A DNA stretch of 64,000 nucleotides from Pseudomonas syringae CC1557. GTDB lineage: Bacteria > Pseudomonadota > Gammaproteobacteria > Pseudomonadales > Pseudomonadaceae. The stretch covers positions 4,804,501 through 4,868,500 of the forward strand of contig NZ_CP007014.1 of assembly GCF_000452705.1 (NCBI RefSeq), given 5' to 3'. Made by a program: the position numbers and the translations under genes. Within the stretch, counting starts at the first letter, position 1. Each line of letters opens with the position of its first letter. Under the pieces are notes generated by a model, which saw only the letters and a list, made by a program, of their open reading frames with translations, searched no databases and was not told the DNA's origin. Positions 1-64,000 of this stretch are shown in pieces.

Positions 1-264
1 GAAGCGAAGATCGGTACGTTCAAGATCTATGGCCCGGTAGGCTGCGAGCATTGCAACGGTGGCTACAGAGGCCGGGTCGGCATTTACGAGGTGGTCAAGA
101 AAACAGCGGAGCTGGAGCGCATCATCATGGAAGAGGGCAACTCGTTGGAGATTTCCAGGCAAATGCGCAAGGATGGCTTCAATGACCTGCGTACCTCAGG
201 CCTGTCAAAAGCCATGCAAGGCATCACCAGCCTTGAAGAAGTCAACCGCGTGACCAAGGATTAG
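1..264 (+). CDS. pilB: Type IV pilus assembly ATPase PilB, C-terminal end (5' truncated by window)
   Basis: The frame is open from base 1 to the TAG at 262-264 and gives the last 87 residues of a GspE/PilB-type secretion ATPase. The stretch GCEHCNGGYRGRVGIYEV is the second half of the tetracysteine zinc motif of PilB, followed by the family's usual C-terminal helices (LRTSGLSKAMQGITSLEEV). PilB is the cytoplasmic hexameric ATPase that powers pilus extension at the inner-membrane platform protein PilC. pilC starts 2 bases after the stop, as expected for a pilBCD operon. The N-terminal and Walker regions lie outside the window. Confidence 0.93.
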   Translation, partial: EAKIGTFKIYGPVGCEHCNGGYRGRVGIYEVVKKTAELERIIMEEGNSLEISRQMRKDGFNDLRTSGLSKAMQGITSLEEVNRVTKD

Positions 265-266
265 AC

Positions 267-1484
267 ATGGCCAGCAAGGCAGCAAAAGTCATCGTTTACA
301 CGTGGGAAGGTGTCGACAAGAAAGGTACTAAAACCAGTGGGGAGCTGAGTGGCCATAACTTGGCTCTTATAAAGGCCCAGCTGCGCAAGCAAGGCATCAA
401 CCCAACCAAGGTACGCAAAAAATCTGTTTCGATCTTCGGCAAGGGAAAAAAAATCAAGCCGCTGGACATCGCGTTTTTCGCTCGACAGATGGCAACAATG
501 ATGAAGGCTGGCGTGCCTCTGCTCCAATCATTCGACATCATTGGTGAAGGCGCCGAGAACCCAAATATGCGTGCATTGGTAGGCTCGCTAAAGCAGGAAG
601 TTTCGGCAGGTAATAGTTTTGCGACGGCTCTGCGACAAAAACCGGAATATTTCGATGACCTGTTTTGTAATCTGGTAGATGCTGGCGAGCAAGCTGGCGC
701 ACTTGAAAGCCTGCTGGATCGCGTTGCTAGTTACAAGGAAAAAACTGAAAAGCTAAAAGCTAAAATCAAAAAAGCCATGACATACCCTATTGCTGTTTTG
801 ATCGTAGCAATTATTGTGTCAGGAATTTTGCTCATCAAGGTAGTGCCACAGTTCCAGACGGTCTTCGCCAGCTTCGGCGCTCAGCTACCTGCATTTACTT
901 TGATGGTGATTGGCCTATCGGACATTGTACAAAAATGGTGGTTGGCCATCGTCGCACTATTTTTCGTTAGCTTTTTTATGTTCAAACGCGCGTACAAACA
1001 GTCTCAAAAGTTTCGAGACAGCCTCGACCGACTTCTGCTGAAAGTGCCCATCATCGGGCCATTAATTTTCAAATCTTCGGTGGCACGCTACGCTCGCACG
1101 CTTGCAACAACCTTTGCAGCTGGCGTCCCGCTTGTAGAGGCTTTGGACTCGGTCGCCGGTGCGACTGGCAATGTGGTATTCAAAAATGCGGTTATCAAGG
1201 TCAAGCAGGACGTCTCCACAGGCATGCAATTGAATTTCTCGATGCGTTCAACAGGGGTCTTTCCGAGCTTGGCGATTCAGATGACCGCTATTGGCGAAGA
1301 GTCCGGTGCCTTGGATACCATGCTGGACAAGGTCGCTACCTACTACGAGGACGAAGTCGATAACATGGTCGACAATCTGACCAGCCTGATGGAACCGATG
1401 ATCATGGCCTTTTTGGGCGTGATCGTCGGCGGGCTGGTCATTGCGATGTATCTACCTATCTTCCAACTCGGAAACGTCGTCTGA
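267..1484 (+). CDS. pilC: Type IV pilus inner-membrane platform protein PilC
   Basis: This 405-residue protein has two T2SSF repeats, one in each half, and three membrane segments near residues 171-193, 224-242 and 378-400, the usual PilC/GspF topology and length. It forms the inner-membrane platform that couples the PilB and PilT motors to pilin assembly. The motif FARQMATMMKAGVPLLQSF in the first repeat and YARTLATTFAAGVPLVEAL in the second are the paired repeat starts. It begins 2 bases after pilB and is followed 1 base later by pilD. Codon use in the middle of the gene (about 600-1100) is visibly more AT-rich than in pilD, which is common for pilus genes that exchange between strains. Confidence 0.96.
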   Translation: MASKAAKVIVYTWEGVDKKGTKTSGELSGHNLALIKAQLRKQGINPTKVRKKSVSIFGKGKKIKPLDIAFFARQMATMMKAGVPLLQSFDIIGEGAENPNMRALVGSLKQEVSAGNSFATALRQKPEYFDDLFCNLVDAGEQAGALESLLDRVASYKEKTEKLKAKIKKAMTYPIAVLIVAIIVSGILLIKVVPQFQTVFASFGAQLPAFTLMVIGLSDIVQKWWLAIVALFFVSFFMFKRAYKQSQKFRDSLDRLLLKVPIIGPLIFKSSVARYARTLATTFAAGVPLVEALDSVAGATGNVVFKNAVIKVKQDVSTGMQLNFSMRSTGVFPSLAIQMTAIGEESGALDTMLDKVATYYEDEVDNMVDNLTSLMEPMIMAFLGVIVGGLVIAMYLPIFQLGNVV

Positions 1485-1485
1485 C

Positions 1486-2358
1486 ATGCCCCTCCTCGAC
1501 CTCTTGGCCAGCTCCCCCCTGGCCTTCGTCACCACCTGCTGCATACTAGGCCTCATCGTCGGAAGCTTCCTCAACGTTGTGGTTTACCGCCTCCCAATAA
1601 TGATGGAGCGCGACTGGAAAACCCAATCCCGTGAAATGCTCGGTCTCCCCGCCGAACCGGACCAACCCGTCTTCAACCTGACCCTCCCCCACTCCAGTTG
1701 CCCGCACTGCGCGCACAAGATCCGCCCGTGGGAAAACCTGCCGATCATCAGCTATCTGCTGTTGCGCGGGAAATGCTCGCACTGCCAAGCCCCCATCAGC
1801 AAACGCTACCCGCTGGTCGAGCTGACCTGCGCAGTGTTGTCGGCCTACATCGCGTGGCACTTCGGCTTCGGCTGGCAAGCGGCGGCAATGCTAGTGCTGA
1901 GCTGGGGCCTGTTGGCGATGAGTCTGATTGATGCTGATCACCAACTACTGCCTGACTCGCTGGTGCTGCCGCTGCTATGGCTGGGCCTGATCGTTAACTC
2001 GCTCGGGCTGTTCACCTCGCTGAGCGATGCGCTGTGGGGCGCGGTGGCGGGTTATCTGACGCTGTGGTCGGTGTATTGGCTGTTCAAGCTGGTGACCGGC
2101 AAGGAAGGCATGGGCCATGGCGATTTCAAGCTGCTGGCCATGCTTGGCGCGTGGGGCGGCTGGCAGATTTTGCCGCTGACCATCCTGCTGTCATCGCTGG
2201 TGGGCGCGGTATTGGGAGTGATCATGATGCGTGTGCGCCGGGTTGAAAGCGGCACGCCGATCCCCTTTGGCCCTTATCTGGCCATTGCGGGGTGGATCGC
2301 TTTGCTCTGGGGTGGTCAAATAACCGACTCTTACATGCAGTTTGCCGGTTTCAGATGA
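1486..2358 (+). CDS. pilD: Prepilin leader peptidase / N-methyltransferase PilD
   Basis: This 290-residue polytopic inner-membrane aspartyl protease cleaves the leader of type IV prepilins and type II pseudopilins and methylates the new N-terminal residue. The four zinc cysteines are at C72, C75, C97 and C100, and the two catalytic aspartates are at D149 (SLIDADHQ) and D213 ([10 protein letters not shown]), the positions known for PilD/XcpA. The start at 1486 gives the expected N-terminus with an immediate membrane segment; an upstream in-frame ATG at 1441 would lie inside pilC and is rejected. The stop overlaps the coaE start in an ATGA arrangement, so coaE is probably translationally coupled. 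Confidence 0.96.
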
Positions 2359-2978
2359 CTCACCCTGATCAAAAACCCTGGATTCTTGGCCTGACTGGCG
2401 GCATTGGTAGCGGTAAAAGCGCGGCAGCGCAGTGCTTTATCAAGCTCGGCATAGACACCGTGGATGCCGACCATGCCGCCCGCTGGGTCGTCGAGCCCGG
2501 GCGTCCAGCGCTGGAGCAGATAGCGGCGCATTTCGGTAGCGGCGTATTGCAGGCAAGCGGCGCGCTGGACCGTGGCGCGCTGCGCAAGCTGATCTTCGAA
2601 AACCCGGAGCAGCGACGCTGGCTGGAAGCGCTGTTGCATCCGCTGATCAATCAGGAAATCGTCAGCCACTTGGCCAAGGCCAAATCGCCGTATGCCATTC
2701 TGGTGTCGCCGCTGCTGATCGAATCCGGGCAATCCCGGATGGTGCAGCGCCTGCTGGTGATCGATGTGCCACCGCAACTGCAGATAGAACGCACGATGCT
2801 GCGCGACAGTTCCAGTCAGGAACAGGTCGAGGCCATCCTCAAGGTGCAGATCCAGCGTGAAGATCGCCTGCGCCACGCTGATGATGTGCTGGTCAACGAC
2901 CGCGATCACGCCTGGCTGACCAGCGAAGTCGAGCGGCTGCACCACTTTTACCTTACTTTGCGTGGAGGCCAATCATGA
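2355..2978 (+). CDS. coaE: Dephospho-CoA kinase
   Basis: This 207-residue cytoplasmic kinase phosphorylates the 3'-hydroxyl of dephospho-CoA, the last step of CoA synthesis. The P-loop GGIGSGKS is at residues 15-22, followed by the VDAD motif and an internal HPLI segment typical of CoaE. The start ATG at 2355 overlaps the pilD stop. The longer frame from 2292 is rejected because it would add sequence inside pilD. The yacG gene follows with an ATG that overlaps the coaE stop region. The order pilD-coaE-yacG is widely conserved in gammaproteobacteria. Confidence 0.96.
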
Positions 2979-3184
2979 GCCAATCAATGACCGTTCAATG
3001 CCCGACCTGCGATGCCCCCGTGGAATGGAGCGCCGCCAGCCCCAGCCGTCCGTTTTGCTCGGAGCGCTGCAAACTGATTGATCTGGGAGCATGGGCTTCC
3101 GAGGAACATGCAATTCCGGTGAGCCCGGATGCTGAGGATGAGATGTTTTCGGGTGATTTAGAGGCGCCGCACAGGGGACATTGA
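2975..3184 (+). CDS. yacG: DNA gyrase inhibitor YacG, zinc-binding
   Basis: This 69-residue protein has the four zinc-ligand cysteines C9, C12, C28 and C32 (CPTC...CSERC), followed by the conserved [12 protein letters not shown] segment and an acidic tail. YacG-family proteins bind GyrB and inhibit gyrase. The gene overlaps the end of coaE by four bases (ATGA) and ends the pil-coaE-yacG transcription unit; palindrome-rich repeat sequence follows. Confidence 0.95.
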
Positions 3185-3220
3185 GACGTTCCAGGAGGTA
3201 TGCCCACGCTCTGCCCGACT

Positions 3221-3351
3221 CTCGTGCCAATGCTCCGCGCTGGCATGCATCTCGTGACGCTCCGCGTCACAAACCCAAGCCCCGCCGAACATTCGAGATT
3301 GAACGCAGAGCGTCCAGAAATGCATTCCAACGCGGAGCGCGGGAACGAGAA
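3221..3351. repeat. Palindrome-rich intergenic repeat, copy 1
   Basis: About 130 bases made of nested short inverted repeats around GCTCCGCG/CGCGGAGC and GTGACGC-TCC-GCGTCAC. A related copy lies in the opposite orientation at 6721-6846: the reverse complement of this copy shares the block TTTGTGACGCGGAGCGTCAC and the flanking AATGT and CATGCC elements with it. This is the kind of dispersed, probably structured, intergenic element seen in many copies in P. syringae-type genomes. No coding function is apparent. Confidence 0.65.
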
Positions 3352-3435
3352 TGATCGAGGTCAGAGTCTCTTTTTCAGGCTCATTCCAACACTTTGGCGC
3401 AGTGAAAAGACGTCACCGCACGGATCTTCCCGTTT

Positions 3436-3762
3436 CTACTGAGCCTTTCCGGCAGTGCGAATGGAGTCCCACTCTGTAACAAAAGCAGCTTTCGATTTGC
3501 TATTGAAGAGGCAAAGCTCGGTACCTTGACGACCGTTCATATGCTTCTGCGGATACTGGCCTTGCATGAGGAGAGCTGTGTAGCCAACGCGGTCATCAAA
3601 TTGAGCTGGGGTACCGACAGGTTGGGCATCTTTCAAACCACTGGCTTTGATACAGCTTTCCAGGACGGCTTTGTCGTAAGCTGCCCAAGCATCAGAGCTT
3701 GAAGCTTGAGCTTGAGTGGCAATGGCAGTGAAGCAGAGAAAGGCAAGCGAGGCGACTTTCAT
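3436..3762 (-). CDS. Small secreted protein of unknown function
   Basis: This 108-residue protein begins with a clear Sec signal peptide (MKVASLAFLCFTAIATQAQA, cleavage after about residue 20). The mature part is about 88 residues with two cysteines, one near the middle (ESCIKASGLKDAQ) and one near the end (TELCLFNSKS), which could form a disulfide in the periplasm. I chose the ATG at 3762 because it starts the signal peptide; 25 further upstream codons are open but not plausible. I do not recognise the family. It stands alone between the repeat element and the divergent DUF1780 gene. Confidence 0.7.
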   Translation of the reverse strand: MKVASLAFLCFTAIATQAQASSSDAWAAYDKAVLESCIKASGLKDAQPVGTPAQFDDRVGYTALLMQGQYPQKHMNGRQGTELCLFNSKSKAAFVTEWDSIRTAGKAQ

Positions 3763-3957
3763 AGAGTGGGATTCTTTATCGCAGGAATGAGCAGGGCTGG
3801 AGTACGTGCCGCAGAGTGCTCCAGTTCGGCGTAACAAAGCAAAGCTTTAGCCTGCTGAAAGGTTTTTTCGCTTACTTTGGAGCCCTATGCAAAAAACTCC
3901 CGAAATCACATCAGACTTTATTTTTCACCTTCACATTTGAACGCTAAGCTAGCCCCT

Positions 3958-4585
3958 ATGGATGACTCAGACTACCTGCGCCTGTTGACGATCCAGGCCG
4001 AACAAGCCAACGCCTTTCTGTCCAATGCACGGAAGTGGGAGCGTGAGCGTTGGGTTTGTCAGCGGCTGTTGCAGGGCTGAACATTGCGCACCGGAACGAG
4101 GACTTCACGCCTGCCAGTCAGGAGCCGCCCGATGTGCTGTTTCGTGACGGGCGTTTCGAGGTGTTTTTCGTGCTGGACGAAGGCCGGCGTCTCAATGATG
4201 AGTGGCGCGAGGAGTTGCAACGACGACGTAGCGCGTTCTCGCTGAGCCAACTGGTACGGCGGGAGGCCAAGCCCAAACGCATTCCTGCTTCCGAACTGCT
4301 GCACAGACTGGCCCCTACGCTGCACAAGAAATCCACCAGCTACCGCGAACGCGGCATTGATCTGAGCCAGTTGGACATGATTGCGTTCGCCAGTCTCAAG
4401 CGCGAAGTACTCGACCTCAACAGTCACTTTCCCCCACCCACCGAGTACCTGCGTCAGGGCTGGCGCTCGTTGTCGCTGGTGGGCCGACCTTTGCTCGGGT
4501 ATTGTTCGCGCATCCGGGCGCTCCGGATTTTCTGCGGACCAATCTGGGCCGCAGTGTGGTTTTTGATGTTGGAATCAGTCTATGA
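3958..4585 (+). pseudogene. DUF1780 protein, interrupted by two single-base frameshifts
   Basis: Read in three successive frames, this region encodes the whole of the conserved Pseudomonas protein that starts MDDSDYLRLLTIQAEQAN and ends NLGRSVVFDVGISL. The first break is at about 4073-4076, where a GGG run needs one more G to continue from RLLQG into LNIAHRNED. The second is at 4484-4485, where GGCCG needs one more C to continue from SLSLVG into PTFARVLFAH. Both are minus-one changes in short G/C runs. The function of DUF1780 is unknown. Its TGA overlaps the ATG of the MOSC gene, so the two are normally coupled. Either a recent pseudogene or, since the rest is perfectly conserved in style, an assembly error. 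Confidence 0.75.
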
Positions 4586-5115
4586 GCCCGTTTCAGGAGT
4601 TGCTGGCCGATGTGCCTCAACAAGGCCGTGTGCGCTGGATCGGCGTGCGCCCGGAATCACGCGCCGAGATGATCGAGCTGGACGCGGTGGAAGCGCGTCG
4701 CGAGGCTGGCCTGACCGGCGATCACTCGCGGCCCGGCCCGCGTAATGCGCGGCAGGTCACGCTGATTCAGTGGGAGCATCTGGCGGTGGTGGGTTCGTTG
4801 CTGGGCCGTTCTGCCGAGAACCCTGTATTGCCGCAGGATCTGCGGCGCAATCTGGTGATCAGTGGCATCAACCTGTTCAGCCTCAAGAACCGTCGCTTCC
4901 GCATCGGCCAGGCCATTTTTGAAACCACCGGCTGGTGCCAGCCGTGCGCCAAGCTTGAGCAGCGCCTGGGTCATGGGACCTTCCAGGCGGTGCGCGGGCA
5001 TGGCGGAATCAATGCGCGAGTGCTACAAAGCGGCATTATCCGGCTCGACGATACCGTGCAGGTCGAGCCATTGGACATCAACGATCCCTGGCCCCCGGTG
5101 CGACAGCACGCTTGA
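4582..5115 (+). CDS. MOSC domain-containing protein
   Basis: This 177-residue protein matches the MOSC (molybdenum cofactor sulfurase C-terminal) fold family. Features include the early RVRWIGVRP strand, the GLTGDHS segment, QWEHLAVVG, and the conserved cysteine and hairpin near TTGWCQPCAKLEQRLG followed by GHGGINARVLQSG. MOSC proteins bind molybdopterin or related sulfur carriers and take part in thiol or N-oxide metabolism; the exact substrate cannot be read from the sequence. The ATG overlaps the end of DUF1780 (ATGA), and in pseudomonads this pair sits upstream of DUF3094 and ndh, as here. Confidence 0.88.
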   Translation: MSPFQELLADVPQQGRVRWIGVRPESRAEMIELDAVEARREAGLTGDHSRPGPRNARQVTLIQWEHLAVVGSLLGRSAENPVLPQDLRRNLVISGINLFSLKNRRFRIGQAIFETTGWCQPCAKLEQRLGHGTFQAVRGHGGINARVLQSGIIRLDDTVQVEPLDINDPWPPVRQHA

Positions 5116-5128
5116 GACGACGCATAAA

Positions 5129-5236
5129 GTGATCAGCCCGCTGAACCACGTACCGCAAAGGCGTGTCGAAGAGTACCTTCAGGCAACCTGGCCTGCAGTC
5201 GAGCGCGCCCCGCTCCTGATCCAGGCACTGCGGTGA
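5129..5236 (+). pseudogene. Degenerate DUF3094-like small membrane protein remnant
   Basis: A GTG-started frame gives 35 residues containing PQRRVEEYLQ, which resembles the RVEEYL signature at the N-terminus of the small Pseudomonas protein DUF3094. That gene normally lies exactly between the MOSC gene and ndh. The usual hydrophobic C-terminal membrane helix is missing here; the frame ends in APLLIQALR and a TGA. I read it as a decayed copy. The similarity is short, so confidence is modest. Confidence 0.4.
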
Positions 5237-5331
5237 TGAACCTGTTAACAAGCCATCTGACGCTATGAGCTGCATTGCGCTCGCGAAGATCGAGCTCCCC
5301 CCGAATTCCTTAAACCTTCCGAGTAATCCTT

Positions 5332-6630
5332 ATGACGCATCGTATTGTTATCGTTGGCGGCGGCGCTGGCGGTCTGGAGCTGGCGACCAGTCTGGGTAAA
5401 ACCCTGGGCAAGAAAGGTACGGCCAGTGTCACGCTGGTGGACGCCAACCTGACGCATATCTGGAAACCGCTGTTGCACGAGGTGGCTGCCGGTTCGCTCA
5501 ACTCTTATGAGGACGAGCTGAACTACGTGGCACAGGCCAAGTGGAACAACTTCCAGTTTCAGCTTGGCCGCATGACCGGGCTGGACCGTGCCGGTCGCCA
5601 GATTCATCTGGCGGCCACGCTGGATGAAGAAGGCGCGGAACTGGTTCCGGCGCGTAGCCTGGGATATGACTCGCTGGTGATCGCAGTGGGCAGTACCACC
5701 AATGATTTCGGCACCAAAGGCGCTGCGGAGCACTGCCTGTTTCTCGACAGCCGCAAGCAGGCCGAGCGCTTCCATCAGCAACTGCTCAATCACTACCTGC
5801 GCGCCCATGCGGGTCAGGCCGACAGTACGCAGGAAATCACCGTCGCCATCGTTGGCGCGGGGGCAACAGGCGTTGAGCTGGCGGCGGAGCTGCATAATGC
5901 AGCGCACGAGCTGGCGGCGTACGGGCTGGGTCAGATCAAGCCGGAAAACCTGCGTATCACGGTGATTGAAGCGGGCCCACGGGTCTTGCCTGCGCTGCCG
6001 GAACGTATCGGCGCGCCGGTCCACAAGACGCTGGAGAAGCTGGGCGTTACCGTGCTGACCAATGCAGCGGTCAGTGAAGTGACGGCAGAAGGCCTGGTCA
6101 CGGCTACCGGGCAGGTGATTCCGGCGAGCCTGAAAGTCTGGGCGGCGGGCATTCGGGCACCGGCGTTTCTGCACGAACTGGACGGGCTGGAGAGCAATCG
6201 CATCAATCAGCTGCAAGTGCTGCCGACGCTGCAAACCACCCGTGACGAGAATATCTTCGCCTTCGGTGATTGCGCCGCCTGCCCGCAGAAAGGCACCGAC
6301 CGCAACGTACCGCCTCGCGCTCAGGCGGCTCACCAACAGGCGTCGTTGCTGGCCAAATCGTTGCGCCTGCGGATCGAAGGCAAAACGTTGCCGGAGTACA
6401 CCTACAAGGACTACGGCTCGCTGATCTCGCTGTCGAGCTTCTCGGCGGTCGGCAATCTGATGGGTAACCTGATGGGCAGCGTGATGCTTGAAGGCTGGCT
6501 GGCGCGGATGTTTTATGTCTCGCTGTACCGCATGCACCAGATGGCACTGTACGGCGCCTTCCGCACCCTGATGCTGATGCTGGGCAGCAAAATCGGCAAA
6601 GGCACCGAGCCGCGGATGAAGCTGCACTAG
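5332..6630 (+). CDS. ndh: Type II NADH dehydrogenase (NDH-2)
   Basis: This 432-residue flavoprotein transfers electrons from NADH to ubiquinone at the cytoplasmic face of the membrane without pumping protons. The FAD-binding Rossmann motif IVGGGAGGLELA is at residues 6-17, the NAD-binding motif VAIVGAGATGVELAAEL near the middle, and the FAD-closing FAFGDCAACPQ near residue 310. The C-terminal hydrophobic/amphipathic segment (GNLMGNLMGSVMLEGWLARMFYVSLYR) is the membrane anchor usual for NDH-2. The gene stands alone and is followed by a hairpin terminator at 6639-6664. Confidence 0.94.
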   Translation: MTHRIVIVGGGAGGLELATSLGKTLGKKGTASVTLVDANLTHIWKPLLHEVAAGSLNSYEDELNYVAQAKWNNFQFQLGRMTGLDRAGRQIHLAATLDEEGAELVPARSLGYDSLVIAVGSTTNDFGTKGAAEHCLFLDSRKQAERFHQQLLNHYLRAHAGQADSTQEITVAIVGAGATGVELAAELHNAAHELAAYGLGQIKPENLRITVIEAGPRVLPALPERIGAPVHKTLEKLGVTVLTNAAVSEVTAEGLVTATGQVIPASLKVWAAGIRAPAFLHELDGLESNRINQLQVLPTLQTTRDENIFAFGDCAACPQKGTDRNVPPRAQAAHQQASLLAKSLRLRIEGKTLPEYTYKDYGSLISLSSFSAVGNLMGNLMGSVMLEGWLARMFYVSLYRMHQMALYGAFRTLMLMLGSKIGKGTEPRMKLH

Positions 6631-6638
6631 CGTGTAAC

Positions 6639-6664
6639 GCTCTGCGCAACTTGTGGCGCAGAGC
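6639..6664 (+). terminator. Rho-independent-type terminator after ndh
   Basis: A perfect 9-bp stem, GCTCTGCGC / GCGCAGAGC, encloses an 8-base loop 9 bases after the ndh stop and is followed by the T-rich stretch ATCTTGTCTTG. Confidence 0.6.
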
Positions 6665-6720
6665 ATCTTGTCTTGCTCTCCCAAGCCGGGCCGCTCGGCG
6701 CTATACACAACTCCAACTGA

Positions 6721-6846
6721 CTCTCTTGCCAATGCTCCGCGTTGGCATGCCGTTCTGGACGCTCTGCGTCCGATCTTGAATGTCCAGCCTGGCGCAGATT
6801 TGTGACGCGGAGCGTCACCCAAGGCATTCCCACGCAGAAAACGAGA
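6721..6846. repeat. Palindrome-rich intergenic repeat, copy 2 (inverted relative to copy 1)
   Basis: This stretch carries the same elements as 3221-3351 in the opposite orientation: CCAATGCTCCGCG-TTGGCATGC, GGACGC-TCT-GCGTCC, and the shared block around TTTGTGACGCGGAGCGTCAC followed by GGCATTCCCACGC. Short stems pair within the element, so the transcript would fold strongly. It occupies most of the 400-base gap between ndh and the chemotaxis operon; the rest (about 6850-7030) should hold the promoter of the chemotaxis operon, but I see no convincing -35/-10 pair. Confidence 0.65.
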
Positions 6847-7030
6847 GGCGTCTGGACTCGCACTTCCCGTGCTGACTTGCCGTGTCCGTAATACCAGCTA
6901 CCTTTATCTGAAAGAGCTTTCCTCCACAACTATCGGACGGAAGGCACCCTCCGGCCATCAAGTTCGTCCCGATCACGCAGATAACCCTTACAGTCTTCAA
7001 TCGCAGTAGCACTGTTCAAGGATCGAACCC

Positions 7031-8248
7031 ATGACGTCGAGTCAACTCCACACTGCGCCAGTTCAGAATCATCCGCGTTTCGTCTGGTTTCCGTTGATTC
7101 CTGTTATCCCCGCCGTCGCTTGGGTACTTACCCAGTCGGGCACCACGCCCAACAATCTGATCGCCAGCGCTGTACTGATCGCTCTGGGTATCGGTGCCGG
7201 TATCTGGGCAGCCCGTTCGCAAGCCAGCGAGGTACATCTGGCTGTGGTTCAGGCGCTGGATTATCACAACACGCACAGTGCTAAAAACAATGCAATGGCC
7301 GCCAGCGCGCAGCTTAACGAGGTATTCCTCGGTGCCATGCCGATCTGGGCAAAGCAGGTTGAAAGCTCGCGCCAGCAAACCGAAACCGCCATTGTCGAGC
7401 TGACCGACCGCTTCACCGGTATTTCCCAGCGCTTGCAGGAAACCGTGCAGGCATCGCAACACGCGGCCGGAGAGCTGGACGGACATAATGCCGACGGCGC
7501 GTTGAAAGTATTGTCCCAGAGCGACAGTGAATTGAGCCAGGTGATCGATTCGCTCAAGGCCACTCAGGCCAGTCGCGACCAGACACTTTCTCAAGTGCGC
7601 AGCCTCACCGCCTACACGGGCGAACTGCGCACCATGGCCGCCGACGTCGCCGCCATTGCCGCACAGACCAATCTACTGGCCCTCAATGCCGCCATTGAAG
7701 CTGCCCGCGCCGGCGAAGCAGGCCGTGGGTTTGCCGTGGTTGCCGATGCCGTGCGCAGCCTGTCGAGCAAGTCCAGCGAGACCGGCCAGCAGATGTCGGC
7801 CAAGGTCGACATCATCAATAACGCCATCACTCAACTGGTCCAGGCTGCGTCCAGCGGTGCCGATCAGGATAGCCACTCGGTGACCGCTTCCGAGCAGAGC
7901 ATTCAGAACGTGCTGGAGCGCTTTCAGAGCATTACCGGGCGCCTGGCTGAATCCGCCGACTTGCTCAAGCAGGAAAGCTACGGCATTCGCGACGAGATGA
8001 CCGACGTCCTCGTCAGCCTGCAGTTTCAGGACCGGGTCAGCCAGATTCTGGTCCATGTCCGCGACAACATCGACGCCCTGCACGCGCACGTGCTGCAGGC
8101 CAGCCAGTCTCCCGATCAGGCAGTCGCCATCGATGCCCGGCAATGGCTGGCGCGCATGGAGTCCACTTACGCGACAGATGAGCAACGCCGCACGCATCGT
8201 GGCGAATCGGCAGCGCAGCAGAATTCACAGGAAATCACGTTCTTCTAG
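7031..8248 (+). CDS. Methyl-accepting chemotaxis protein without ligand-binding or HAMP domain
   Basis: This 405-residue protein has two closely spaced membrane helices near residues 20-35 and 43-60 and then a cytoplasmic helical domain. The signalling hairpin tip [32 protein letters not shown] is around residues 206-236, diagnostic for MCPs. There is no periplasmic sensor loop and no HAMP segment, so it probably senses through its membrane or cytoplasmic part or acts as a signalling scaffold. It is the first gene of the chemosensory operon and lies 9 bases before cheY. The C-terminal [19 protein letters not shown] segment resembles receptors that pair with dedicated, non-flagellar or alternative pathways. 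Confidence 0.88.
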
Positions 8249-8257
8249 GGGTAGATC

Positions 8258-8626
8258 ATGGCTAAGAGTGTACTGGTGGTCGACGATTCGAGCAGTGTCC
8301 GGCAGGTCGTCGGCATTGCTCTGAAAAGTGCCGGATACGACGTAATCGAAGCCAGCGACGGTAAGGATGCACTCAGCAAGCTGACAGGGCAGAAAGTGCA
8401 CCTGATCATCAGCGACGTAAACATGCCAAACATGGATGGCATCACCTTCGTCAAAGAGGTGAAGAAGCTGGCCAGTTACAAGTTCACCCCCATCATCATG
8501 CTGACCACCGAGTCTCAGGAATCGAAAAAGGCCGAGGGTCAGGCGGCGGGTGCAAAAGCCTGGGTGGTCAAACCGTTTCAGCCCGCGCAGATGCTGGCGG
8601 CGGTTTCCAAACTGATCCTGCCCTGA
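8258..8626 (+). CDS. cheY: CheY-like response regulator
   Basis: This 122-residue single-domain receiver has the acidic pocket D9-D10, the phosphoacceptor D53 (IISDVNMPNMDG), the switch threonine in MLTTES and the lysine in VVKPF. It has no output domain, so it acts by protein contact, for example with a motor or with CheA as a phosphate sink. It is second in the operon, directly after the first receptor and before the STAS gene. It is distinct from the FliM-binding CheY of the flagellar cluster only by context; sequence alone does not settle its target. Confidence 0.92.
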   Translation: MAKSVLVVDDSSSVRQVVGIALKSAGYDVIEASDGKDALSKLTGQKVHLIISDVNMPNMDGITFVKEVKKLASYKFTPIIMLTTESQESKKAEGQAAGAKAWVVKPFQPAQMLAAVSKLILP

Positions 8627-8688
8627 TACGTGCACCACTGAACAAGCAGCTCTGATAGCAGCCCTGTTTTAAGTCCCTGGAGGTCAGC

Positions 8689-8979
8689 ATGACGATATCT
8701 GCCGAGACCACCGATGACACTGCACGCGTGCAGATCGATGGCGAACTGACCATTTACACCGTGACCGAACTGGCCGCCCGATTGCTGCCGCAGATCGGCA
8801 GCGCAGCGCGCCTGGAGGTCGATCTGTCGAACGTCACCGAAATGGACGGCGCAGGCCTGCAACTGCTGGCGGTCATTCAGCGCGAGGCCGAAAAGACCGG
8901 CACGGCGCTGCATATGACCGGCCAGAGCAAGGCGGTGACGGAAACCTTCGCGTTATGTAATCCGGGTGTCGTGCTGTAG
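8689..8979 (+). CDS. STAS domain protein (anti-sigma factor antagonist-like)
   Basis: This 96-residue protein consists of one STAS domain: the ARVQIDGELTIYTVTELAARLL opening strand and helix, then VDLSNVTEMDGAGLQLLAVIQREA. The position that carries the phosphorylated Ser/Thr in SpoIIAA-type proteins (usually D-S/T-x-G) is occupied by Gly in DGAG, so regulation by phosphorylation at that site is unlikely. STAS proteins in chemosensory operons are thought to join receptor or kinase complexes. A good ribosome site (TGGAGG) precedes the ATG at 8689. Confidence 0.88.
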   Translation: MTISAETTDDTARVQIDGELTIYTVTELAARLLPQIGSAARLEVDLSNVTEMDGAGLQLLAVIQREAEKTGTALHMTGQSKAVTETFALCNPGVVL

Positions 8980-9026
8980 CGCGTCTGTTTGCAGCACTGT
9001 TGAGTAGTCGGACATAGGAAGTCATT

Positions 9027-11129
9027 GTGAGCATTAACCTCGATCAGGCTCAGCAGACGTTTATCGTCGAAGCGCGTGAGCTGTTGCAGGCGATGGAGGA
9101 ATCCCTCCTGCAACTTGAAAGCGAACCGGGCGATGTGGACGCGATTGGCGCAGTCTTCCGCGCCGCACACACCATCAAGGGCTCGGCCGGGCTGTTCGGG
9201 CTGACGCCCATTGTCAGTTTCACTCACATTGTCGAAGACGTGCTGGATCGCCTGCGCGAAGGCAGTGTGTCGGTGGACGCCGGACTGATCGCAGTGCTGC
9301 TCAAATCCGGCGATCACATGCTCGAACTGATCGACGTGGTCGCCAGTCGTGGCGAAGAACTTCAGCCGCCAGCGCTGGAGCGCGAAGCAGCGCTGCGCCA
9401 GGCATTGCAGGTCTATCAGGCACCGGGCGCCGCTCCGGTCGTCGACGAAGCGCGCTCATCAGATACGCCTGATGTCGAGAACGCCGAAGTGCTGTGGCAT
9501 ATCTCGTTACGCTTCGGCGTCGATGTGTTTCGCAACGGCATGGACCCGCTGTCATTCCTGCGCTACCTCAATACGCTGGGCAAGATGATTCAGGTCAGCA
9601 CCCTGACCGACAGTATTCCGCCCGTGGAAGCGTGGGACCCGGAATCCTGTCACCTGGGCTTCGATATCGACTTTCTCTCCTCTGCCGGGCATGCCGCGAT
9701 CAACGAAGTGTTCGATTTCGTGCGTGAAGATTGCGTCGTCGAAATCACCGCCTCTGATGACTCTACAGACAGTGGCGAGCCCACCGGAACCGAGCTGGTT
9801 TCGCAGACCGAGCGCAGCAGCATGGTTGCCAGCGGCGAACTGCTGGGTGACCAGCGAGCAGTGCCGCGAGAGCCCGGCGTGGCAACGGCGGTGGATCGTC
9901 CTTCGGCGGGCGGCGAGCAGAAAAACAAGGACGGCCGTTATGTGCGCGTCAACGCCGACAAACTCGACGAACTGATCAACCTGGTCGGCGAGTTGGTCAT
10001 TGCCAGCGCCGGTGCCAGCCTGCTGGCCAAGTCATGTGACAACGACCCGCTTCAGGAAGCCAGTTCGACAGTGTCGGGGCTGGTGGAGCAGATTCTCGAC
10101 GGCGCGCTGCACCTGCGCATGATCCCCATCGGTGACACCTTCAACCGCTTTCGCCGCGTTGTGCGCGATGTCAGTCAGGAACTGGGCAAAGACATCGACC
10201 TGATTATCAATGGCGCGGAAACCGAGCTGGACAAGACGGTCGTCGAAAAAATCGGCGACCCGCTCATGCACCTGCTGCGCAACTCCATGGACCACGGTAT
10301 CGAAAGCGCCGAAGCGCGGCGTGCGGCAGGCAAGCCGGCCAAGGGTCATTTGAGCCTCAATGCCTACCATGACTCGGGCAGCATCGTGATCGAGATTGCC
10401 GATGACGGTGCCGGGCTGAATCGCGAACGCATTCTCGACAAGGCCCAGCAGCGCGGACTGGTTGCCGCAGGCGCGAGCCTGACTGATCAGGAAATCTACA
10501 ACCTGATCTTCGAACCCGGTTTTTCCACTGCTGAAGCCGTTACCAACCTGTCCGGGCGCGGCGTCGGCATGGATGTGGTCAAGCGCAACATCACCCTGCT
10601 GCGCGGCACAGTCGACCTGGACAGCCAGCCTGGCCAAGGCACCATCGTGCGCATTCGTCTGCCGCTGACGCTGGCGATCATCAACGGTTTCCTGGTCGGT
10701 ATCGATCAGTCGACCTACGTGATCCCGCTGGACATGGTTCAGGAATGCATCGAGCTGGATGAACAGGATCGTCAGGCAAGCCGCGACAACGGTTATCTGG
10801 ACCTGCGCGGTGAAGTGTTGCCGCTGGTCTACCTGCGCGAGCACTTCAATCACGAAGGCCCGGCCGCACGACGCCAGAACGTAGTGGTCGTGCGCTACGC
10901 CGAACACAAGGCCGGGCTGGTGGTAGACGACCTGCTCGGTGAATTCCAGACCGTGATCAAACCCTTGGGCAAGCTGTTTGGCGCACTGCGCGGGATCAGC
11001 GGCTCGACGATTCTGGGCAGCGGCGCGGTGGCATTGATTCTCGACATACCGGCACTGCTCAACCAGATCGTACAAATGGACGCACGCTCGACTCAGTCCC
11101 CTCATTCGCTCTCGCCCGCTTCTCGCTGA
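9027..11129 (+). CDS. cheA: Chemotaxis histidine kinase CheA
   Basis: This 700-residue kinase has the Hpt domain at the N-terminus with the phosphorylated H48 ([13 protein letters not shown]). A middle receiver-binding region follows near residues 150-250. The dimerisation helices begin at [20 protein letters not shown] near residue 308. The HATPase domain has the N-box [25 protein letters not shown] and the [12 protein letters not shown] lid, and the C-terminal CheW-like domain starts near [17 protein letters not shown]. Start is GTG at 9027 with AGGAAG upstream. It phosphorylates CheY and CheB in response to the receptors encoded on either side of it. Confidence 0.95.
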
Positions 11130-11157
11130 CGGATTTGCAATTCCAAGGAGTAACCCG

Positions 11158-12813
11158 ATGAAATGGTTTTACGATCTGAAGATCTCCACCAAGCTGATTA
11201 CCTCGTTTCTGGTGGTTCTGGCGTTGACCGCAGCCATGGGAGTCTTTGCGATTATCCAGCTCGGCCAAGTCAACCAGGCCGCTCAGGACATCAAGGAAAA
11301 CTGGATGCCCTCGGTTCGCGCGGCAGCAGGCATGCGCTTTTATGCCGCAAACTACCGCTTGAAGGAAAACCGCCACATTGCAGCCGACAACGCCCAGGAA
11401 AAGGCGCAGATGGAGTTAGAGGCTGCAGACTCTCGCAAACAGTTCGAAACGCGCCTGGCGACTTACGACAAGCTGGTGGTGAGCGATGAAGATCGCCAAC
11501 TGTTCAGCGCCGTTTCCGCAACATGGTCCGCGTATCTGAAAAGCAGCAGCGAGTTGTTTGATTTTTCCCGCCAGGGCCTCGAAGCCCAGGCACGGGCGAT
11601 GCTGAAGGGTGAGTCGAAAACGCATTTTGACGAAATGACCGGCCAGTTGCAGAGAATGGTCGACCTTAACGACGCAGGTGCCACAGCCGCTGGGGAAAAA
11701 GGCTCGCAACTGTACGAAACCGCTCGCATCTCAATCATCGTGGTACTGATTGCCGCCTTGTTGATAGGCCTTGGCCTGGCACTGTTCATCGCCCGAATCA
11801 TTTCTCGCCCACTCAAGGAAGCAGCGACTGCTGCCGAGCAGTTGGCAGAAGGCAACCTGAACGCGCACATCGGGCACGGCTCCAAAGATGAAACCGGCAT
11901 GGTGCTCAACGCCATGCGCAACATGGTCGGCAAGCTGGCGCACATTATCGGCGAAGTGCGTAATGCCGCCGACAACCTGGCCAGCGCGTCGGAAGAAGTC
12001 AGCGCCACTGCGCAATCGATGAGCCAGGCCACCAGCGAACAGGCTGCCAGCGTCGAAGAAACCAGCGCATCGGTCGAACAGATGAGCGCCAGCATCAACC
12101 AGAACACCGAGAACGCCAAGGTCACCGACGGCATGGCCAGCAAGGCCGCCAAGGAAGCCACCGATGGTGGCGAATCGGTACAACAGACCGTCGTGGCAAT
12201 GAAGAAGATCGCTCAGCGCATCAGCATCATTGACGACATCGCTTACCAGACCAACCTGCTCGCGCTCAACGCCGCTATCGAAGCCGCCCGCGCCGGTGAA
12301 CACGGCAAAGGTTTCGCCGTAGTGGCTGCCGAAGTGCGCAAGCTGGCCGAACGCAGCCAGGTTGCCGCCCAGGAAATCGGCGAATTGTCTTCCAGCAGCG
12401 TGGAAATGGCCGAGAAAGCCGGCAAGTTACTGGATGAGATGGTGCCGTCGATCAACAAGACCTCCGATCTGGTGCAGGAAATCAGCGCGGCTTCCGAAGA
12501 ACAGGCCGCCGGAGTCGCACAAATCAATACCGCAATGACCCAGCTCAATCAGGTCACCCAGCAGAACGCATCGAGCAGCGAAGAACTGGCCGCCACCGCA
12601 GAAGAAATGAGCAGTCAGGCCGAGCAACTGCAGCAATCGATGAGTTTCTTCACCCTCGACTCATCGCCAAGAGCGATGGCGAAAAGCAGCGGTATCGACA
12701 GCCACAGCAGCCCGACCCGTCAGCCGCCACGTCCCGTGCAACAAGCGCCACGCAAGGCCTTCGCGCACAGCATGGCCAGCTCGCCGGACGAATCGGAATT
12801 CACTCGCTTCTGA
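11158..12813 (+). CDS. Methyl-accepting chemotaxis protein with periplasmic four-helix sensor
   Basis: This 551-residue classical transmembrane receptor has its first membrane helix at about residues 12-32 and a periplasmic domain of roughly 150 residues with the four-helix-bundle MCP pattern ([15 protein letters not shown]...[12 protein letters not shown]). The second helix is near residues 187-210, then HAMP ([22 protein letters not shown]) and the signalling domain with tip [31 protein letters not shown]. The ligand cannot be predicted from the sequence. A Gln/Pro-rich unstructured tail follows the signalling helices; there is no clear CheR-binding pentapeptide at the C-terminus (ends DESEFTRF). 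Confidence 0.92.
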
Positions 12814-12849
12814 TCAACGGCTTCGTTACCGATTCACAGGGAGAACGAC

Positions 12850-13389
12850 ATGGGCTCATTGGTCACGACTCGACAGACCGCAACAGCCGTCGAAGAAGAG
12901 GCGCAGTACCTGACTTTCATGCTCGGTGGCGAGATGTTTGCCATCGGTATTCTGGGCATCAAGGAAATCATCGAATACGGCAGCCTGACCGTCGTGCCGA
13001 TGATGCCGGCTTTTGTGCGCGGCGTGATTAATCTGCGTGGTGCAGTGGTGCCGGTGGTTGATCTGTCGGCGCGCTTCGGGCGGCAGAACTCGGACATCAC
13101 CCGACGCTCGTGCGTCATCATCATCGAGGCCAGCACTGAGGACGGTCAGCCGCAGGACATCGGGCTGCTGGTCGACAACGTTTCGGCAGTGCTGGAAATA
13201 CCCGCCTCGCAGATCGAACCGCCGCCCAATTTCGGCGCGCGGATTCGGGCGGACTTCATCAGCGGCATGGCCAAGGTCGACGGCAAATTCGTGATCGTGC
13301 TGGAAGTCGAGAAAGTGCTGTCCATAGACGAGATGTCCAGCCTGGCCGAAGCAGGTCAGGCACCTGCGCTCGACTTTGACGCACACTGA
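12850..13389 (+). CDS. cheW: Chemotaxis coupling protein CheW
   Basis: This 179-residue protein is a single CheW domain: YLTFMLGGEMFAIGILGIKEIIEYG, then VRGVINLRGAVVPVVDLSARF, which is the core signature, and IGLLVDNVSAVLEI. It links receptors to CheA in the signalling array at the inner membrane. It lies between the second receptor and cheR; an AGGGAGAACGAC ribosome site precedes the ATG. Confidence 0.95.
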   Translation: MGSLVTTRQTATAVEEEAQYLTFMLGGEMFAIGILGIKEIIEYGSLTVVPMMPAFVRGVINLRGAVVPVVDLSARFGRQNSDITRRSCVIIIEASTEDGQPQDIGLLVDNVSAVLEIPASQIEPPPNFGARIRADFISGMAKVDGKFVIVLEVEKVLSIDEMSSLAEAGQAPALDFDAH

Positions 13390-13398
13390 GGCCGGACC

Positions 13399-14208
13399 AT
13401 GCCTGACACAGCGTCGCTCACTGATCGCGAATTCGGCCAGTTCCAGTCCTGGCTGTATAGCGCGGCGGGCATCAAACTGACCCTGGCCAAGAAGGCGCTG
13501 GTTGCCGGCCGCCTGTTCAAACGCCTCAAGCATTACGAGCTGGACAGCTACGGAGAGTATTTCAAGCTGATCATGACCGACCAGCGCAATGGCGAACTGC
13601 AAATTGCGCTGGACCTGCTGACCACCAACGAGACGTACTTCTTCCGTGAGCCCAAGCACTTTGATTTCCTGCGCCAGCAGGTACTGCCGAAGGTCGCGCC
13701 GGGCAAGGTATTCAGAGTCTGGAGCGCCGCCAGCTCGTCTGGCGAAGAGCCCTACAGCCTGGCAATGACCCTCGCGGAGCAACTGGGCAGCACACCATGG
13801 GAAGTGATTGGCTCGGACATCAGCACCCGCGTACTGAGCAAGGCCCGCAGCGGCCACTACCCCATGGAGCGCACCGAAACGCTCCCGCAACCTTTGCTGT
13901 TCAAATATTGTCTGAAAGGTGTCGGTCGCCAGGACGGCACCTTCCTGATCGACAAATCGTTGCGCAGCCGGGTCAGCTTCGTGCAGGTCAATCTCAATGA
14001 AACCCTCCCTGATCTGGGCGAGTTCGACGTGATTTTTCTGCGCAACGTGATGATTTATTTCGATCAGGAGACCAAAAGCAAAGTCGTGGCGCGGTTACTG
14101 CCGCGTCTCAAACCCGGTGGCTATTTCATCATCAGCCACTCGGAAAGCCTGAACGGAGTGAACGACCAATTGAAAATGATCTCTCCTTCGATCTACCGCA
14201 AACCATGA
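13399..14208 (+). CDS. cheR: Chemotaxis protein methyltransferase CheR
   Basis: This 269-residue SAM-dependent enzyme methylates glutamates on the receptor signalling helices. The N-terminal helical domain ends at TTNETYFFREPKHFDFL; the SAM-binding domain has FRVWSAASSSGEEPYSLAM and VIGSDISTRVLSKAR, and FLRNVMIYFD is the conserved acidic loop. Its stop overlaps the cheD start in an ATGA junction, which implies translational coupling. Confidence 0.95.
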   Translation: MPDTASLTDREFGQFQSWLYSAAGIKLTLAKKALVAGRLFKRLKHYELDSYGEYFKLIMTDQRNGELQIALDLLTTNETYFFREPKHFDFLRQQVLPKVAPGKVFRVWSAASSSGEEPYSLAMTLAEQLGSTPWEVIGSDISTRVLSKARSGHYPMERTETLPQPLLFKYCLKGVGRQDGTFLIDKSLRSRVSFVQVNLNETLPDLGEFDVIFLRNVMIYFDQETKSKVVARLLPRLKPGGYFIISHSESLNGVNDQLKMISPSIYRKP

Positions 14209-14738
14209 ACACGCCCGTCGGCGTTTCCGAAATAGTGCTGGCTCCCGGTGAGGTGGTCTTCGAGACCCGGCCTGCGCGCTTACGCACTTTGTTGGGTTCA
14301 TGTGTAGCGATCACGTTCTGGCACCCCTATCGGCATATCGGCGGTATGTGCCATTTCATGCTGCCGGGGCGTATCCGCAAGCACCAGCCGCTGGATGGCA
14401 AATACGCTGACGAAGCGATGGAAATACTGATCCGCCATGCTCTGGCCAACGGCACCTTGCCCGCGGAGTATCAGGTCAAACTGTTCGGCGGCGGCGAAAT
14501 GTTCCCTACGCAGCGTCCCGACCAACACATGCACAACGTCGCCGACAGCAACATTCATGCGGCGCTTGCGCTGGCCGGGCAACACCATCTACAACTGACC
14601 GCTCAGGATATGGGCAGCACCGGGCATCGCACCATCATCTTCGACCTGTGGGACGGAAACGTATGGGTCAGGCACCAACCAATGGAAGCAATGGAAAAAG
14701 ATGCCAAACAAAAAAATCAGCGTACTGCTGGTCGATGA
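14205..14738 (+). CDS. cheD: Chemoreceptor glutamine deamidase CheD
   Basis: This 177-residue protein deamidates receptor glutamines to glutamates. The catalytic cysteine is C33 in LLGSCVAIT and the catalytic histidine is H50 in [11 protein letters not shown]; the conserved KLFGGGEMF segment follows near residue 93. The ATG overlaps the cheR stop, and the last 38 bases overlap the start of cheB. The C-terminal tail ([14 protein letters not shown]) is basic and probably disordered. Confidence 0.94.
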
Positions 14739-15777
14739 TTCGGCTGTAGTTCGTCAGGTACTCGTGGCGATTCTCAACGACACCCCCGATATTCATGTCA
14801 TGGGCGCCGCGTCAGACCCGATCTTTGCGATGAGCAAACTGGCTCAGGAATGGCCGGATGTCATCGTGCTGGACGTCGAGATGCCGCGCATGGACGGCAT
14901 CACCTTCCTCAAGAAGATCATGAGCGAGCGGCCGACACCGGTGGTGATCTGCTCGTCGCTGACCCAGAAAGGCGCGGAAACCTCATTGCAGGCGCTGTCT
15001 GCCGGGGCTGTGGAAATCATCACCAAACCCACCACCGGCCTGAAGAATTTCCTGCTCGAATCAGCCAACGAACTGGTGGCCGCCATTCGAGCGGCGGCCA
15101 ATTCCAATGTCAGAAACCTTGGCAAGCGTAGTGCCGCCCCGGTACTGAACCCTGCCAGCAAACTCACCGCTGATGCCATTCTTCCCGCCGCCAGCGGTCA
15201 CTCCATGGCGCAGACCACCGAACGCATCGTCGCCATCGGCACCTCAACCGGCGGCACCCAGGCACTGGAAGCGGTACTCACCGCCCTGCCTCGCGTGTGC
15301 CCAGGCATGGTCATCGTCCAGCACATGCCGGAGAAATTCACCGCCTCGTTCGCCGAACGTCTCAATAGCCTGAGCCAGATCGAAGTGCGCGAAGCACGTA
15401 ACAACGACCGGATCCTGCCCGGCCTGGCCCTGATCGCTCCCGGTGGCAAACACATGATGGTGACCCGCAGCGGCGCCTATTATCACGTCCAGGTCATCGA
15501 CGGCCCGCTGGTCAACCGGCACCGCCCTTCGGTAGACGTGCTGTTTCGCTCGGTCGCCAAATTCGCCGGCAAAAACGCCACTGGCATTATCATGACCGGC
15601 ATGGGCGACGACGGCGCACGCGGCCTCAAGGAGATGCTGGATGCCGGCAGCTCGACTGTGGCTCAGGATGAGGCCAGTTGCGTGGTGTTCGGCATGCCCA
15701 AGGAAGCGATCAAGCTGAATGCTGCACAACGGATTGTTCCGTTGCAGGAGATTCATCAGGTGATCTTGCACCGATAA
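14701..15777 (+). CDS. cheB: Protein-glutamate methylesterase/deamidase CheB
   Basis: This 358-residue protein has an N-terminal receiver domain with phosphoacceptor D58 ([13 protein letters not shown]) and a C-terminal methylesterase domain. The nucleophile motif is [12 protein letters not shown], the histidine is in [18 protein letters not shown] and the aspartate is in [12 protein letters not shown]. It removes methyl groups from receptors when phosphorylated by CheA. It is the last gene of the operon and overlaps cheD. No clear terminator hairpin follows. Confidence 0.95.
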
Positions 15778-15887
15778 CGTTCGAAGGCTTCCCGATCAGA
15801 TCAAGACACGTCAGCGTTCGCCATAAGCAAGCCGCCCACTGACTGCAAAACCTTGCTCGAGCATCACGATTTTTCCGGCTGAAAATA

Positions 15888-16172
15888 ATGCCCTGGATTG
15901 AGCAGAGTTTCCTGCTCACCCGCCTCGTTGATGCTCATATCCGGATTGTGAGCATCCTGAATGGCATCAACGTGGATATCCGCAACGTGGTCGGCTGAAG
16001 CGAAGGCCGCGATCTGGTCATTCCGATGCAGGCCGACAAGGACGGTTTTGCCACCTTGTACCTGACTGTTCGCAGTAACGGGGTGGGACTGTACCGAGGG
16101 CAAATGCACATGCCTGGTGGCGAAACGCTGCCGATGCCCAGCTCAGAGCAGCAGCGATTTATTTTGTCTTGA
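15888..16172 (+). pseudogene. Decayed ORF with one in-frame stop, family not recognised
   Basis: In the 567-base gap after cheB, one frame from the ATG at 15888 stays open to 16172 except for a TGA after NGINVDIRNVVG. The second half reads EGRDLVIPMQADKDGFATLYLTV, then RSNGVGLYRGQMHMPGGETLPM, and looks protein-like. I do not recognise the family. The rest of the gap (15778-15887 and 16173-16344) shows no gene. It may also be chance open sequence. Confidence 0.3.
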
Positions 16173-16344
16173 TGGTCTTGTTTTGTGTTGCCGGACGCCG
16201 CCCTCTTACAGACCCAGAACCTCACCACCTTCGATTTCGTCCTGTTGCTGATCATTGAAAGAAACGGGGAGATATCCGTCATACCCTTCAAGTGAAGGTC
16301 TGCAAGTGATGAGGGACGGCTGCAAGCCGACTCGTGAATCAGCG

Positions 16345-17016
16345 CTAAAACGGACCTGCGCAGAGTTTCATGGCGACATCCTGAACATCTTTACCGAACA
16401 AGTCAGGCTTGGTGCCGATCGGGTTGAGAACCTTTCCCGGACGCTCGACAAACGCAGTGCGACACCCAGCCTGAGCGGCGCCGGCGATGTCCCAGGCGTG
16501 CGCAGCGACCATGATCATCTGATCCGTGGCGATGCCCAGGCGCTTTGCGACCATTTGGTAGGTTACCGCGGCTGGCTTGAATTGGCTGATTTCGCTGCCT
16601 GCCATGATGTGCTCGAAGCAGTCGGTCAATCCTGCAAATTCGAGCTGTTGCTGCAGCGCCTCCAGCGCGCCATTGCTCAGGGCAATGAGCACAAATCCGT
16701 TATCGTTCAATAACTGCAGTGCCTGATGAACGTCCTTATGCGCAGGAAGAGATTTGATGCCTGCGGCCAGGGCCTGGCACTGATCGTCGCCCACTTCCAC
16801 CTGGTGCCGTGCGGCAACCATTCTCAAAGCGCCCTGCGCCAGATCACCAAACGCCTGATACTGTCCGGTTATGGTGTTGGTCATCCAGCACTCTTGCAGC
16901 GTCAGAAACCATTCGGTGCGCAAGCGGCTGGCGCCGAACAGTCCCTCGAAGAAAGCGTCGAGCGCAGCCAGATCCAGCAGTGTCTCGTTTACGTCAAAAA
17001 TGATGTGCTTGAGCAT
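16345..17016 (-). CDS. Haloacid dehalogenase type II (HAD superfamily)
   Basis: This 223-residue cytoplasmic HAD enzyme has the nucleophile D8 in IIFDVNETLLD, motif II in VLIALSNGALE, the lysine in SEISQFKPAAVTY and motif IV in IMVAAHAWDIAGAAQAG. The DVNETLLD start and the AHAWD segment are those of (S)-2-haloacid dehalogenases, which replace the halogen of a 2-haloacid by hydroxyl with inversion. In pseudomonads such enzymes often have no known natural substrate. It is transcribed alone, towards the chemotaxis cluster. Confidence 0.88.
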   Translation of the reverse strand: MLKHIIFDVNETLLDLAALDAFFEGLFGASRLRTEWFLTLQECWMTNTITGQYQAFGDLAQGALRMVAARHQVEVGDDQCQALAAGIKSLPAHKDVHQALQLLNDNGFVLIALSNGALEALQQQLEFAGLTDCFEHIMAGSEISQFKPAAVTYQMVAKRLGIATDQMIMVAAHAWDIAGAAQAGCRTAFVERPGKVLNPIGTKPDLFGKDVQDVAMKLCAGPF

Positions 17017-17121
17017 GCTATGAGCCCCCTTTTACCTGCCTGAAGTGATGACCTCGAAGGAAGCGCCCAGCGGGTGCTGACATCAGTCAGCACCGCCAAA
17101 GGTCACGATCAGGTCACTGGC

Positions 17122-17277
17122 TTACGCCTGCTCTTCCTGCTCGTCATCATCGTGCTTGAGTGCCGGCTTCATACCCGGCTGAGGTGCGTGCTCGGCATTC
17201 GGCGCGATTTCTTCGCCGTGGTTCTTTTTCTCTTGCTGGACTTTTTTGTCGTGGGCAACGTTACGTGGATCGGTCAT
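17122..17277 (-). CDS. Small charged protein of unknown function
   Basis: This 51-residue protein is strongly hydrophilic: MTDPRNVAHDKKVQQEKKNHG, then a proline-containing middle and an acidic end (HDDDEQEEQA). The AAGGAA ribosome site upstream of the ATG at 17277 decides the start. It has no membrane segment or known domain; similar small disordered proteins in pseudomonads are annotated as stress-related, but that is inference. It lies between the dehalogenase and the LysR gene on the same strand. Confidence 0.65.
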   Translation of the reverse strand: MTDPRNVAHDKKVQQEKKNHGEEIAPNAEHAPQPGMKPALKHDDDEQEEQA

Positions 17278-17431
17278 GGGAATTCCTTGATTGGCAGAGG
17301 ATTCGAACACCCATCGACGTAATACAGTTTGAGCGCCGGGGCAGGATTTGGAGTCAGGCCGGGGCAAGGCGTTCAGTGCATTTGAACCTGCACGCGAATA
17401 GCGGGTTTGGGCCCGAGCTCAGGCGACGGTG

Positions 17432-18352
17432 TCATGACTCCGCGGACGACAGCGTGAACGCTGGCGACTGAACCAGCTCCATGATCACGTCGCGCAAGGA
17501 CTGCGCACACGGAGACAGCTCGCGATACGCCAGCGCCAGCACATAGGCGACAGGTGTACCAGGGCCCGTCAGCTCGCGACAGGCCAACCGCCCTGGCTGT
17601 CGTCGAGCATAGCGCTGCGGCATCAGCGCCACACCCATTCCTCCGGCGACCAGCGCAGCCGTGGTTTGCATCTGGCGAGGCTGTTGCACGACCCGAGGGG
17701 TAAAACCTGCACTCGCGCAGGCCAGCAGAATATGCGAGTGCATGCCCGGGCCATGATGCGGGGCGAACAGAATCCAGGGTTGGTCTGCCAACGCCGCAAG
17801 ACCGATGGACGCACGCTCGGCCAAGGGATGATCCTGAGGCAGCACCGCGACCATGCGGTCCTCGAACAGCGGCTCGATCTGAATATTGCCCGGGTCTATG
17901 ACCGGCAACACCAGAATGCCGACGTCCAGCCGGTCATTGCGCAGGCCTTCAATCTGCTCGGGAGGGGTGGCCTCCTGCAGTTGAATATCGACGTTCGGGT
18001 TCGCTGCCTGATAGCCACGCAGCAGCGCCGGTAGCAAACCATCGACAACGCTGTCGACAAAGCCAAGTCGAATCGTGCCGAGCATGCCTGCCGCAGAGCG
18101 ACGTGCCATTTCGCAGGCCCGTTCGGCCTGCAACAACGTCTGCCGGGCCTCGGCCAGAAACACGACGCCCGCAGCGGTCAATTGCGTGGAGCGCGTACTG
18201 CGCTGCAACAACTGCACGCCCAGACATTCTTCCAGCCGACGAATCGCAACGCTCAGGGGCGGCTGTGACATGTTCAAGCGCTGCGCGGCCTTGCGAAAAT
18301 TCAAGGTTTCAGCGACCACCACGTACTGACGCATCAATTTCAAATCAATCAT
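17432..18352 (-). CDS. LysR-family transcriptional regulator
   Basis: This 306-residue regulator has the LysR winged HTH at residues 5-62 (MRQYVVVAETLNFRKAAQRLN, then MSQPPLSVAIRRLEECLGVQLL). A periplasmic-binding-like effector domain follows from about residue 92 (GTIRLGFVDSVVDGLLPALL) to the C-terminus. The ATG at 18352 is used; a TTG 21 bases upstream is less likely. It is divergent from the YagU / cupin / SMP-30 genes, and the intergenic region carries inverted TTTGATA/TATCAAA repeats, so it probably autoregulates and controls those genes. The inducer is not evident. Confidence 0.9.
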   Translation of the reverse strand: MIDLKLMRQYVVVAETLNFRKAAQRLNMSQPPLSVAIRRLEECLGVQLLQRSTRSTQLTAAGVVFLAEARQTLLQAERACEMARRSAAGMLGTIRLGFVDSVVDGLLPALLRGYQAANPNVDIQLQEATPPEQIEGLRNDRLDVGILVLPVIDPGNIQIEPLFEDRMVAVLPQDHPLAERASIGLAALADQPWILFAPHHGPGMHSHILLACASAGFTPRVVQQPRQMQTTAALVAGGMGVALMPQRYARRQPGRLACRELTGPGTPVAYVLALAYRELSPCAQSLRDVIMELVQSPAFTLSSAES

Positions 18353-18386
18353 TTGATATTTTTTTAGTATCAATGAGCTATCAAAT
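18351..18386. promoter_or_regulatory. Likely LysR operator: ATTTGATA ... TATCAAAT inverted repeat
   Basis: ATTTGATA (18351-18358) is matched perfectly by TATCAAAT (18379-18386), with an extra TATCAA at 18368-18373 that also pairs with TTGATA. The repeats include the T-N-A dyad style of LysR sites and abut the start codon of the LysR gene, which fits autorepression plus control of the divergent genes. Confidence 0.5.
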
Positions 18387-18483
18387 TAGTATGTTACAAA
18401 TAAATGAGCGTTGCACATACTTCATGGTTCAACGGCTAGGGCGAGATCGCTCACAGCCTGGTCTATGAAGAAGGGGCGCTGAT

Positions 18484-18978
18484 TTGAACACGCGAGCGTA
18501 TGGTGTCGCCGCACTGGCCGGCTTTGTTGGGGGCAATGTTTCCAGTTTCATCAAATGGGGCACGGAAATACCCTTCCCGCCTCGCACGCCGGACCGCCCG
18601 GTTCCGCCCGTGGAGATGCTTGATTCGCTGGGCATCAACGCTCAGCAGCTGACTTATGTGTATTCAGAGCACGTGGTGAATTACGGCAGTGCCCTGGTCC
18701 ACCATGGCTTTTCCATCTTCTTCGCCATGTTCTATTGCCTGCTTGTACTCAGGTACCCGCGCACCGCCCTGTGGCAGGGTCTGGGTTTCGGCCTGTTGAT
18801 GACCCTGGGGTTTCACGGCGTCATCCTGCCAGCGTTTCATTGGGCACCGCCGCTGTGGGAGCTGCCTGCGTCGGAGTTGCTATCTGAAACGTTCGGGCAC
18901 TTGCTGTGGATGTGGGTGATCGAAGTCATACGGCGGGATTTGCAGCAGCGCTGGCTGCCTCACGCCCGACCGGCCTGA
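18484..18978 (+). CDS. YagU-family (DUF1440) inner-membrane protein
   Basis: This 164-residue protein has about four hydrophobic segments (residues 5-20, 72-94, 99-117 and 136-150) and the YagU-like features AALAGFVGGNVSSFIKWGTEIPFPPRTP and GFHGVILPAFHWAPPLWEL. YagU in E. coli is an inner-membrane protein linked to acid resistance. Translation appears to start at TTG 18484 behind an AAGGGGC ribosome site; no in-frame ATG gives a better N-terminus. It is first in a set of three genes divergent from the LysR regulator. Confidence 0.75.
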   Translation: MNTRAYGVAALAGFVGGNVSSFIKWGTEIPFPPRTPDRPVPPVEMLDSLGINAQQLTYVYSEHVVNYGSALVHHGFSIFFAMFYCLLVLRYPRTALWQGLGFGLLMTLGFHGVILPAFHWAPPLWELPASELLSETFGHLLWMWVIEVIRRDLQQRWLPHARPA

Positions 18979-19034
18979 GCAGCGCGCTGCCTTGCGACAG
19001 ACACATGGAATTTCCCTGTAAACGGAGTGACCCG

Positions 19035-19604
19035 ATGAAGTCTCTATACACCCTGGCTCTGGTCTGCGCAGCCTGCGTCGGCATGGCGAGTGCCAATGCC
19101 GACGTGCAATCGGTGCCGAAGGCGTCTGCGCAAATGACTCACAGCAACGGTCAACTGCAACCGCCTGTTTCGTATGCCACGCTGTGGGCTGACGAAAACG
19201 GTGCCACGCATGTTGGCCACTGCCGCCTGGAAGGCCTGGAGTTCAAAAGCTATGCCCCGCCAGCCGCGCCGCAATGGGTCGGCGTCTCCCCTGACGATAT
19301 TGAAAGCATCGCTTACGCAGTGCTGCCGGTGGGATACGTCGGCAACTGGCACCACGCGCCGGGGCCACAATGGGTCATCACCCTGCAGGGGCAATGGTCG
19401 GTGGAAACCACCGACGGCAGTGTGCTGGTGCAAGGACCGGGAGAGATGCAGTTCAATGCCGACACCCGGTCCCGGCCGCGTCCGGATGACGAGCGTGTAG
19501 GCCACCTGACGCGCACCGTGGGTGATCAACCCAATGTTCAACTGATCATCAAACTCAAACCGGATGCGGCTGACAAACGCACCAACGGCAGTTGTGCCTA
19601 CTGA
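19035..19604 (+). CDS. Exported cupin-like protein
   Basis: This 189-residue protein has a Sec signal peptide (SLYTLALVCAACVGMASANA). The mature part has the shape of a single cupin barrel: YVGNWHHAPGPQWVITLQGQWSVETTDG, with a paired HH likely to bind a metal, followed by the GPGEMQFNADTRSRPRP turn. Function is unknown. The ATG at 19035 follows GGAGTG. It lies between the YagU gene and the SMP-30 lactonase, so it may take part in the same periplasmic sugar-acid or lactone chemistry; that is inference from position. Confidence 0.72.
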   Translation: MKSLYTLALVCAACVGMASANADVQSVPKASAQMTHSNGQLQPPVSYATLWADENGATHVGHCRLEGLEFKSYAPPAAPQWVGVSPDDIESIAYAVLPVGYVGNWHHAPGPQWVITLQGQWSVETTDGSVLVQGPGEMQFNADTRSRPRPDDERVGHLTRTVGDQPNVQLIIKLKPDAADKRTNGSCAY

Positions 19605-19624
19605 TCGCATACGGACCTGAACAC

Positions 19625-20641
19625 ATGAAACCGACCCGTAAAAAACACTTTCTGCGCCCCTCCTCATGGTTATTGGGCGGTGCGCTCCTGGCTGCAGGTT
19701 CAGCAGGCGCAACCGACGCCGTCACCCCTGTCCGGCAAGTAGTTATCGATCCGGCCTTCAGTCAACTGGTGGCCCCCCAGGCCCGCGTCGAGCTGTTGAC
19801 CGATCAGGCGAAGTGGGCAGAAGGCCCGCTGTGCCTGGCTGATGGCCGTTTGATCTGGAGTGACATCAAGGCCAACAAAGTCAGCAGCTGGCAAGCAAAG
19901 GATGGCGTCTCCACCTGGCTGGAAAAGGCCGACTTTCAAAATGGGCATACGCTCGACGGCCAGGGCCGTGTGGTGGCGGCCTCGCATGGCAAACGTGGCA
20001 TCGTGCGGCAGGAGCCCAATGGTGAGTGGCGTACACTGGTCGACACCTACCAGGGCAAACGGCTGAACAGCCCGAACGATGTCGTGGCGGATAAAAGCGG
20101 CACTCTCTGGTTTTCCGATCCTACTTTCGGGGTGCAGAGCAAAAGCGAGGGCTATGGCGGCAAGCCAGAGCAAGGCGGCGAGTTCATCTATCGCTACGTA
20201 CCCGATACCGGGGAAATCACCCGCCTCGACACCCCCGAAGTCCACTCGCCCAACGGCCTGGCTTTCTCGCCGGATCAACAGCTGCTTTATGTGGCCGACT
20301 CACAAATGGCCCACGACTTCACCAACAAGAAGCTGGCACATCGCATCATGGTCTATCAGGTGCGCGACGGTCGCTTGATCAACGGCAAAGTGTTCGCTGA
20401 CATCGAGCCCGGCATCCCTGACGGGATCGCAGTCGACGCGCTTGGTAACCTGTGGAGCAGCAGCAAGGAAGGTATTCAGGTGTTTTCCGCAGCAGGCAAA
20501 CCACTGGGCAAACTGCTGGTTGCGGCTGCGGATACCAGCAACCTGACGTTCTGCTCCAGTGAGCAGACAAGCTGGGCGTACATTACCGCTGCCAACAAGG
20601 TGCTCAGGGTGGAGGTGATGAAGGGCGTTGCAGGTCAGTAA
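19625..20641 (+). CDS. Exported SMP-30/gluconolactonase-family protein
   Basis: This 338-residue protein starts with a basic, hydrophobic export signal (MKPTRKKHFLRPSSWLLGGA...AGA) and then a six-bladed propeller of the SMP-30/gluconolactonase/LRE family. Typical elements are EGPLCLADGRLIWSDIKANKV, where E and D are metal ligands, NSPNDVVADKSGTLWFSDPTFG, HSPNGLAFSPDQQLLYVADS and GIPDGIAVDALGNLW. Such enzymes open sugar lactones with a divalent metal. I chose the ATG at 19625, which begins the signal; an upstream frame overlapping the cupin gene is rejected. It ends before a bidirectional terminator. Confidence 0.86.
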   Translation: MKPTRKKHFLRPSSWLLGGALLAAGSAGATDAVTPVRQVVIDPAFSQLVAPQARVELLTDQAKWAEGPLCLADGRLIWSDIKANKVSSWQAKDGVSTWLEKADFQNGHTLDGQGRVVAASHGKRGIVRQEPNGEWRTLVDTYQGKRLNSPNDVVADKSGTLWFSDPTFGVQSKSEGYGGKPEQGGEFIYRYVPDTGEITRLDTPEVHSPNGLAFSPDQQLLYVADSQMAHDFTNKKLAHRIMVYQVRDGRLINGKVFADIEPGIPDGIAVDALGNLWSSSKEGIQVFSAAGKPLGKLLVAAADTSNLTFCSSEQTSWAYITAANKVLRVEVMKGVAGQ

Positions 20642-20686
20642 GACTGCCTTGATGCTCATTCAGTCAGGCTCGCCGTTGCTAGACAG

Positions 20687-20721
20687 ATTCAAAGCCCGGC
20701 ACATTGCGCCGGGCTTTGAAT
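20687..20721. terminator. Bidirectional hairpin terminator between convergent genes
   Basis: A perfect 14-bp palindrome, ATTCAAAGCCCGGC / GCCGGGCTTTGAAT, with a 7-base loop lies between the SMP-30 gene (+) and the porin gene (-). A/T-rich arm ends on both sides serve termination in both directions. Confidence 0.8.
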
Positions 20722-20728
20722 ACCGTGC

Positions 20729-22431
<1,703 letters not shown>

Positions 22432-22461
22432 TTTTATAAAAACAAAAATAAAGAGGGCTCT

Positions 22462-23736
22462 ATGAAACAGCTGAAATCTCTTCTTCCCGCCGCGCTGCTA
22501 GCCCTGTCTGCAGGGTTTCCTGCGCTGTCGCACGCGGCCAATCTGACGATCTCGTGCGGAGCCGTCGGAGCGGAATTGCAACTGTGCAAAGAGGGAGTCG
22601 ATACGTGGTCGAAACAGACCGGCAACAACGTCCAGGTGGTGTCCACACCTAACTCTGCAACCGAGCGCCTGTCCTTTTATCAGCAAATCCTCAGTGCCCA
22701 GTCCACCGACATCGATATCATTCAGATCGATATGGTGTGGCCGGGGATGCTCGCCAAACACCTGACGGACCTGCGCGAACTACTTCCGGCGAATGCCACG
22801 CAAGGCTATTTCCAGGCGCAGGTGGACAACGCCACAGTCGACGGCCGGCTGGTGTCGATGCCCTGGTTCACCGACTCGGGGCTGTTGTACTACCGCAAGG
22901 ATTTGCTCGATAAGTACCAAAAGCCGGTCCCCCAGACCTGGGAGGACATGACCGCCACCGCCAAATACGTTCAAAAAGCCGAACGCGATGCAGGAAACGC
23001 CACTATGTGGGGCTATGTCTTCCAGGGGCGCGCCTATGAAGGCCTGACGTGCAACGCCCTGGAATGGATCAGCAGCCAGCCGGACGGCGGACTGGTTAAC
23101 TCGCGCGGAGACATCGTGGTCAACAGCCAGGCGTCAAGAGTCGCGCTGACCCTGGCCAAAAGCTGGGTCGGCGACATCTCCCCGCCCGGCGTCCTCAATT
23201 ACACCGAGGAAGAAGGCCGTGGCGTATTCCAGTCGGGAAATGCGCTGTTCATGCGCAACTGGCCTTACGTCTGGGCCTTGGTGCAAAGCAAGGACAGCGC
23301 GATAAAAGACAAGGTCGGCGTCGCTCCCCTGCCCAGTGGCGGCGCAAACGGTACCCATGCTTCCACACTGGGAGGCTGGGGCCTGGCGGTTTCGCGCTAC
23401 AGCCGCAACCCCAAGCTTGCGGCAGAACTGGTTGCCTACCTGACCAGCGCACAACAGCAAAAACAGCGTGCTCTGGCAGGTGCCTACAACCCGGTCATCG
23501 AGTCGCTGTATGCCGACCCCGAGTTGATCGCGGCGATGCCTTACTACCCCCAGTTGCACAGCATCCTCAGCAATGGGGTCATGCGCCCCGCCGCTATCAC
23601 GGCCAACGGTTACCCACGCGTCTCCAACGCGTTCTTTGATCGGGTGCATAGCGTGCTGGCGGGCGATATACCGGTCGATCAGGCACTGGTCGAACTGGAA
23701 CGCGAACTGACCCGCATCAAACGCCGGAACTGGTAA
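22462..23736 (+). CDS. ABC sugar transporter, periplasmic binding protein (probably sucrose)
   Basis: This 424-residue protein of the extracellular solute-binding family 1 has a signal peptide (KQLKSLLPAALLALSAGFPALSHA, mature from about residue 26). Conserved parts are the VVSTPNSATERLSFYQQILSAQSTDIDI hinge strand, MVWPGMLAKHLTDL, MPWFTDSGLLYYRKDLLDKY and GGWGLAVSRYSRNPKLA. It captures a di- or oligosaccharide, most likely sucrose given the GH32 hydrolase in the same operon, and delivers it to the two permeases that follow. The gene opens the operon, 31 bases after the operator. Confidence 0.9.
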   Translation: MKQLKSLLPAALLALSAGFPALSHAANLTISCGAVGAELQLCKEGVDTWSKQTGNNVQVVSTPNSATERLSFYQQILSAQSTDIDIIQIDMVWPGMLAKHLTDLRELLPANATQGYFQAQVDNATVDGRLVSMPWFTDSGLLYYRKDLLDKYQKPVPQTWEDMTATAKYVQKAERDAGNATMWGYVFQGRAYEGLTCNALEWISSQPDGGLVNSRGDIVVNSQASRVALTLAKSWVGDISPPGVLNYTEEEGRGVFQSGNALFMRNWPYVWALVQSKDSAIKDKVGVAPLPSGGANGTHASTLGGWGLAVSRYSRNPKLAAELVAYLTSAQQQKQRALAGAYNPVIESLYADPELIAAMPYYPQLHSILSNGVMRPAAITANGYPRVSNAFFDRVHSVLAGDIPVDQALVELERELTRIKRRNW

Positions 23737-23757
23737 GCCACACGTAAGGAAATCAAC

Positions 23758-24720
23758 ATGCCTGTCTCTTCTACCGACTACCCCGGAGACGACGAGCTCG
23801 TCAACCGGGAAACGCCTGTACAACGTCGCAGGCTACGCGCCGCCTGGCTGTTTCTGACACCCATGCTGGTGTGCCTGACCCTGGTGGCGGCCTGGCCGTT
23901 GCTGCGCACATTCTGGTTCAGCCTGACCGACGCCGACCTGTCGGATACCGGCAGTGGCTCATTCGTGGGCCTGAGCAATTATCTGCTCTACGACGGCGTC
24001 ATCTGGTCAGGCGTCCTGGTCGATCCGCAATGGTGGAACGCGGTGCGCAACACGTTGCATTTCACCGTTGTGTCGGTAGGGCTGGAAATGGTCCTGGGGC
24101 TGATGGTGGCATTGCTGTTGAACGTCAAGTTCACCGGTCGCGCGCTGGTCCGTGCGTTGATTCTGATCCCTTGGGCAATTCCGACCATCGTCTCGGCGAA
24201 GATCTGGTCGTGGATGCTCAATGACCAGTTCGGCATCATCAACCACATGATGCTGAGCCTGGGCCTGATCGACGCGCCACTGGCCTGGACGGCAGATGCG
24301 GATCTGTCGATGTGGGCAGTCATCATCGTCGACGTCTGGAAGACCGTGCCCTTTGTCACCCTGCTGATGCTGGCGGCCTTGCAGATGCTGCCAGGCGATT
24401 GCTACGAAGCCGCCAGGGTCGACGGCATTCATCCAGTGCGCGTGTTCTGGCGAGTCACCTTGCCGTTGCTGATGCCAGCTTTACTGGTTGCAGCAATCTT
24501 TCGCATCCTCGATTCACTGCGGGTATTCGACGTCATCTACGTCCTGACATCCAACTCTTCGAGCACCATGAGCATGTCGGTCTATGCCCGCCAGCACCTG
24601 GTGGAGTTCCAGGACGTCGGCTACGGCAGCGCAGCCTCGACCCTGCTGTTTCTGGTCGTGGCCGTGATCGCCATGCTTTATCTGTACCTCGGACGTCGCC
24701 AACTGGAGGTGCGCTCATGA
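23758..24720 (+). CDS. ABC sugar transporter permease (MalF-type)
   Basis: This 320-residue inner-membrane protein has six membrane segments and the EAA loop ALQMLPGDCYEAARVDGIHPVRVFWRVTLPLL near residues 205-235, which contacts the ATPase. The first helix is at LFLTPMLVCLTLVAAWPLLRTFWFS. It pairs with the next gene to make the translocation pore. Its stop overlaps the next start (ATGA), so the two permeases are coupled. Confidence 0.93.
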   Translation: MPVSSTDYPGDDELVNRETPVQRRRLRAAWLFLTPMLVCLTLVAAWPLLRTFWFSLTDADLSDTGSGSFVGLSNYLLYDGVIWSGVLVDPQWWNAVRNTLHFTVVSVGLEMVLGLMVALLLNVKFTGRALVRALILIPWAIPTIVSAKIWSWMLNDQFGIINHMMLSLGLIDAPLAWTADADLSMWAVIIVDVWKTVPFVTLLMLAALQMLPGDCYEAARVDGIHPVRVFWRVTLPLLMPALLVAAIFRILDSLRVFDVIYVLTSNSSSTMSMSVYARQHLVEFQDVGYGSAASTLLFLVVAVIAMLYLYLGRRQLEVRS

Positions 24721-25559
24721 ACCTGCGCCGACTGAAGAAAGCACTGATGCGCCTGGGTTTCTGGGGCCTTATCGGGATCTTGCTGCTGTACGCGATCTTC
24801 CCTTTCTACTACGCAATCCTGACGTCATTGAAGCCGTCCAGTGCTCTGTTTGAGGCGAGCTACTGGATCGCCAGACCCGACTTCTCCAATTACGCCGCGG
24901 TCCTGAGCCAGCCGTCATTCCTGCAGGCCATCGCCAACTCGCTGGTGGTTGCGCTGAGCGTGGTGATGCTGGCGCTGTTCCTCGGTCTGACGGCGTCTTA
25001 TGCCCTGGGCAGGGTCAAGTTCCGAGGGCGCGGCACGGTCCTGATGATGGTACTCGGGGTCTCGATGTTTCCTCAGGTCGCGGTGCTGTCGGGGCTGTTT
25101 GAAGTGATCCGCGCGCTGGGGCTGTACAACACCTCATGGGCGCTGATCCTGAGCTACACGATTTTCACCCTGCCCTTCACCGTCTGGGTGCTGACCACGT
25201 TCATGGGGCAATTGCCGCACGAACTGGAAGAAGCAGCAATCATGGATGGCGCATCGCCCTGGGTCACGCTGACCCGCGTGCTGCTGCCGCTGCTGTGGCC
25301 CGCCCTGGTCACCACCGGCCTGCTGGCTTTTATCGCCGCGTGGAACGAGTTCCTGTTTGCCCTGACCTTCACCCTGACGGACGCCCAACGAACGGTCCCG
25401 GTCGCTATCGCCCTGATTTCGGGTGGCAGCTCCCACGAATTGCCCTGGGGCCTGTTGATGGCGGCGTCGGTGCTGGTGACCGTCCCCCTGGTGATTCTGG
25501 TGCTGATCTTCCAGCGCCGCATCGTTTCCGGCCTCACTGCCGGTGCGTTGAAAGGTTGA
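24717..25559 (+). CDS. ABC sugar transporter permease (MalG-type)
   Basis: This 280-residue protein has six membrane segments and the EAA motif LPHELEEAAIMDGASPWVTLTRVLLPLL near residues 165-192, followed by PALVTTGLLAFIAAWNEFLFALTF, the typical MalG C-terminal part. The ATG at 24717 overlaps the previous stop by four bases; a much longer frame from 24312 runs inside the MalF-type gene and is rejected. It is the second half of the heterodimeric sugar channel. Confidence 0.93.
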   Translation: MNLRRLKKALMRLGFWGLIGILLLYAIFPFYYAILTSLKPSSALFEASYWIARPDFSNYAAVLSQPSFLQAIANSLVVALSVVMLALFLGLTASYALGRVKFRGRGTVLMMVLGVSMFPQVAVLSGLFEVIRALGLYNTSWALILSYTIFTLPFTVWVLTTFMGQLPHELEEAAIMDGASPWVTLTRVLLPLLWPALVTTGLLAFIAAWNEFLFALTFTLTDAQRTVPVAIALISGGSSHELPWGLLMAASVLVTVPLVILVLIFQRRIVSGLTAGALKG

Positions 25560-25586
25560 TGCACACAACTGACAAGGAACAGCATC

Positions 25587-26732
25587 GTGATGAAATTGAA
25601 GCTAGCCAACATCAACAAGCAATTGGGCGGCACGCGTATTCTGCGCGACGTCAGCCTGGAGATCGCTGCGGGTGAGTTCGTTGTGTTCGTTGGCCCGTCG
25701 GGCTGCGGAAAGTCGACGCTGCTGCGCTTGATCGCCGGCCTGGATTCAATCTGTGGTGGCGACCTGCTGATCGACGGACGACGGGTCAATGACCTGGAAC
25801 CGCGCGAGCGTGGCGTCGGCATGGTCTTTCAGTCCTACGCCCTATACCCGCACATGAGCGTCTACGACAACATCAGTTTTGGTCTCAAGCTGGCCAAGAC
25901 CGAAAAAAGCAGCCTGCGCGAACGCGTGCTGAAAACCGCACAAATCCTGCAACTGGACAAACTCCTGCAACGCAAGCCCAGAGAACTGTCTGGTGGGCAG
26001 CGCCAGCGTGTGGCAATGGGCAGAGCCATGGCGCGGGAACCCGACATTCTGTTGTTCGATGAGCCGCTCTCAAACCTTGATGCCTCGTTGCGGGTGCAGA
26101 TGCGCAACGAAATCGCCCGGCTTCATAAGCGGCTGGGCTCGACCATGATCTACGTCACTCACGATCAGGTAGAGGCCATGACGCTGGCGGACAAAATTGT
26201 CGTGCTCAATGGTGGTCAGGTCGAACAGGTGGGCTCGCCACGCGAGCTGTACGAGCGCCCCGCCAGCCGCTTCGTCGCCGGTTTTCTAGGCTCGCCGAGA
26301 ATGAATTTTCTGCCAGTGCCCTTGCAGGCACCGGGTCGCAACAGCCTGATCGATATCCCGGCACTGGGCATGAAATCCCTGCCCTTCGACAGCTCGAATC
26401 TGACCGAGGGTACGCAACTGACCCTGGGTGTTCGCCCGGAGCACATCACCCTCAATACGTCGAACAACGGCGTTGGTGTCACGGTGGCCGGCGTCGAATA
26501 CCTGGGCAGCGAGGTCTACGTGCACCTGGCTACCGGCGAGAGCGAACCGTTGATTTGTCGCTGCGACGCCAAGACTGGTTGGCGAGTGGGCGACCAGGTC
26601 GCGCTGCAATTCGACGACAGCAACCTGCATCTGTTCGACGCCGATGGCCTGGCCCTGAAGCGCCATACAGACGCCAGTCAACACGTGGCAAACGACACTA
26701 CGCCGCACTTCGTACAAACGGGCACCCTATGA
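25587..26732 (+). CDS. ABC sugar transporter ATPase (MalK/UgpC-type)
   Basis: This 380-residue ATPase has Walker A GPSGCGKST, the Q-loop in MVFQSYALYPHMSV, signature LSGGQRQRVAMGRA, Walker B ILLFDEPLSNLD and the H-loop TMIYVTHDQVEA. The C-terminal part from about residue 235 has the TOBE regulatory fold (LTLGVRPEHI). Translation begins at GTG 25587 (8 bases after AAGGA) or at the directly following ATG 25590. It powers the sucrose permease pair and its stop overlaps the hydrolase start. Confidence 0.93.
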   Translation: MMKLKLANINKQLGGTRILRDVSLEIAAGEFVVFVGPSGCGKSTLLRLIAGLDSICGGDLLIDGRRVNDLEPRERGVGMVFQSYALYPHMSVYDNISFGLKLAKTEKSSLRERVLKTAQILQLDKLLQRKPRELSGGQRQRVAMGRAMAREPDILLFDEPLSNLDASLRVQMRNEIARLHKRLGSTMIYVTHDQVEAMTLADKIVVLNGGQVEQVGSPRELYERPASRFVAGFLGSPRMNFLPVPLQAPGRNSLIDIPALGMKSLPFDSSNLTEGTQLTLGVRPEHITLNTSNNGVGVTVAGVEYLGSEVYVHLATGESEPLICRCDAKTGWRVGDQVALQFDDSNLHLFDADGLALKRHTDASQHVANDTTPHFVQTGTL

Positions 26733-28231
26733 GCTTTTCTGTGAATAGCATGAACGATCAAATGTCCAGCGCTCTTGAGCGCGCGCACCATGCGCTGAAG
26801 GATGGTCTGGCGCAGTTGATCCATGATTATCGACCCGGTTATCACCTGGCCCCGCCTGCCGGCTGGATGAACGACCCTAACGGGGTGGTGTACTTTCGCG
26901 GCGAATACCATGTGTTCTATCAGCACCACCCCTTCGACTCGAAATGGGGCCCAATGTACTGGGGCCACGCCAAGAGCTCTGATTTGGTCCATTGGCAGCA
27001 CCTGCCCATTGCCCTGGCGCCCGGCGATGACTTCGACCGGGACGGTTGTTTTTCCGGCAGTGCAGTGGTGGTTGGCGATACTCTGGCACTGATCTACACC
27101 GGGCATACCTGGCTGGGTGAAGTGGGCGACGAGCGTTTTATCCGTCAGGTGCAGTGCCTGGCTACCAGTACCGACGGCATCAGTTTCATAAAACACGGGG
27201 CCGTCATCGACACCCCGCCGCAAGACACGATCATTCATTTCCGTGACCCCAAGGTCTGGCAGCAGGATGACCACTGGTACCTGATTGCCGGCGCGCGCCT
27301 GGGTGACACGCCGCTACTGCCGTTGTATCGGTCTGCAGACCTGCACGCGTGGGAATTCGTGAGCTATGTGTCCACAGGCGACGAAGGCGACGGCTATATG
27401 TGGGAATGTCCGGATCTGTTTGGCCTCAATGGACGCGACGTACTGCTTTACTCCCCCCAGGGCATGCCGGCACAGCGCTACGGGCGACTGAACAGGTTCC
27501 ACACCGGCTATCGAGTGGGCCAGGTCGACAATCAATGGCAATTCACCGGCGGGCCTTTTATCGAGCTGGACAGCGGCCACGACTTCTATGCAGCGCAGAC
27601 GCTGGTGGCCGCCGATGGCAGACGTCTGCTGTGGGCGTGGATCGATATGTGGGAAAGCCCGACCCCCACCGAGGCGCATCACTGGCGCGGCATGCTGGGC
27701 CTGCCACGCGAACTTGAACTGCATGCCGAGCGCCTTTGCGTGCAGCCCGCACGCGAACTTGCAGCGTTGCGCGACACCGTATTACCAGGCTCTCCCTGGT
27801 GGAGCGAAGCGGGTAGCCAATGGCTAACCGACATACACGGCGACATGCTCGAAATCCACGTGCATCTTGACCTGCTCGACTGCACCGAAGGCCACTTGGG
27901 CGTAGCCTTGCGTAGCAGCGCCGATGGCCAACAGCAGACTCTGCTTTACTACGACGCGGCGCTAAAGCGTTTGATTTTGGACCGCGATCAGTCGGGCACC
28001 CACGTCAGCGGTCAACGCAGCGTGGCAATAGACCCACAACACGGCCAACTGGAGCTGCGAGTGTTCCTTGATCGCTCGTCCATTGAGGTGTTCGACAACA
28101 ACGGCAGCTTCTCTTTCAGCAGTCGCCTTTATCCACAGACCGACAGCCTGGGGGTGAAACTTATTGCCAACGGAACCGGAGGCCGAGTCTGCATTGCCAA
28201 CGCATGGACGCTCTCCTCGGGCTACCTGTAG
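26729..28231 (+). CDS. Glycoside hydrolase family 32, cytoplasmic sucrose hydrolase
   Basis: This 500-residue enzyme has the three GH32 catalytic motifs: WMNDPNG at residues 46-52 with nucleophile D49, FRDPK with the transition-state stabiliser D173, and WECPDLF with acid/base E226. The C-terminal beta-sandwich ends with the LELRVFLDRSSIEVFDNNG block of the family. There is no signal peptide, so it cleaves sucrose after import, giving glucose and fructose (or sucrose-6-phosphate if phosphorylated; no kinase or PTS is encoded nearby). The ATG overlaps the ATPase stop, coupling uptake to hydrolysis. Confidence 0.93.
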   Translation: MSFSVNSMNDQMSSALERAHHALKDGLAQLIHDYRPGYHLAPPAGWMNDPNGVVYFRGEYHVFYQHHPFDSKWGPMYWGHAKSSDLVHWQHLPIALAPGDDFDRDGCFSGSAVVVGDTLALIYTGHTWLGEVGDERFIRQVQCLATSTDGISFIKHGAVIDTPPQDTIIHFRDPKVWQQDDHWYLIAGARLGDTPLLPLYRSADLHAWEFVSYVSTGDEGDGYMWECPDLFGLNGRDVLLYSPQGMPAQRYGRLNRFHTGYRVGQVDNQWQFTGGPFIELDSGHDFYAAQTLVAADGRRLLWAWIDMWESPTPTEAHHWRGMLGLPRELELHAERLCVQPARELAALRDTVLPGSPWWSEAGSQWLTDIHGDMLEIHVHLDLLDCTEGHLGVALRSSADGQQQTLLYYDAALKRLILDRDQSGTHVSGQRSVAIDPQHGQLELRVFLDRSSIEVFDNNGSFSFSSRLYPQTDSLGVKLIANGTGGRVCIANAWTLSSGYL

Positions 28232-28310
28232 GCCATATCATTGAAGTCGCGAAAAAAACCAGGTCTCTGTAGCATGATAATCATCAGTCAACCCGACAGG
28301 CCCGCCTCGC

Positions 28311-29303
28311 ATGACCTCAGTTAAAGACGTTGCAAAACTGGCCGGTGTGTCGCTGATGACGGTGTCTCGAGCGCTCAATGATCCGGGAAAACTGAGCCCC
28401 GAGACTTATCAGCGAGTGCGCAACGCGATCGATGAGCTTCAATTCGTACCAAGCCTGTCGGCTCGCAGGATTCGCGGCGACAACCTGCAGACCCGAACCA
28501 TCGGCGTATTTGCCCTGGACACTGCGACGACGCCGTTTGCGGTCGAGCTGCTGCTGTCCATCGAACAGACCGCGCAGCAGGCAGGCTGGAACGTATTTAT
28601 CCTCAACCTGCTAAGCAATCCGCCTACCGACCAGAACATTGACCTGATGCTGTCGCATCGCCCCGACGGGTTGATCTTCAGCGCCATGGGGTTACGCAAA
28701 GTGAGTATTCCCCAGCGCTTGAAGAGCAAACCGCTGGTGCTCGCCAACTGTGTAGCCGATGACAGCAGCCTTGTCAGTTATGTGCCGGACGACGAGACAG
28801 GTCAGTACCGCGCCTTGCACCACGCGTTCAGCAAGGGCTATCGACGCCCGCTGTTCATCAACCTGCCTAAACAGAGCCTGGCCTGGGAAATCCGTCAAGC
28901 GGGTATGCAGCGCGCCTGCGAGGCATTCGGCCTGGCTTGCGACGAGCTCTTGCAATACAACCTGTCCGAGCATGACGCCTATTGGGAAACCGCCGCCATC
29001 CTTGCACGGCATATGATTGATGGCCGTCCGCAGTTCGACATTCTGATCTGCGGCAATGACCGCATTGCCTTTTGTGCCTACCAGTTGCTGCTGGGCCAAG
29101 GCCTGAAAATCCCCGGCGATGTTGCAGTGCTTGGTTACGACAACATGATCGGCATTGCCGAGCTGTTCATACCCGCTCTGACCACGGTGCAGTTGCCGTA
29201 TTACGAGATCGGTCGCAATGCTGCACGGCACTTGATAGAAAGCCTCGAAGTCTCGGGATCCCAGCCGGTGGATTGCCCGCTGGTGGTCAGAGAATCGTTA
29301 TGA
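28311..29303 (+). CDS. LacI-family transcriptional regulator of the sucrose cluster
   Basis: This 330-residue repressor has the HTH and hinge at residues 2-60 (SVKDVAKLAGVSLMTVSRALN...VRNAIDELQFVPSLSAR) and a ribose-binding-like effector domain (TIGVFALDTATTPFAVELLLS; ILICGNDRIAFCAYQLLLGQG; VAVLGYDNM). It follows the GH32 gene by 80 bases with its own ribosome site and probably responds to sucrose or fructose. The GTTAACGTTAAC site at 22420-22431 is the expected operator. It closes the cluster. Confidence 0.92.
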   Translation: MTSVKDVAKLAGVSLMTVSRALNDPGKLSPETYQRVRNAIDELQFVPSLSARRIRGDNLQTRTIGVFALDTATTPFAVELLLSIEQTAQQAGWNVFILNLLSNPPTDQNIDLMLSHRPDGLIFSAMGLRKVSIPQRLKSKPLVLANCVADDSSLVSYVPDDETGQYRALHHAFSKGYRRPLFINLPKQSLAWEIRQAGMQRACEAFGLACDELLQYNLSEHDAYWETAAILARHMIDGRPQFDILICGNDRIAFCAYQLLLGQGLKIPGDVAVLGYDNMIGIAELFIPALTTVQLPYYEIGRNAARHLIESLEVSGSQPVDCPLVVRESL

Positions 29304-29377
29304 AGCCTTGCGTGGGATAGCCCATGCATCAAGTCGTCACGCGGGACGCCCCCGACAACAGCGACTGCTCTTGAGCT

Positions 29378-29563
29378 CTGATTTTCAACCGCATCCAGAC
29401 CTCGACTCAGGAAATCGAGAAAGCGATGGGTGAAATCAACTTGATGATTGCGACCGCATCGGGAGGTTTTCGCTTTAAGGGTTTTCTACTGTTTCAGGTC
29501 GGACCGCTGGGGATGCCGTGGATGCTGACTCCACGGCAAATGACTCGTCAGAGGAGCGCATGA
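29378..29563 (+). other. Open remnant in a gene-poor stretch, not recognised
   Basis: Between the LacI gene and trpC, one frame without a start codon reads IFNRIQTSTQEIEKAMGEIN followed by LMIATASGGFRFKGFLLF. It looks protein-like but cannot be assigned; it may be the tail of a lost gene at the left edge of the accessory island. Nothing else is seen from 29304 to 29594. Confidence 0.25.
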
Positions 29564-29594
29564 TCGCCCCTCTGAGCCATGAATTTAATACGTG

Positions 29595-30395
29595 TCAGTC
29601 AGCACTGCCGGTCAGCAGTGTTTTTGTCGCCGCCACTACATCCTCTTTGCGCATCAGGCTTTCGCCGACCAGAAAGGTAGTGATGCCGGATTTTTTGAGC
29701 CGTAGGCAATCATTATGGTTACCGATTCCACTTTCGCCGACCAGAAGTTTGCCTGCGGGCACCATTGATGACAGTCGCTCGCTCACGCCGAGATCTACTT
29801 CAAAGGTGTGCAGGTTACGGTTATTGACGCCGAGCAGCGGGGAAGACAGTTTGAGCGCACGCTCCATTTCATGTTCGTCATGCACTTCTACCAAAACGTC
29901 CATTCCCAGCGTCATGGCCGCACTTTCAAGTTCGGCAGCCAGGTCATCACTCAATGAGGCCATGATCAGCAATATGCAATCCGCACCCCAGGCACGTGCC
30001 TCATGCACCTGGTAAGTATCAAACATGAAGTCCTTGCGCAGCACGGGAAGGGCGCACGCATTTCGCGCGTCAATGAGAAACTGCGGGGAGCCCTGAAAGC
30101 TTGGTGTGTCGGTAAGAACGGATAAACAGGCGGCCCCACCGACTTCATAGGCCTTCGCCAGTTCGGGAGGGTTGAAGTCTTCGCGAATCAGACCTTTTGA
30201 CGGACTGGCTTTTTTAATTTCTGCGATTAACCCTATCAGACCCTGCTGTTCTTTTGCTTTCAGTGCTTTATAAAAACCGCGCGGGCTGGACTGTTCGAGG
30301 GCAAGCTGCTTGAGGCGGCTTAATGGCAAACTCGCTTTCGCTGCCTCTATTTCCTGAAGCTTATAATGTTTTATTTTATTTAAAATATCACTCAT
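29595..30395 (-). CDS. trpC: Indole-3-glycerol phosphate synthase (second, divergent TrpC)
   Basis: This 266-residue TIM-barrel enzyme would convert CdRP to indole-3-glycerol phosphate in tryptophan synthesis. The catalytic elements [65 protein letters not shown] and LVGESGIG are all present, so it should be active. The N-terminus ([20 protein letters not shown]) and short length resemble the TrpC of alphaproteobacteria more than the longer Pseudomonas housekeeping enzyme, and no other trp gene is nearby. I use the ATG at 30395; a GTG at 30404 is possible. It is divergent from the NRPS side of the island and has an unusually AT-rich upstream region. Confidence 0.9.
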
Positions 30396-30551
30396 GACAG
30401 TCACTCATATTAGCGGGCAGTCTGTTACGTTAAGCCCTGTGGCGTTTCGACGCAAGAATTCTCATTCTTGCCCTCTAGCAATATTTAAACCAGCGCACCT
30501 CCACTAATCCACAAATAATAATTAAATTTAATTTATCAACCTTTAAATACC
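30396..30551. promoter_or_regulatory. AT-rich divergent intergenic region, probable promoter(s)
   Basis: This gap between trpC (-) and the small ORF (+) is far richer in A and T than its surroundings (for example ACAAATAATAATTAAATTTAATTTATCAACC near 30510-30540, in part). Such a segment is typical of horizontally acquired DNA and of H-NS/MvaT-type silenced promoters. No specific -35/-10 pair can be assigned with confidence. Confidence 0.35.
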
Positions 30552-30761
30552 ATGGTCAATAAATATATCATAATGGTGCCTGATGAAAACCCGGAAAACA
30601 TGGTCTTCGGTCACGCCCCTTTTCATGTAAGCCAGGCGATCAAGGTGGCAAAACAACATCAACTAACCGTTGCAGACTGGGATATAGCGTACCGTCTCAG
30701 AAATAAATCCTCTAATAAAAACATCTTTGCTTGCTCGCTGATTACACCACTGGCAGCGTAA
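30552..30761 (+). CDS. Small hypothetical protein
   Basis: This 69-residue frame starts MVNKYIIMVPDENPENMVFG and shows a helix-rich middle (VSQAIKVAKQHQLTVADWDIAYRLRNK). No family is recognised, the ribosome site is weak, and the base composition is AT-rich like the upstream region. It could be a real small gene of the island or a chance frame; an internal ATG at 30573 is an alternative start. Confidence 0.3.
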   Translation: MVNKYIIMVPDENPENMVFGHAPFHVSQAIKVAKQHQLTVADWDIAYRLRNKSSNKNIFACSLITPLAA

Positions 30762-30841
30762 CGGCATCGCGGCGACCTTGCGCTCGCTACGGCGTGCCTG
30801 CCAAAGGGCAAACGTTTCAAACTCACTATGCGAGGTGACAG

Positions 30842-31306
30842 GTGTCTCAAGAACAGCTCATAAAAGTGCTTGATGAAAGCTACCGACATTGGACCGGCCA
30901 CGGATTGCCGTCCCCTCGGCAACTGGACTCGCAACAACGCCTCACCTGGCTGCATACTCAGGCGCCCTATAGCCTGTTGGCCCACGATGGCGCCGCCGAC
31001 CCGCGTTTTACCTACGTCAACGAATGCGCACTGCAATGCTTCAAGTACCCGCGCGACAGCTTTATCGGCATGCCCTCACGTTTCAGCGCCTCGGAGCTCG
31101 ATCGCGCTGCGCGCCAGGTATTGCTGGAGCAAGTCACCGCCAATGGCATCGCCGAGGGCTACAGCGGCTGGCGAGTGGATGCGGATAATCAACCGTTCAT
31201 GATCTATGCAGGTGTGGTGTGGACCTTATTGGACTCGCAGGGCCAGGCGTGCGGGCAGGCGGCGTTGTTCTGGCCGGATGAGCAGCGTATCGGCGTTCTT
31301 GATTAA
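30842..31306 (+). CDS. MEKHLA domain-containing protein
   Basis: This 154-residue protein has the PAS-like MEKHLA fold: ILLxSYRHWTG-type start (VLDESYRHWTGHGLP), FTYVNECALQCFKYPRDSFIGMPSRFSA, and GWRVDADNQPFMIYAGVVWTLLDSQGQACGQAALF. MEKHLA domains are related to PAS sensors; here the domain stands alone and its ligand is unknown. Translation starts at GTG 30842 after GAGG. It lies upstream of the giant NRPS on the same strand, but a 423-base gap separates them, so co-transcription is uncertain. Confidence 0.8.
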   Translation: MSQEQLIKVLDESYRHWTGHGLPSPRQLDSQQRLTWLHTQAPYSLLAHDGAADPRFTYVNECALQCFKYPRDSFIGMPSRFSASELDRAARQVLLEQVTANGIAEGYSGWRVDADNQPFMIYAGVVWTLLDSQGQACGQAALFWPDEQRIGVLD

Positions 31307-31729
31307 GGGTTTTCGGAACGGTTGTCTCTCCCCTGCTTGAGCAGACAACCTGACCAAGCACCTTGTCCAGAGGCATCGCCCCACGCTCCACCCTGCCGAT
31401 TCGATCACGCAGAAGTCCCCGCTTTCCAGTGCAGATTTATCCCCTCGTCAAACGTCTAATCACCTCAAGCCGATCGTTTCATTCATGGCTGCGCCTGCGC
31501 TCTGAAATCCACTGACTTCGTACACGCTTCTGGATCAACGCCGCCCGCACGTCACACGATGATATCGGCTGCTGAAGCAAGCGTGCGACGACGACGGCGT
31601 CACGGTCGGTTCGCTGTGATGACCGAACAAACAGCCTACTCATTGCACATACCGACCCCCTGTCCCTGACTTTTCACGGCCGGTCCATTGGCTATTGAGA
31701 GTCTGAGTGACGTGAATGCAGGCGCCAAC
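31307..31729. other. Intergenic region before the NRPS
   Basis: No gene, RNA or insertion sequence is recognised in these 423 bases. This is where the NRPS promoter should lie; I see no luxR-type box or strong promoter. Short open frames (for example near 31490-31620) do not resemble known proteins. Confidence 0.4.
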
Positions 31730-34700
31730 ATGATCTCCGCTGACTTGCCAATGTTCGACAATGAATGTCAGGACTTCGAACTCACCTCTCCTCAGCAAGG
31801 CATTTGGTTTGACCAAATCGCGAACCCTGAACTGCCCTACTACAACATCGGCATGATCCTTGAAATCAAAGGGGAACTGGATGTTCCGCTTTTCGAGAAA
31901 GCGTTCCAACTGGTCGTGGATCGCCATGACTCCTTGCGCCTGGTGCTCAGTGTGCAAGGCGGCAATGTACGTCAGCGTGTGTTGCCTTACGTCAAATCGC
32001 AGTTAAGCGTTGTCGAGTTCTCTGGTGAACAGGCTTCAGAGCAGCATGTAAAGGCGTACCTGCACGATGTTTTTCGTCAGCCATTCAACCTGGTGGGTGA
32101 AGTGCTTTGGGAGGCCCGGCTCGTGCGCTGCGGGCCAAACCGCTATTACTGCCTGCACCGCTACCATCACCTGATATGTGATGGCATCACGGTCAATTTG
32201 CTTCTTCAAGCTGTCGCAGATGCTTACAACGGCTTGCTGCGTGATGATCAAAACCCTCCTCAGGGAAATGCATACCTCTCGTTTATCGCAGAGGATCAAG
32301 CCTATACAGAATCGCCCCGCTTCGAACGTGACAAGGCGTTCTGGACAGAGCTGTATGCCGAGCTGCCGCCGCCTTTGCTACAGCCACGCGTCGCAGTTGC
32401 CGACAACCGTGTAGCGCCGAGCGCACTGAGCCAGATGAAGATTCCCCGGCGGCTGTTCAATGAACTTGCGCAGTTTGCACGTGGCAAGAACCTGTCACTC
32501 GCGCATATTTTCATAAGCATCATCAGCACGTACTTCTGCCGTACCACCGGCGTCGACTCCATCGTAATCGGCATGCCAGTCCACAACAGGACAACGGCTT
32601 ACCAGAAGAACACGGCGGGCATGTTTTCCTCCCTGAGCCCCGTCCGTCTCGACGTGGACCCAGAGGCTTCGTTTCTGCAACTGATGCAGGCTACTTCGGC
32701 CAGCTTGCGCCGCAGCTACCGACATCAACGCTTTCCGATCGCAGAACTTAACAGGGTACTGAAACTGAGCCAGGCGGGCCGTCGGCAACTGTTTGACCTG
32801 TCACTGTCGTTTGAAAGCCTCGACGGAAATGCAGTATTCGGGAACAGCCCGACCGAAATATTCCGCGAGTACAGCGGGTATGAGCGCCTCCCACTGGCGA
32901 TTTCCACCTGTGACTATCACCCGGACAAAGACGTTTATCTGGACTTCAACTTCAATACGGCGTTTTTCACGCGCGAAGAAGTGCAGAAGATTCAAACGCG
33001 TATTCTTTCAATGCTTACCCACGTGATCGAATGGCAAGACACGGCGGTTTGGCACTTTCCGATCATGCCGAAGGCCGAACAGCAACAACTGCTGCTGACA
33101 TTCAATGCTGCAGAACACCTTTACCCACAAGACGAACTCATTCACACCCGATTCGAGCGACAGGCCGAACGCCAACCAGACGCCTGCGCCGTCAGCGACC
33201 ATACCGGCAAGGTACTGACTTACGCCGAACTGAATCGTGAAGCCAACCAGTTGGCGCATCACCTGATCGAAAAGGGCATTGGCCTGGATGATCGGGTCGC
33301 CATTTGCGTCGAACGTGGGCCACAGATGATCATCGGATTGCTGGGGATTCTCAAGGCGGGCGCAGGTTATGTGCCGCTGGACCCCGCCTACCCCGCTGAA
33401 CGTCTGGCCTATCTGCTGCAAGACAGCTCACCGGCCGCAGTGCTGGTGCAGGCCGCGACAGCGGACGTGCTGCCGCTCGGCTCGCTGCCTGTTATCAATC
33501 TGGACGATACGGCTTTGCAGACGCAATCCGTCCAGAATCCGCACGTACCGGGCCTGAACGCTTCGCATCTGGCCTACGTGATCTACACCTCCGGCTCCAC
33601 CGGCCTGCCCAAGGGCGTGCAGGTCGAACATCGCAACGTGGCGCGGCTGTTCTCGGCCACCGACGCGTGGTTTGGCTTCAACGCCAATGACGTCTGGGCA
33701 CTGTTCCACTCATTCGCCTTTGACTTCTCGGTCTGGGAAATCTGGGGCGCGCTGGTTCACGGCGCTCAACTGCTGATCGTCCCGCAATTGGTCAGCCGTT
33801 CGCCGCAGGAATGCTATGCCTTGTTGTGTGATGCAGGCGTGACGGTGTTGAACCAGACACCTTCCGCCTTCCGGCAGTTGATTGCCGCTCAAGGCGAAAA
33901 CCAGCAATCGCACTCGTTACGCCAAGTGATCTTTGGTGGTGAAGCGCTGGATACGACCATGCTCAAACCCTGGTACGCCAGACCAACCAACGCCGGAACG
34001 CAACTGGTCAACATGTACGGCATCACCGAAACCACGGTGCACGTGACGTATTACCCACTGCTGGCTGCAGATGCCGAGCGCACAGGTGTCAGCCCGATTG
34101 GCCGGCGAATTCCGGATTTGCAGCTTTATGTGCTCGATGCACAGCGCGAGCCCGTGCCTCTGGGCGTGCCCGGTGAGTTGTATGTCGGCGGCGCCGGTGT
34201 TGCGCGTGGCTACCTGAATCGTCCTGAGCTGAATGAACAACGCTTTCTCGCCAACCCGTTCAGCGAACAACCCGGTGCCCGGCTTTATCGCACCGGCGAC
34301 CTTGTGCGCTGGCTGGACGACGGCAACCTTGAGTACCTGGGCCGCAACGACGATCAGGTCAAGATCCGCGGCTTACGTATAGAACTGGGTGAAATCGAAG
34401 CCAAACTGGCAGCCCATGAGGCCGTTCGTGACGCCTTGGCGATGGCCCGTGAAGACATTCCCGGCGACCAGCGCCTGGTGGCCTACTTCATCGGCGATTC
34501 GGAAGTGAGCCTCGACGTACTGCACGATTATTTACTGGCGCAACTGCCGGACTACATGGTCCCGACCGCCTATGTGCAGTTGGAAAAACTGCCGTTGACC
34601 TCCAACGGCAAACTGGACCGCAACGCCCTGCCTGCTCCCGATCAGTCATCGGTGGTCAGTCGTGAGTACCAGGCACCGCAAGGGGCTAAAGAACGGGCCA

Positions 34701-37700
34701 TTGCCGAGATATGGCAAGACCTGCTGGGTCTCGATCAGGTCGGTCGGCATGACCACTTCTTCGAGCTTGGCGGCCACTCGCTGCTCGCCGTGAAGCTGAT
34801 CGAGCGCATGCGCCAGATCGGCCTGAGTGCTGACGTGCGCGTACTGTTCAGCCAGCCAACCCTGGCCGCGCTGGCCGCTGCCGTGGGCGGCGGCACGGAA
34901 GTCGTCGTACCGGCCAACCTGATCCCTGAGGACTGCGAACACATCACTCCGGACATGCTGCCGTTGGTGGACCTGACGCAGGCGTCCATCGACCAGATCG
35001 TGGCACGTGTGCCGGGTGGTGCAGCCAATGTGCAGGACATCTATGCCTTGGCACCCCTGCAGGAAGGCATTCTTTACCACCATCTTTCTGCGGAGCGCGG
35101 CGATCCGTATGTGCTGAAATCGGTTTTCGCTTTTCAGGATCAAGCCCGTCTGGACGCATTCAGCCAAGCACTGCAACAGTTGATTCAACGCCACGATATC
35201 CTCCGCACCTCGCTGTTTTGGGAAGGACTGGACGAGTCGGTGCAAGTGGTCTGGCGTCAGGCTTCCCTGGGCATGGAAACCCTCGACCTCGACCCGGCGC
35301 AGGGCGATATCTCCACGCAACTGCAGGATCGGTACGACCCTCGGCACTATCGCCTGGAGCTGGGGCAGGCACCGTTGATGCGGCTGGTCAGTGCCTACGA
35401 TGCCCCCCAAAAACGAATCGTCTCGTTGCTGCTGTGTCATCACCTGGTGCTCGACCACACGGCCCTGGATGTGATGCGTGACGAAATACAGGCCCTGATG
35501 CGGGGTGAAGGCCATGAATTGCCTGCCTCGGCGCCTTACCGCAACTACGTCGCTCAGGCCCGTCTGGGCGTCAGTCTCGAATCCCACGAAGCCTTTTTCC
35601 GCGACCTGCTTGGCGATATAGACGAGCCCACTCTGCCGTTCAACCTGCACGATGTACAAGGCGACGGCAGCTTAATCGAAGAAGTGCATCACCGTATCGA
35701 TTACACGTTGAGCCAGCGCCTGCGTAAGCAGGCCCGACAAGCCGGGGTGAGTGCGGCCAGTCTGGTGCACCTGGCCTGGGCTCAGGTACTGAGCAAAGTC
35801 ACCGGCAAGGATACCGTAGTTTTCGGTACGGTCCTGATGGGCCGCATGAGCGGCAGCGCGGGGACAGACCGCGCGCTGGGCATGTTCATCAACACCTTGC
35901 CGATGCGCATCGACGTAGGCCATCGGGGGGCTCAAGTCAGCGTCAAAGCCACTCATGCGCAGCTGTCGGCCCTGCTGAAGCATGAGCATGCCTCGCTGGC
36001 ACTGGCACAACGTTGCAGCGGCGTACCTGGCGATCTGCCGTTGTTCAGCGCCCTGCTCAACTACCGACACAGCGGTAGCGAAGCATTGAGTCCGGAAGCC
36101 GATGCCGCATGGGCCGGCATTCAAATGCTAAGTGGGCAGGAACGCACCAACTACCCATTGACCCTGAACGTGGACGATCTGGGTGAGGGCTTCATACTCA
36201 ACGCCCAGACCGTTGTCGACATCGGCGCGCAGCGTGTCTGCAACTACATGCAAGCGGCTCTGCAAAGCCTGGTGGAAGCACTTGAACATGCACCTCAGGC
36301 GCCCTTGCACAGCCTGTCAATCCTGCCGGAACAGGAACGCCATCAACTGATTGTAGAGTTCAATGCCACCGCGCTGGATTACCCACTGGAGCAGACCATT
36401 CATGGCTTGTTCGAAGCCCAGGTCGAGCGCACACCGCAAGCGGTCGCCGTGGTGCATGGTGATGTTCGCCTGAGCTATCGCGAGCTGAATAACCGGGCCA
36501 ACCAACTGGCGCATCACTTGCGTGATATCGGGGTCAAACCGGATTCTCGTGTCGCCATCTGTGTCGAACGTAGTGAATCGATGGTCATTGGTCTGCTGGC
36601 CATTTTGAAAGCCGGCGGCGGGTATGTGCCGCTGGATCCGACTTATCCTGCAGACCGAATTGCCTACATGTTGCAGGACAGCGCGCCGACTGCGGTTCTG
36701 GCACAACGCACGACGCTGGGTCTGCTGACGGATGTTTCGGTGCCGCTGATCAATCTGGACGATACCGCTTTGCAGGCGCAATCCGTCCAGAACCCGCACG
36801 TGCCGGACCTGACGCCGGCCCATTTGGCCTACGTAATCTACACCTCCGGCTCCACCGGCCTGCCGAAAGGCGTGATGATCGAACACCGCAACACCGTGAA
36901 CTTCCTGACCTGGGCGCATCAATCGTTTGATTCGACGGTGCTGGCAAAAACCCTGTTCTCCACCTCGCTGAACTTCGACCTCGCGGTCTACGAGTGCTTC
37001 GCGCCACTGACCTCCGGTGGCAGCGTCGATGTGGTCACTAATGTGCTGGCAATGCAGCAGGGTGACCACGATGTCACGCTGATCAATACCGTACCTTCAG
37101 CCCTCAAGGCGCTGCTCGAATCGGGGGGGTTAAGTGAAAGCGTGCACACCGTCAACGTCGCCGGTGAAGCCCTGAAACGCAGCCTGGTGGAAAGCCTGTT
37201 CCAGCAGACCCACGTCAAACGCCTGTGCAACCTCTATGGCCCGTCGGAAACCACTACGTATTCGAGTTGGGTATCCATGGACCGCGAACAGGGTTTTGCG
37301 TCGCACATCGGCAAACCCGTCGGCAACACTCAGTTTTACCTGCTGGATAAACAGATGCAGCCCGTCCCGCTGGGTGTTCCGGGAGAAATCTACATCGGTG
37401 GTGCCGGTGTCGCTCGCGGTTATCTGAACCGCGACGACCTGACCGCTGAGCGGTTCCTGCGTGACCCGTTCAGCAAGGACCCGAACGCCCGGATGTACAA
37501 AACCGGCGATCTGGGCCGCTGGCTGGCAGACGGCAATATCGAATATCTGGGCCGAAACGATGATCAGGTCAAGATCCGTGGTTTCCGTATCGAACTGGGT
37601 GAAATCGAAGCCTGTCTTGCAAAACATGAATCGGTAAAAGAAGCAGTAGTCATGGCCCGCGATGATGTGCCGGGTGATAAGCGCCTGGTGGCCTACTTCA

Positions 37701-40700
37701 CCGCTGATTCGGAAGTGAGCCTCGACATACTGCGCGAGTACTTACTGGGGCAACTGCCGGACTACATGGTCCCGACCGCCTATGTGCAATTGGAAAAACT
37801 GCCGCTGACCCCCAACGGAAAGCTGGACCGCAAGGCCCTGCCCGCTCCCGACCAGTCATCGGTGATCAGCCATGGATACGAGGCTCCCGTCGGTGGCATC
37901 GAGATCGCCATCGCCGATCTCTGGCAAGACCTATTGGGCATTGATCAGGTCGGTCGCAATGACCACTTCTTCGAACTGGGTGGTCACTCGCTGCTCGCCG
38001 TAAAACTGATCGAACGCATGCGTCAGATTGGCCTGAGTGCCGACGTGCGTGTGCTGTTCAGCCAGCCAACCCTGGCCGCGCTGGCCGCTGCCGTGGACGG
38101 CGGCACGCAAGTCGTCGTACCGGCCAACCTGATTCCTGAGCACTGCAAACACATCACCCCGGATATGCTGCCATTGGTAGACCTGAATCAGGCGTCCATC
38201 GACCAGATCGTGGCTCGTGTGCCGGGCGGCGGGACCAACGTGCAGGATATCTATCCGTTGGCACCGCTGCAGGAAGGCATTCTTTACCATCATCTGATGG
38301 CCCCCGAGGATGATCCGTACCGGCGAACAGCGCTGTTCAACTTTGACAGCCAGCAACGCGTGCAAAAGTTCGCGGAAGCCTTGCAGGCGGTGATTGACCG
38401 CCACGACATCTTGCGCACCAGCGTACTGTGGGAAGACCTCGACGAACCAGTCCAGGTGGTGTGGCGCCATGCCGAGTTGAGCGTGGAAGAGATCCGCATC
38501 GACCCAGCAGCCCCAAATATCACCGCGCAGTTGCAGGAAGTCCTCGACCCGCATCACCACCACTTGGACATCCGCGAGGCGCCCATGATGCGCATTGCCT
38601 ATGCCCATGATCCGGTCAACAACCGCTGGGCAGCGCTGCTGGTGTTCCATCACCTGATCAACGACGCCACCTCGCTCCCCGTACTGGCCCATGAAATTGA
38701 AGCCTGCATGCAGGGTCAGGAACACCTGTTGCCCGCCTCGGTGCCGTACCGCAACTACGTGGCGCAGGCGCGATTGGGCGTCAGTCTCGAAGCCCACGAA
38801 GCCTTCTTCTGCGACCTGCTCGGCGACATCGACGAGCCCACCCTGCCGTTTGACCTGCACGATGTGCAAGGCGATGGCAGCGTAATCGAAGAAGTGCAGC
38901 ACCGTATTGATGACACATTGAGCCAGCGCCTGCGCAAGCAGGCCCGGCTATGCGGTGTGAGTACGGCCAGCCTGTATCACATGGCCTGGGCTCAGGTATT
39001 GGGCAAAGTCACCGGCAAGGATGAGGTGGTCTTCGGCACCGTACTGATGGGACGGATGCAGGGTGGCGACGGCGCCGACCGCTCGTTGGGGATGTTCATC
39101 AACACCCTGCCGTTACGGGTCGAGCTGGGCAACCAGGGCGTACGCAACGGCGTTAAGCAGACCCACGCCCACCTGACCGCATTGCTCGGTCATGAACATG
39201 CGTCTCTCGTGTTGGCTCAGCGTTGCAGTGGGGTGCCGGCGCCGACTCCGTTGTTCAGCGCCTTGCTCAACTATCGCCACACCGACGTAACGAGCAGTGC
39301 CGCCGAGGGTCTGGGTAACTGGATCGATATCGAGCGATTAAAAGGCACGGAACGCACCAACTACCCGCTGGCCCTGAACGTGGATGATGAGGGCCTGGGC
39401 TTTACTTTTACCCTCACCTGCCCAATCGATATCGGGGCTGAACGGATCGCTGGCTACGTGCAAACGGCACTGGAAAGCCTGGTGGAAGCACTTGAGCATG
39501 CACCACAGGCGCCTTTAAACAGCCTGTCGATCCTGCCGGAACAGGAACGCAATCAACTCATTGTCGACTTCAATGCCACCACGCTGGATTACCCACTGGA
39601 GCAGACCATTCATGGGCTGTTCGAAGCGCAGGTCGAGCGCACGCCGCAAGCGGTCGCTGTGGTGCATGGCGATCTCCGCCTGAGTTATCGCGAGCTGAAT
39701 AATCGTGCCAACCAGCTGGCGCACCAGTTGATCGAACTGGGCATCGGCCCGGATAATCGGGTGGCGATCTGCGTCGAGCGCAGCGAGCCGATGATCGTCG
39801 GCCTGCTGGCGACCCTCAAGGCAGGCGCGGGTTATGTGCCGCTGGACCCCGCCTACCCCGCTGAACGTCTGGCCTATCTGCTGCAGGACAGCTCACCGGC
39901 CGCAGTGCTGGTGCAGGCCGTGACAGCGGACGTGCTGTCGCTCGGTTCGCTGCTTGTTATCAATCTGGACGACACGGCTTTGCAGATGCAATCCGTCCAG
40001 AATCCGCACGTACCTGGCCTGACCCCGGCCCATCTGGCCTACGTGATCTACACCTCCGGCTCCACCGGTATGCCGAAAGGCGTGCAGGTCGAGCATCGCA
40101 ACGTGGCGCGCCTGTTCTCGGCCACTGACGCATGGTTTGACTTCAATGCCAATGACGTCTGGGCGCTGTTCCATTCGTTCGCCTTTGACTTCTCGGTCTG
40201 GGAAATCTGGGGCGCGCTGGTTCATGGCGCTCAACTGCTTATCGTCCCGCAACTGGTCAGCCGTTCGCCGCAGGAATGCTATGCACTGCTCTGCGACGCC
40301 GGCGTCACGGTGCTCAGCCAGACACCAAGTGCCTTCCGTCAACTGATCGCGGCGCAAGGCGAAAGCCAGCAGTCGCACTCGTTGCGTCAGGTGATCTTCG
40401 GTGGCGAAGCGCTGGACACGGCCATGCTCAAACCCTGGTACGCCAGACAGGCCAACGCCGGGACGCAACTGGTCAACATGTACGGCATCACCGAAACCAC
40501 GGTGCACGTGACGTATTACCCACTGCTGGCTGCAGATGCCGAGCGCACAGGTGTCAGCCCGATTGGCCGGCGAATTCCGGATTTGCAGCTTTATGTGCTC
40601 GATGCACAGCGAGAGCCCGTGCCTCTGGGCGTGCCCGGCGAGTTGTATGTCGGCGGCGCCGGGGTTGCGCGTGGCTACCTGAACCGTCCCGAACTGAATG

Positions 40701-43700
40701 AACAACGCTTCCTCATCAACCCGTTCAGCGAACAGCCTGGCGCCCGGCTGTACCGCACCGGCGACCTGGTGCGTTGGCTGGCCGATGGCAGCCTCGAGTA
40801 TCTGGGACGCAACGACGATCAGGTCAAGATCCGCGGCTTCCGTATCGAACTGGGAGAGATCGAAGCGCTACTGGCAAAGCATGAATCGGTGAAGGACGCC
40901 GTGATCATCGCGCGTGAAGACGTGCCTGGCGACAAGCGTCTGGTGGCTTATTACACATCACCGGTGTCGGACGAAACGCAGAACATCGAAACCCTGCGTA
41001 CCCATTTGCAGGCGCAACTGCCGGATTACATGGTGCCTGCCGCCTACGTCCGTCTAGAGTCTCTGCCGCTGACCCCCAACGGAAAACTGGACCGCAAGGC
41101 CCTGCCCGCACCGGATCTGTCGTCGGTGATCAGTCGCGAATACCAAGCGCCGCAAGGGGCTACCGAACGGGCCATTGCCGAGATATGGCAAGACCTGTTG
41201 GGCATCGATCAGGTCGGTCGTCATGACCACTTCTTCGAGCTCGGCGGCCACTCGCTGCTCGCCGTGAAGCTGATCGAACGCATGCGCCAGGTCGGCCTGA
41301 GTGCCGACGTACGCGTGCTGTTCACCCAGCCAACCCTTGCAGCGCTGGCCGCAGCCGTGGGCGGTGGCACGGAAATCGTGGTGCCGACCAACCTGATTCC
41401 TGAGGAGTGCGAACACATCACTCCGAACATGCTGCCATTGGTAGACCTGAATCAGGCGTCAATCGACCAGATCGTGGCCCATGTGCCGGGTGGTGTAGCC
41501 AATGTGCAGGATATCTATGCCTTGGCACCGCTGCAGGAAGGCATTTTTTATCACCACCTGATGGCCTCCGAGAATGATCCGTACCGGCGAACGGTGCTGT
41601 TCAACTTTGACAGCCAGATACGCGTGCAACAGTTTGCGGTGGCCTTGCAAACGGTAATTGCCCGCCACGACATTTTGCGCACCAGCGTACGTTGGGAAGA
41701 CCTCGACGAACCGGTTCAGGTGGTCTGGCGCCACGCCGAGATGAGCGTGCAAGAGATCCGCATCGATTCCGAGGCAACTGATCCCGCCGCGCAGTTGCAG
41801 GAAGCCCTCGACCCGCGTCACCACCCCTTGGACATCCGCCAGGCGCCCATGATGCGCATCGCCTATGCCCATGACTCAGTCAATGACCGCTGGGCAGCAC
41901 TGCTGGTGTTCCATCACCTGATCAACGACGCCACGTCGCTCCCCGTGCTGGCGCATGAGATCGAAGCCTGCATGCAGGGTCAGGAACACCTGTTGCCGGT
42001 CTCGGTGCCGTACCGCAACTACGTGGCGCAGGCGCGTCTGGGCGTCAGTCTCGAAGCCCACGAAGCGTTCTTCCGTAACCTGCTCGGCGACATCGACGAG
42101 CCCACCCTGCCGTTCGACCTGCGCGATGTGCAGGGCGATGGCAGCGAACTCGAAGAAGTGCGCCAAGAGGTCGAGCCTGACCTGGCCCGCCGTTTGCGCC
42201 AGCAGGCACAGAGTCTGGGCGTCAGTGCGGCCAGCCTGTACCACCTGGCCTGGGCTCAGGTACTGGGCAAAGTCACCGGCAAGGATGAGGTGGTCTTCGG
42301 CACAGTATTGATGGGACGGATGCAAGGTGGCGACGGCGCCGACCGCTCGTTGGGGATGTTCATCAACACCCTGCCGTTGCGGGTTGAGCTGGGCAACCAG
42401 GGCGTACGCAACGGCGTGAAGCAGACCCACGCCCGTCTGACCGCGTTGCTCGGCCATGAACATGCGTCACTGGTACTGGCTCAGCGCTGCAGCGGGGTGC
42501 CGACGCCGACTCCGTTGTTCAGCGCCTTACTCAACTACCGCCACAGCGACGCATCAAGTAATGCCAAGGGACTGGGGGCCTGGCTCGATATCGAGCGGTT
42601 GAAAGGCACGGAACGCACCAACTACCCTCTGGCCTTAAGCGTGGATGATCAGGGCCAGGGTTTTGCCTTGACCCTCACCTGCCCGATCGACATCGGGGCT
42701 GAACGGATCGCAGGCTACGTGCAAACAGCGTTGGAAAGTTTGGTCAATGCATTGGCAGACGCTCCGTCATCACCGCTCAACACGTTGCCAATCCTGCCGC
42801 AGGATGAATTGCAGACACTACTGGTGGACTTCAACGCCACTGCGTTGGATTACCCGCTGGAGCAGACGATTCATGGGCTGTTCGAAGTTCAGGTAGAGCG
42901 TACGCCGCAAGCAGTCGCTCTGGTGCATGGCGATCTCCGCCTGAGTTATCGCGAGCTGAATAACCGGGCCAACAAACTGGCGCACCAGTTGATCGAACTG
43001 GGCATCGGCCCGGATGATCGGGTGGCGATCTGCGTCGAACGTGGGCCACAGATGATCGTAGGCCTGCTGGCGATCCTCAAGGCCGGAGCCGGTTATGTGC
43101 CGCTGGACCCAGCCTACCCCGCTGAACGCTTGGCCTATATGCTGCTGGACAGCACACCGGCCGCAGTGCTGGTGCAGGCCGCGACTGCGGATGTGCTGAC
43201 GCTCGGCTCGCTGCCTGTCATCAATCTGGACGACGTCGCTTTGCAGGCGCAATCCGTCCAGAATCCGCACGTGCCGGGCCTGACCCCGGCCCATCTGGCC
43301 TACGTAATCTACACCTCCGGCTCCACCGGTCTGCCCAAGGGCGTCCAGGTCGAACATCGAAACGTCGTGAATCTGGTGCAGTGGGGCTCGCTACTTTGTC
43401 CGACAGCGCAACACGGCGCGCTGTTGCACAAGACATCGATCAGTTTCGACGCCTCGGTGTGGGAAATCTTCTGGCCGCTGTGCAGTGGTCTGCCATTGGT
43501 ACTGGCGCGTCCCGACGGGCAACATGATCCAGCCTATCTGGCTCGGCTGATTCGTGAGCGGCAAGTCAGTGTGGTGCAGTTCGTACCGGTGCTGCTCCAG
43601 CAATTCCTCGATCTGCCGGACAGCAGCCAGTGCCTCAGCCTGACCGATATCGTGTGCGGCGGCGGTGAGCTGACGGTCGCGCTGGCCAGGCAGGTCCGCC

Positions 43701-46700
43701 AGCGCCTGCCATGGGCACGTTTACACAACGTTTACGGACCGACGGAAACCACTGTGGATTGCAGTTCCTGGACACTGGAGCCGCACATGCCGGTGCCAGA
43801 AGCCACGCTGCCGATCGGTCGTCCGATCGGCAATACGCGACTTTACGTGCTGGATACGCATGACCAGCGCGTTCCGCTGGGCGTGATCGGTCAACTGCAC
43901 ATAGGCGGTGCCGGTGTCACCCGCGGCTACCTGAACCTGCCGCACCAGCAGGCCGAGCGCTTCATCGACAGCCCCTTCGTTAACGGTGATCGCCTGTATC
44001 GCAGCGGCGATCTGGTACGCCAGCAGGCGGACGGCAATATCGAGTACCTGGGGCGCAACGACGATCAGGTCAAGCTCCGTGGCTTCCGTATCGAACTGGG
44101 CGAGATCGAGTCGCAACTGTCTGAGTGCCCCGGAGTCAGGGAGGCTGTGGTGCTGGTGCGCGAGCACCGTCCCGGCGACAAACGCCTGGTGGCGTACCTG
44201 ACGGCGCGGGAAGGTGCCGTGTTGTCGGCGCCGCAGTTGCGCGAGCAACTGTCGCAAAGGCTGGCGGAATACATGATTCCGAGCGCCTTCGTAACGCTGG
44301 CGCGTTTCCCGCTAACGCCGAATGGCAAGCTGGATCGACGGGCATTGCCGGAGCCGGAGGACGACGCTTATGCCAGTCGTGGTTACGAGCCGCCGGTAGG
44401 TGAAATCGAACATGCGCTAGCGGATATCTGGCAGGCGTTGCTGGGGCTGGATCGTGTAGGTCGCCACGATCACTTCTTTGAACTGGGAGGGCATTCGTTA
44501 CTGGCGGTGCAACTGGTTTCGCGTCTGCGTCAGCGCTTCGAGGTCGAAGTGGCACTGCGGGATGTGTTTGCCGAGCCGACGCTGCAAGGTCAGGCACGTC
44601 AGGTGGCGAGCGCCCGGCTCACTGCGCAGACGCCGTTGACGCCAGTGGATCGCGATCTGCCATTGCCGCTGTCGTGGGCGCAACAGCGCTTGTGGTTCCT
44701 CGATCAACTGGACCGTGCGGCGGGAGCCGCCTATCACATCCCGGCGGGACTGCGCTTGCGCGGCCGATTGGACAGCGAGGCCTTGCAGGCCACGCTGGAC
44801 CGGATCGTGGCGCGCCACGAAACCCTGCGCACCCATTTTGCCTTGCACGAGGGCCAGGCGATCCAGGTGATCGCGCCGGCGACCCAGGGTTTCGCCCTGG
44901 CCACTCATGACCTGCGCGCTCTGGACAGCGCGGCGCAACACGAGACACAACACGAGGCCGTGGAGCGGCTCGCTCGCGAGGAGGCGGTGGCGCCATTCGA
45001 CTTGTCGAGCGGTCCGCTGGTTCGCGGGCGGCTTGTGCAACTGTCGGAGACGGAGCACATCCTGCTGGTGACGCAGCACCATATCGTTTCGGACGGTTGG
45101 TCAACGGGCGTTCTGCTGCAAGAAATCGGGACGTTGTACCGTGCCTTCAGCCAAGGGCTGGCCGACCCTCTGCCGGCACTGGCCTTCCAGTATGTCGACT
45201 ACGCCGCGTGGCAGCGGCAATGGTTGCAGGGCGAAAACCTGCACACGCAGGTCGACTTCTGGCGGCAACACCTGAGCGGAGCACCGGCCTTGCTGGAGCT
45301 GCCAAGCGACCACCGCCGCCCACCGTTGCGCAGTTATGCCGGGGGGCGTGTGAGCCTGGCCCTGAGTCCGGCTTTGACGGCAGGGTTGCGGCAGTTGGGC
45401 CAGCGTCACGGTGCAACGCTGTTCATGACTTTGCTGGTGGGCTGGTCGAGTCTGTTGAGCCGGTTCAGCGGGCAGGACGATGTGGTGATCGGCACGCCGG
45501 TGGCAAATCGTCCGCGCAGCGAACTGGAGTCGCTGATTGGCTTCTTCGTCAACACACTGGCGCTGCGGATCAGGCCGGAAGGGAGCCTGAGCGTGACGGC
45601 GCTGCTGGAGCAGGTCAAGGCGATCATGCTGGCGGCACATGCGCATCAGGACCTGCCGTTCGAGCAGGTGGTGGAGGCGCTGCAGCCCCCGCGCAGCCTG
45701 GCTCATAGCCCGATCTTCCAGGTCATGCTGGCGCTGAACAACACGCCGGGCGGCAGCGAACTCAGCCTGCCGGAGCTGAGCCTGGAGCCGCTGCAAGCGC
45801 CGCACACGACGGCCCAGTTCGATCTGTCGCTTTCGCTGGTCGAAGCGGATGGCGGGTTGATGGGCTCTCTGGAATATGCGAGCGATCTGTTCGAACGTGC
45901 GACGATCGAGCGGATGGCGGGGCACTTGCAGGTGCTTCTGGAAGGCATGGTGGCGGATGACCAGCAATCGGTCGGAGAACTGCCGCTGCTGTCGTGCGAG
46001 CAACGTCGGCAGGTGTTGGAGTCGTTCAACGATACGGCAGTGGCCTACCCGGCGGACAAGTTGCTTCATCAACTGTTCGAGGAGCAGGTGGCACGACGGC
46101 CGGATGCCCTGGCGGTGGCCGATGAAACCGGAAGCCTGACCTATGGCGAACTCAATGCCCGGGCGAATCGACTGGCACATTATCTGATCGGCCTGGGTGT
46201 CCAGCCGGATGATCGGGTTGCGATCTGTGCGCAGCGCAGCCTGGAAATGGTGGTGGGCTTGCTGGGTATTCTGAAGGCGGGCGGTGCGTATGTGCCGCTG
46301 GATCCTGGGTATCCGTCGGAGCGGTTGCACTACATGTTGGAGGACAGCACGCCGGTGACGGTGCTGGTGCAGGGCGAGACCCGGACGTTACTGGGCGAGT
46401 TGGCGGTACCGACGCTCGATCTGCAAGGTGACGACTGGGAGGTTGAGGCTGAACATAATCCCGTAGTGCCGGCCATCACGCCGCAGCACCTGGTCTATGT
46501 GATCTATACCTCGGGTTCCACTGGTAAACCCAAAGGCGTGGCCAACCAGCATGACGGCGTCGTCAACCGATTGTGGTGGGCGCAGAGCGAATACCGGATC
46601 GGAGCCGATGATCGTGTCTTGCAGAAGACTCCCTTCGGCTTCGATGTATCGGTCTGGGAGATCTTCCTGCCTCTGCTGGCCGGGGCACAACTGGTCATGG

Positions 46701-49700
46701 CCCGCGCCGGCGGGCATCAAGACCCTCACTACCTGATGGAGGTGATCGAGCGCCGAAGCATCAGCATGCTGCACTTTGTTCCTTCCATGCTGCAGGCCTT
46801 TGTCAATCAGACGCCAGCAGGGCGGTGTTCGACGCTCAAGCGAGTACTTTGCAGTGGTGAAGCGCTGCCGCATGCTTTGCAATTGCAAGGCCAGGCACAT
46901 TTCCCGAAAAGCGAGTTGCACAATCTGTACGGGCCCACCGAAGCAGCCATTGACGTCACTGCATGGCATTACGTGGCAGAGCAGGATATCGGTATCGTTC
47001 CGATCGGCCGTCCGATAGCGAATACACAGATTTACCTGTTGGATGCGCACGGCCAGCCGGTACCCATCGGGGTCAGCGGCGAGATCCATATCGGCGGTAT
47101 CGGGGTTGCCCGTGGTTATCTCAATCGGCCGGAATTGACGGCGGAGCGTTTCCTGGAGGATCCGTTCAGTGCCGAGCCGGCGGCGCGGATGTACAGGAGC
47201 GGGGATCTGGGGCGCTGGCTGGCGGACGGTAATATCGAGTACCTGGGGCGTAACGACGATCAGGTCAAGCTCCGGGGCTACCGTATCGAACTGGGCGAGA
47301 TCGAGTCGCAGCTTGCGGGTTGCCACGGGGTCAGGGAGGCGGTGGTACTGGCGCGCGAGCACCGTCCCGGAGACAAACGCCTGGTGGCGTACCTGACAGC
47401 GCAGGAAGGTGCCGTGTTGTCGGCGGCACAGTTGCGCGAGCAACTGTCGCAAGGGCTGGCGGAGTACATGATCCCGAGTGCCTTTGTAAAACTGGCGCGT
47501 TTCCCGCTAACGCCGAACGGCAAGCTGGATCGACGGGCATTGCCAGCGCCGGAGGACGACGCTTATGCCAGTCGTGGTTACGAGGCGCCGGTAGGTGAAA
47601 TCGAACATGCGCTGGCGGAGATCTGGCAGGCGTTGCTGGGGCTGGAGCGGGTAGGTCGCCATGACCATTTCTTTGAACTGGGCGGACATTCGCTGCTGGC
47701 GGTCAGCCTCATCGAACGCATGCGTCAGATTGGCCTGCGTGCCGACGTGCGGGTGCTGTTCAGCCAGCCAACTCTGATGGCGCTGGCAGCAGCAGCGGGT
47801 GGCACGGGAGTGGTGGTGCCGGCCAATCTCATTGAGCCCGGTTGCCTGAAAATCACGCCGGACATGCTGCCATTGACGGATCTGACTCAGGACGCCATCG
47901 ACCACATCGTGGCCACGGTGCAGGGAGGTGTGGCCAACGTACAGGATATCTATCCGTTGGCACCGCTGCAGGAAGGCATCCTTTACCACCACCTGATGGC
48001 CGCCGAGGGGGATCCGTACCTGCAATATGCTCTGTTCGGTTTTGACAGCCTGGAACGCGCACAACATTTCACTGCGGCCTTGCAGACGGTGATTGCTCGC
48101 CACGACATCTTGCGCACCAGCGTACTCTGGGAAGGCCTCGACGAACCGGTTCAGGTGGTCTGGCGCAAAGCGCGCCTGACGCTCGATACCGTGCTGCTGG
48201 AGTCGGCCGACGGCGATATAGCCAGCCGGTTATACGAGCGTTTCGATCCTCGTCAGCACCGCCTGGATATTCGTCAGGCACCGCTGATCCACATGGTGTG
48301 CGCGCAGGACCCTGACAACGAGCGTTGGGTAGCAATGCTGCGGTTTCATCATCTGATCGACGATGTCACCTCGCTGGCCGTTATTTCCCGTGAAGTCGAA
48401 GCCTGCATGCTGGGCCAGGAACACCACCTGCCCGCCTCGGTGCCGTACCGCAACTACGTGGCTCAGGCGCGTCTGGGCGTCAGCATCGAGGCCCACGAAG
48501 CCTTCTTCCGCGACCTGCTCGGCGACATCGATGAACCCACCCTGCCGTTTGATCTGCACGATGTACAAGGCGACGGCAGCGGTGTCAAAGAGGCTCATCT
48601 GCCGCTGGATTCGTCCCTGAGCAAGCGCTTGCGTGTGCAGGCCCGGCAGTTGGGCGTCAGCGCAGCCTGCCTGCATCATCTGGCGTGGGCACAGGTGCTG
48701 AGCCGGATTTCTGGCAAGGACGATGTGGTTTTCGGCACCGTACTGATGGGCCGCATGAATAGCGGAGAAGGTGCTGACCGTGCCCTGGGGATGTTCATCA
48801 ACACATTGCCCATGCGTATTAATGTGGGTCATCAGGGGGCTCAGGCAAGCGTTCAAGCCACTCATGCACAACTCTCGGCACTGCTTGAGCATGAGCATGC
48901 CTCGCTGGCTCTGGCGCAACGCTGCAGCGGTGTCGCTGCGCCGGCGCCGTTATTCAGTGCCTTGCTCAACTACCGGCATGGCGCGGCTGGCACCGCCTCG
49001 GCAGAAGCGCTCTACGCCTGGCACGGTATTGAAGTGCTGGGTGGGGAAGAACGCACCAACTACCCACTGACCCTGAACGTCGATGACTTGGGCGATGGCT
49101 TTAAACTCACTGCTCTGGTTGCCGGGCAGGCAGACGCGCAAAGGGTCTGCGCCTATATGCAAGCGGCCCTGGAAAGCCTGGTGGAAGCACTTGAGCATGC
49201 ACCTCAGGCTCTCTTGCACAGCCTGTCGATCCTGCCGGAACAGGAACGCCATCAACTGATTGTAGAGTTCAATGCCACCGCGCTGGATTACCCACTGGAG
49301 CAGACCATTCATGGGCTGTTCGAAGCCCAGGTCGAGCGCACACCGCAGGCGGTCGCCGTGGTGCATGGTGATGTCCGCCTGAGTTATCGCGAGCTGAATA
49401 ACCGGGCCAACCAGTTGGCGCATCACTTGCGTGATATCGGGGTCAAACCGGATTCTCGTGTCGCCATCTGCGTCGAACGTAGTGAATCGATGGTCATTGG
49501 TCTGCTGGCCATTTTGAAAGCCGGCGGCGGGTATGTGCCGCTGGACCCGGCTTATCCTGCAGACCGAATTGCCTACATGTTGCAGGACAGCGCGCCGACT
49601 GCGGTTCTGGCACAACGCACGACGCTGGGTCTGCTGACGGATGTTTCGGTGCCGCTGATCAATCTGGACGATACCGCTTTGCAGGCGCAATCCGTCCAGA

Positions 49701-51301
49701 ACCCGCACGTGCCGGACCTGACGCCGGCCCATTTGGCCTACGTAATCTACACCTCCGGCTCCACCGGCCTGCCGAAAGGCGTGATGATCGAACACCGCAA
49801 CACCGTGAACTTCCTGACCTGGGCGCATCAATCGTTTGATTCGACGGTGCTGGCAAAAACCCTGTTCTCCACCTCGCTGAACTTCGACCTCGCGGTCTAC
49901 GAGTGCTTCGCGCCACTGACCTCCGGTGGCAGCGTCGATGTGGTCACTAATGTGCTGGCACTGCAGCACGGTGACCACGATGTCACGCTGATCAATACCG
50001 TACCTTCAGCCCTCAAGGCGCTACTGGAATCGGGGGGGTTGAGTGAAAGCGTGCACACCGTCAACGTCGCCGGTGAAGCCCTGAAACGCAGCCTGGTGGA
50101 AAGCCTGTTCCAGCAGACCCACGTCAAACGCCTGTGCAACCTCTATGGCCCGTCGGAAACCACTACGTATTCGAGTTGGGTATCCATGGACCGCGAACAG
50201 GGTTTTGCGTCGCACATCGGCAAACCCGTCGGCAACACTCAGTTTTACCTGCTGGATAAACAGATGCAGCCCGTCCCGCTGGGTGTTCCGGGAGAAATCT
50301 ACATCGGTGGTGCCGGTGTCGCTCGCGGTTATCTGAACCGCGACGACCTGACCGCTGAGCGGTTCCTGCGTGACCCGTTCAGCAAGGACCCGAACGCCCG
50401 GATGTACAAAACCGGCGATCTGGGCCGCTGGCTGGCAGACGGCAATATCGAATATCTGGGCCGAAACGATGATCAGGTCAAGATCCGGGGTTTCCGTATC
50501 GAACTGGGTGAAATCGAAGCCTGTCTTGCAAAACATGAATCGGTAAAAGAAGCAGTAGTCATGGCCCGCGATGATGTGCCGGGTGATAAGCGCCTGGTGG
50601 CCTACTTCACCGCTGATTCGGAAGTAAGCCTCGACGTACTGCGCGAGCATTTGCTGAATCAACTGCCGGATTACATGGTGCCTGCGGCCTATGTCAGTCT
50701 TGAGTCTCTACCGTTGACCCCCAACGGCAAGCTGGACCGTAAGGCCCTGCCCGCTCCCGATCAACAGGCCCTGGTCAGCCGTGAATACCAGGCGCCGCAA
50801 GGTGTAGCCGAACGGACCATTGCCGATATCTGGCAAGACCTGCTGGGCATCGACCAAGTGAGTCGTCATGACCACTTCTTCGAGCTCGGCGGTCACTCGC
50901 TGTTGGCCGTGAAGCTGATCGAACGCATGCGCCAACAGAACATGAGCGCCGATGTGCGTGTGTTGTTCAGCCAGCCAACCCTGGCCGCGCTGGCCGCAGC
51001 CGTGGGCGGCGGCATGGAAATCGTGGTGCCGGCCAACCTGATTCCTGAGCACTGCGAACGGATTACCCCGGACATGCTGCCGTTGGTGGACCTGACTCAG
51101 GACGCCATCGACCGCATCGTGGCCCAAGTGCCCGGCGGCGTAGGCAACGTACAGGATGTCTACCCTTTGGCACCGCTGCAGGAAGGTATTCTTTACCACC
51201 ACCTGATGGCCCCGAGGATGATCCATACCGGCGAACGGTACTGTTCAACTTTGACAGCCAGGAACGCGTGCATCAGCTCGCTGCGGCCTTGCAGACGGTG
51301 A
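31730..51301 (+). CDS. Giant non-ribosomal peptide synthetase, part 1 (modules 1-6 and start of C7; frameshifted)
   Basis: This frame encodes modules 1 to 6 (C-A-T each) and the first ~20 residues of the seventh condensation domain, then shifts frame and stops at 51299-51301. Each carrier domain has the phosphopantetheine serine in LGGHSLL. Adenylation domains carry YTSGSTGxPKG and NGKLDR. The break is in the C run at 51210-51213, which has four C where the homologous sites at about 38301 and 57650 have five; restoring one C joins this frame to the next CDS in register. I take the ATG at 31730 (AGG 7 bases upstream) as start; a TTG at 31688 or GTG at 31712 in frame are alternatives. No MbtH gene, exporter or LuxR regulator is adjacent. 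The intact protein would have about 9920 residues. Confidence 0.9.
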   Translation: MISADLPMFDNECQDFELTSPQQGIWFDQIANPELPYYNIGMILEIKGELDVPLFEKAFQLVVDRHDSLRLVLSVQGGNVRQRVLPYVKSQLSVVEFSGEQASEQHVKAYLHDVFRQPFNLVGEVLWEARLVRCGPNRYYCLHRYHHLICDGITVNLLLQAVADAYNGLLRDDQNPPQGNAYLSFIAEDQAYTESPRFERDKAFWTELYAELPPPLLQPRVAVADNRVAPSALSQMKIPRRLFNELAQFARGKNLSLAHIFISIISTYFCRTTGVDSIVIGMPVHNRTTAYQKNTAGMFSSLSPVRLDVDPEASFLQLMQATSASLRRSYRHQRFPIAELNRVLKLSQAGRRQLFDLSLSFESLDGNAVFGNSPTEIFREYSGYERLPLAISTCDYHPDKDVYLDFNFNTAFFTREEVQKIQTRILSMLTHVIEWQDTAVWHFPIMPKAEQQQLLLTFNAAEHLYPQDELIHTRFERQAERQPDACAVSDHTGKVLTYAELNREANQLAHHLIEKGIGLDDRVAICVERGPQMIIGLLGILKAGAGYVPLDPAYPAERLAYLLQDSSPAAVLVQAATADVLPLGSLPVINLDDTALQTQSVQNPHVPGLNASHLAYVIYTSGSTGLPKGVQVEHRNVARLFSATDAWFGFNANDVWALFHSFAFDFSVWEIWGALVHGAQLLIVPQLVSRSPQECYALLCDAGVTVLNQTPSAFRQLIAAQGENQQSHSLRQVIFGGEALDTTMLKPWYARPTNAGTQLVNMYGITETTVHVTYYPLLAADAERTGVSPIGRRIPDLQLYVLDAQREPVPLGVPGELYVGGAGVARGYLNRPELNEQRFLANPFSEQPGARLYRTGDLVRWLDDGNLEYLGRNDDQVKIRGLRIELGEIEAKLAAHEAVRDALAMAREDIPGDQRLVAYFIGDSEVSLDVLHDYLLAQLPDYMVPTAYVQLEKLPLTSNGKLDRNALPAPDQSSVVSREYQAPQGAKERAIAEIWQDLLGLDQVGRHDHFFELGGHSLLAVKLIERMRQIGLSADVRVLFSQPTLAALAAAVGGGTEVVVPANLIPEDCEHITPDMLPLVDLTQASIDQIVARVPGGAANVQDIYALAPLQEGILYHHLSAERGDPYVLKSVFAFQDQARLDAFSQALQQLIQRHDILRTSLFWEGLDESVQVVWRQASLGMETLDLDPAQGDISTQLQDRYDPRHYRLELGQAPLMRLVSAYDAPQKRIVSLLLCHHLVLDHTALDVMRDEIQALMRGEGHELPASAPYRNYVAQARLGVSLESHEAFFRDLLGDIDEPTLPFNLHDVQGDGSLIEEVHHRIDYTLSQRLRKQARQAGVSAASLVHLAWAQVLSKVTGKDTVVFGTVLMGRMSGSAGTDRALGMFINTLPMRIDVGHRGAQVSVKATHAQLSALLKHEHASLALAQRCSGVPGDLPLFSALLNYRHSGSEALSPEADAAWAGIQMLSGQERTNYPLTLNVDDLGEGFILNAQTVVDIGAQRVCNYMQAALQSLVEALEHAPQAPLHSLSILPEQERHQLIVEFNATALDYPLEQTIHGLFEAQVERTPQAVAVVHGDVRLSYRELNNRANQLAHHLRDIGVKPDSRVAICVERSESMVIGLLAILKAGGGYVPLDPTYPADRIAYMLQDSAPTAVLAQRTTLGLLTDVSVPLINLDDTALQAQSVQNPHVPDLTPAHLAYVIYTSGSTGLPKGVMIEHRNTVNFLTWAHQSFDSTVLAKTLFSTSLNFDLAVYECFAPLTSGGSVDVVTNVLAMQQGDHDVTLINTVPSALKALLESGGLSESVHTVNVAGEALKRSLVESLFQQTHVKRLCNLYGPSETTTYSSWVSMDREQGFASHIGKPVGNTQFYLLDKQMQPVPLGVPGEIYIGGAGVARGYLNRDDLTAERFLRDPFSKDPNARMYKTGDLGRWLADGNIEYLGRNDDQVKIRGFRIELGEIEACLAKHESVKEAVVMARDDVPGDKRLVAYFTADSEVSLDILREYLLGQLPDYMVPTAYVQLEKLPLTPNGKLDRKALPAPDQSSVISHGYEAPVGGIEIAIADLWQDLLGIDQVGRNDHFFELGGHSLLAVKLIERMRQIGLSADVRVLFSQPTLAALAAAVDGGTQVVVPANLIPEHCKHITPDMLPLVDLNQASIDQIVARVPGGGTNVQDIYPLAPLQEGILYHHLMAPEDDPYRRTALFNFDSQQRVQKFAEALQAVIDRHDILRTSVLWEDLDEPVQVVWRHAELSVEEIRIDPAAPNITAQLQEVLDPHHHHLDIREAPMMRIAYAHDPVNNRWAALLVFHHLINDATSLPVLAHEIEACMQGQEHLLPASVPYRNYVAQARLGVSLEAHEAFFCDLLGDIDEPTLPFDLHDVQGDGSVIEEVQHRIDDTLSQRLRKQARLCGVSTASLYHMAWAQVLGKVTGKDEVVFGTVLMGRMQGGDGADRSLGMFINTLPLRVELGNQGVRNGVKQTHAHLTALLGHEHASLVLAQRCSGVPAPTPLFSALLNYRHTDVTSSAAEGLGNWIDIERLKGTERTNYPLALNVDDEGLGFTFTLTCPIDIGAERIAGYVQTALESLVEALEHAPQAPLNSLSILPEQERNQLIVDFNATTLDYPLEQTIHGLFEAQVERTPQAVAVVHGDLRLSYRELNNRANQLAHQLIELGIGPDNRVAICVERSEPMIVGLLATLKAGAGYVPLDPAYPAERLAYLLQDSSPAAVLVQAVTADVLSLGSLLVINLDDTALQMQSVQNPHVPGLTPAHLAYVIYTSGSTGMPKGVQVEHRNVARLFSATDAWFDFNANDVWALFHSFAFDFSVWEIWGALVHGAQLLIVPQLVSRSPQECYALLCDAGVTVLSQTPSAFRQLIAAQGESQQSHSLRQVIFGGEALDTAMLKPWYARQANAGTQLVNMYGITETTVHVTYYPLLAADAERTGVSPIGRRIPDLQLYVLDAQREPVPLGVPGELYVGGAGVARGYLNRPELNEQRFLINPFSEQPGARLYRTGDLVRWLADGSLEYLGRNDDQVKIRGFRIELGEIEALLAKHESVKDAVIIAREDVPGDKRLVAYYTSPVSDETQNIETLRTHLQAQLPDYMVPAAYVRLESLPLTPNGKLDRKALPAPDLSSVISREYQAPQGATERAIAEIWQDLLGIDQVGRHDHFFELGGHSLLAVKLIERMRQVGLSADVRVLFTQPTLAALAAAVGGGTEIVVPTNLIPEECEHITPNMLPLVDLNQASIDQIVAHVPGGVANVQDIYALAPLQEGIFYHHLMASENDPYRRTVLFNFDSQIRVQQFAVALQTVIARHDILRTSVRWEDLDEPVQVVWRHAEMSVQEIRIDSEATDPAAQLQEALDPRHHPLDIRQAPMMRIAYAHDSVNDRWAALLVFHHLINDATSLPVLAHEIEACMQGQEHLLPVSVPYRNYVAQARLGVSLEAHEAFFRNLLGDIDEPTLPFDLRDVQGDGSELEEVRQEVEPDLARRLRQQAQSLGVSAASLYHLAWAQVLGKVTGKDEVVFGTVLMGRMQGGDGADRSLGMFINTLPLRVELGNQGVRNGVKQTHARLTALLGHEHASLVLAQRCSGVPTPTPLFSALLNYRHSDASSNAKGLGAWLDIERLKGTERTNYPLALSVDDQGQGFALTLTCPIDIGAERIAGYVQTALESLVNALADAPSSPLNTLPILPQDELQTLLVDFNATALDYPLEQTIHGLFEVQVERTPQAVALVHGDLRLSYRELNNRANKLAHQLIELGIGPDDRVAICVERGPQMIVGLLAILKAGAGYVPLDPAYPAERLAYMLLDSTPAAVLVQAATADVLTLGSLPVINLDDVALQAQSVQNPHVPGLTPAHLAYVIYTSGSTGLPKGVQVEHRNVVNLVQWGSLLCPTAQHGALLHKTSISFDASVWEIFWPLCSGLPLVLARPDGQHDPAYLARLIRERQVSVVQFVPVLLQQFLDLPDSSQCLSLTDIVCGGGELTVALARQVRQRLPWARLHNVYGPTETTVDCSSWTLEPHMPVPEATLPIGRPIGNTRLYVLDTHDQRVPLGVIGQLHIGGAGVTRGYLNLPHQQAERFIDSPFVNGDRLYRSGDLVRQQADGNIEYLGRNDDQVKLRGFRIELGEIESQLSECPGVREAVVLVREHRPGDKRLVAYLTAREGAVLSAPQLREQLSQRLAEYMIPSAFVTLARFPLTPNGKLDRRALPEPEDDAYASRGYEPPVGEIEHALADIWQALLGLDRVGRHDHFFELGGHSLLAVQLVSRLRQRFEVEVALRDVFAEPTLQGQARQVASARLTAQTPLTPVDRDLPLPLSWAQQRLWFLDQLDRAAGAAYHIPAGLRLRGRLDSEALQATLDRIVARHETLRTHFALHEGQAIQVIAPATQGFALATHDLRALDSAAQHETQHEAVERLAREEAVAPFDLSSGPLVRGRLVQLSETEHILLVTQHHIVSDGWSTGVLLQEIGTLYRAFSQGLADPLPALAFQYVDYAAWQRQWLQGENLHTQVDFWRQHLSGAPALLELPSDHRRPPLRSYAGGRVSLALSPALTAGLRQLGQRHGATLFMTLLVGWSSLLSRFSGQDDVVIGTPVANRPRSELESLIGFFVNTLALRIRPEGSLSVTALLEQVKAIMLAAHAHQDLPFEQVVEALQPPRSLAHSPIFQVMLALNNTPGGSELSLPELSLEPLQAPHTTAQFDLSLSLVEADGGLMGSLEYASDLFERATIERMAGHLQVLLEGMVADDQQSVGELPLLSCEQRRQVLESFNDTAVAYPADKLLHQLFEEQVARRPDALAVADETGSLTYGELNARANRLAHYLIGLGVQPDDRVAICAQRSLEMVVGLLGILKAGGAYVPLDPGYPSERLHYMLEDSTPVTVLVQGETRTLLGELAVPTLDLQGDDWEVEAEHNPVVPAITPQHLVYVIYTSGSTGKPKGVANQHDGVVNRLWWAQSEYRIGADDRVLQKTPFGFDVSVWEIFLPLLAGAQLVMARAGGHQDPHYLMEVIERRSISMLHFVPSMLQAFVNQTPAGRCSTLKRVLCSGEALPHALQLQGQAHFPKSELHNLYGPTEAAIDVTAWHYVAEQDIGIVPIGRPIANTQIYLLDAHGQPVPIGVSGEIHIGGIGVARGYLNRPELTAERFLEDPFSAEPAARMYRSGDLGRWLADGNIEYLGRNDDQVKLRGYRIELGEIESQLAGCHGVREAVVLAREHRPGDKRLVAYLTAQEGAVLSAAQLREQLSQGLAEYMIPSAFVKLARFPLTPNGKLDRRALPAPEDDAYASRGYEAPVGEIEHALAEIWQALLGLERVGRHDHFFELGGHSLLAVSLIERMRQIGLRADVRVLFSQPTLMALAAAAGGTGVVVPANLIEPGCLKITPDMLPLTDLTQDAIDHIVATVQGGVANVQDIYPLAPLQEGILYHHLMAAEGDPYLQYALFGFDSLERAQHFTAALQTVIARHDILRTSVLWEGLDEPVQVVWRKARLTLDTVLLESADGDIASRLYERFDPRQHRLDIRQAPLIHMVCAQDPDNERWVAMLRFHHLIDDVTSLAVISREVEACMLGQEHHLPASVPYRNYVAQARLGVSIEAHEAFFRDLLGDIDEPTLPFDLHDVQGDGSGVKEAHLPLDSSLSKRLRVQARQLGVSAACLHHLAWAQVLSRISGKDDVVFGTVLMGRMNSGEGADRALGMFINTLPMRINVGHQGAQASVQATHAQLSALLEHEHASLALAQRCSGVAAPAPLFSALLNYRHGAAGTASAEALYAWHGIEVLGGEERTNYPLTLNVDDLGDGFKLTALVAGQADAQRVCAYMQAALESLVEALEHAPQALLHSLSILPEQERHQLIVEFNATALDYPLEQTIHGLFEAQVERTPQAVAVVHGDVRLSYRELNNRANQLAHHLRDIGVKPDSRVAICVERSESMVIGLLAILKAGGGYVPLDPAYPADRIAYMLQDSAPTAVLAQRTTLGLLTDVSVPLINLDDTALQAQSVQNPHVPDLTPAHLAYVIYTSGSTGLPKGVMIEHRNTVNFLTWAHQSFDSTVLAKTLFSTSLNFDLAVYECFAPLTSGGSVDVVTNVLALQHGDHDVTLINTVPSALKALLESGGLSESVHTVNVAGEALKRSLVESLFQQTHVKRLCNLYGPSETTTYSSWVSMDREQGFASHIGKPVGNTQFYLLDKQMQPVPLGVPGEIYIGGAGVARGYLNRDDLTAERFLRDPFSKDPNARMYKTGDLGRWLADGNIEYLGRNDDQVKIRGFRIELGEIEACLAKHESVKEAVVMARDDVPGDKRLVAYFTADSEVSLDVLREHLLNQLPDYMVPAAYVSLESLPLTPNGKLDRKALPAPDQQALVSREYQAPQGVAERTIADIWQDLLGIDQVSRHDHFFELGGHSLLAVKLIERMRQQNMSADVRVLFSQPTLAALAAAVGGGMEIVVPANLIPEHCERITPDMLPLVDLTQDAIDRIVAQVPGGVGNVQDVYPLAPLQEGILYHHLMAPRMIHTGERYCSTLTARNACISSLRPCRR
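31778..34900 (+). other. NRPS module 1: C1-A1(Thr)-T1
   Basis: C1 differs from all others in the enzyme: it opens LTSPQQGIWFDQIANPELPYYN and its active site reads HHLICDG. As the first domain it could acylate residue 1 (lipo-initiation) or be an idle start domain. A1 runs from about 33090 to 34640. The ten Stachelhaus positions read DFWNIGMVHK, the established threonine code. T1 is at about 34748-34800. Confidence 0.8.
35029..38110 (+). other. NRPS module 2: C2(dual E/C)-A2(Ala)-T2
   Basis: C2 starts LAPLQEGILYHHLSAERGD, which carries the extended HH[IL]xxxxGD motif of dual epimerising/condensing domains; its second His motif is HHLVLDH. It should epimerise residue 1. A2 code reads DLYNNALTYK, close to codes assigned to alanine in pseudomonads. 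T2 is at about 37957-38010. Confidence 0.7.
38238..41370 (+). other. NRPS module 3: C3(dual E/C)-A3(Thr-like)-T3
   Basis: C3 opens LAPLQEGILYHHLMAPEDD, and its active site reads HHLINDA, so it groups with the dual domains though one Gly is replaced by Asp. A3 is nearly a copy of A1, but position 278 is Ser instead of Asn (DFWSIGMVHK), so the substrate is probably Thr with some doubt. T3 is at about 41221-41275. Confidence 0.65.
41500..44610 (+). other. NRPS module 4: C4(dual E/C)-A4(Gln-like)-T4
   Basis: C4 opens LAPLQEGIFYHHLMASEND. A4 code reads DAWQVGVVDK, nearest to glutamine codes such as DAWQFGLIDK; glutamate is possible. T4 differs from the other carriers (SLLAVQLVSRLRQRFEVEVALRDVF) as expected for a carrier that hands its residue to an LCL domain without epimerisation. 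Confidence 0.65.
44630..47800 (+). other. NRPS module 5: C5(LCL)-A5(Ser)-T5
   Basis: C5 is the only ordinary LCL domain in the chain: LPLSWAQQRLWFLDQLD, HHIVSDGWS, and NxxGFFVNTLALR. It accepts an L-residue, so residue 4 should remain L. A5 code reads DVWHLSLIDK, the established serine code. T5 is at about 47658-47710. Confidence 0.8.
47938..51020 (+). other. NRPS module 6: C6(dual E/C)-A6(Ala)-T6
   Basis: C6 opens LAPLQEGILYHHLMAAEGD (full extended His motif) and has HHLIDDV. A6 is almost identical at DNA level to A2 for about 1.35 kb (49260-50620 against 36356-37720) and has the same code DLYNNALTYK. T6 is at about 50867-50920. Confidence 0.7.
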
Positions 51302-54210
51302 TTGCCCGCCACGACATCTTGCGCACCAGCGTAATTTGGGAGGACCTCGATGAACCGGTTCAGGTGGTCTGGCGCCATGCCGAGCTAAGCGTGGAAGAGA
51401 TCCGCATCGACCCCGCGCAGTTGCAGGAAGCCCTCGACCCGCGTCATCACCACCTGGACATTCGTCAGGCGCCCATGATGCGTATCGCCTATGCCAATGA
51501 TCCGGTCAATGACCGCTGGGCAGCGCTGCTGGTGTTTCATCACCTGATCAACGACGCCACCTCGTTACCCGTACTGGCCCATGAGATCGAAGCCTGCATG
51601 CAGGGCCAAGAAGACCAACTGCCGGTCTCGGTGCCGTACCGCAACTACGTGGCGCAGGCGCGATTGGGCGTCAGCCTCGAAGCCCACGAAGCTTTCTTCC
51701 GCGAACTGCTCGGCGACATCGACGAGCCCACCCTGCCGTTCGACCTGCACGATGTTCAAGGCGATGGCAGCGAACTCGAAGAAGTGCGCCAGCAGGTCGA
51801 GGCTGAACTGGCCGGCCGCTTGCGCCAGCAGGCACAGAGCCTCGGCGTCAGTGCGGCCAGCCTGTATCACCAGGCCTGGGCTCAGGTACTGGGCAAAGTC
51901 ACCGGCAAGGATGAGGTAGTCTTCGGCACTGTACTGATGGGCCGGATGCAGGGTGGCGACGGCGCAGACCGCTCCCTGGGTATGTTCATCAACACCCTGC
52001 CGTTACGCGTCGAGCTGGGCACCCAAGGCGTGCGCAACGGCGTGAAGCAGACCCACGCCCGTCTGACCGCCCTCCTCGGCCATGAACATGCGTCTCTGGT
52101 ACTGGCTCAGCGTTGCAGCGGGTTGCAAGCGCCGACTCCATTGTTCAGCGCCTTGCTCAACTACCGGCACACCAGCGCACCGAGTAGTACCGCCGAGGGT
52201 CTGGGTACCTGGATCGATGTCGAACGGTTAAACGGCACGGAACGCACCAACTACCCGTTAGCCTTGAACGTTGATGATGAGGGCCTGGGCTTTACTTTCA
52301 CCCTCACCTGCCCGGTCGACATCGGGGCTGAACGGATCGCAGGCTACGTGCAAACGGCGTTGGAAAGTTTGGTCAAGGCATTGGAAGACGCCCCGTCATC
52401 CGCACTCAACACATTGCCAATCCTGCCGCAGGAGGAACTACAAAAACTGCTGGTGGACTTCAACACCACCGCGCTGAAATACCCTCTGGAGCAGACCATT
52501 CATGGGCTGTTCGAAGCCCAGGTCGAGCGCACACCGCAGGCGGTCGCCGTGGTGCATGGTGATGTCCGCCTGAGTTATCGCGAGCTGAATAACCGGGCCA
52601 ACCAGTTGGCGCATCACTTGCGTGATATCGGGGTCAAACCGGATTCCCGAGTCGCCATCTGCGTCGAACGTAGTGAGTCAATGGTCGTCGGTCTTCTGGC
52701 CATTTTGAAAGCCGGCGGCGGATATGTGCCGCTGGACCCGGCTTATCCTGCGGACCGAATTGCCTACATGTTGCAGGACAGCGCGCCGGCAGCAGTGCTG
52801 GCGCAAAGCACGACGCTGGCTCTGCTGACGGATGTTTCGGTGCCGGTCATTGCGCTGGATAGCGATAACTGGAAGGGAGAATCGGTCGCCAATCTGCTGA
52901 TCCCAGATCTGACACCGGCCCACTTGGCCTACGTAATCTACACCTCGGGTTCGACCGGCCTGCCAAAAGGCGTAATGATCGAACACCGCAACACGGTGAA
53001 CTTCCTGACCTGGGCGCATCAGTCATTTGACTCGACGGTGCTGGCAAAAACCCTGTTCTCCACCTCGCTGAACTTCGACCTCGCGGTCTACGAGTGCTTC
53101 GCGCCACTGACCTCCGGTGGCAGCGTCGATGTGGTCACTAATGTGCTGGCACTGCAGCAGGGTGACCACGATGTTACCTTGATCAATACCGTACCTTCAG
53201 CGCTCAAGGCGCTGCTGGAATCGGGGGGGTTGAGTGAAAGCGTGCACACCGTCAACGTCGCCGGTGAAGCGCTGAAGCGCAGCCTGGCGGAAAACCTGTT
53301 CGAGCAGACCAGCGTCAAACGTCTGTGCAACCTCTATGGTCCGTCGGAAACCACTACCTACTCAAGCTGGGTGGCCATGGACCGCGAACAGGGTTTTGCG
53401 GCGCACATTGGCAAGCCGGTCGGCAACACCCAGTTCTACCTGCTGGACGCACAGATGCAGCCAGTGCCATTGGGCGTGCCGGGAGAAATCCACATCGGCG
53501 GTGCCGGTGTCGCCCGCGGTTATCTGAACCGTGATGACCTGACCGCTGAACGGTTCCTGCGTGACCCGTTCAGCAAGGCCCCGAACGCCCGGATGTACAA
53601 AACCGGCGATCTGGGCCGCTGGCTGGCAGACGGCAATATCGAATATCTGGGCCGAAACGATGATCAGGTCAAGATCCGTGGTTTCCGTATCGAACTGGGT
53701 GAAATCGAAGCCTGTCTTGCAAAACATGAATCGGTAAAAGAAGCAGTAGTCATGGCCCGCGAAGACGTGCCTGGTGACAAGCGCCTGGCGGCCTACTTCA
53801 CTGCTGATTCGCAAGTGAGCCTCGACGTACTGCGCGAGTACTTACTGGCGCAACTGCCGGACTACATGGTCCCGACCGCCTATGTGCAGTTGGAAAAACT
53901 GCCGCTGACTCCCAACGGCAAACTGGATCGCAATGCCCTGCCCGCTCCCGATATGTCGTCGGTGATCAGCCGCGAATACCAGGCGCCGCAAAGTGCCGCC
54001 GAACGGGCCATTGCCGAGATTTGGCAAGACCTGCTGGATATCGATCAGGTCGGTCGGCATGACCACTTCTTCGAGCTCGGCGGCCACTCGCTGCTCGCCG
54101 TGAAGCTGATCGAGCGCATGCGCCAACAGAACATGAGTGCTGACGTGCGCGTACTTTTCAGCCAGCCAACCCTGGCCGCGCTGGCCGCTGCCGTGGACGG
54201 CGGCACGCAA
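51147..54210 (+). other. NRPS module 7: C7(dual E/C, frameshifted)-A7(Ala)-T7
   Basis: After correcting the C run at 51210-51213, C7 opens LAPLQEGILYHHLMAPEDD and has HHLINDA. A7 code is again DLYNNALTYK (Ala). T7 is at about 54057-54110. Modules 6 and 7 thus look like a recent duplication of one Ala module. Confidence 0.65.
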
Positions 54211-57200
54211 GTCGTCGTACCGGCCAACCTGATTCCTGAGCACTGCAAACACATCACCCCGGATATGCTGCCATTGGTAGACCTGAATCAGGCGTCCATC
54301 GACCAGATCGTGGCCTGTGTGCCGGGTGGTGCAGCCAATGTGCAGGACATCTATGCCTTGGCGCCATTGCAGGAAGGTATTTTTTACCATCACTTGACGG
54401 CCACCGAGGGTGATCCGTACCTGCAACATGCACTGCTCGGTTTTGACAGCCTGGAACGCGTACATCAGTTTGCTGCGGCCCTGCAGACAGTGATTGCCCG
54501 CCACGACATCTTGCGCACCAGCGTACTGTGGGAAGACCTCGACGAACCAGTCCAGGTGGTGTGGCGCCATGCCGAGTTGAGCGTGGAAGAGATCCGCATC
54601 GACCCAGCAGCCCCAAATATCACCGCGCAGTTGCAGGAAGTCCTCGACCCGCATCACCACCACTTGGACATCCGCGAGGCGCCCATGATGCGCATTGCCT
54701 ATGCCCATGATCCGGTCAACAACCGCTGGGCAGCGCTGCTGCGATTCCATCACCTGATCGACGATGTCACTTCACTGGCCGTTATTTCCAAAGAAGTCGA
54801 AGCCTGCATGCAGGGCCAGGAACACCTCCTGCCCGCCTCAGTGCCTTATCGCAACTATGTGGCTCAGGCCCGTCTCGGCGTCAGCCCCGAATCGCACGAA
54901 GCCTTCTTCCGCGATCTGCTCGGCGACATCGACGAGCCGACCCTGCCGTTCGACCTGCACGATGTGCAAGGCGACGGCAGCGAAATTGAAGAAGCGCATC
55001 ACCGCATTGACAGGGCCTTGAGCCAGCGCCTGCGTACGCAGGCCCGACAATCCGGGGTGAGTGCGGCCAGCCTGGTGCATCTTGCCTGGGCCCAGGTCGT
55101 CGGACGCTTTTCCGGACGCGACGTCGTGGTTTTCGGCACCGTCCTGATGGGCCGCATGAGTGGCTCGGCGGGAACAGACCGCGCGTTGGGCATGTTCATC
55201 AACACCTTGCCGATGCGCATTGATCTGGGTCATCAGGGAGCTCAGGCCAGCGTCAAAGCCACTCATGCACAGCTGTCGGTACTGCTTGAGCATGAGCATG
55301 CCTCACTGGCACTGGCACAACGTTGCAGCGGTGTAACTGGCGATCTGCCGTTGTTCAGCGCCCTGTTCAACTACCGGCACAGCGGCGGCGAAGCCTCGAG
55401 TCCTGAGGCCAGTGCCGCGTGGGCGGGCATTCAAAGCCTGGGCGCTGAGGAACGCAGCAACTACCCGTTGGCGTTGAACGTGGACGATCTGGGTGAGGGC
55501 TTCATACTCAACGCCCAGACCGTTGTCGACATCGGCGCTCAACGTGTCTGCGACTACGTGCAAACGGCACTGGAAAGCCTGGTGGAAGCACTTGAGCATG
55601 CCCCTCAGACGCCCTTGTACAGCCTGTCGATCCTGCCGGAACAGGAACGCAATCGACTCATTGTCGAGTTCAACGCCACCACGCTGAATTATCCGCTGGA
55701 GCAGACCATTCATGGGCTGTTCGAAGCGCAGGTCGAGCGCTCGCCGCAAGCAGTCGCTGTGGTGCATGGGGATGTCCGCCTGAGTTATTGCGAGCTGAAT
55801 AACAGGGCCAACCAACTGGCGCACCAGTTGATCGAACTGGGCATCGGCCCGGATGACCGGGTGGCAATCTGCGTCGAGCGTGGGCTGGGCATGATCGTCG
55901 GTCTGCTGGCGATCCTCAAGGCAGGCGCGGGTTATGTCCCGCTGGACCCCGCCTACCCCGCTGAACGCCTGGCCTATATGTTGCTGGACAGCGCGCCGGC
56001 CGCAGTGCTGGTGCAGGCCGCGACTGCGGATGTGCTGACGCTCGGTTCGCTGCCTGCCATCAATCTGGACGACGTCGCCTGGCAGGCGCAATCCGTCCAG
56101 AACCCGCACGTACAGGACCTGAGCGCTTCGCATCTGGCCTACGTAATCTACACCTCCGGCTCCACCGGTCTGCCCAAGGGCGTCCAGGTCGAACACCGAA
56201 ACGTCGTGAATCTGGTGCAGTGGGGCTCGCTACTTTGCCCGGTCTCGCAGCACGGCGCGCTGTTGCACAAGACATCGATCAGTTTCGATGCCTCGGTGTG
56301 GGAAATCTTCTGGCCGCTTTGCAGTGGTCTGTCATTGGTACTCGCGCGTCCCGACGGGCAGCATGACCCAGCCTATCTGGCTCGGCTGATTCGTGAGCGG
56401 CAAGTCAGTGTGGTGCAGTTCGTACCGGTGCTGCTCCAGCAATTCCTCGATCTGCCGGACAGCAGCCAGTGCCTCAGTCTGACCGATATCGTGTGCGGCG
56501 GCGGTGAGCTGACGGCCGCGCTGGCCGAGCAGGTCCGCCAGCGCCTGCCCTGGGCACGCTTACACAACGTTTACGGACCGACGGAAACCACTGTGGATTG
56601 CAGCGCCTGGACACTAGAGCCGCACATGCCGGTGCCAGAAGCCACGCTGCCGATCGGTCGTCCGATCAGCAATACGCGCCTTTACGTGCTGGACACACAT
56701 GACCAGCCCGTGCCTCAGGGCGTGATCGGTCAACTGCACATAGGCGGTGCCGGTGTCACCCGCGGCTATCTGAACCTGCCGCAGCAGCAGGCCGAAAGAT
56801 TCATTGACAGCCCCTTCGTTGACGGTGATCGCCTGTATCGCAGCGGCGATCTGGTGCGCCAGCTGGCAGACGGCAACATCGAGTACCTGGGACGTGATGA
56901 CGATCAGGTGAAGATCCGAGGTTTCCGCATCGAGCTGGGTGAGATCGAAGCCAAACTGGCCAGGCACGAGGCGGTAAAAGACGCCGTGGTCATGGCCCGT
57001 GAAGACGTGCCCGGCGACGAACGTCTGGTGGCCTATTACACATCACGGGGGGCGGACGAGACGCCGGACATCGGCCTATTGCGTAGCCATTTGCAAACCC
57101 AACTGCCGGATTACATGGTGCCCTCTGCCTATGTGCGCCTCGATTCTCTGCCGTTGACCGCCAACGGCAAACTGGACCGCAAGGCCCTCCCCGCTCCGGA

Positions 57201-60200
57201 TCAGTCATCGGTGGTCAGCCATGAATACGAGGCCCCTATTGGTGATACCGAGATTGCCATCGCCGATCTCTGGCAAGACCTGCTGAGCATCGACCAGGTC
57301 AGTCGTCATGACCACTTCTTCGAGCTCGGCGGGCACTCGCTGCTGGCCGTGAAGCTTATCGAACGCATGCGCCAACAGAACATGAGCGCCGATGTGCGTG
57401 TGTTGTTCAGCCAGCCAACCCTGGCCGCGCTGGCCGCAGCCGTGGGCGGCGGCATGGAAATCGTGGTGCCGGCCAACCTGATTCCTGAGCACTGCGAACG
57501 GATTACCCCGGACATGCTGCCGTTGGTGGACCTGGCTCAGAACTCCATCGACCAGATCGTGACCCGTGTGCCGGGCGGCGTGGCCAACGTACAGGATATC
57601 TACCCGTTGGCACCGCTGCAGGAAGGTATTCTTTACCATCATCTGATGGCCCCCGAGGATGATCCGTACCGGCGAACGGTGCTGTTCAACTTTGACAGCC
57701 AGGAACGCGTGCAACAGTTTGCTGCGGCCTTACAGACGGTGATTGCCCGCCACGACATCTTGCGCACCAGCATAATTTGGGAGGACCTCGATGAACCGGT
57801 TCAGGTGGTCTGGCGCCATGCCGAGCTAAGCGTGGAAGAGATCCGCATCGACCCCGCGCAGTTGCAGGAAGCCCTCGACCCGCGTCACCACCACCTGGAC
57901 ATTCGTCAGGCGCCTATGATGCGTATCGCCTATGCCCGTGACTCAGTCAATGACCGCTGGGCAGCGTTGCTGGTGTTCCATCACCTGATCAACGACGCCA
58001 CCTCGCTACCCGTGCTGGCCCATGAGATCGAAGCCTGCATGCAGGGTCAGGAACACCAATTGCCGGTCTCGGTGCCTTACCGCAACTACGTGGCTCAGGC
58101 CCGTCTGGGCAAGAGTATCGAAGCCCACGAAGCCTTCTTCCGCGACCTGCTCGGCGACATCGACGAGCCCACCCTGCCGTTTGACCTGCACGATGTGCAA
58201 GGCGATGGCAGCGAACTCGAAGAAGTGCGCCAGCAGCTCCAGGCTGAACTGGCCGGCCGCTTGCGCCAGCAGGCACAGAGCCTCGGCGTCAGTGTCGCCA
58301 GCTTGTATCACTTGGCCTGGGCTCAGGTACTGAGCAAAGTCACCGGCAAAGATGAGGTGGTCTTCGGCACCGTATTGATGGGCCGGATGCAAGGTGGCGA
58401 CGGCGCCGACCGCTCGTTGGGGATGTTCATCAACACCCTGCCGTTGCGGGTCGAGCTGGGCAGTCAGGGGGTGCGCAACGGCGTGAAGCAGACCCACGCC
58501 CGCCTGACCGCGTTGCTCGGCCATGAACATGCGTCTCTGGTACTGGCTCAGCGCTGCAGTGGGGTGCAAGCACCGACTCCGCTGTTCAGCGCCTTGCTCA
58601 ATTACCGGCACACCGACGCACCGAGTAGTACCGCCGAGGGTCTGGGAACCTGGATCGATATCGAGCGGTTAAAAGGCACGGACCGCACCAACTACCCGTT
58701 GGCCTTGGACGTGGATGATGAGGGCCAGGGTTTTGCCTTGACCCTCACCTGCCCGGTCGACATCGGGGCTGAACGGATCGCTGGTTACGTACAAAAGGCA
58801 CTGGAAAGCCTGGTGCAAGCACTCGAGCATGCACCGTCATCCGCGCTCAACACCTTGCCAATCCTGCCGCAGGAGGAGCTACAAAAACTGCTGGTGGACT
58901 TCAACGCCACCGCCGTGCCCTATCCGCAAGACAGCACCATTCATCAGTTGTTCGAAGAGCAAGCGCGGGTACAACCGGACGCCATCGCGGTGGTCTTCGA
59001 AGCCCAGCGCCTGAGCTATGCCAAGCTGAACCGTGAGGCCAACCGCCTGGCGCATCACCTGATCGGCCTGGGCATTGTCCCGGATGATCGGGTGGCGATC
59101 TGTGTCGAGCGTGGGCCGGCCATGATCGTCGGCCTGCTGGCGATCCTCAAGGCCGGAGCCGGTATGCTGCCGCTCGACTCGTTGCCTGTTATCAATCTGG
59201 ACGACGCCGCTGTGCAGACGCAATACGTCCAGAATCCGCACGTGCCGGGCCTGAGCGCTTCGCATCTGGCCTACGTAATCTACACCTCTGGTTCCAATCT
59301 GGACGACGCCGCTGTGCAGACGCAATACGTCCAGAATCCGCACGTGCCGGGCCTGAGCGCTTCGCATCTGGCCTACGTAATCTACACCTCCGGCTCCACC
59401 GGTCTGCCCAAGGGCGTCCAGGTCGAACATCGAAACGTCGTGAATCTGGTGCAGTGGGGCTCGCTACTTTGTCCGACAGCGCAACACGGCGCGCTGTTGC
59501 ACAAGACATCGATCAGTTTCGATGCCTCGGTGTGGGAAATCTTCTGGCCGCTTTGCAGTGGTCTGTCATTGGTACTCGCGCGTCCCGACGGGCAGCATGA
59601 TCCAGCCTATCTGGCTCGGCTGATTCGTGAGCGGCAAGTCAGTGTGGTGCAGTTCGTACCGGTGCTGCTCCAGCAATTCCTCGATCTGCCGGACAGCAGC
59701 CAGTGCCTCAGTCTGACCGATATCGTGTGCGGCGGCGGTGAGCTGACGGTCGCGCTGGCCAGGCAGGTCCGCCAGCGCCTGCCATGGGCACGTTTACACA
59801 ACGTTTACGGACCGACGGAAACCACTGTGGATTGCAGTTCCTGGACACTGGAGCCGCACATGCCGGTGCCAGAAGCCACGCTGCCGATCGGTCGTCCGAT
59901 CAGCAATACGCGCCTTTACGTGCTGGACACACATGACCAGCCCGTGCCTCAGGGCGTGATCGGTCAACTGCACATAGGCGGTGCCGGTGTCACCCGCGGC
60001 TATCTGAACCTGCCGCAGCAGCAGGCCGAAAGATTCATTGACAGCCCCTTCGTTGACGGTGATCGCCTGTATCGCAGCGGCGATCTGGTGCGCCAGCAGG
60101 CGGACGGTAACCTCGAGTACCTGGGCCGCAATGACGATCAGGTCAAGATCCGTGGTTTCCGTATCGAGCTGGGTGAAATCGAAGCCCGCCTGAGCCGGCA

Positions 60201-61491
60201 TCCGACAGTGAAGCAGGCCGTGGTCATGGCCCGTGAAGACGTGCCCGGCGACAAGCGCCTGGTGGCCTATTTCACCGCTGAGGCTGAAGTGAGCCTCGAC
60301 GTACTGCGCGAGCATTTGCTGGCGCAGATGCCGGACTACATGGTGCCCGCCGCCTACATCCGTATCGAGTTTCTACCGCTGACTCCCAACGGAAAACTGG
60401 ACCGCAAGGCCCTGCCCGCACCGGATCAGTCCTCGGTGATCAGCCGCGAATACCATGTGCCGCAAGGTGCCACCGAACAGGCTATTGCCGAGATCTGGCA
60501 AGACCTGCTGGGCATTGATCAAGTCGGTCGTCATGACCACTTCTTCGAACTCGGCGGCCACTCGCTCTTGGCAGTGCAGATGATCTCGAGGCTGCAAACG
60601 GAACTGGGCAAGACCATTGGTCTACGAGGCTTGTTCGTGGAACCTACGGTTACTGGCTTCGCGCAAACACTGACGCCACAATCACGGACGGCTCCTCGAA
60701 GTAACCTCGTGCCCGTCCGCCGCGACGGTAACCAGCGCCCTTTGTTTCTGGTGCACCCGGCGGGTGGAGAGGTGCAATATGCTCGGGATCTGGCACCCTG
60801 GCTGGACGCCGACATACCGGTCTACGGCATTGCAGCCAATGGTTTTTTCGCTGGAGAAAAGACGCTGAGCACGATACCGGATATCGCTGCCCACTACCTG
60901 ACGGCTATTCGCGAAGTGCAACCACATGGACCTTATCGCATCGCCGGTTGGTCGGCAGGGGGGACGATTGCCCACGAAATGGCCCATCAGGCAATCGCCA
61001 GGGGTGAAACGATAGAGTTCCTGGGTATTATCGATTCCAACATACAAGAGACAGCGCCCAATCATCCAATTAGCGAAGCACAGTTCCTGTTGGAGCAGGT
61101 AAAAGAACGCATGGAACCAGCGCTGGAGAAATCACTTCAAGCGTTGGCCGCCATCGACGAAATCCAACCTATGCTTGTATTGATACTTAGCAATAACTTG
61201 CTACCAGAGCTATGGAAGGATATCGATACCGCACTGCTGCGAACTCACCTGGCAGTGGCCTACTCGATTTGCCAGGCTATGGAAACCCATGTCAGCCCCC
61301 GCACGGCAGTCAAGGTCTCGCTATTTATCGCCGAGGACGAATCGTACGCTGACACCACTCTGGGCTGGGGCGCCTTTCACGATGATCACTTGCAAGTAAC
61401 CCTAGTGCCCGGAGAGCATCACACCATGATGAGAGAACCTCACGTCAGCGCGCTGGGCGAGGCGATTTCCTTGGCCTTGAAGCGTAAATAA
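51268..61491 (+). CDS. Giant non-ribosomal peptide synthetase, part 2 (rest of C7, modules 7-9, thioesterase)
   Basis: The frame continues the synthetase after the one-base deletion at 51210-51213. It holds most of condensation domain 7, A7-T7, C8-A8-T8, C9-A9-T9 and a single type I thioesterase at the C-terminus. The apparent GTG start at 51268 lies inside C7, so this is not an independent gene. The thioesterase has the nucleophile serine in IAGWSAGGTIAHEM (codon at 60952) and a likely catalytic histidine in GEHHTMM near the end. A9 is rearranged (see 59162-59397). The gene is followed by a terminator hairpin at 61799 and the prophage-derived com gene. Confidence 0.9.
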   Translation: MHQLAAALQTVIARHDILRTSVIWEDLDEPVQVVWRHAELSVEEIRIDPAQLQEALDPRHHHLDIRQAPMMRIAYANDPVNDRWAALLVFHHLINDATSLPVLAHEIEACMQGQEDQLPVSVPYRNYVAQARLGVSLEAHEAFFRELLGDIDEPTLPFDLHDVQGDGSELEEVRQQVEAELAGRLRQQAQSLGVSAASLYHQAWAQVLGKVTGKDEVVFGTVLMGRMQGGDGADRSLGMFINTLPLRVELGTQGVRNGVKQTHARLTALLGHEHASLVLAQRCSGLQAPTPLFSALLNYRHTSAPSSTAEGLGTWIDVERLNGTERTNYPLALNVDDEGLGFTFTLTCPVDIGAERIAGYVQTALESLVKALEDAPSSALNTLPILPQEELQKLLVDFNTTALKYPLEQTIHGLFEAQVERTPQAVAVVHGDVRLSYRELNNRANQLAHHLRDIGVKPDSRVAICVERSESMVVGLLAILKAGGGYVPLDPAYPADRIAYMLQDSAPAAVLAQSTTLALLTDVSVPVIALDSDNWKGESVANLLIPDLTPAHLAYVIYTSGSTGLPKGVMIEHRNTVNFLTWAHQSFDSTVLAKTLFSTSLNFDLAVYECFAPLTSGGSVDVVTNVLALQQGDHDVTLINTVPSALKALLESGGLSESVHTVNVAGEALKRSLAENLFEQTSVKRLCNLYGPSETTTYSSWVAMDREQGFAAHIGKPVGNTQFYLLDAQMQPVPLGVPGEIHIGGAGVARGYLNRDDLTAERFLRDPFSKAPNARMYKTGDLGRWLADGNIEYLGRNDDQVKIRGFRIELGEIEACLAKHESVKEAVVMAREDVPGDKRLAAYFTADSQVSLDVLREYLLAQLPDYMVPTAYVQLEKLPLTPNGKLDRNALPAPDMSSVISREYQAPQSAAERAIAEIWQDLLDIDQVGRHDHFFELGGHSLLAVKLIERMRQQNMSADVRVLFSQPTLAALAAAVDGGTQVVVPANLIPEHCKHITPDMLPLVDLNQASIDQIVACVPGGAANVQDIYALAPLQEGIFYHHLTATEGDPYLQHALLGFDSLERVHQFAAALQTVIARHDILRTSVLWEDLDEPVQVVWRHAELSVEEIRIDPAAPNITAQLQEVLDPHHHHLDIREAPMMRIAYAHDPVNNRWAALLRFHHLIDDVTSLAVISKEVEACMQGQEHLLPASVPYRNYVAQARLGVSPESHEAFFRDLLGDIDEPTLPFDLHDVQGDGSEIEEAHHRIDRALSQRLRTQARQSGVSAASLVHLAWAQVVGRFSGRDVVVFGTVLMGRMSGSAGTDRALGMFINTLPMRIDLGHQGAQASVKATHAQLSVLLEHEHASLALAQRCSGVTGDLPLFSALFNYRHSGGEASSPEASAAWAGIQSLGAEERSNYPLALNVDDLGEGFILNAQTVVDIGAQRVCDYVQTALESLVEALEHAPQTPLYSLSILPEQERNRLIVEFNATTLNYPLEQTIHGLFEAQVERSPQAVAVVHGDVRLSYCELNNRANQLAHQLIELGIGPDDRVAICVERGLGMIVGLLAILKAGAGYVPLDPAYPAERLAYMLLDSAPAAVLVQAATADVLTLGSLPAINLDDVAWQAQSVQNPHVQDLSASHLAYVIYTSGSTGLPKGVQVEHRNVVNLVQWGSLLCPVSQHGALLHKTSISFDASVWEIFWPLCSGLSLVLARPDGQHDPAYLARLIRERQVSVVQFVPVLLQQFLDLPDSSQCLSLTDIVCGGGELTAALAEQVRQRLPWARLHNVYGPTETTVDCSAWTLEPHMPVPEATLPIGRPISNTRLYVLDTHDQPVPQGVIGQLHIGGAGVTRGYLNLPQQQAERFIDSPFVDGDRLYRSGDLVRQLADGNIEYLGRDDDQVKIRGFRIELGEIEAKLARHEAVKDAVVMAREDVPGDERLVAYYTSRGADETPDIGLLRSHLQTQLPDYMVPSAYVRLDSLPLTANGKLDRKALPAPDQSSVVSHEYEAPIGDTEIAIADLWQDLLSIDQVSRHDHFFELGGHSLLAVKLIERMRQQNMSADVRVLFSQPTLAALAAAVGGGMEIVVPANLIPEHCERITPDMLPLVDLAQNSIDQIVTRVPGGVANVQDIYPLAPLQEGILYHHLMAPEDDPYRRTVLFNFDSQERVQQFAAALQTVIARHDILRTSIIWEDLDEPVQVVWRHAELSVEEIRIDPAQLQEALDPRHHHLDIRQAPMMRIAYARDSVNDRWAALLVFHHLINDATSLPVLAHEIEACMQGQEHQLPVSVPYRNYVAQARLGKSIEAHEAFFRDLLGDIDEPTLPFDLHDVQGDGSELEEVRQQLQAELAGRLRQQAQSLGVSVASLYHLAWAQVLSKVTGKDEVVFGTVLMGRMQGGDGADRSLGMFINTLPLRVELGSQGVRNGVKQTHARLTALLGHEHASLVLAQRCSGVQAPTPLFSALLNYRHTDAPSSTAEGLGTWIDIERLKGTDRTNYPLALDVDDEGQGFALTLTCPVDIGAERIAGYVQKALESLVQALEHAPSSALNTLPILPQEELQKLLVDFNATAVPYPQDSTIHQLFEEQARVQPDAIAVVFEAQRLSYAKLNREANRLAHHLIGLGIVPDDRVAICVERGPAMIVGLLAILKAGAGMLPLDSLPVINLDDAAVQTQYVQNPHVPGLSASHLAYVIYTSGSNLDDAAVQTQYVQNPHVPGLSASHLAYVIYTSGSTGLPKGVQVEHRNVVNLVQWGSLLCPTAQHGALLHKTSISFDASVWEIFWPLCSGLSLVLARPDGQHDPAYLARLIRERQVSVVQFVPVLLQQFLDLPDSSQCLSLTDIVCGGGELTVALARQVRQRLPWARLHNVYGPTETTVDCSSWTLEPHMPVPEATLPIGRPISNTRLYVLDTHDQPVPQGVIGQLHIGGAGVTRGYLNLPQQQAERFIDSPFVDGDRLYRSGDLVRQQADGNLEYLGRNDDQVKIRGFRIELGEIEARLSRHPTVKQAVVMAREDVPGDKRLVAYFTAEAEVSLDVLREHLLAQMPDYMVPAAYIRIEFLPLTPNGKLDRKALPAPDQSSVISREYHVPQGATEQAIAEIWQDLLGIDQVGRHDHFFELGGHSLLAVQMISRLQTELGKTIGLRGLFVEPTVTGFAQTLTPQSRTAPRSNLVPVRRDGNQRPLFLVHPAGGEVQYARDLAPWLDADIPVYGIAANGFFAGEKTLSTIPDIAAHYLTAIREVQPHGPYRIAGWSAGGTIAHEMAHQAIARGETIEFLGIIDSNIQETAPNHPISEAQFLLEQVKERMEPALEKSLQALAAIDEIQPMLVLILSNNLLPELWKDIDTALLRTHLAVAYSICQAMETHVSPRTAVKVSLFIAEDESYADTTLGWGAFHDDHLQVTLVPGEHHTMMREPHVSALGEAISLALKRK
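54336..57450 (+). other. NRPS module 8: C8(dual E/C, mosaic)-A8(Gln-like)-T8
   Basis: C8 opens LAPLQEGIFYHHLTATEGD and has HHLIDDV. Its first part is identical to C3 over 240 bases, then it switches to C6-like sequence. A8 code reads DAWQVGVVDK (Gln-like). T8 is at about 57306-57360. Confidence 0.65.
59194..59295 (+). repeat. 102-bp tandem direct repeat in A9, first copy
   Basis: This unit begins AATCTGGACGACGCC and ends in TACACCTCTGGTTCC; it encodes 34 residues ending in YTSGS, the start of core motif A3. The next 102 bases repeat it with only two visible differences near the end. It keeps the reading frame. Confidence 0.9.
59296..59397 (+). repeat. 102-bp tandem direct repeat in A9, second copy
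   Basis: This copy is followed by the intact continuation of motif A3 (YTSGSTGLPKG). Just upstream of the first copy, about 37 residues including motif A2 (AGAGYVPLDPAYPAER in sister domains) are missing at about 59162-59166, so total A9 length is nearly unchanged. Confidence 0.9.
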
Positions 61492-61853
61492 GATAGAGCA
61501 TTGGCGCTTGTCCGGTAGACGAAAAAACGCCGGTATCGTGAATTGATGGGCAGCTTGCTTTTCTGGAGCGCCGCGCCATCAATGAAAGCGCTGTCTTGCA
61601 CCGTTTATCCGGGTCCATTGCGCAGCTGTGGTCGAACTCTTGTTGAACTCCGGCCAAACTCGACCTTCCCCGAAAGTGCTTCTTTCCAGACTTTCCGGAT
61701 GCGGGTAAAAAGACACCACGATATGCGATTTGCGCCTCAGGGCAGCCATCGGATACGGGCTTTTTAACAGCGCCAACCGATACATTGCGATCCACCCCAA
61801 ACCCCGCCTCGGCGGGGTTTTTCATTGGGCGAAATACAAGGAGACCCGTGCAA
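61492..61853. other. Intergenic region between NRPS and com
   Basis: No gene is recognised in these 362 bases apart from the terminator at 61799-61822 and the com ribosome site (AAGGAG). The junction between NRPS island and prophage-derived DNA must lie here. Confidence 0.4.
61799..61822 (+). terminator. Rho-independent terminator (CCCCGCC-TC-GGCGGGG-T run)
   Basis: A GC-rich 8-bp stem ACCCCGCC / GGCGGGGT with a 2-base loop is followed by TTTTC. It ends transcription from the NRPS side and isolates com and levansucrase. The same arrangement of hairpin, ribosome site and com is usual in prophage tail regions. Confidence 0.8.
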
Positions 61854-62039
61854 ATGTTGAAAGACTACCGATGCGGACAGTGCAAGAAGCTGCTGGCCCG
61901 CGTAGGTGACTACACCGAACTCCAGATCAAGTGCTCCCGCTGCGGGACGCTGAATCATGTGAAGGCCGTGAGCCATGAGTTATCGCCTTTGAGCGAAAAA
62001 GGTACAGCAGCGTCGCTGCTGCCTCCCAACGCTAATTAA
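61854..62039 (+). CDS. com: Com-family zinc-binding protein (prophage Mu Com-like)
   Basis: This 61-residue protein has two CxxC pairs ([12 protein letters not shown] and [14 protein letters not shown]) that form the zinc finger of the Mu Com family, known in phage Mu as a translational activator of mom. Here it directly precedes the levansucrase gene with an 11-base gap, so the two share a transcript. The ATG at 61854 is 10 bases after AAGGAG; a GTG at 61848 is also possible. Association of a prophage promoter/com region with P. syringae levansucrase genes has been described; this copy fits that picture. Confidence 0.85.
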
Positions 62040-62050
62040 AGGTATCAACT

Positions 62051-63346
62051 ATGTCCAATAGCAGCTCTGCTGTAAGCCAGCTCAAAAATATTCCTCTAGC
62101 AGGTAACATCAATTACGCACCCACTGTCTGGTCCCGTGCCGATGCGCTGAAGGTCAATGAAAATGACCCGACCACCACGCAGCCACTGGTCAGTCCGGAC
62201 TTTCCGGTCATGAGTGATACGGTATTCATCTGGGACACCATGCCGCTGCGCGAGCTGGATGGCACGGTGGTGTCGGTCAACGGCTGGTCGGTCATCCTTA
62301 CCCTAACAGCTGACCGTCACCCCAATGATCCGCAATATCTCGACGCCAATGGCCGTTATGACATCAAGCGTGACTGGGAAGATCGTCATGGCCGCGCACG
62401 CATGTGCTACTGGTACTCGCGTACCGGCAAGGACTGGATTTTTGGTGGTCGTGTAATGGCCGAGGGGGTATCACCTACCACCCGAGAGTGGGCCGGCACT
62501 CCCATACTGTTGAATGACAAAGGCGATATTGATCTTTATTACACCTGCGTCACGCCCGGCGCAGCGATCGCCAAAGTACGTGGCAGTATTGTGACGTCCG
62601 ATCAGGGCGTGGAGTTGAAAGACTTTACCCAGGTCAAAAAACTGTTCGAGGCCGACGGCACCTATTATCAAACCGAAGCGCAGAACTCGACCTGGAACTT
62701 CCGCGACCCCAGCCCGTTCATTGACCCCAATGACGGCAAGTTGTACATGGTGTTTGAAGGCAACGTCGCCGGTGAACGCGGTTCGCACACAGTAGGGAGT
62801 GTCGAACTTGGTCCTGTGCCACCAGGTCATGAAGACGTGGGAGGGGCCAGATTCCAGGTAGGTTGCATCGGTCTGGCGGTCGCAAAAGATCTCAGTGGTG
62901 AAGAGTGGGACATACTGCCTCCCTTGGTGACTGCCGTCGGCGTGAACGATCAGACCGAGCGCCCGCACTATGTCTTTCAAGACGGCAAGTATTACTTGTT
63001 CACCATCAGTCACAAGTTTACGTATGCCGATGGTATTACAGGGCCAGACGGTGTCTACGGTTTTGTCGGAGAACATTTGTTCGGTCCGTACCGGCCAATG
63101 AACGCTTCAGGCCTGGTGCTCGGCAATCCGCCCGAGCAGCCTTTCCAGACGTATTCCCACTGCGTCATGCCGAACGGTCTGGTGACTTCATTCATCGACA
63201 GCGTGCCCACCGAAGGTGAGGATTATCGTATCGGCGGCACCGAAGCGCCGACGGTGAGAATCCTCTTGAAAGGAGATCGCTCGTTCGTGCAGGAAGAATA
63301 TGACTACGGTTACATTCCTGCGATGAAAGACGTGCAACTGAGCTGA
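62051..63346 (+). CDS. lsc: Levansucrase (glycoside hydrolase family 68)
   Basis: This 431-residue enzyme transfers fructosyl units from sucrose to growing beta-2,6 levan, releasing glucose. The GH68 catalytic triad is complete: nucleophile D62 in FIWDTMPL, stabiliser D219 in FRDPSPF and acid/base E303 in DQTERPHY. There is no N-terminal signal peptide, as is usual for the P. syringae enzymes that are nevertheless found outside the cytoplasm. Length and sequence style match LscB/LscC; which paralog this is cannot be decided from the window. It is transcribed with com from the phage-type upstream region and is followed by a hairpin at 63366-63403. Confidence 0.95.
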
Positions 63347-63365
63347 CACGCCATCCGCGTACGAT

Positions 63366-63403
63366 GCCTGAAGAACGCCTGTGCAAGCAGACGCTCTTCA
63401 GGC
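63366..63403 (+). terminator. Hairpin after levansucrase, probable terminator
   Basis: GCCTGAAGAACGCC pairs with the downstream ACGCTCTTCAGGC (one mismatch) 20 bases after the levansucrase stop. The T tract is weak (GTTCCTCTC), so termination is probable but not strong. Confidence 0.4.
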
Positions 63404-63531
63404 GTTCCTCTCGGCAGCTTGCTCATCGCGAGGAGCTGCTCGACCATGGTTACATACTCGCGCGTTGGAAGGTGCCGTAACCGTTAATGAATAGGCGTTT
63501 CAAAATGCCCATACATAAAGGAGAAGCCGCA

Positions 63532-64000
63532 ATGGCGATCGCGAACAAAAATCTCAAGGCGACATGGGTCGCAACCGTTACGAATCTTGACTGGCCGTCA
63601 GTCTCCTCTCTGGCCATCACTGATGAGGCTGCACGTGTCAGTGCACAGAAAGAAGAGCTGACCGGCATTCTTGATGATATTGCGGCAATGAAAATGAATG
63701 CAGTTATATTCCAGGTTGTTCCCTGCGCAGATGCATTCTACGCATCAGACCTGCTTCCATGGTCGAAATACCTGACGGGGACACTCGGGAAAAATCCTGG
63801 TTTCGACCCGCTGGCTTATGCTGTTGAGCAGGCGCACGCTCGTAATATTGAGCTGCACGCCTGGGTGAACCCCTACCGCATATCAATGAGCACCAGCGAT
63901 GCCACAATAGATGAGCTTAATAACTCATCCTCTGACTCGCCGGCCTCTGTGTTTAAACTGCATCCTGAGTGGGCGGAAACTTCAGCGAACCGCTTTGTTC
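63532..64000 (+). CDS. GHL10/UPF0748-type glycosyl hydrolase-like protein, N-terminal part (3' truncated by window)
   Basis: The frame runs open from the ATG at 63532 (AAGGAGAAG ribosome site) to the window end and gives 156 residues. The pattern KATWVATVTNLDWPS, MNAVIFQVVPCADAFYASDLLPWSKYLTG and FDPLAYAVEQAHARNIELHAWVNPYR is that of the glycosyl-hydrolase-like family 10 (DUF187, YngK/UPF0748). These are TIM-barrel proteins thought to act on cell-wall or other glycans. An alternative in-frame ATG at 63505 is not supported by a ribosome site. Here there is no export signal. The rest lies beyond the window. Confidence 0.8.
   Translation, partial: MAIANKNLKATWVATVTNLDWPSVSSLAITDEAARVSAQKEELTGILDDIAAMKMNAVIFQVVPCADAFYASDLLPWSKYLTGTLGKNPGFDPLAYAVEQAHARNIELHAWVNPYRISMSTSDATIDELNNSSSDSPASVFKLHPEWAETSANRFV

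What the first reader, a model, noticed from the sequence alone, without database searches (positions are those of the whole stretch)
31730..61491. Nine-module giant NRPS with a hydrophilic, D-rich predicted peptide and no known match
Reading the ten pocket positions by alignment to PheA gives Thr-Ala-Thr(like)-Gln(like)-Ser-Ala-Ala-Gln(like)-Gln(like), released by a single TE. There is no Leu/Val-rich stretch as in syringafactin or syringopeptin and no Dab/Arg as in syringomycin. An unbroken gene would encode about 9920 residues, very large even for an NRPS. Seen: domain order and codes. Known: the Thr (DFWNIGMVHK) and Ser (DVWHLSLIDK) codes. Inferred: Ala and Gln, and colinearity.
Basis: partly seen in the sequence, partly recalled or inferred. 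Interest (0 to 1): 0.85.

Follow-up and report, generated by a model that had tools for sequence, protein, structure and literature searches.

The report
Mosaic nine-module lipopeptide synthetase
A plant-associated Pseudomonas carries a giant assembly-line enzyme gene that seems to make an unknown fatty-acid-tailed peptide of nine amino acids; it looks stitched together from parts of the known lipopeptide machines of its relatives, but as read it is interrupted once and altered in its last module.

Summary
Window 31730-61491 encodes nine C-A-T modules and one thioesterase (TE); all nine codes were reproduced (Thr-Ala-Thr-Gln-Ser-Ala-Ala-Gln-Gln). The Ala and Gln codes recur in syringopeptin and factin-like synthetases. 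The starter C domain implies a lipopeptide. Six of seven presumed dual C/E domains place in the dual clade (the seventh is broken), so the peptide should be D-rich. The genome belongs to the Pseudomonas syringae complex.

New here: the enzyme is a mosaic. Starter and TE are closest to mycin-type synthetases (56-64%, 52-65%), the C/E domains are syringopeptin-like, the Gln A domains factin-like, and module 5 is 93-96.5% identical to the Ser module of syrilipamide-type synthetases. One other genome examined shares both ends (starter 77%, TE 84%) around a longer Thr/Ala/Ser-rich core. The 30-kb locus is cleanly absent in a close relative, with traces that favour loss.

Caveats: a frame break near 51.2 kb splits C7; A9 misses about 33 residues around its A2 core and carries a 102-bp duplication. 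Error and decay are both possible. Thr could end as dehydrobutyrine, so "hydrophilic" is provisional. Ten literature searches found no report of the product.

The parts
31393..31729 (+). Upstream leader/promoter region shared with the related NRPS of G141
   Evidence: 80% over 349 bp (window 31393-31733) to sequence upstream of the G141 NRPS; 31393-31527 survives at the empty site of G094
31730..51301 (+). NRPS open frame 1 (modules 1-6 and the start of C7)
51268..61491 (+). NRPS open frame 2 (rest of C7, A7-T7, modules 8-9, TE); frame break against frame 1 near 51.2 kb
31772..33094 (+). C1, starter-type condensation domain
   Evidence: PF00668 271 bits; 56-64% to mycin-type starters, 77-84% to G010/G295/G141
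33584..34622 (+). A1 core (A3-A10), DFWNIGMVHK = Thr; T motif at 34751
35030..36349 (+). C2, dual C/E type (HHLSAERGD)
36839..37832 (+). A2 core, DLYNNALTYK = Ala; T motif at 37961
38240..39559 (+). C3, dual C/E clade (HHLMAPEDD)
40049..41096 (+). A3 core, DFWSIGMVHK = Thr-like; T motif at 41225
41504..42823 (+). C4, dual C/E clade (HHLMASEND)
43310..44339 (+). A4 core, DAWQVGVVDK = Gln; T motif at 44468
44663..46015 (+). C5, ordinary LCL-type domain (HHIVSDG), 93-94% to syrilipamide-type synthetases
   Evidence: PF00668 366 bits
46505..47534 (+). A5 core, DVWHLSLIDK = Ser, 95.8-96.5% to syrilipamide-type synthetases; T motif at 47663
47939..49258 (+). C6, dual C/E type (HHLMAAEGD)
49748..50741 (+). 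A6 core, DLYNNALTYK = Ala; T motif at 50870
51226..52452 (+). C7, broken: N-terminal part lies in frame 1, the rest in frame 2
   Evidence: PF00668 matches positions 27-456 only, in frame 2
52939..53932 (+). A7 core, DLYNNALTYK = Ala; T motif at 54061
54340..55659 (+). C8, dual C/E type (HHLTATEGD)
56149..57181 (+). A8 core, DAWQVGVVDK = Gln; T motif at 57310
57589..58893 (+). C9, dual C/E clade (HHLMAPEDD)
59134..59389 (+). A9 alteration: about 33 residues that A8 has after LKAGAG (core A2 and what follows) are missing, and a 102-bp stretch is tandemly duplicated (59186-59287 / 59288-59389, 97%)
   Evidence: the remaining MLPLDS still aligns loosely to the A2 core of solved A domains
59383..60406 (+). 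A9 core (A3-A10), DAWQVGVVDK = Gln; T motif at 60535
60640..61488 (+). Single thioesterase (GWSAGG), 84% to G010, 64-65% to the P. cichorii mycin-type synthetase
31528..61562 (+). Block absent in close relative G094 (flanks contiguous there)

Best explanation
The locus is a stand-alone lipopeptide synthetase of the Pseudomonas syringae complex. A starter C domain N-acylates the first amino acid (inferred: a fatty acid, as in mycins). Nine modules then add, in order, Thr-Ala-Thr-Gln-Ser-Ala-Ala-Gln-Gln. Dual C/E domains convert residues 1, 2, 3, 5, 7 and 8 (and 6, if C7 works) to the D form before condensation; residues 4 and 9 stay L. The single mycin-like TE releases the chain, most simply as a lactone onto the hydroxyl of residue 1, as mycins close on Ser1 (inferred; the mycin ring is recalled). 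The enzyme arose by module exchange: mycin-like ends, syringopeptin-like C/E domains, factin-like Gln A domains and a syrilipamide-type Ser module. Shown: domains, codes, placement in a tree, module identities, empty site. Inferred: acylation, stereochemistry, cyclisation, activity. Whether this copy is intact in the cell is unresolved, and this reading can be true together with either of the first two rivals.
For: Nine C domains. Nine codes, calibrated on Syp proteins and factin-like synthetases. Starter C 56-64% to mycin-type starters and 77-84% to three relatives. TE 64% to P. cichorii and 84% to G010. Six of six testable presumed dual domains in the dual C/E clade beside SypC, and C5 in the LCL clade beside syrilipamide-type synthetase. 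Module 5 93-96.5% to syrilipamide-type synthetases, which appear in the six best matches of no other module. Purifying selection on starter and TE between species, dN/dS 0.12-0.23. Host: 98.3% identity over 96% of the first 20 kb of contig 2 to a P. syringae plasmid.
Against: C7 is split by a frame break and A9 is altered near core A2 as read, so this copy may make nothing, or a truncated product. No lipopeptide-type exporter or LuxR regulator was seen among the neighbouring ORFs scanned (a sugar ABC transporter lies further upstream; the window ends 2.5 kb after the gene). Four of the seven presumed dual domains do not show the textbook HHLxxxxGD: C3, C4 and C9 vary at the Gly, and C7 is broken. 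No product is known.
Confidence: 0.62

Rival explanations
1. A decaying pseudogene: the frame break in C7 and the alteration in A9 are real, and the locus is on its way out, as it already is in a close relative.
For: Frame break. A9 alteration whose two repeat copies are not identical (97%), unlike a simple read duplication. Empty site in G094 with NRPS leader left behind, and a 107-bp TE scrap beside lsc on a plasmid-like contig of G380.
Against: Only one frame break in 30 kb; frame 1 and the rest of frame 2 stay open. Starter and TE are conserved between species, although that does not date the break.
Confidence: 0.3
2. The frame break (and perhaps the A9 oddity) is an assembly error in near-identical repeated modules, and the gene is intact in the cell.
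For: A-domain pairs up to 96.7% identical at DNA level. In the same assembly 13 of 71 condensation matches cover under 400 of 456 positions, all outside the window in other NRPS clusters, while flanking genes are of similar length to those of G094 (by eye from the lists). G010, a one-contig genome, shows similar breaks.
Against: No reads were available. The two A9 repeat copies differ at 3% of positions. I did not measure the genome-wide error rate, and the breaks elsewhere could also be decay.
Confidence: 0.5
3. It is a mycin (syringomycin-family) synthetase with changed specificity.
For: Nine modules, single TE, starter and TE closest to mycin-type synthetases among the kinds compared, apart from the uncharacterised relatives.
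Against: No Dab- or Asp-type code and no Ser at position 1. The last module has its own A domain, whereas in P. cichorii one further C motif follows the last A domain before the TE (the A-less last module of mycins is recalled). Core domains are closer to peptin, factin-like and syrilipamide-type synthetases.
Confidence: 0.05
4. It makes a siderophore rather than a lipopeptide.
For: Hydrophilic Ser/Thr/Gln composition.
Against: No hydroxyornithine- or hydroxyaspartate-type codes (codes recalled), starter C domain of the lipopeptide kind, no siderophore receptor or uptake gene among the neighbouring ORFs scanned.
Confidence: 0.03

Closest known systems
Mycin-type synthetases (syringomycin/syringotoxin kind; P. 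cichorii; own genome)
   Same: Nine modules (recalled for mycins), single TE, starter C 56-64% and TE 52-65% identical
   Different: Predicted peptide entirely different; own A domain in the last module; mostly dual C/E-type domains; no accessory genes seen beside it
Syringopeptin synthetases SypA-C (peptins)
   Same: Ala code DLYNNALTYK, Thr/Dhb code, dual C/E domains in one clade
   Different: Nine rather than about 22-25 modules (size recalled), starter only 32%, no Val/Pro/Dab/Tyr codes
Factin synthetases (syringafactin/cichofactin)
   Same: Gln code DAWQVGVVDK; A4 and A8 68-69% to module 2 of a P. cichorii factin-like synthetase
   Different: No Leu/Val codes; single TE (tandem TE of factins recalled)
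Syrilipamide synthetase (sym; PMC12171316)
   Same: Stand-alone NRPS with a mycin-related starter; module 5 here is 93-96.5% identical to the Ser module of P. syringae proteins whose codes fit syrilipamide (my identification)
   Different: Six residues (Leu, D-Ser2, Hse, Val, b-Ala, L-Ser6 in the paper); starter 47%, TE 39%
Uncharacterised NRPS of G010 (Pseudomonas sp. B21-028, inferred from equal contig length)
   Same: Starter 77%, TE 84%; stand-alone; Thr/Ala/Ser-rich
   Different: 14 A domains, 13 codes read, none Gln, one Val-type; also has frame breaks

Membership tests
Pseudomonas N-acyl lipopeptide synthetases (general) | Starter C domain, C-A-T modules, terminal TE | tested here: met
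Pseudomonas N-acyl lipopeptide synthetases (general) | Product is a fatty-acyl peptide | not testable with these tools
   needs LC-MS of wild type and deletion mutant
Pseudomonas N-acyl lipopeptide synthetases (general) | Uninterrupted, functional assembly line | tested here: inconclusive
   frame break in C7 and altered A9 as read; sequence error not excluded
Mycins | Ser1, Dab and conserved Thr(Dhb)-Asp-Thr C-terminus; last module without A domain (partly recalled) | tested here: not met
   codes against mycin-type synthetases
Mycins | Nine modules and single TE with mycin-type starter and TE | tested here: met
Peptins | About 18-25 modules, peptin-type starter (sizes recalled) | tested here: not met
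   nine modules; starter 32%
Factins | Eight-residue Leu/Val-rich peptide (recalled) | tested here: not met
   nine modules, no Leu/Val codes
Syrilipamides | Six modules for Leu, Ser, Hse, Val, b-Ala, Ser | tested here: not met
   against PMC12171316

The most novel reading that the evidence does not exclude
A further lipopeptide family of the P. syringae complex, beside factins, mycins, peptins and syrilipamides, whose synthetases are built by shuffling modules among those very machines while keeping a fixed starter/TE frame. Carriers (this genome, the P. syringae partial proteins with Gln-Gln-Thr-Ala-Ser and Ala-Gln-Val-type orders, G010 with 14 modules) would then make different Thr/Ala/Ser/Gln lipopeptides from one conserved shell.
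Probability: 0.45. Interest if true: 0.62.

Novelty: new variant of a known kind. Interest (0 to 1): 0.52.

Why it matters
It gives a natural example of how one lineage may assemble a new peptide machine from parts of several related ones: mycin-like ends, peptin-like epimerising domains, factin-like Gln A domains and a near-identical syrilipamide-type module. That makes module-exchange boundaries in NRPS genes directly readable, with close paralogues for comparison, and it predicts a lipopeptide outside the families named in the P. syringae surveys I looked at.

Tried and rejected
Considered and rejected: mycin, peptin, factin and syrilipamide membership (each fails a code or size test); siderophore (no such codes); a link to the adjacent trpC paralogue and MEKHLA gene (both are also present at the empty site of G094); transposon or phage-type insertion (the relative's site is contiguous, and the NRPS leader left there points to loss); an RNA element in 28000-64000 (0 Rfam matches at gathering score). 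My first regex code reader misread several codes and was replaced by alignment to A1. The search with contig 2 gave the species complex, not the strain. A literature search for DLYNNALTYK with P. syringae found 0 papers. Structure prediction was not used: it would not decide between error and decay. Literature led to nothing on this cluster.

The labels mycin-type, factin-like and syrilipamide-type for fetched proteins are mine, from code patterns, size or source species.

Full report
WHAT IS THERE. Two long open frames fill the stretch: 31688-51301 and 51268-61491 (ATG at 31730). The PF00668 search of the own genome puts 9 of 71 condensation matches in the window; the window is C1:4804501-4868500 of a 5.81-Mb, two-contig genome. 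Alignment-based code reading gives, in order, DFWNIGMVHK, DLYNNALTYK, DFWSIGMVHK, DAWQVGVVDK, DVWHLSLIDK, DLYNNALTYK, DLYNNALTYK, DAWQVGVVDK, DAWQVGVVDK. The only TE is at the 3' end.

CALIBRATION OF THE CODES. The same aligner on ten other synthetase proteins found DLYNNALTYK in 4 of 4 that their sources name SypA, SypB or SypC (P0085, P0207, P0224, P0079). P0085 reads Thr, Pro-type, Val-type, Ala, Ala, which fits the syringopeptin start Dhb-Pro-Val-Ala-Ala (product recalled). DAWQVGVVDK is the second module of 4 of 4 factin-like proteins (P0188, P0191, P0193, P0195; factin-like by code pattern), which is Gln in cichofactin (recalled); the two arthrofactin/SteC-type proteins read DAWQFGVVDK there. 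So Ala and Gln are firm. The same comparison adds a caution: a Thr code in syringopeptin synthetases can end as dehydrobutyrine, so Thr1 and Thr3 here, and perhaps Ser5, may be dehydrated.

STEREOCHEMISTRY. C2, C6 and C8 carry HHLxxxxGD; C3, C4 and C9 carry HHLxxxx(D/N)D; C7 is broken at that place; C5 has none. In a tree of 56 domain pieces (a few overlap), C2, C3, C4, C6, C8 and C9 fall in the dual C/E clade beside SypC domains, C5 falls with LCL domains beside a syrilipamide-type synthetase, and C1 with the starters of G141 and G010; C7 was left out because it sits too near the start of frame 2. Predicted: D at 1, 2, 3, 5, 7, 8, probably 6; L at 4 and 9.

THE MOSAIC. TE 84% to G010, 64% to P. 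cichorii (G370) and G018, 52% to the own mycin-type synthetase; the named-genome scan gave 65%, 64% and 61% for P. cichorii, P. capsici and P. graminis. Module 5 (C5 and A5) is 93-96.5% to syrilipamide-type proteins (such as P0038, P0045, P0091), whose starter is only 47% and TE 39%. Gln A domains A4 and A8 are 68-69% to a P. cichorii factin-like synthetase (A9 63%). P0070, a P. syringae partial protein, has Gln, Gln-like, Thr, Ala, Ser in another order; P0232 has Ala, Gln, Val-type. Syrilipamide is described in PMC12171316 (parts 1 and 2 of 6 of the text, and passages): a six-residue lactone whose starter domain is close to that of syringomycin, which the authors place outside the six established groups. 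The window's gene resembles it in kind, not in product.

DISTRIBUTION AND SITE. In 398 sampled genomes of the genus (own included), 3 of 397 others have a starter of 76-84% identity: G141, G295, G010. G141 and G295 have three-module enzymes (Thr, Ser, Pro-type) with an unrelated TE (25-26%) and a following 386-aa ORF. G010 has 14 A domains and the same kind of TE, also with frame breaks. In G094, window 29463-31527 and 61563-63998 are contiguous, 87% and 93% identical, so the 30-kb block is cleanly absent. The leftover there includes 140 bp that match (74%, E 2e-16) the leader upstream of the G141 NRPS, which has no trpC or MEKHLA gene beside it; this favours loss in G094 over gain here. On a plasmid-like contig of G380 (plasmid-like by eye, from its conjugation-type ORFs), lsc is preceded by a 107-bp scrap of this TE's 3' end, 92.5%. 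Of six lsc loci fetched from relatives (L050-L055), 0 of 6 show window-like NRPS DNA next to lsc beyond that scrap, and 1 shows the exact empty site; L053 and L054 hold under 2 kb upstream of lsc, so they test little.

INTEGRITY. Frame 1 runs out of C7 and frame 2 takes C7 up from profile position 27, so C7 is split near 51.2 kb. A9 misses about 33 residues that A8 has after LKAGAG and carries a 102-bp tandem duplication, copies 97% alike. Against solved A domains A9 still scores as an A domain, and its MLPLDS aligns loosely to the A2 core, while A8 aligns through the whole region; loss of function of A9 is therefore an inference. The same assembly has 13 of 71 condensation matches shorter than 400 of 456 positions, all in other NRPS clusters, and the window's A domains are up to 96.7% alike, so residual assembly error is plausible; decay is not excluded.

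PRINT. Ten searches gave no description that I could find of this peptide or cluster. PMC9769872 (724 strains of the complex; abstract, passages and one section seen) assigns its lipopeptides to factins, mycins and peptins. PMC9948697, PMC4235733, PMC13387001 and PMC10920822 were seen as passages only. Supplements could not be read.

VERDICT. The most likely nature is a mosaic lipopeptide synthetase of the P. syringae complex with unknown product; function in this strain is open until the two changes are checked.

Noticed in passing
window 29595-30404 (-): A second trpC-type gene (indole-3-glycerol phosphate synthase), 52% to another copy at C1:603920; also present at the empty site of G094, so not tied to the NRPS.
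   Followed up: partly
window 62051-63346 (+): Levansucrase gene directly downstream; a second copy (85%) lies at C1:2105568. The upstream neighbours of lsc vary among the relatives fetched, and in G380 it sits on a contig with conjugation-type ORFs.
   Followed up: partly
G000:C1 2987785-3217931: The own genome's other large NRPS clusters (mycin-type at about 3078-3110 kb and neighbours) contain many broken condensation domains: 13 of 71 matches are fragments. Error or decay not settled.
   Followed up: partly
L016-L017 (G141) and L018-L019 (G295): Three-module NRPS (Thr, Ser, Pro-type code) with a starter 79-84% like the window's, followed directly by a 386-aa ORF that by eye begins like an FAD monooxygenase; reminiscent of brabantamide-type clusters (recalled, not tested).
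   Followed up: no
L020, L021, L037 (G010): Stand-alone NRPS with 14 A domains, rich in Thr and Ala codes, same starter and TE type as the window, with frame breaks in a one-contig genome.
   Followed up: partly
L050, 13459-15090 on its reverse complement: G094 has an extra gene, by eye chemoreceptor-like, between lacI and trpC that the window lacks.
   Followed up: no
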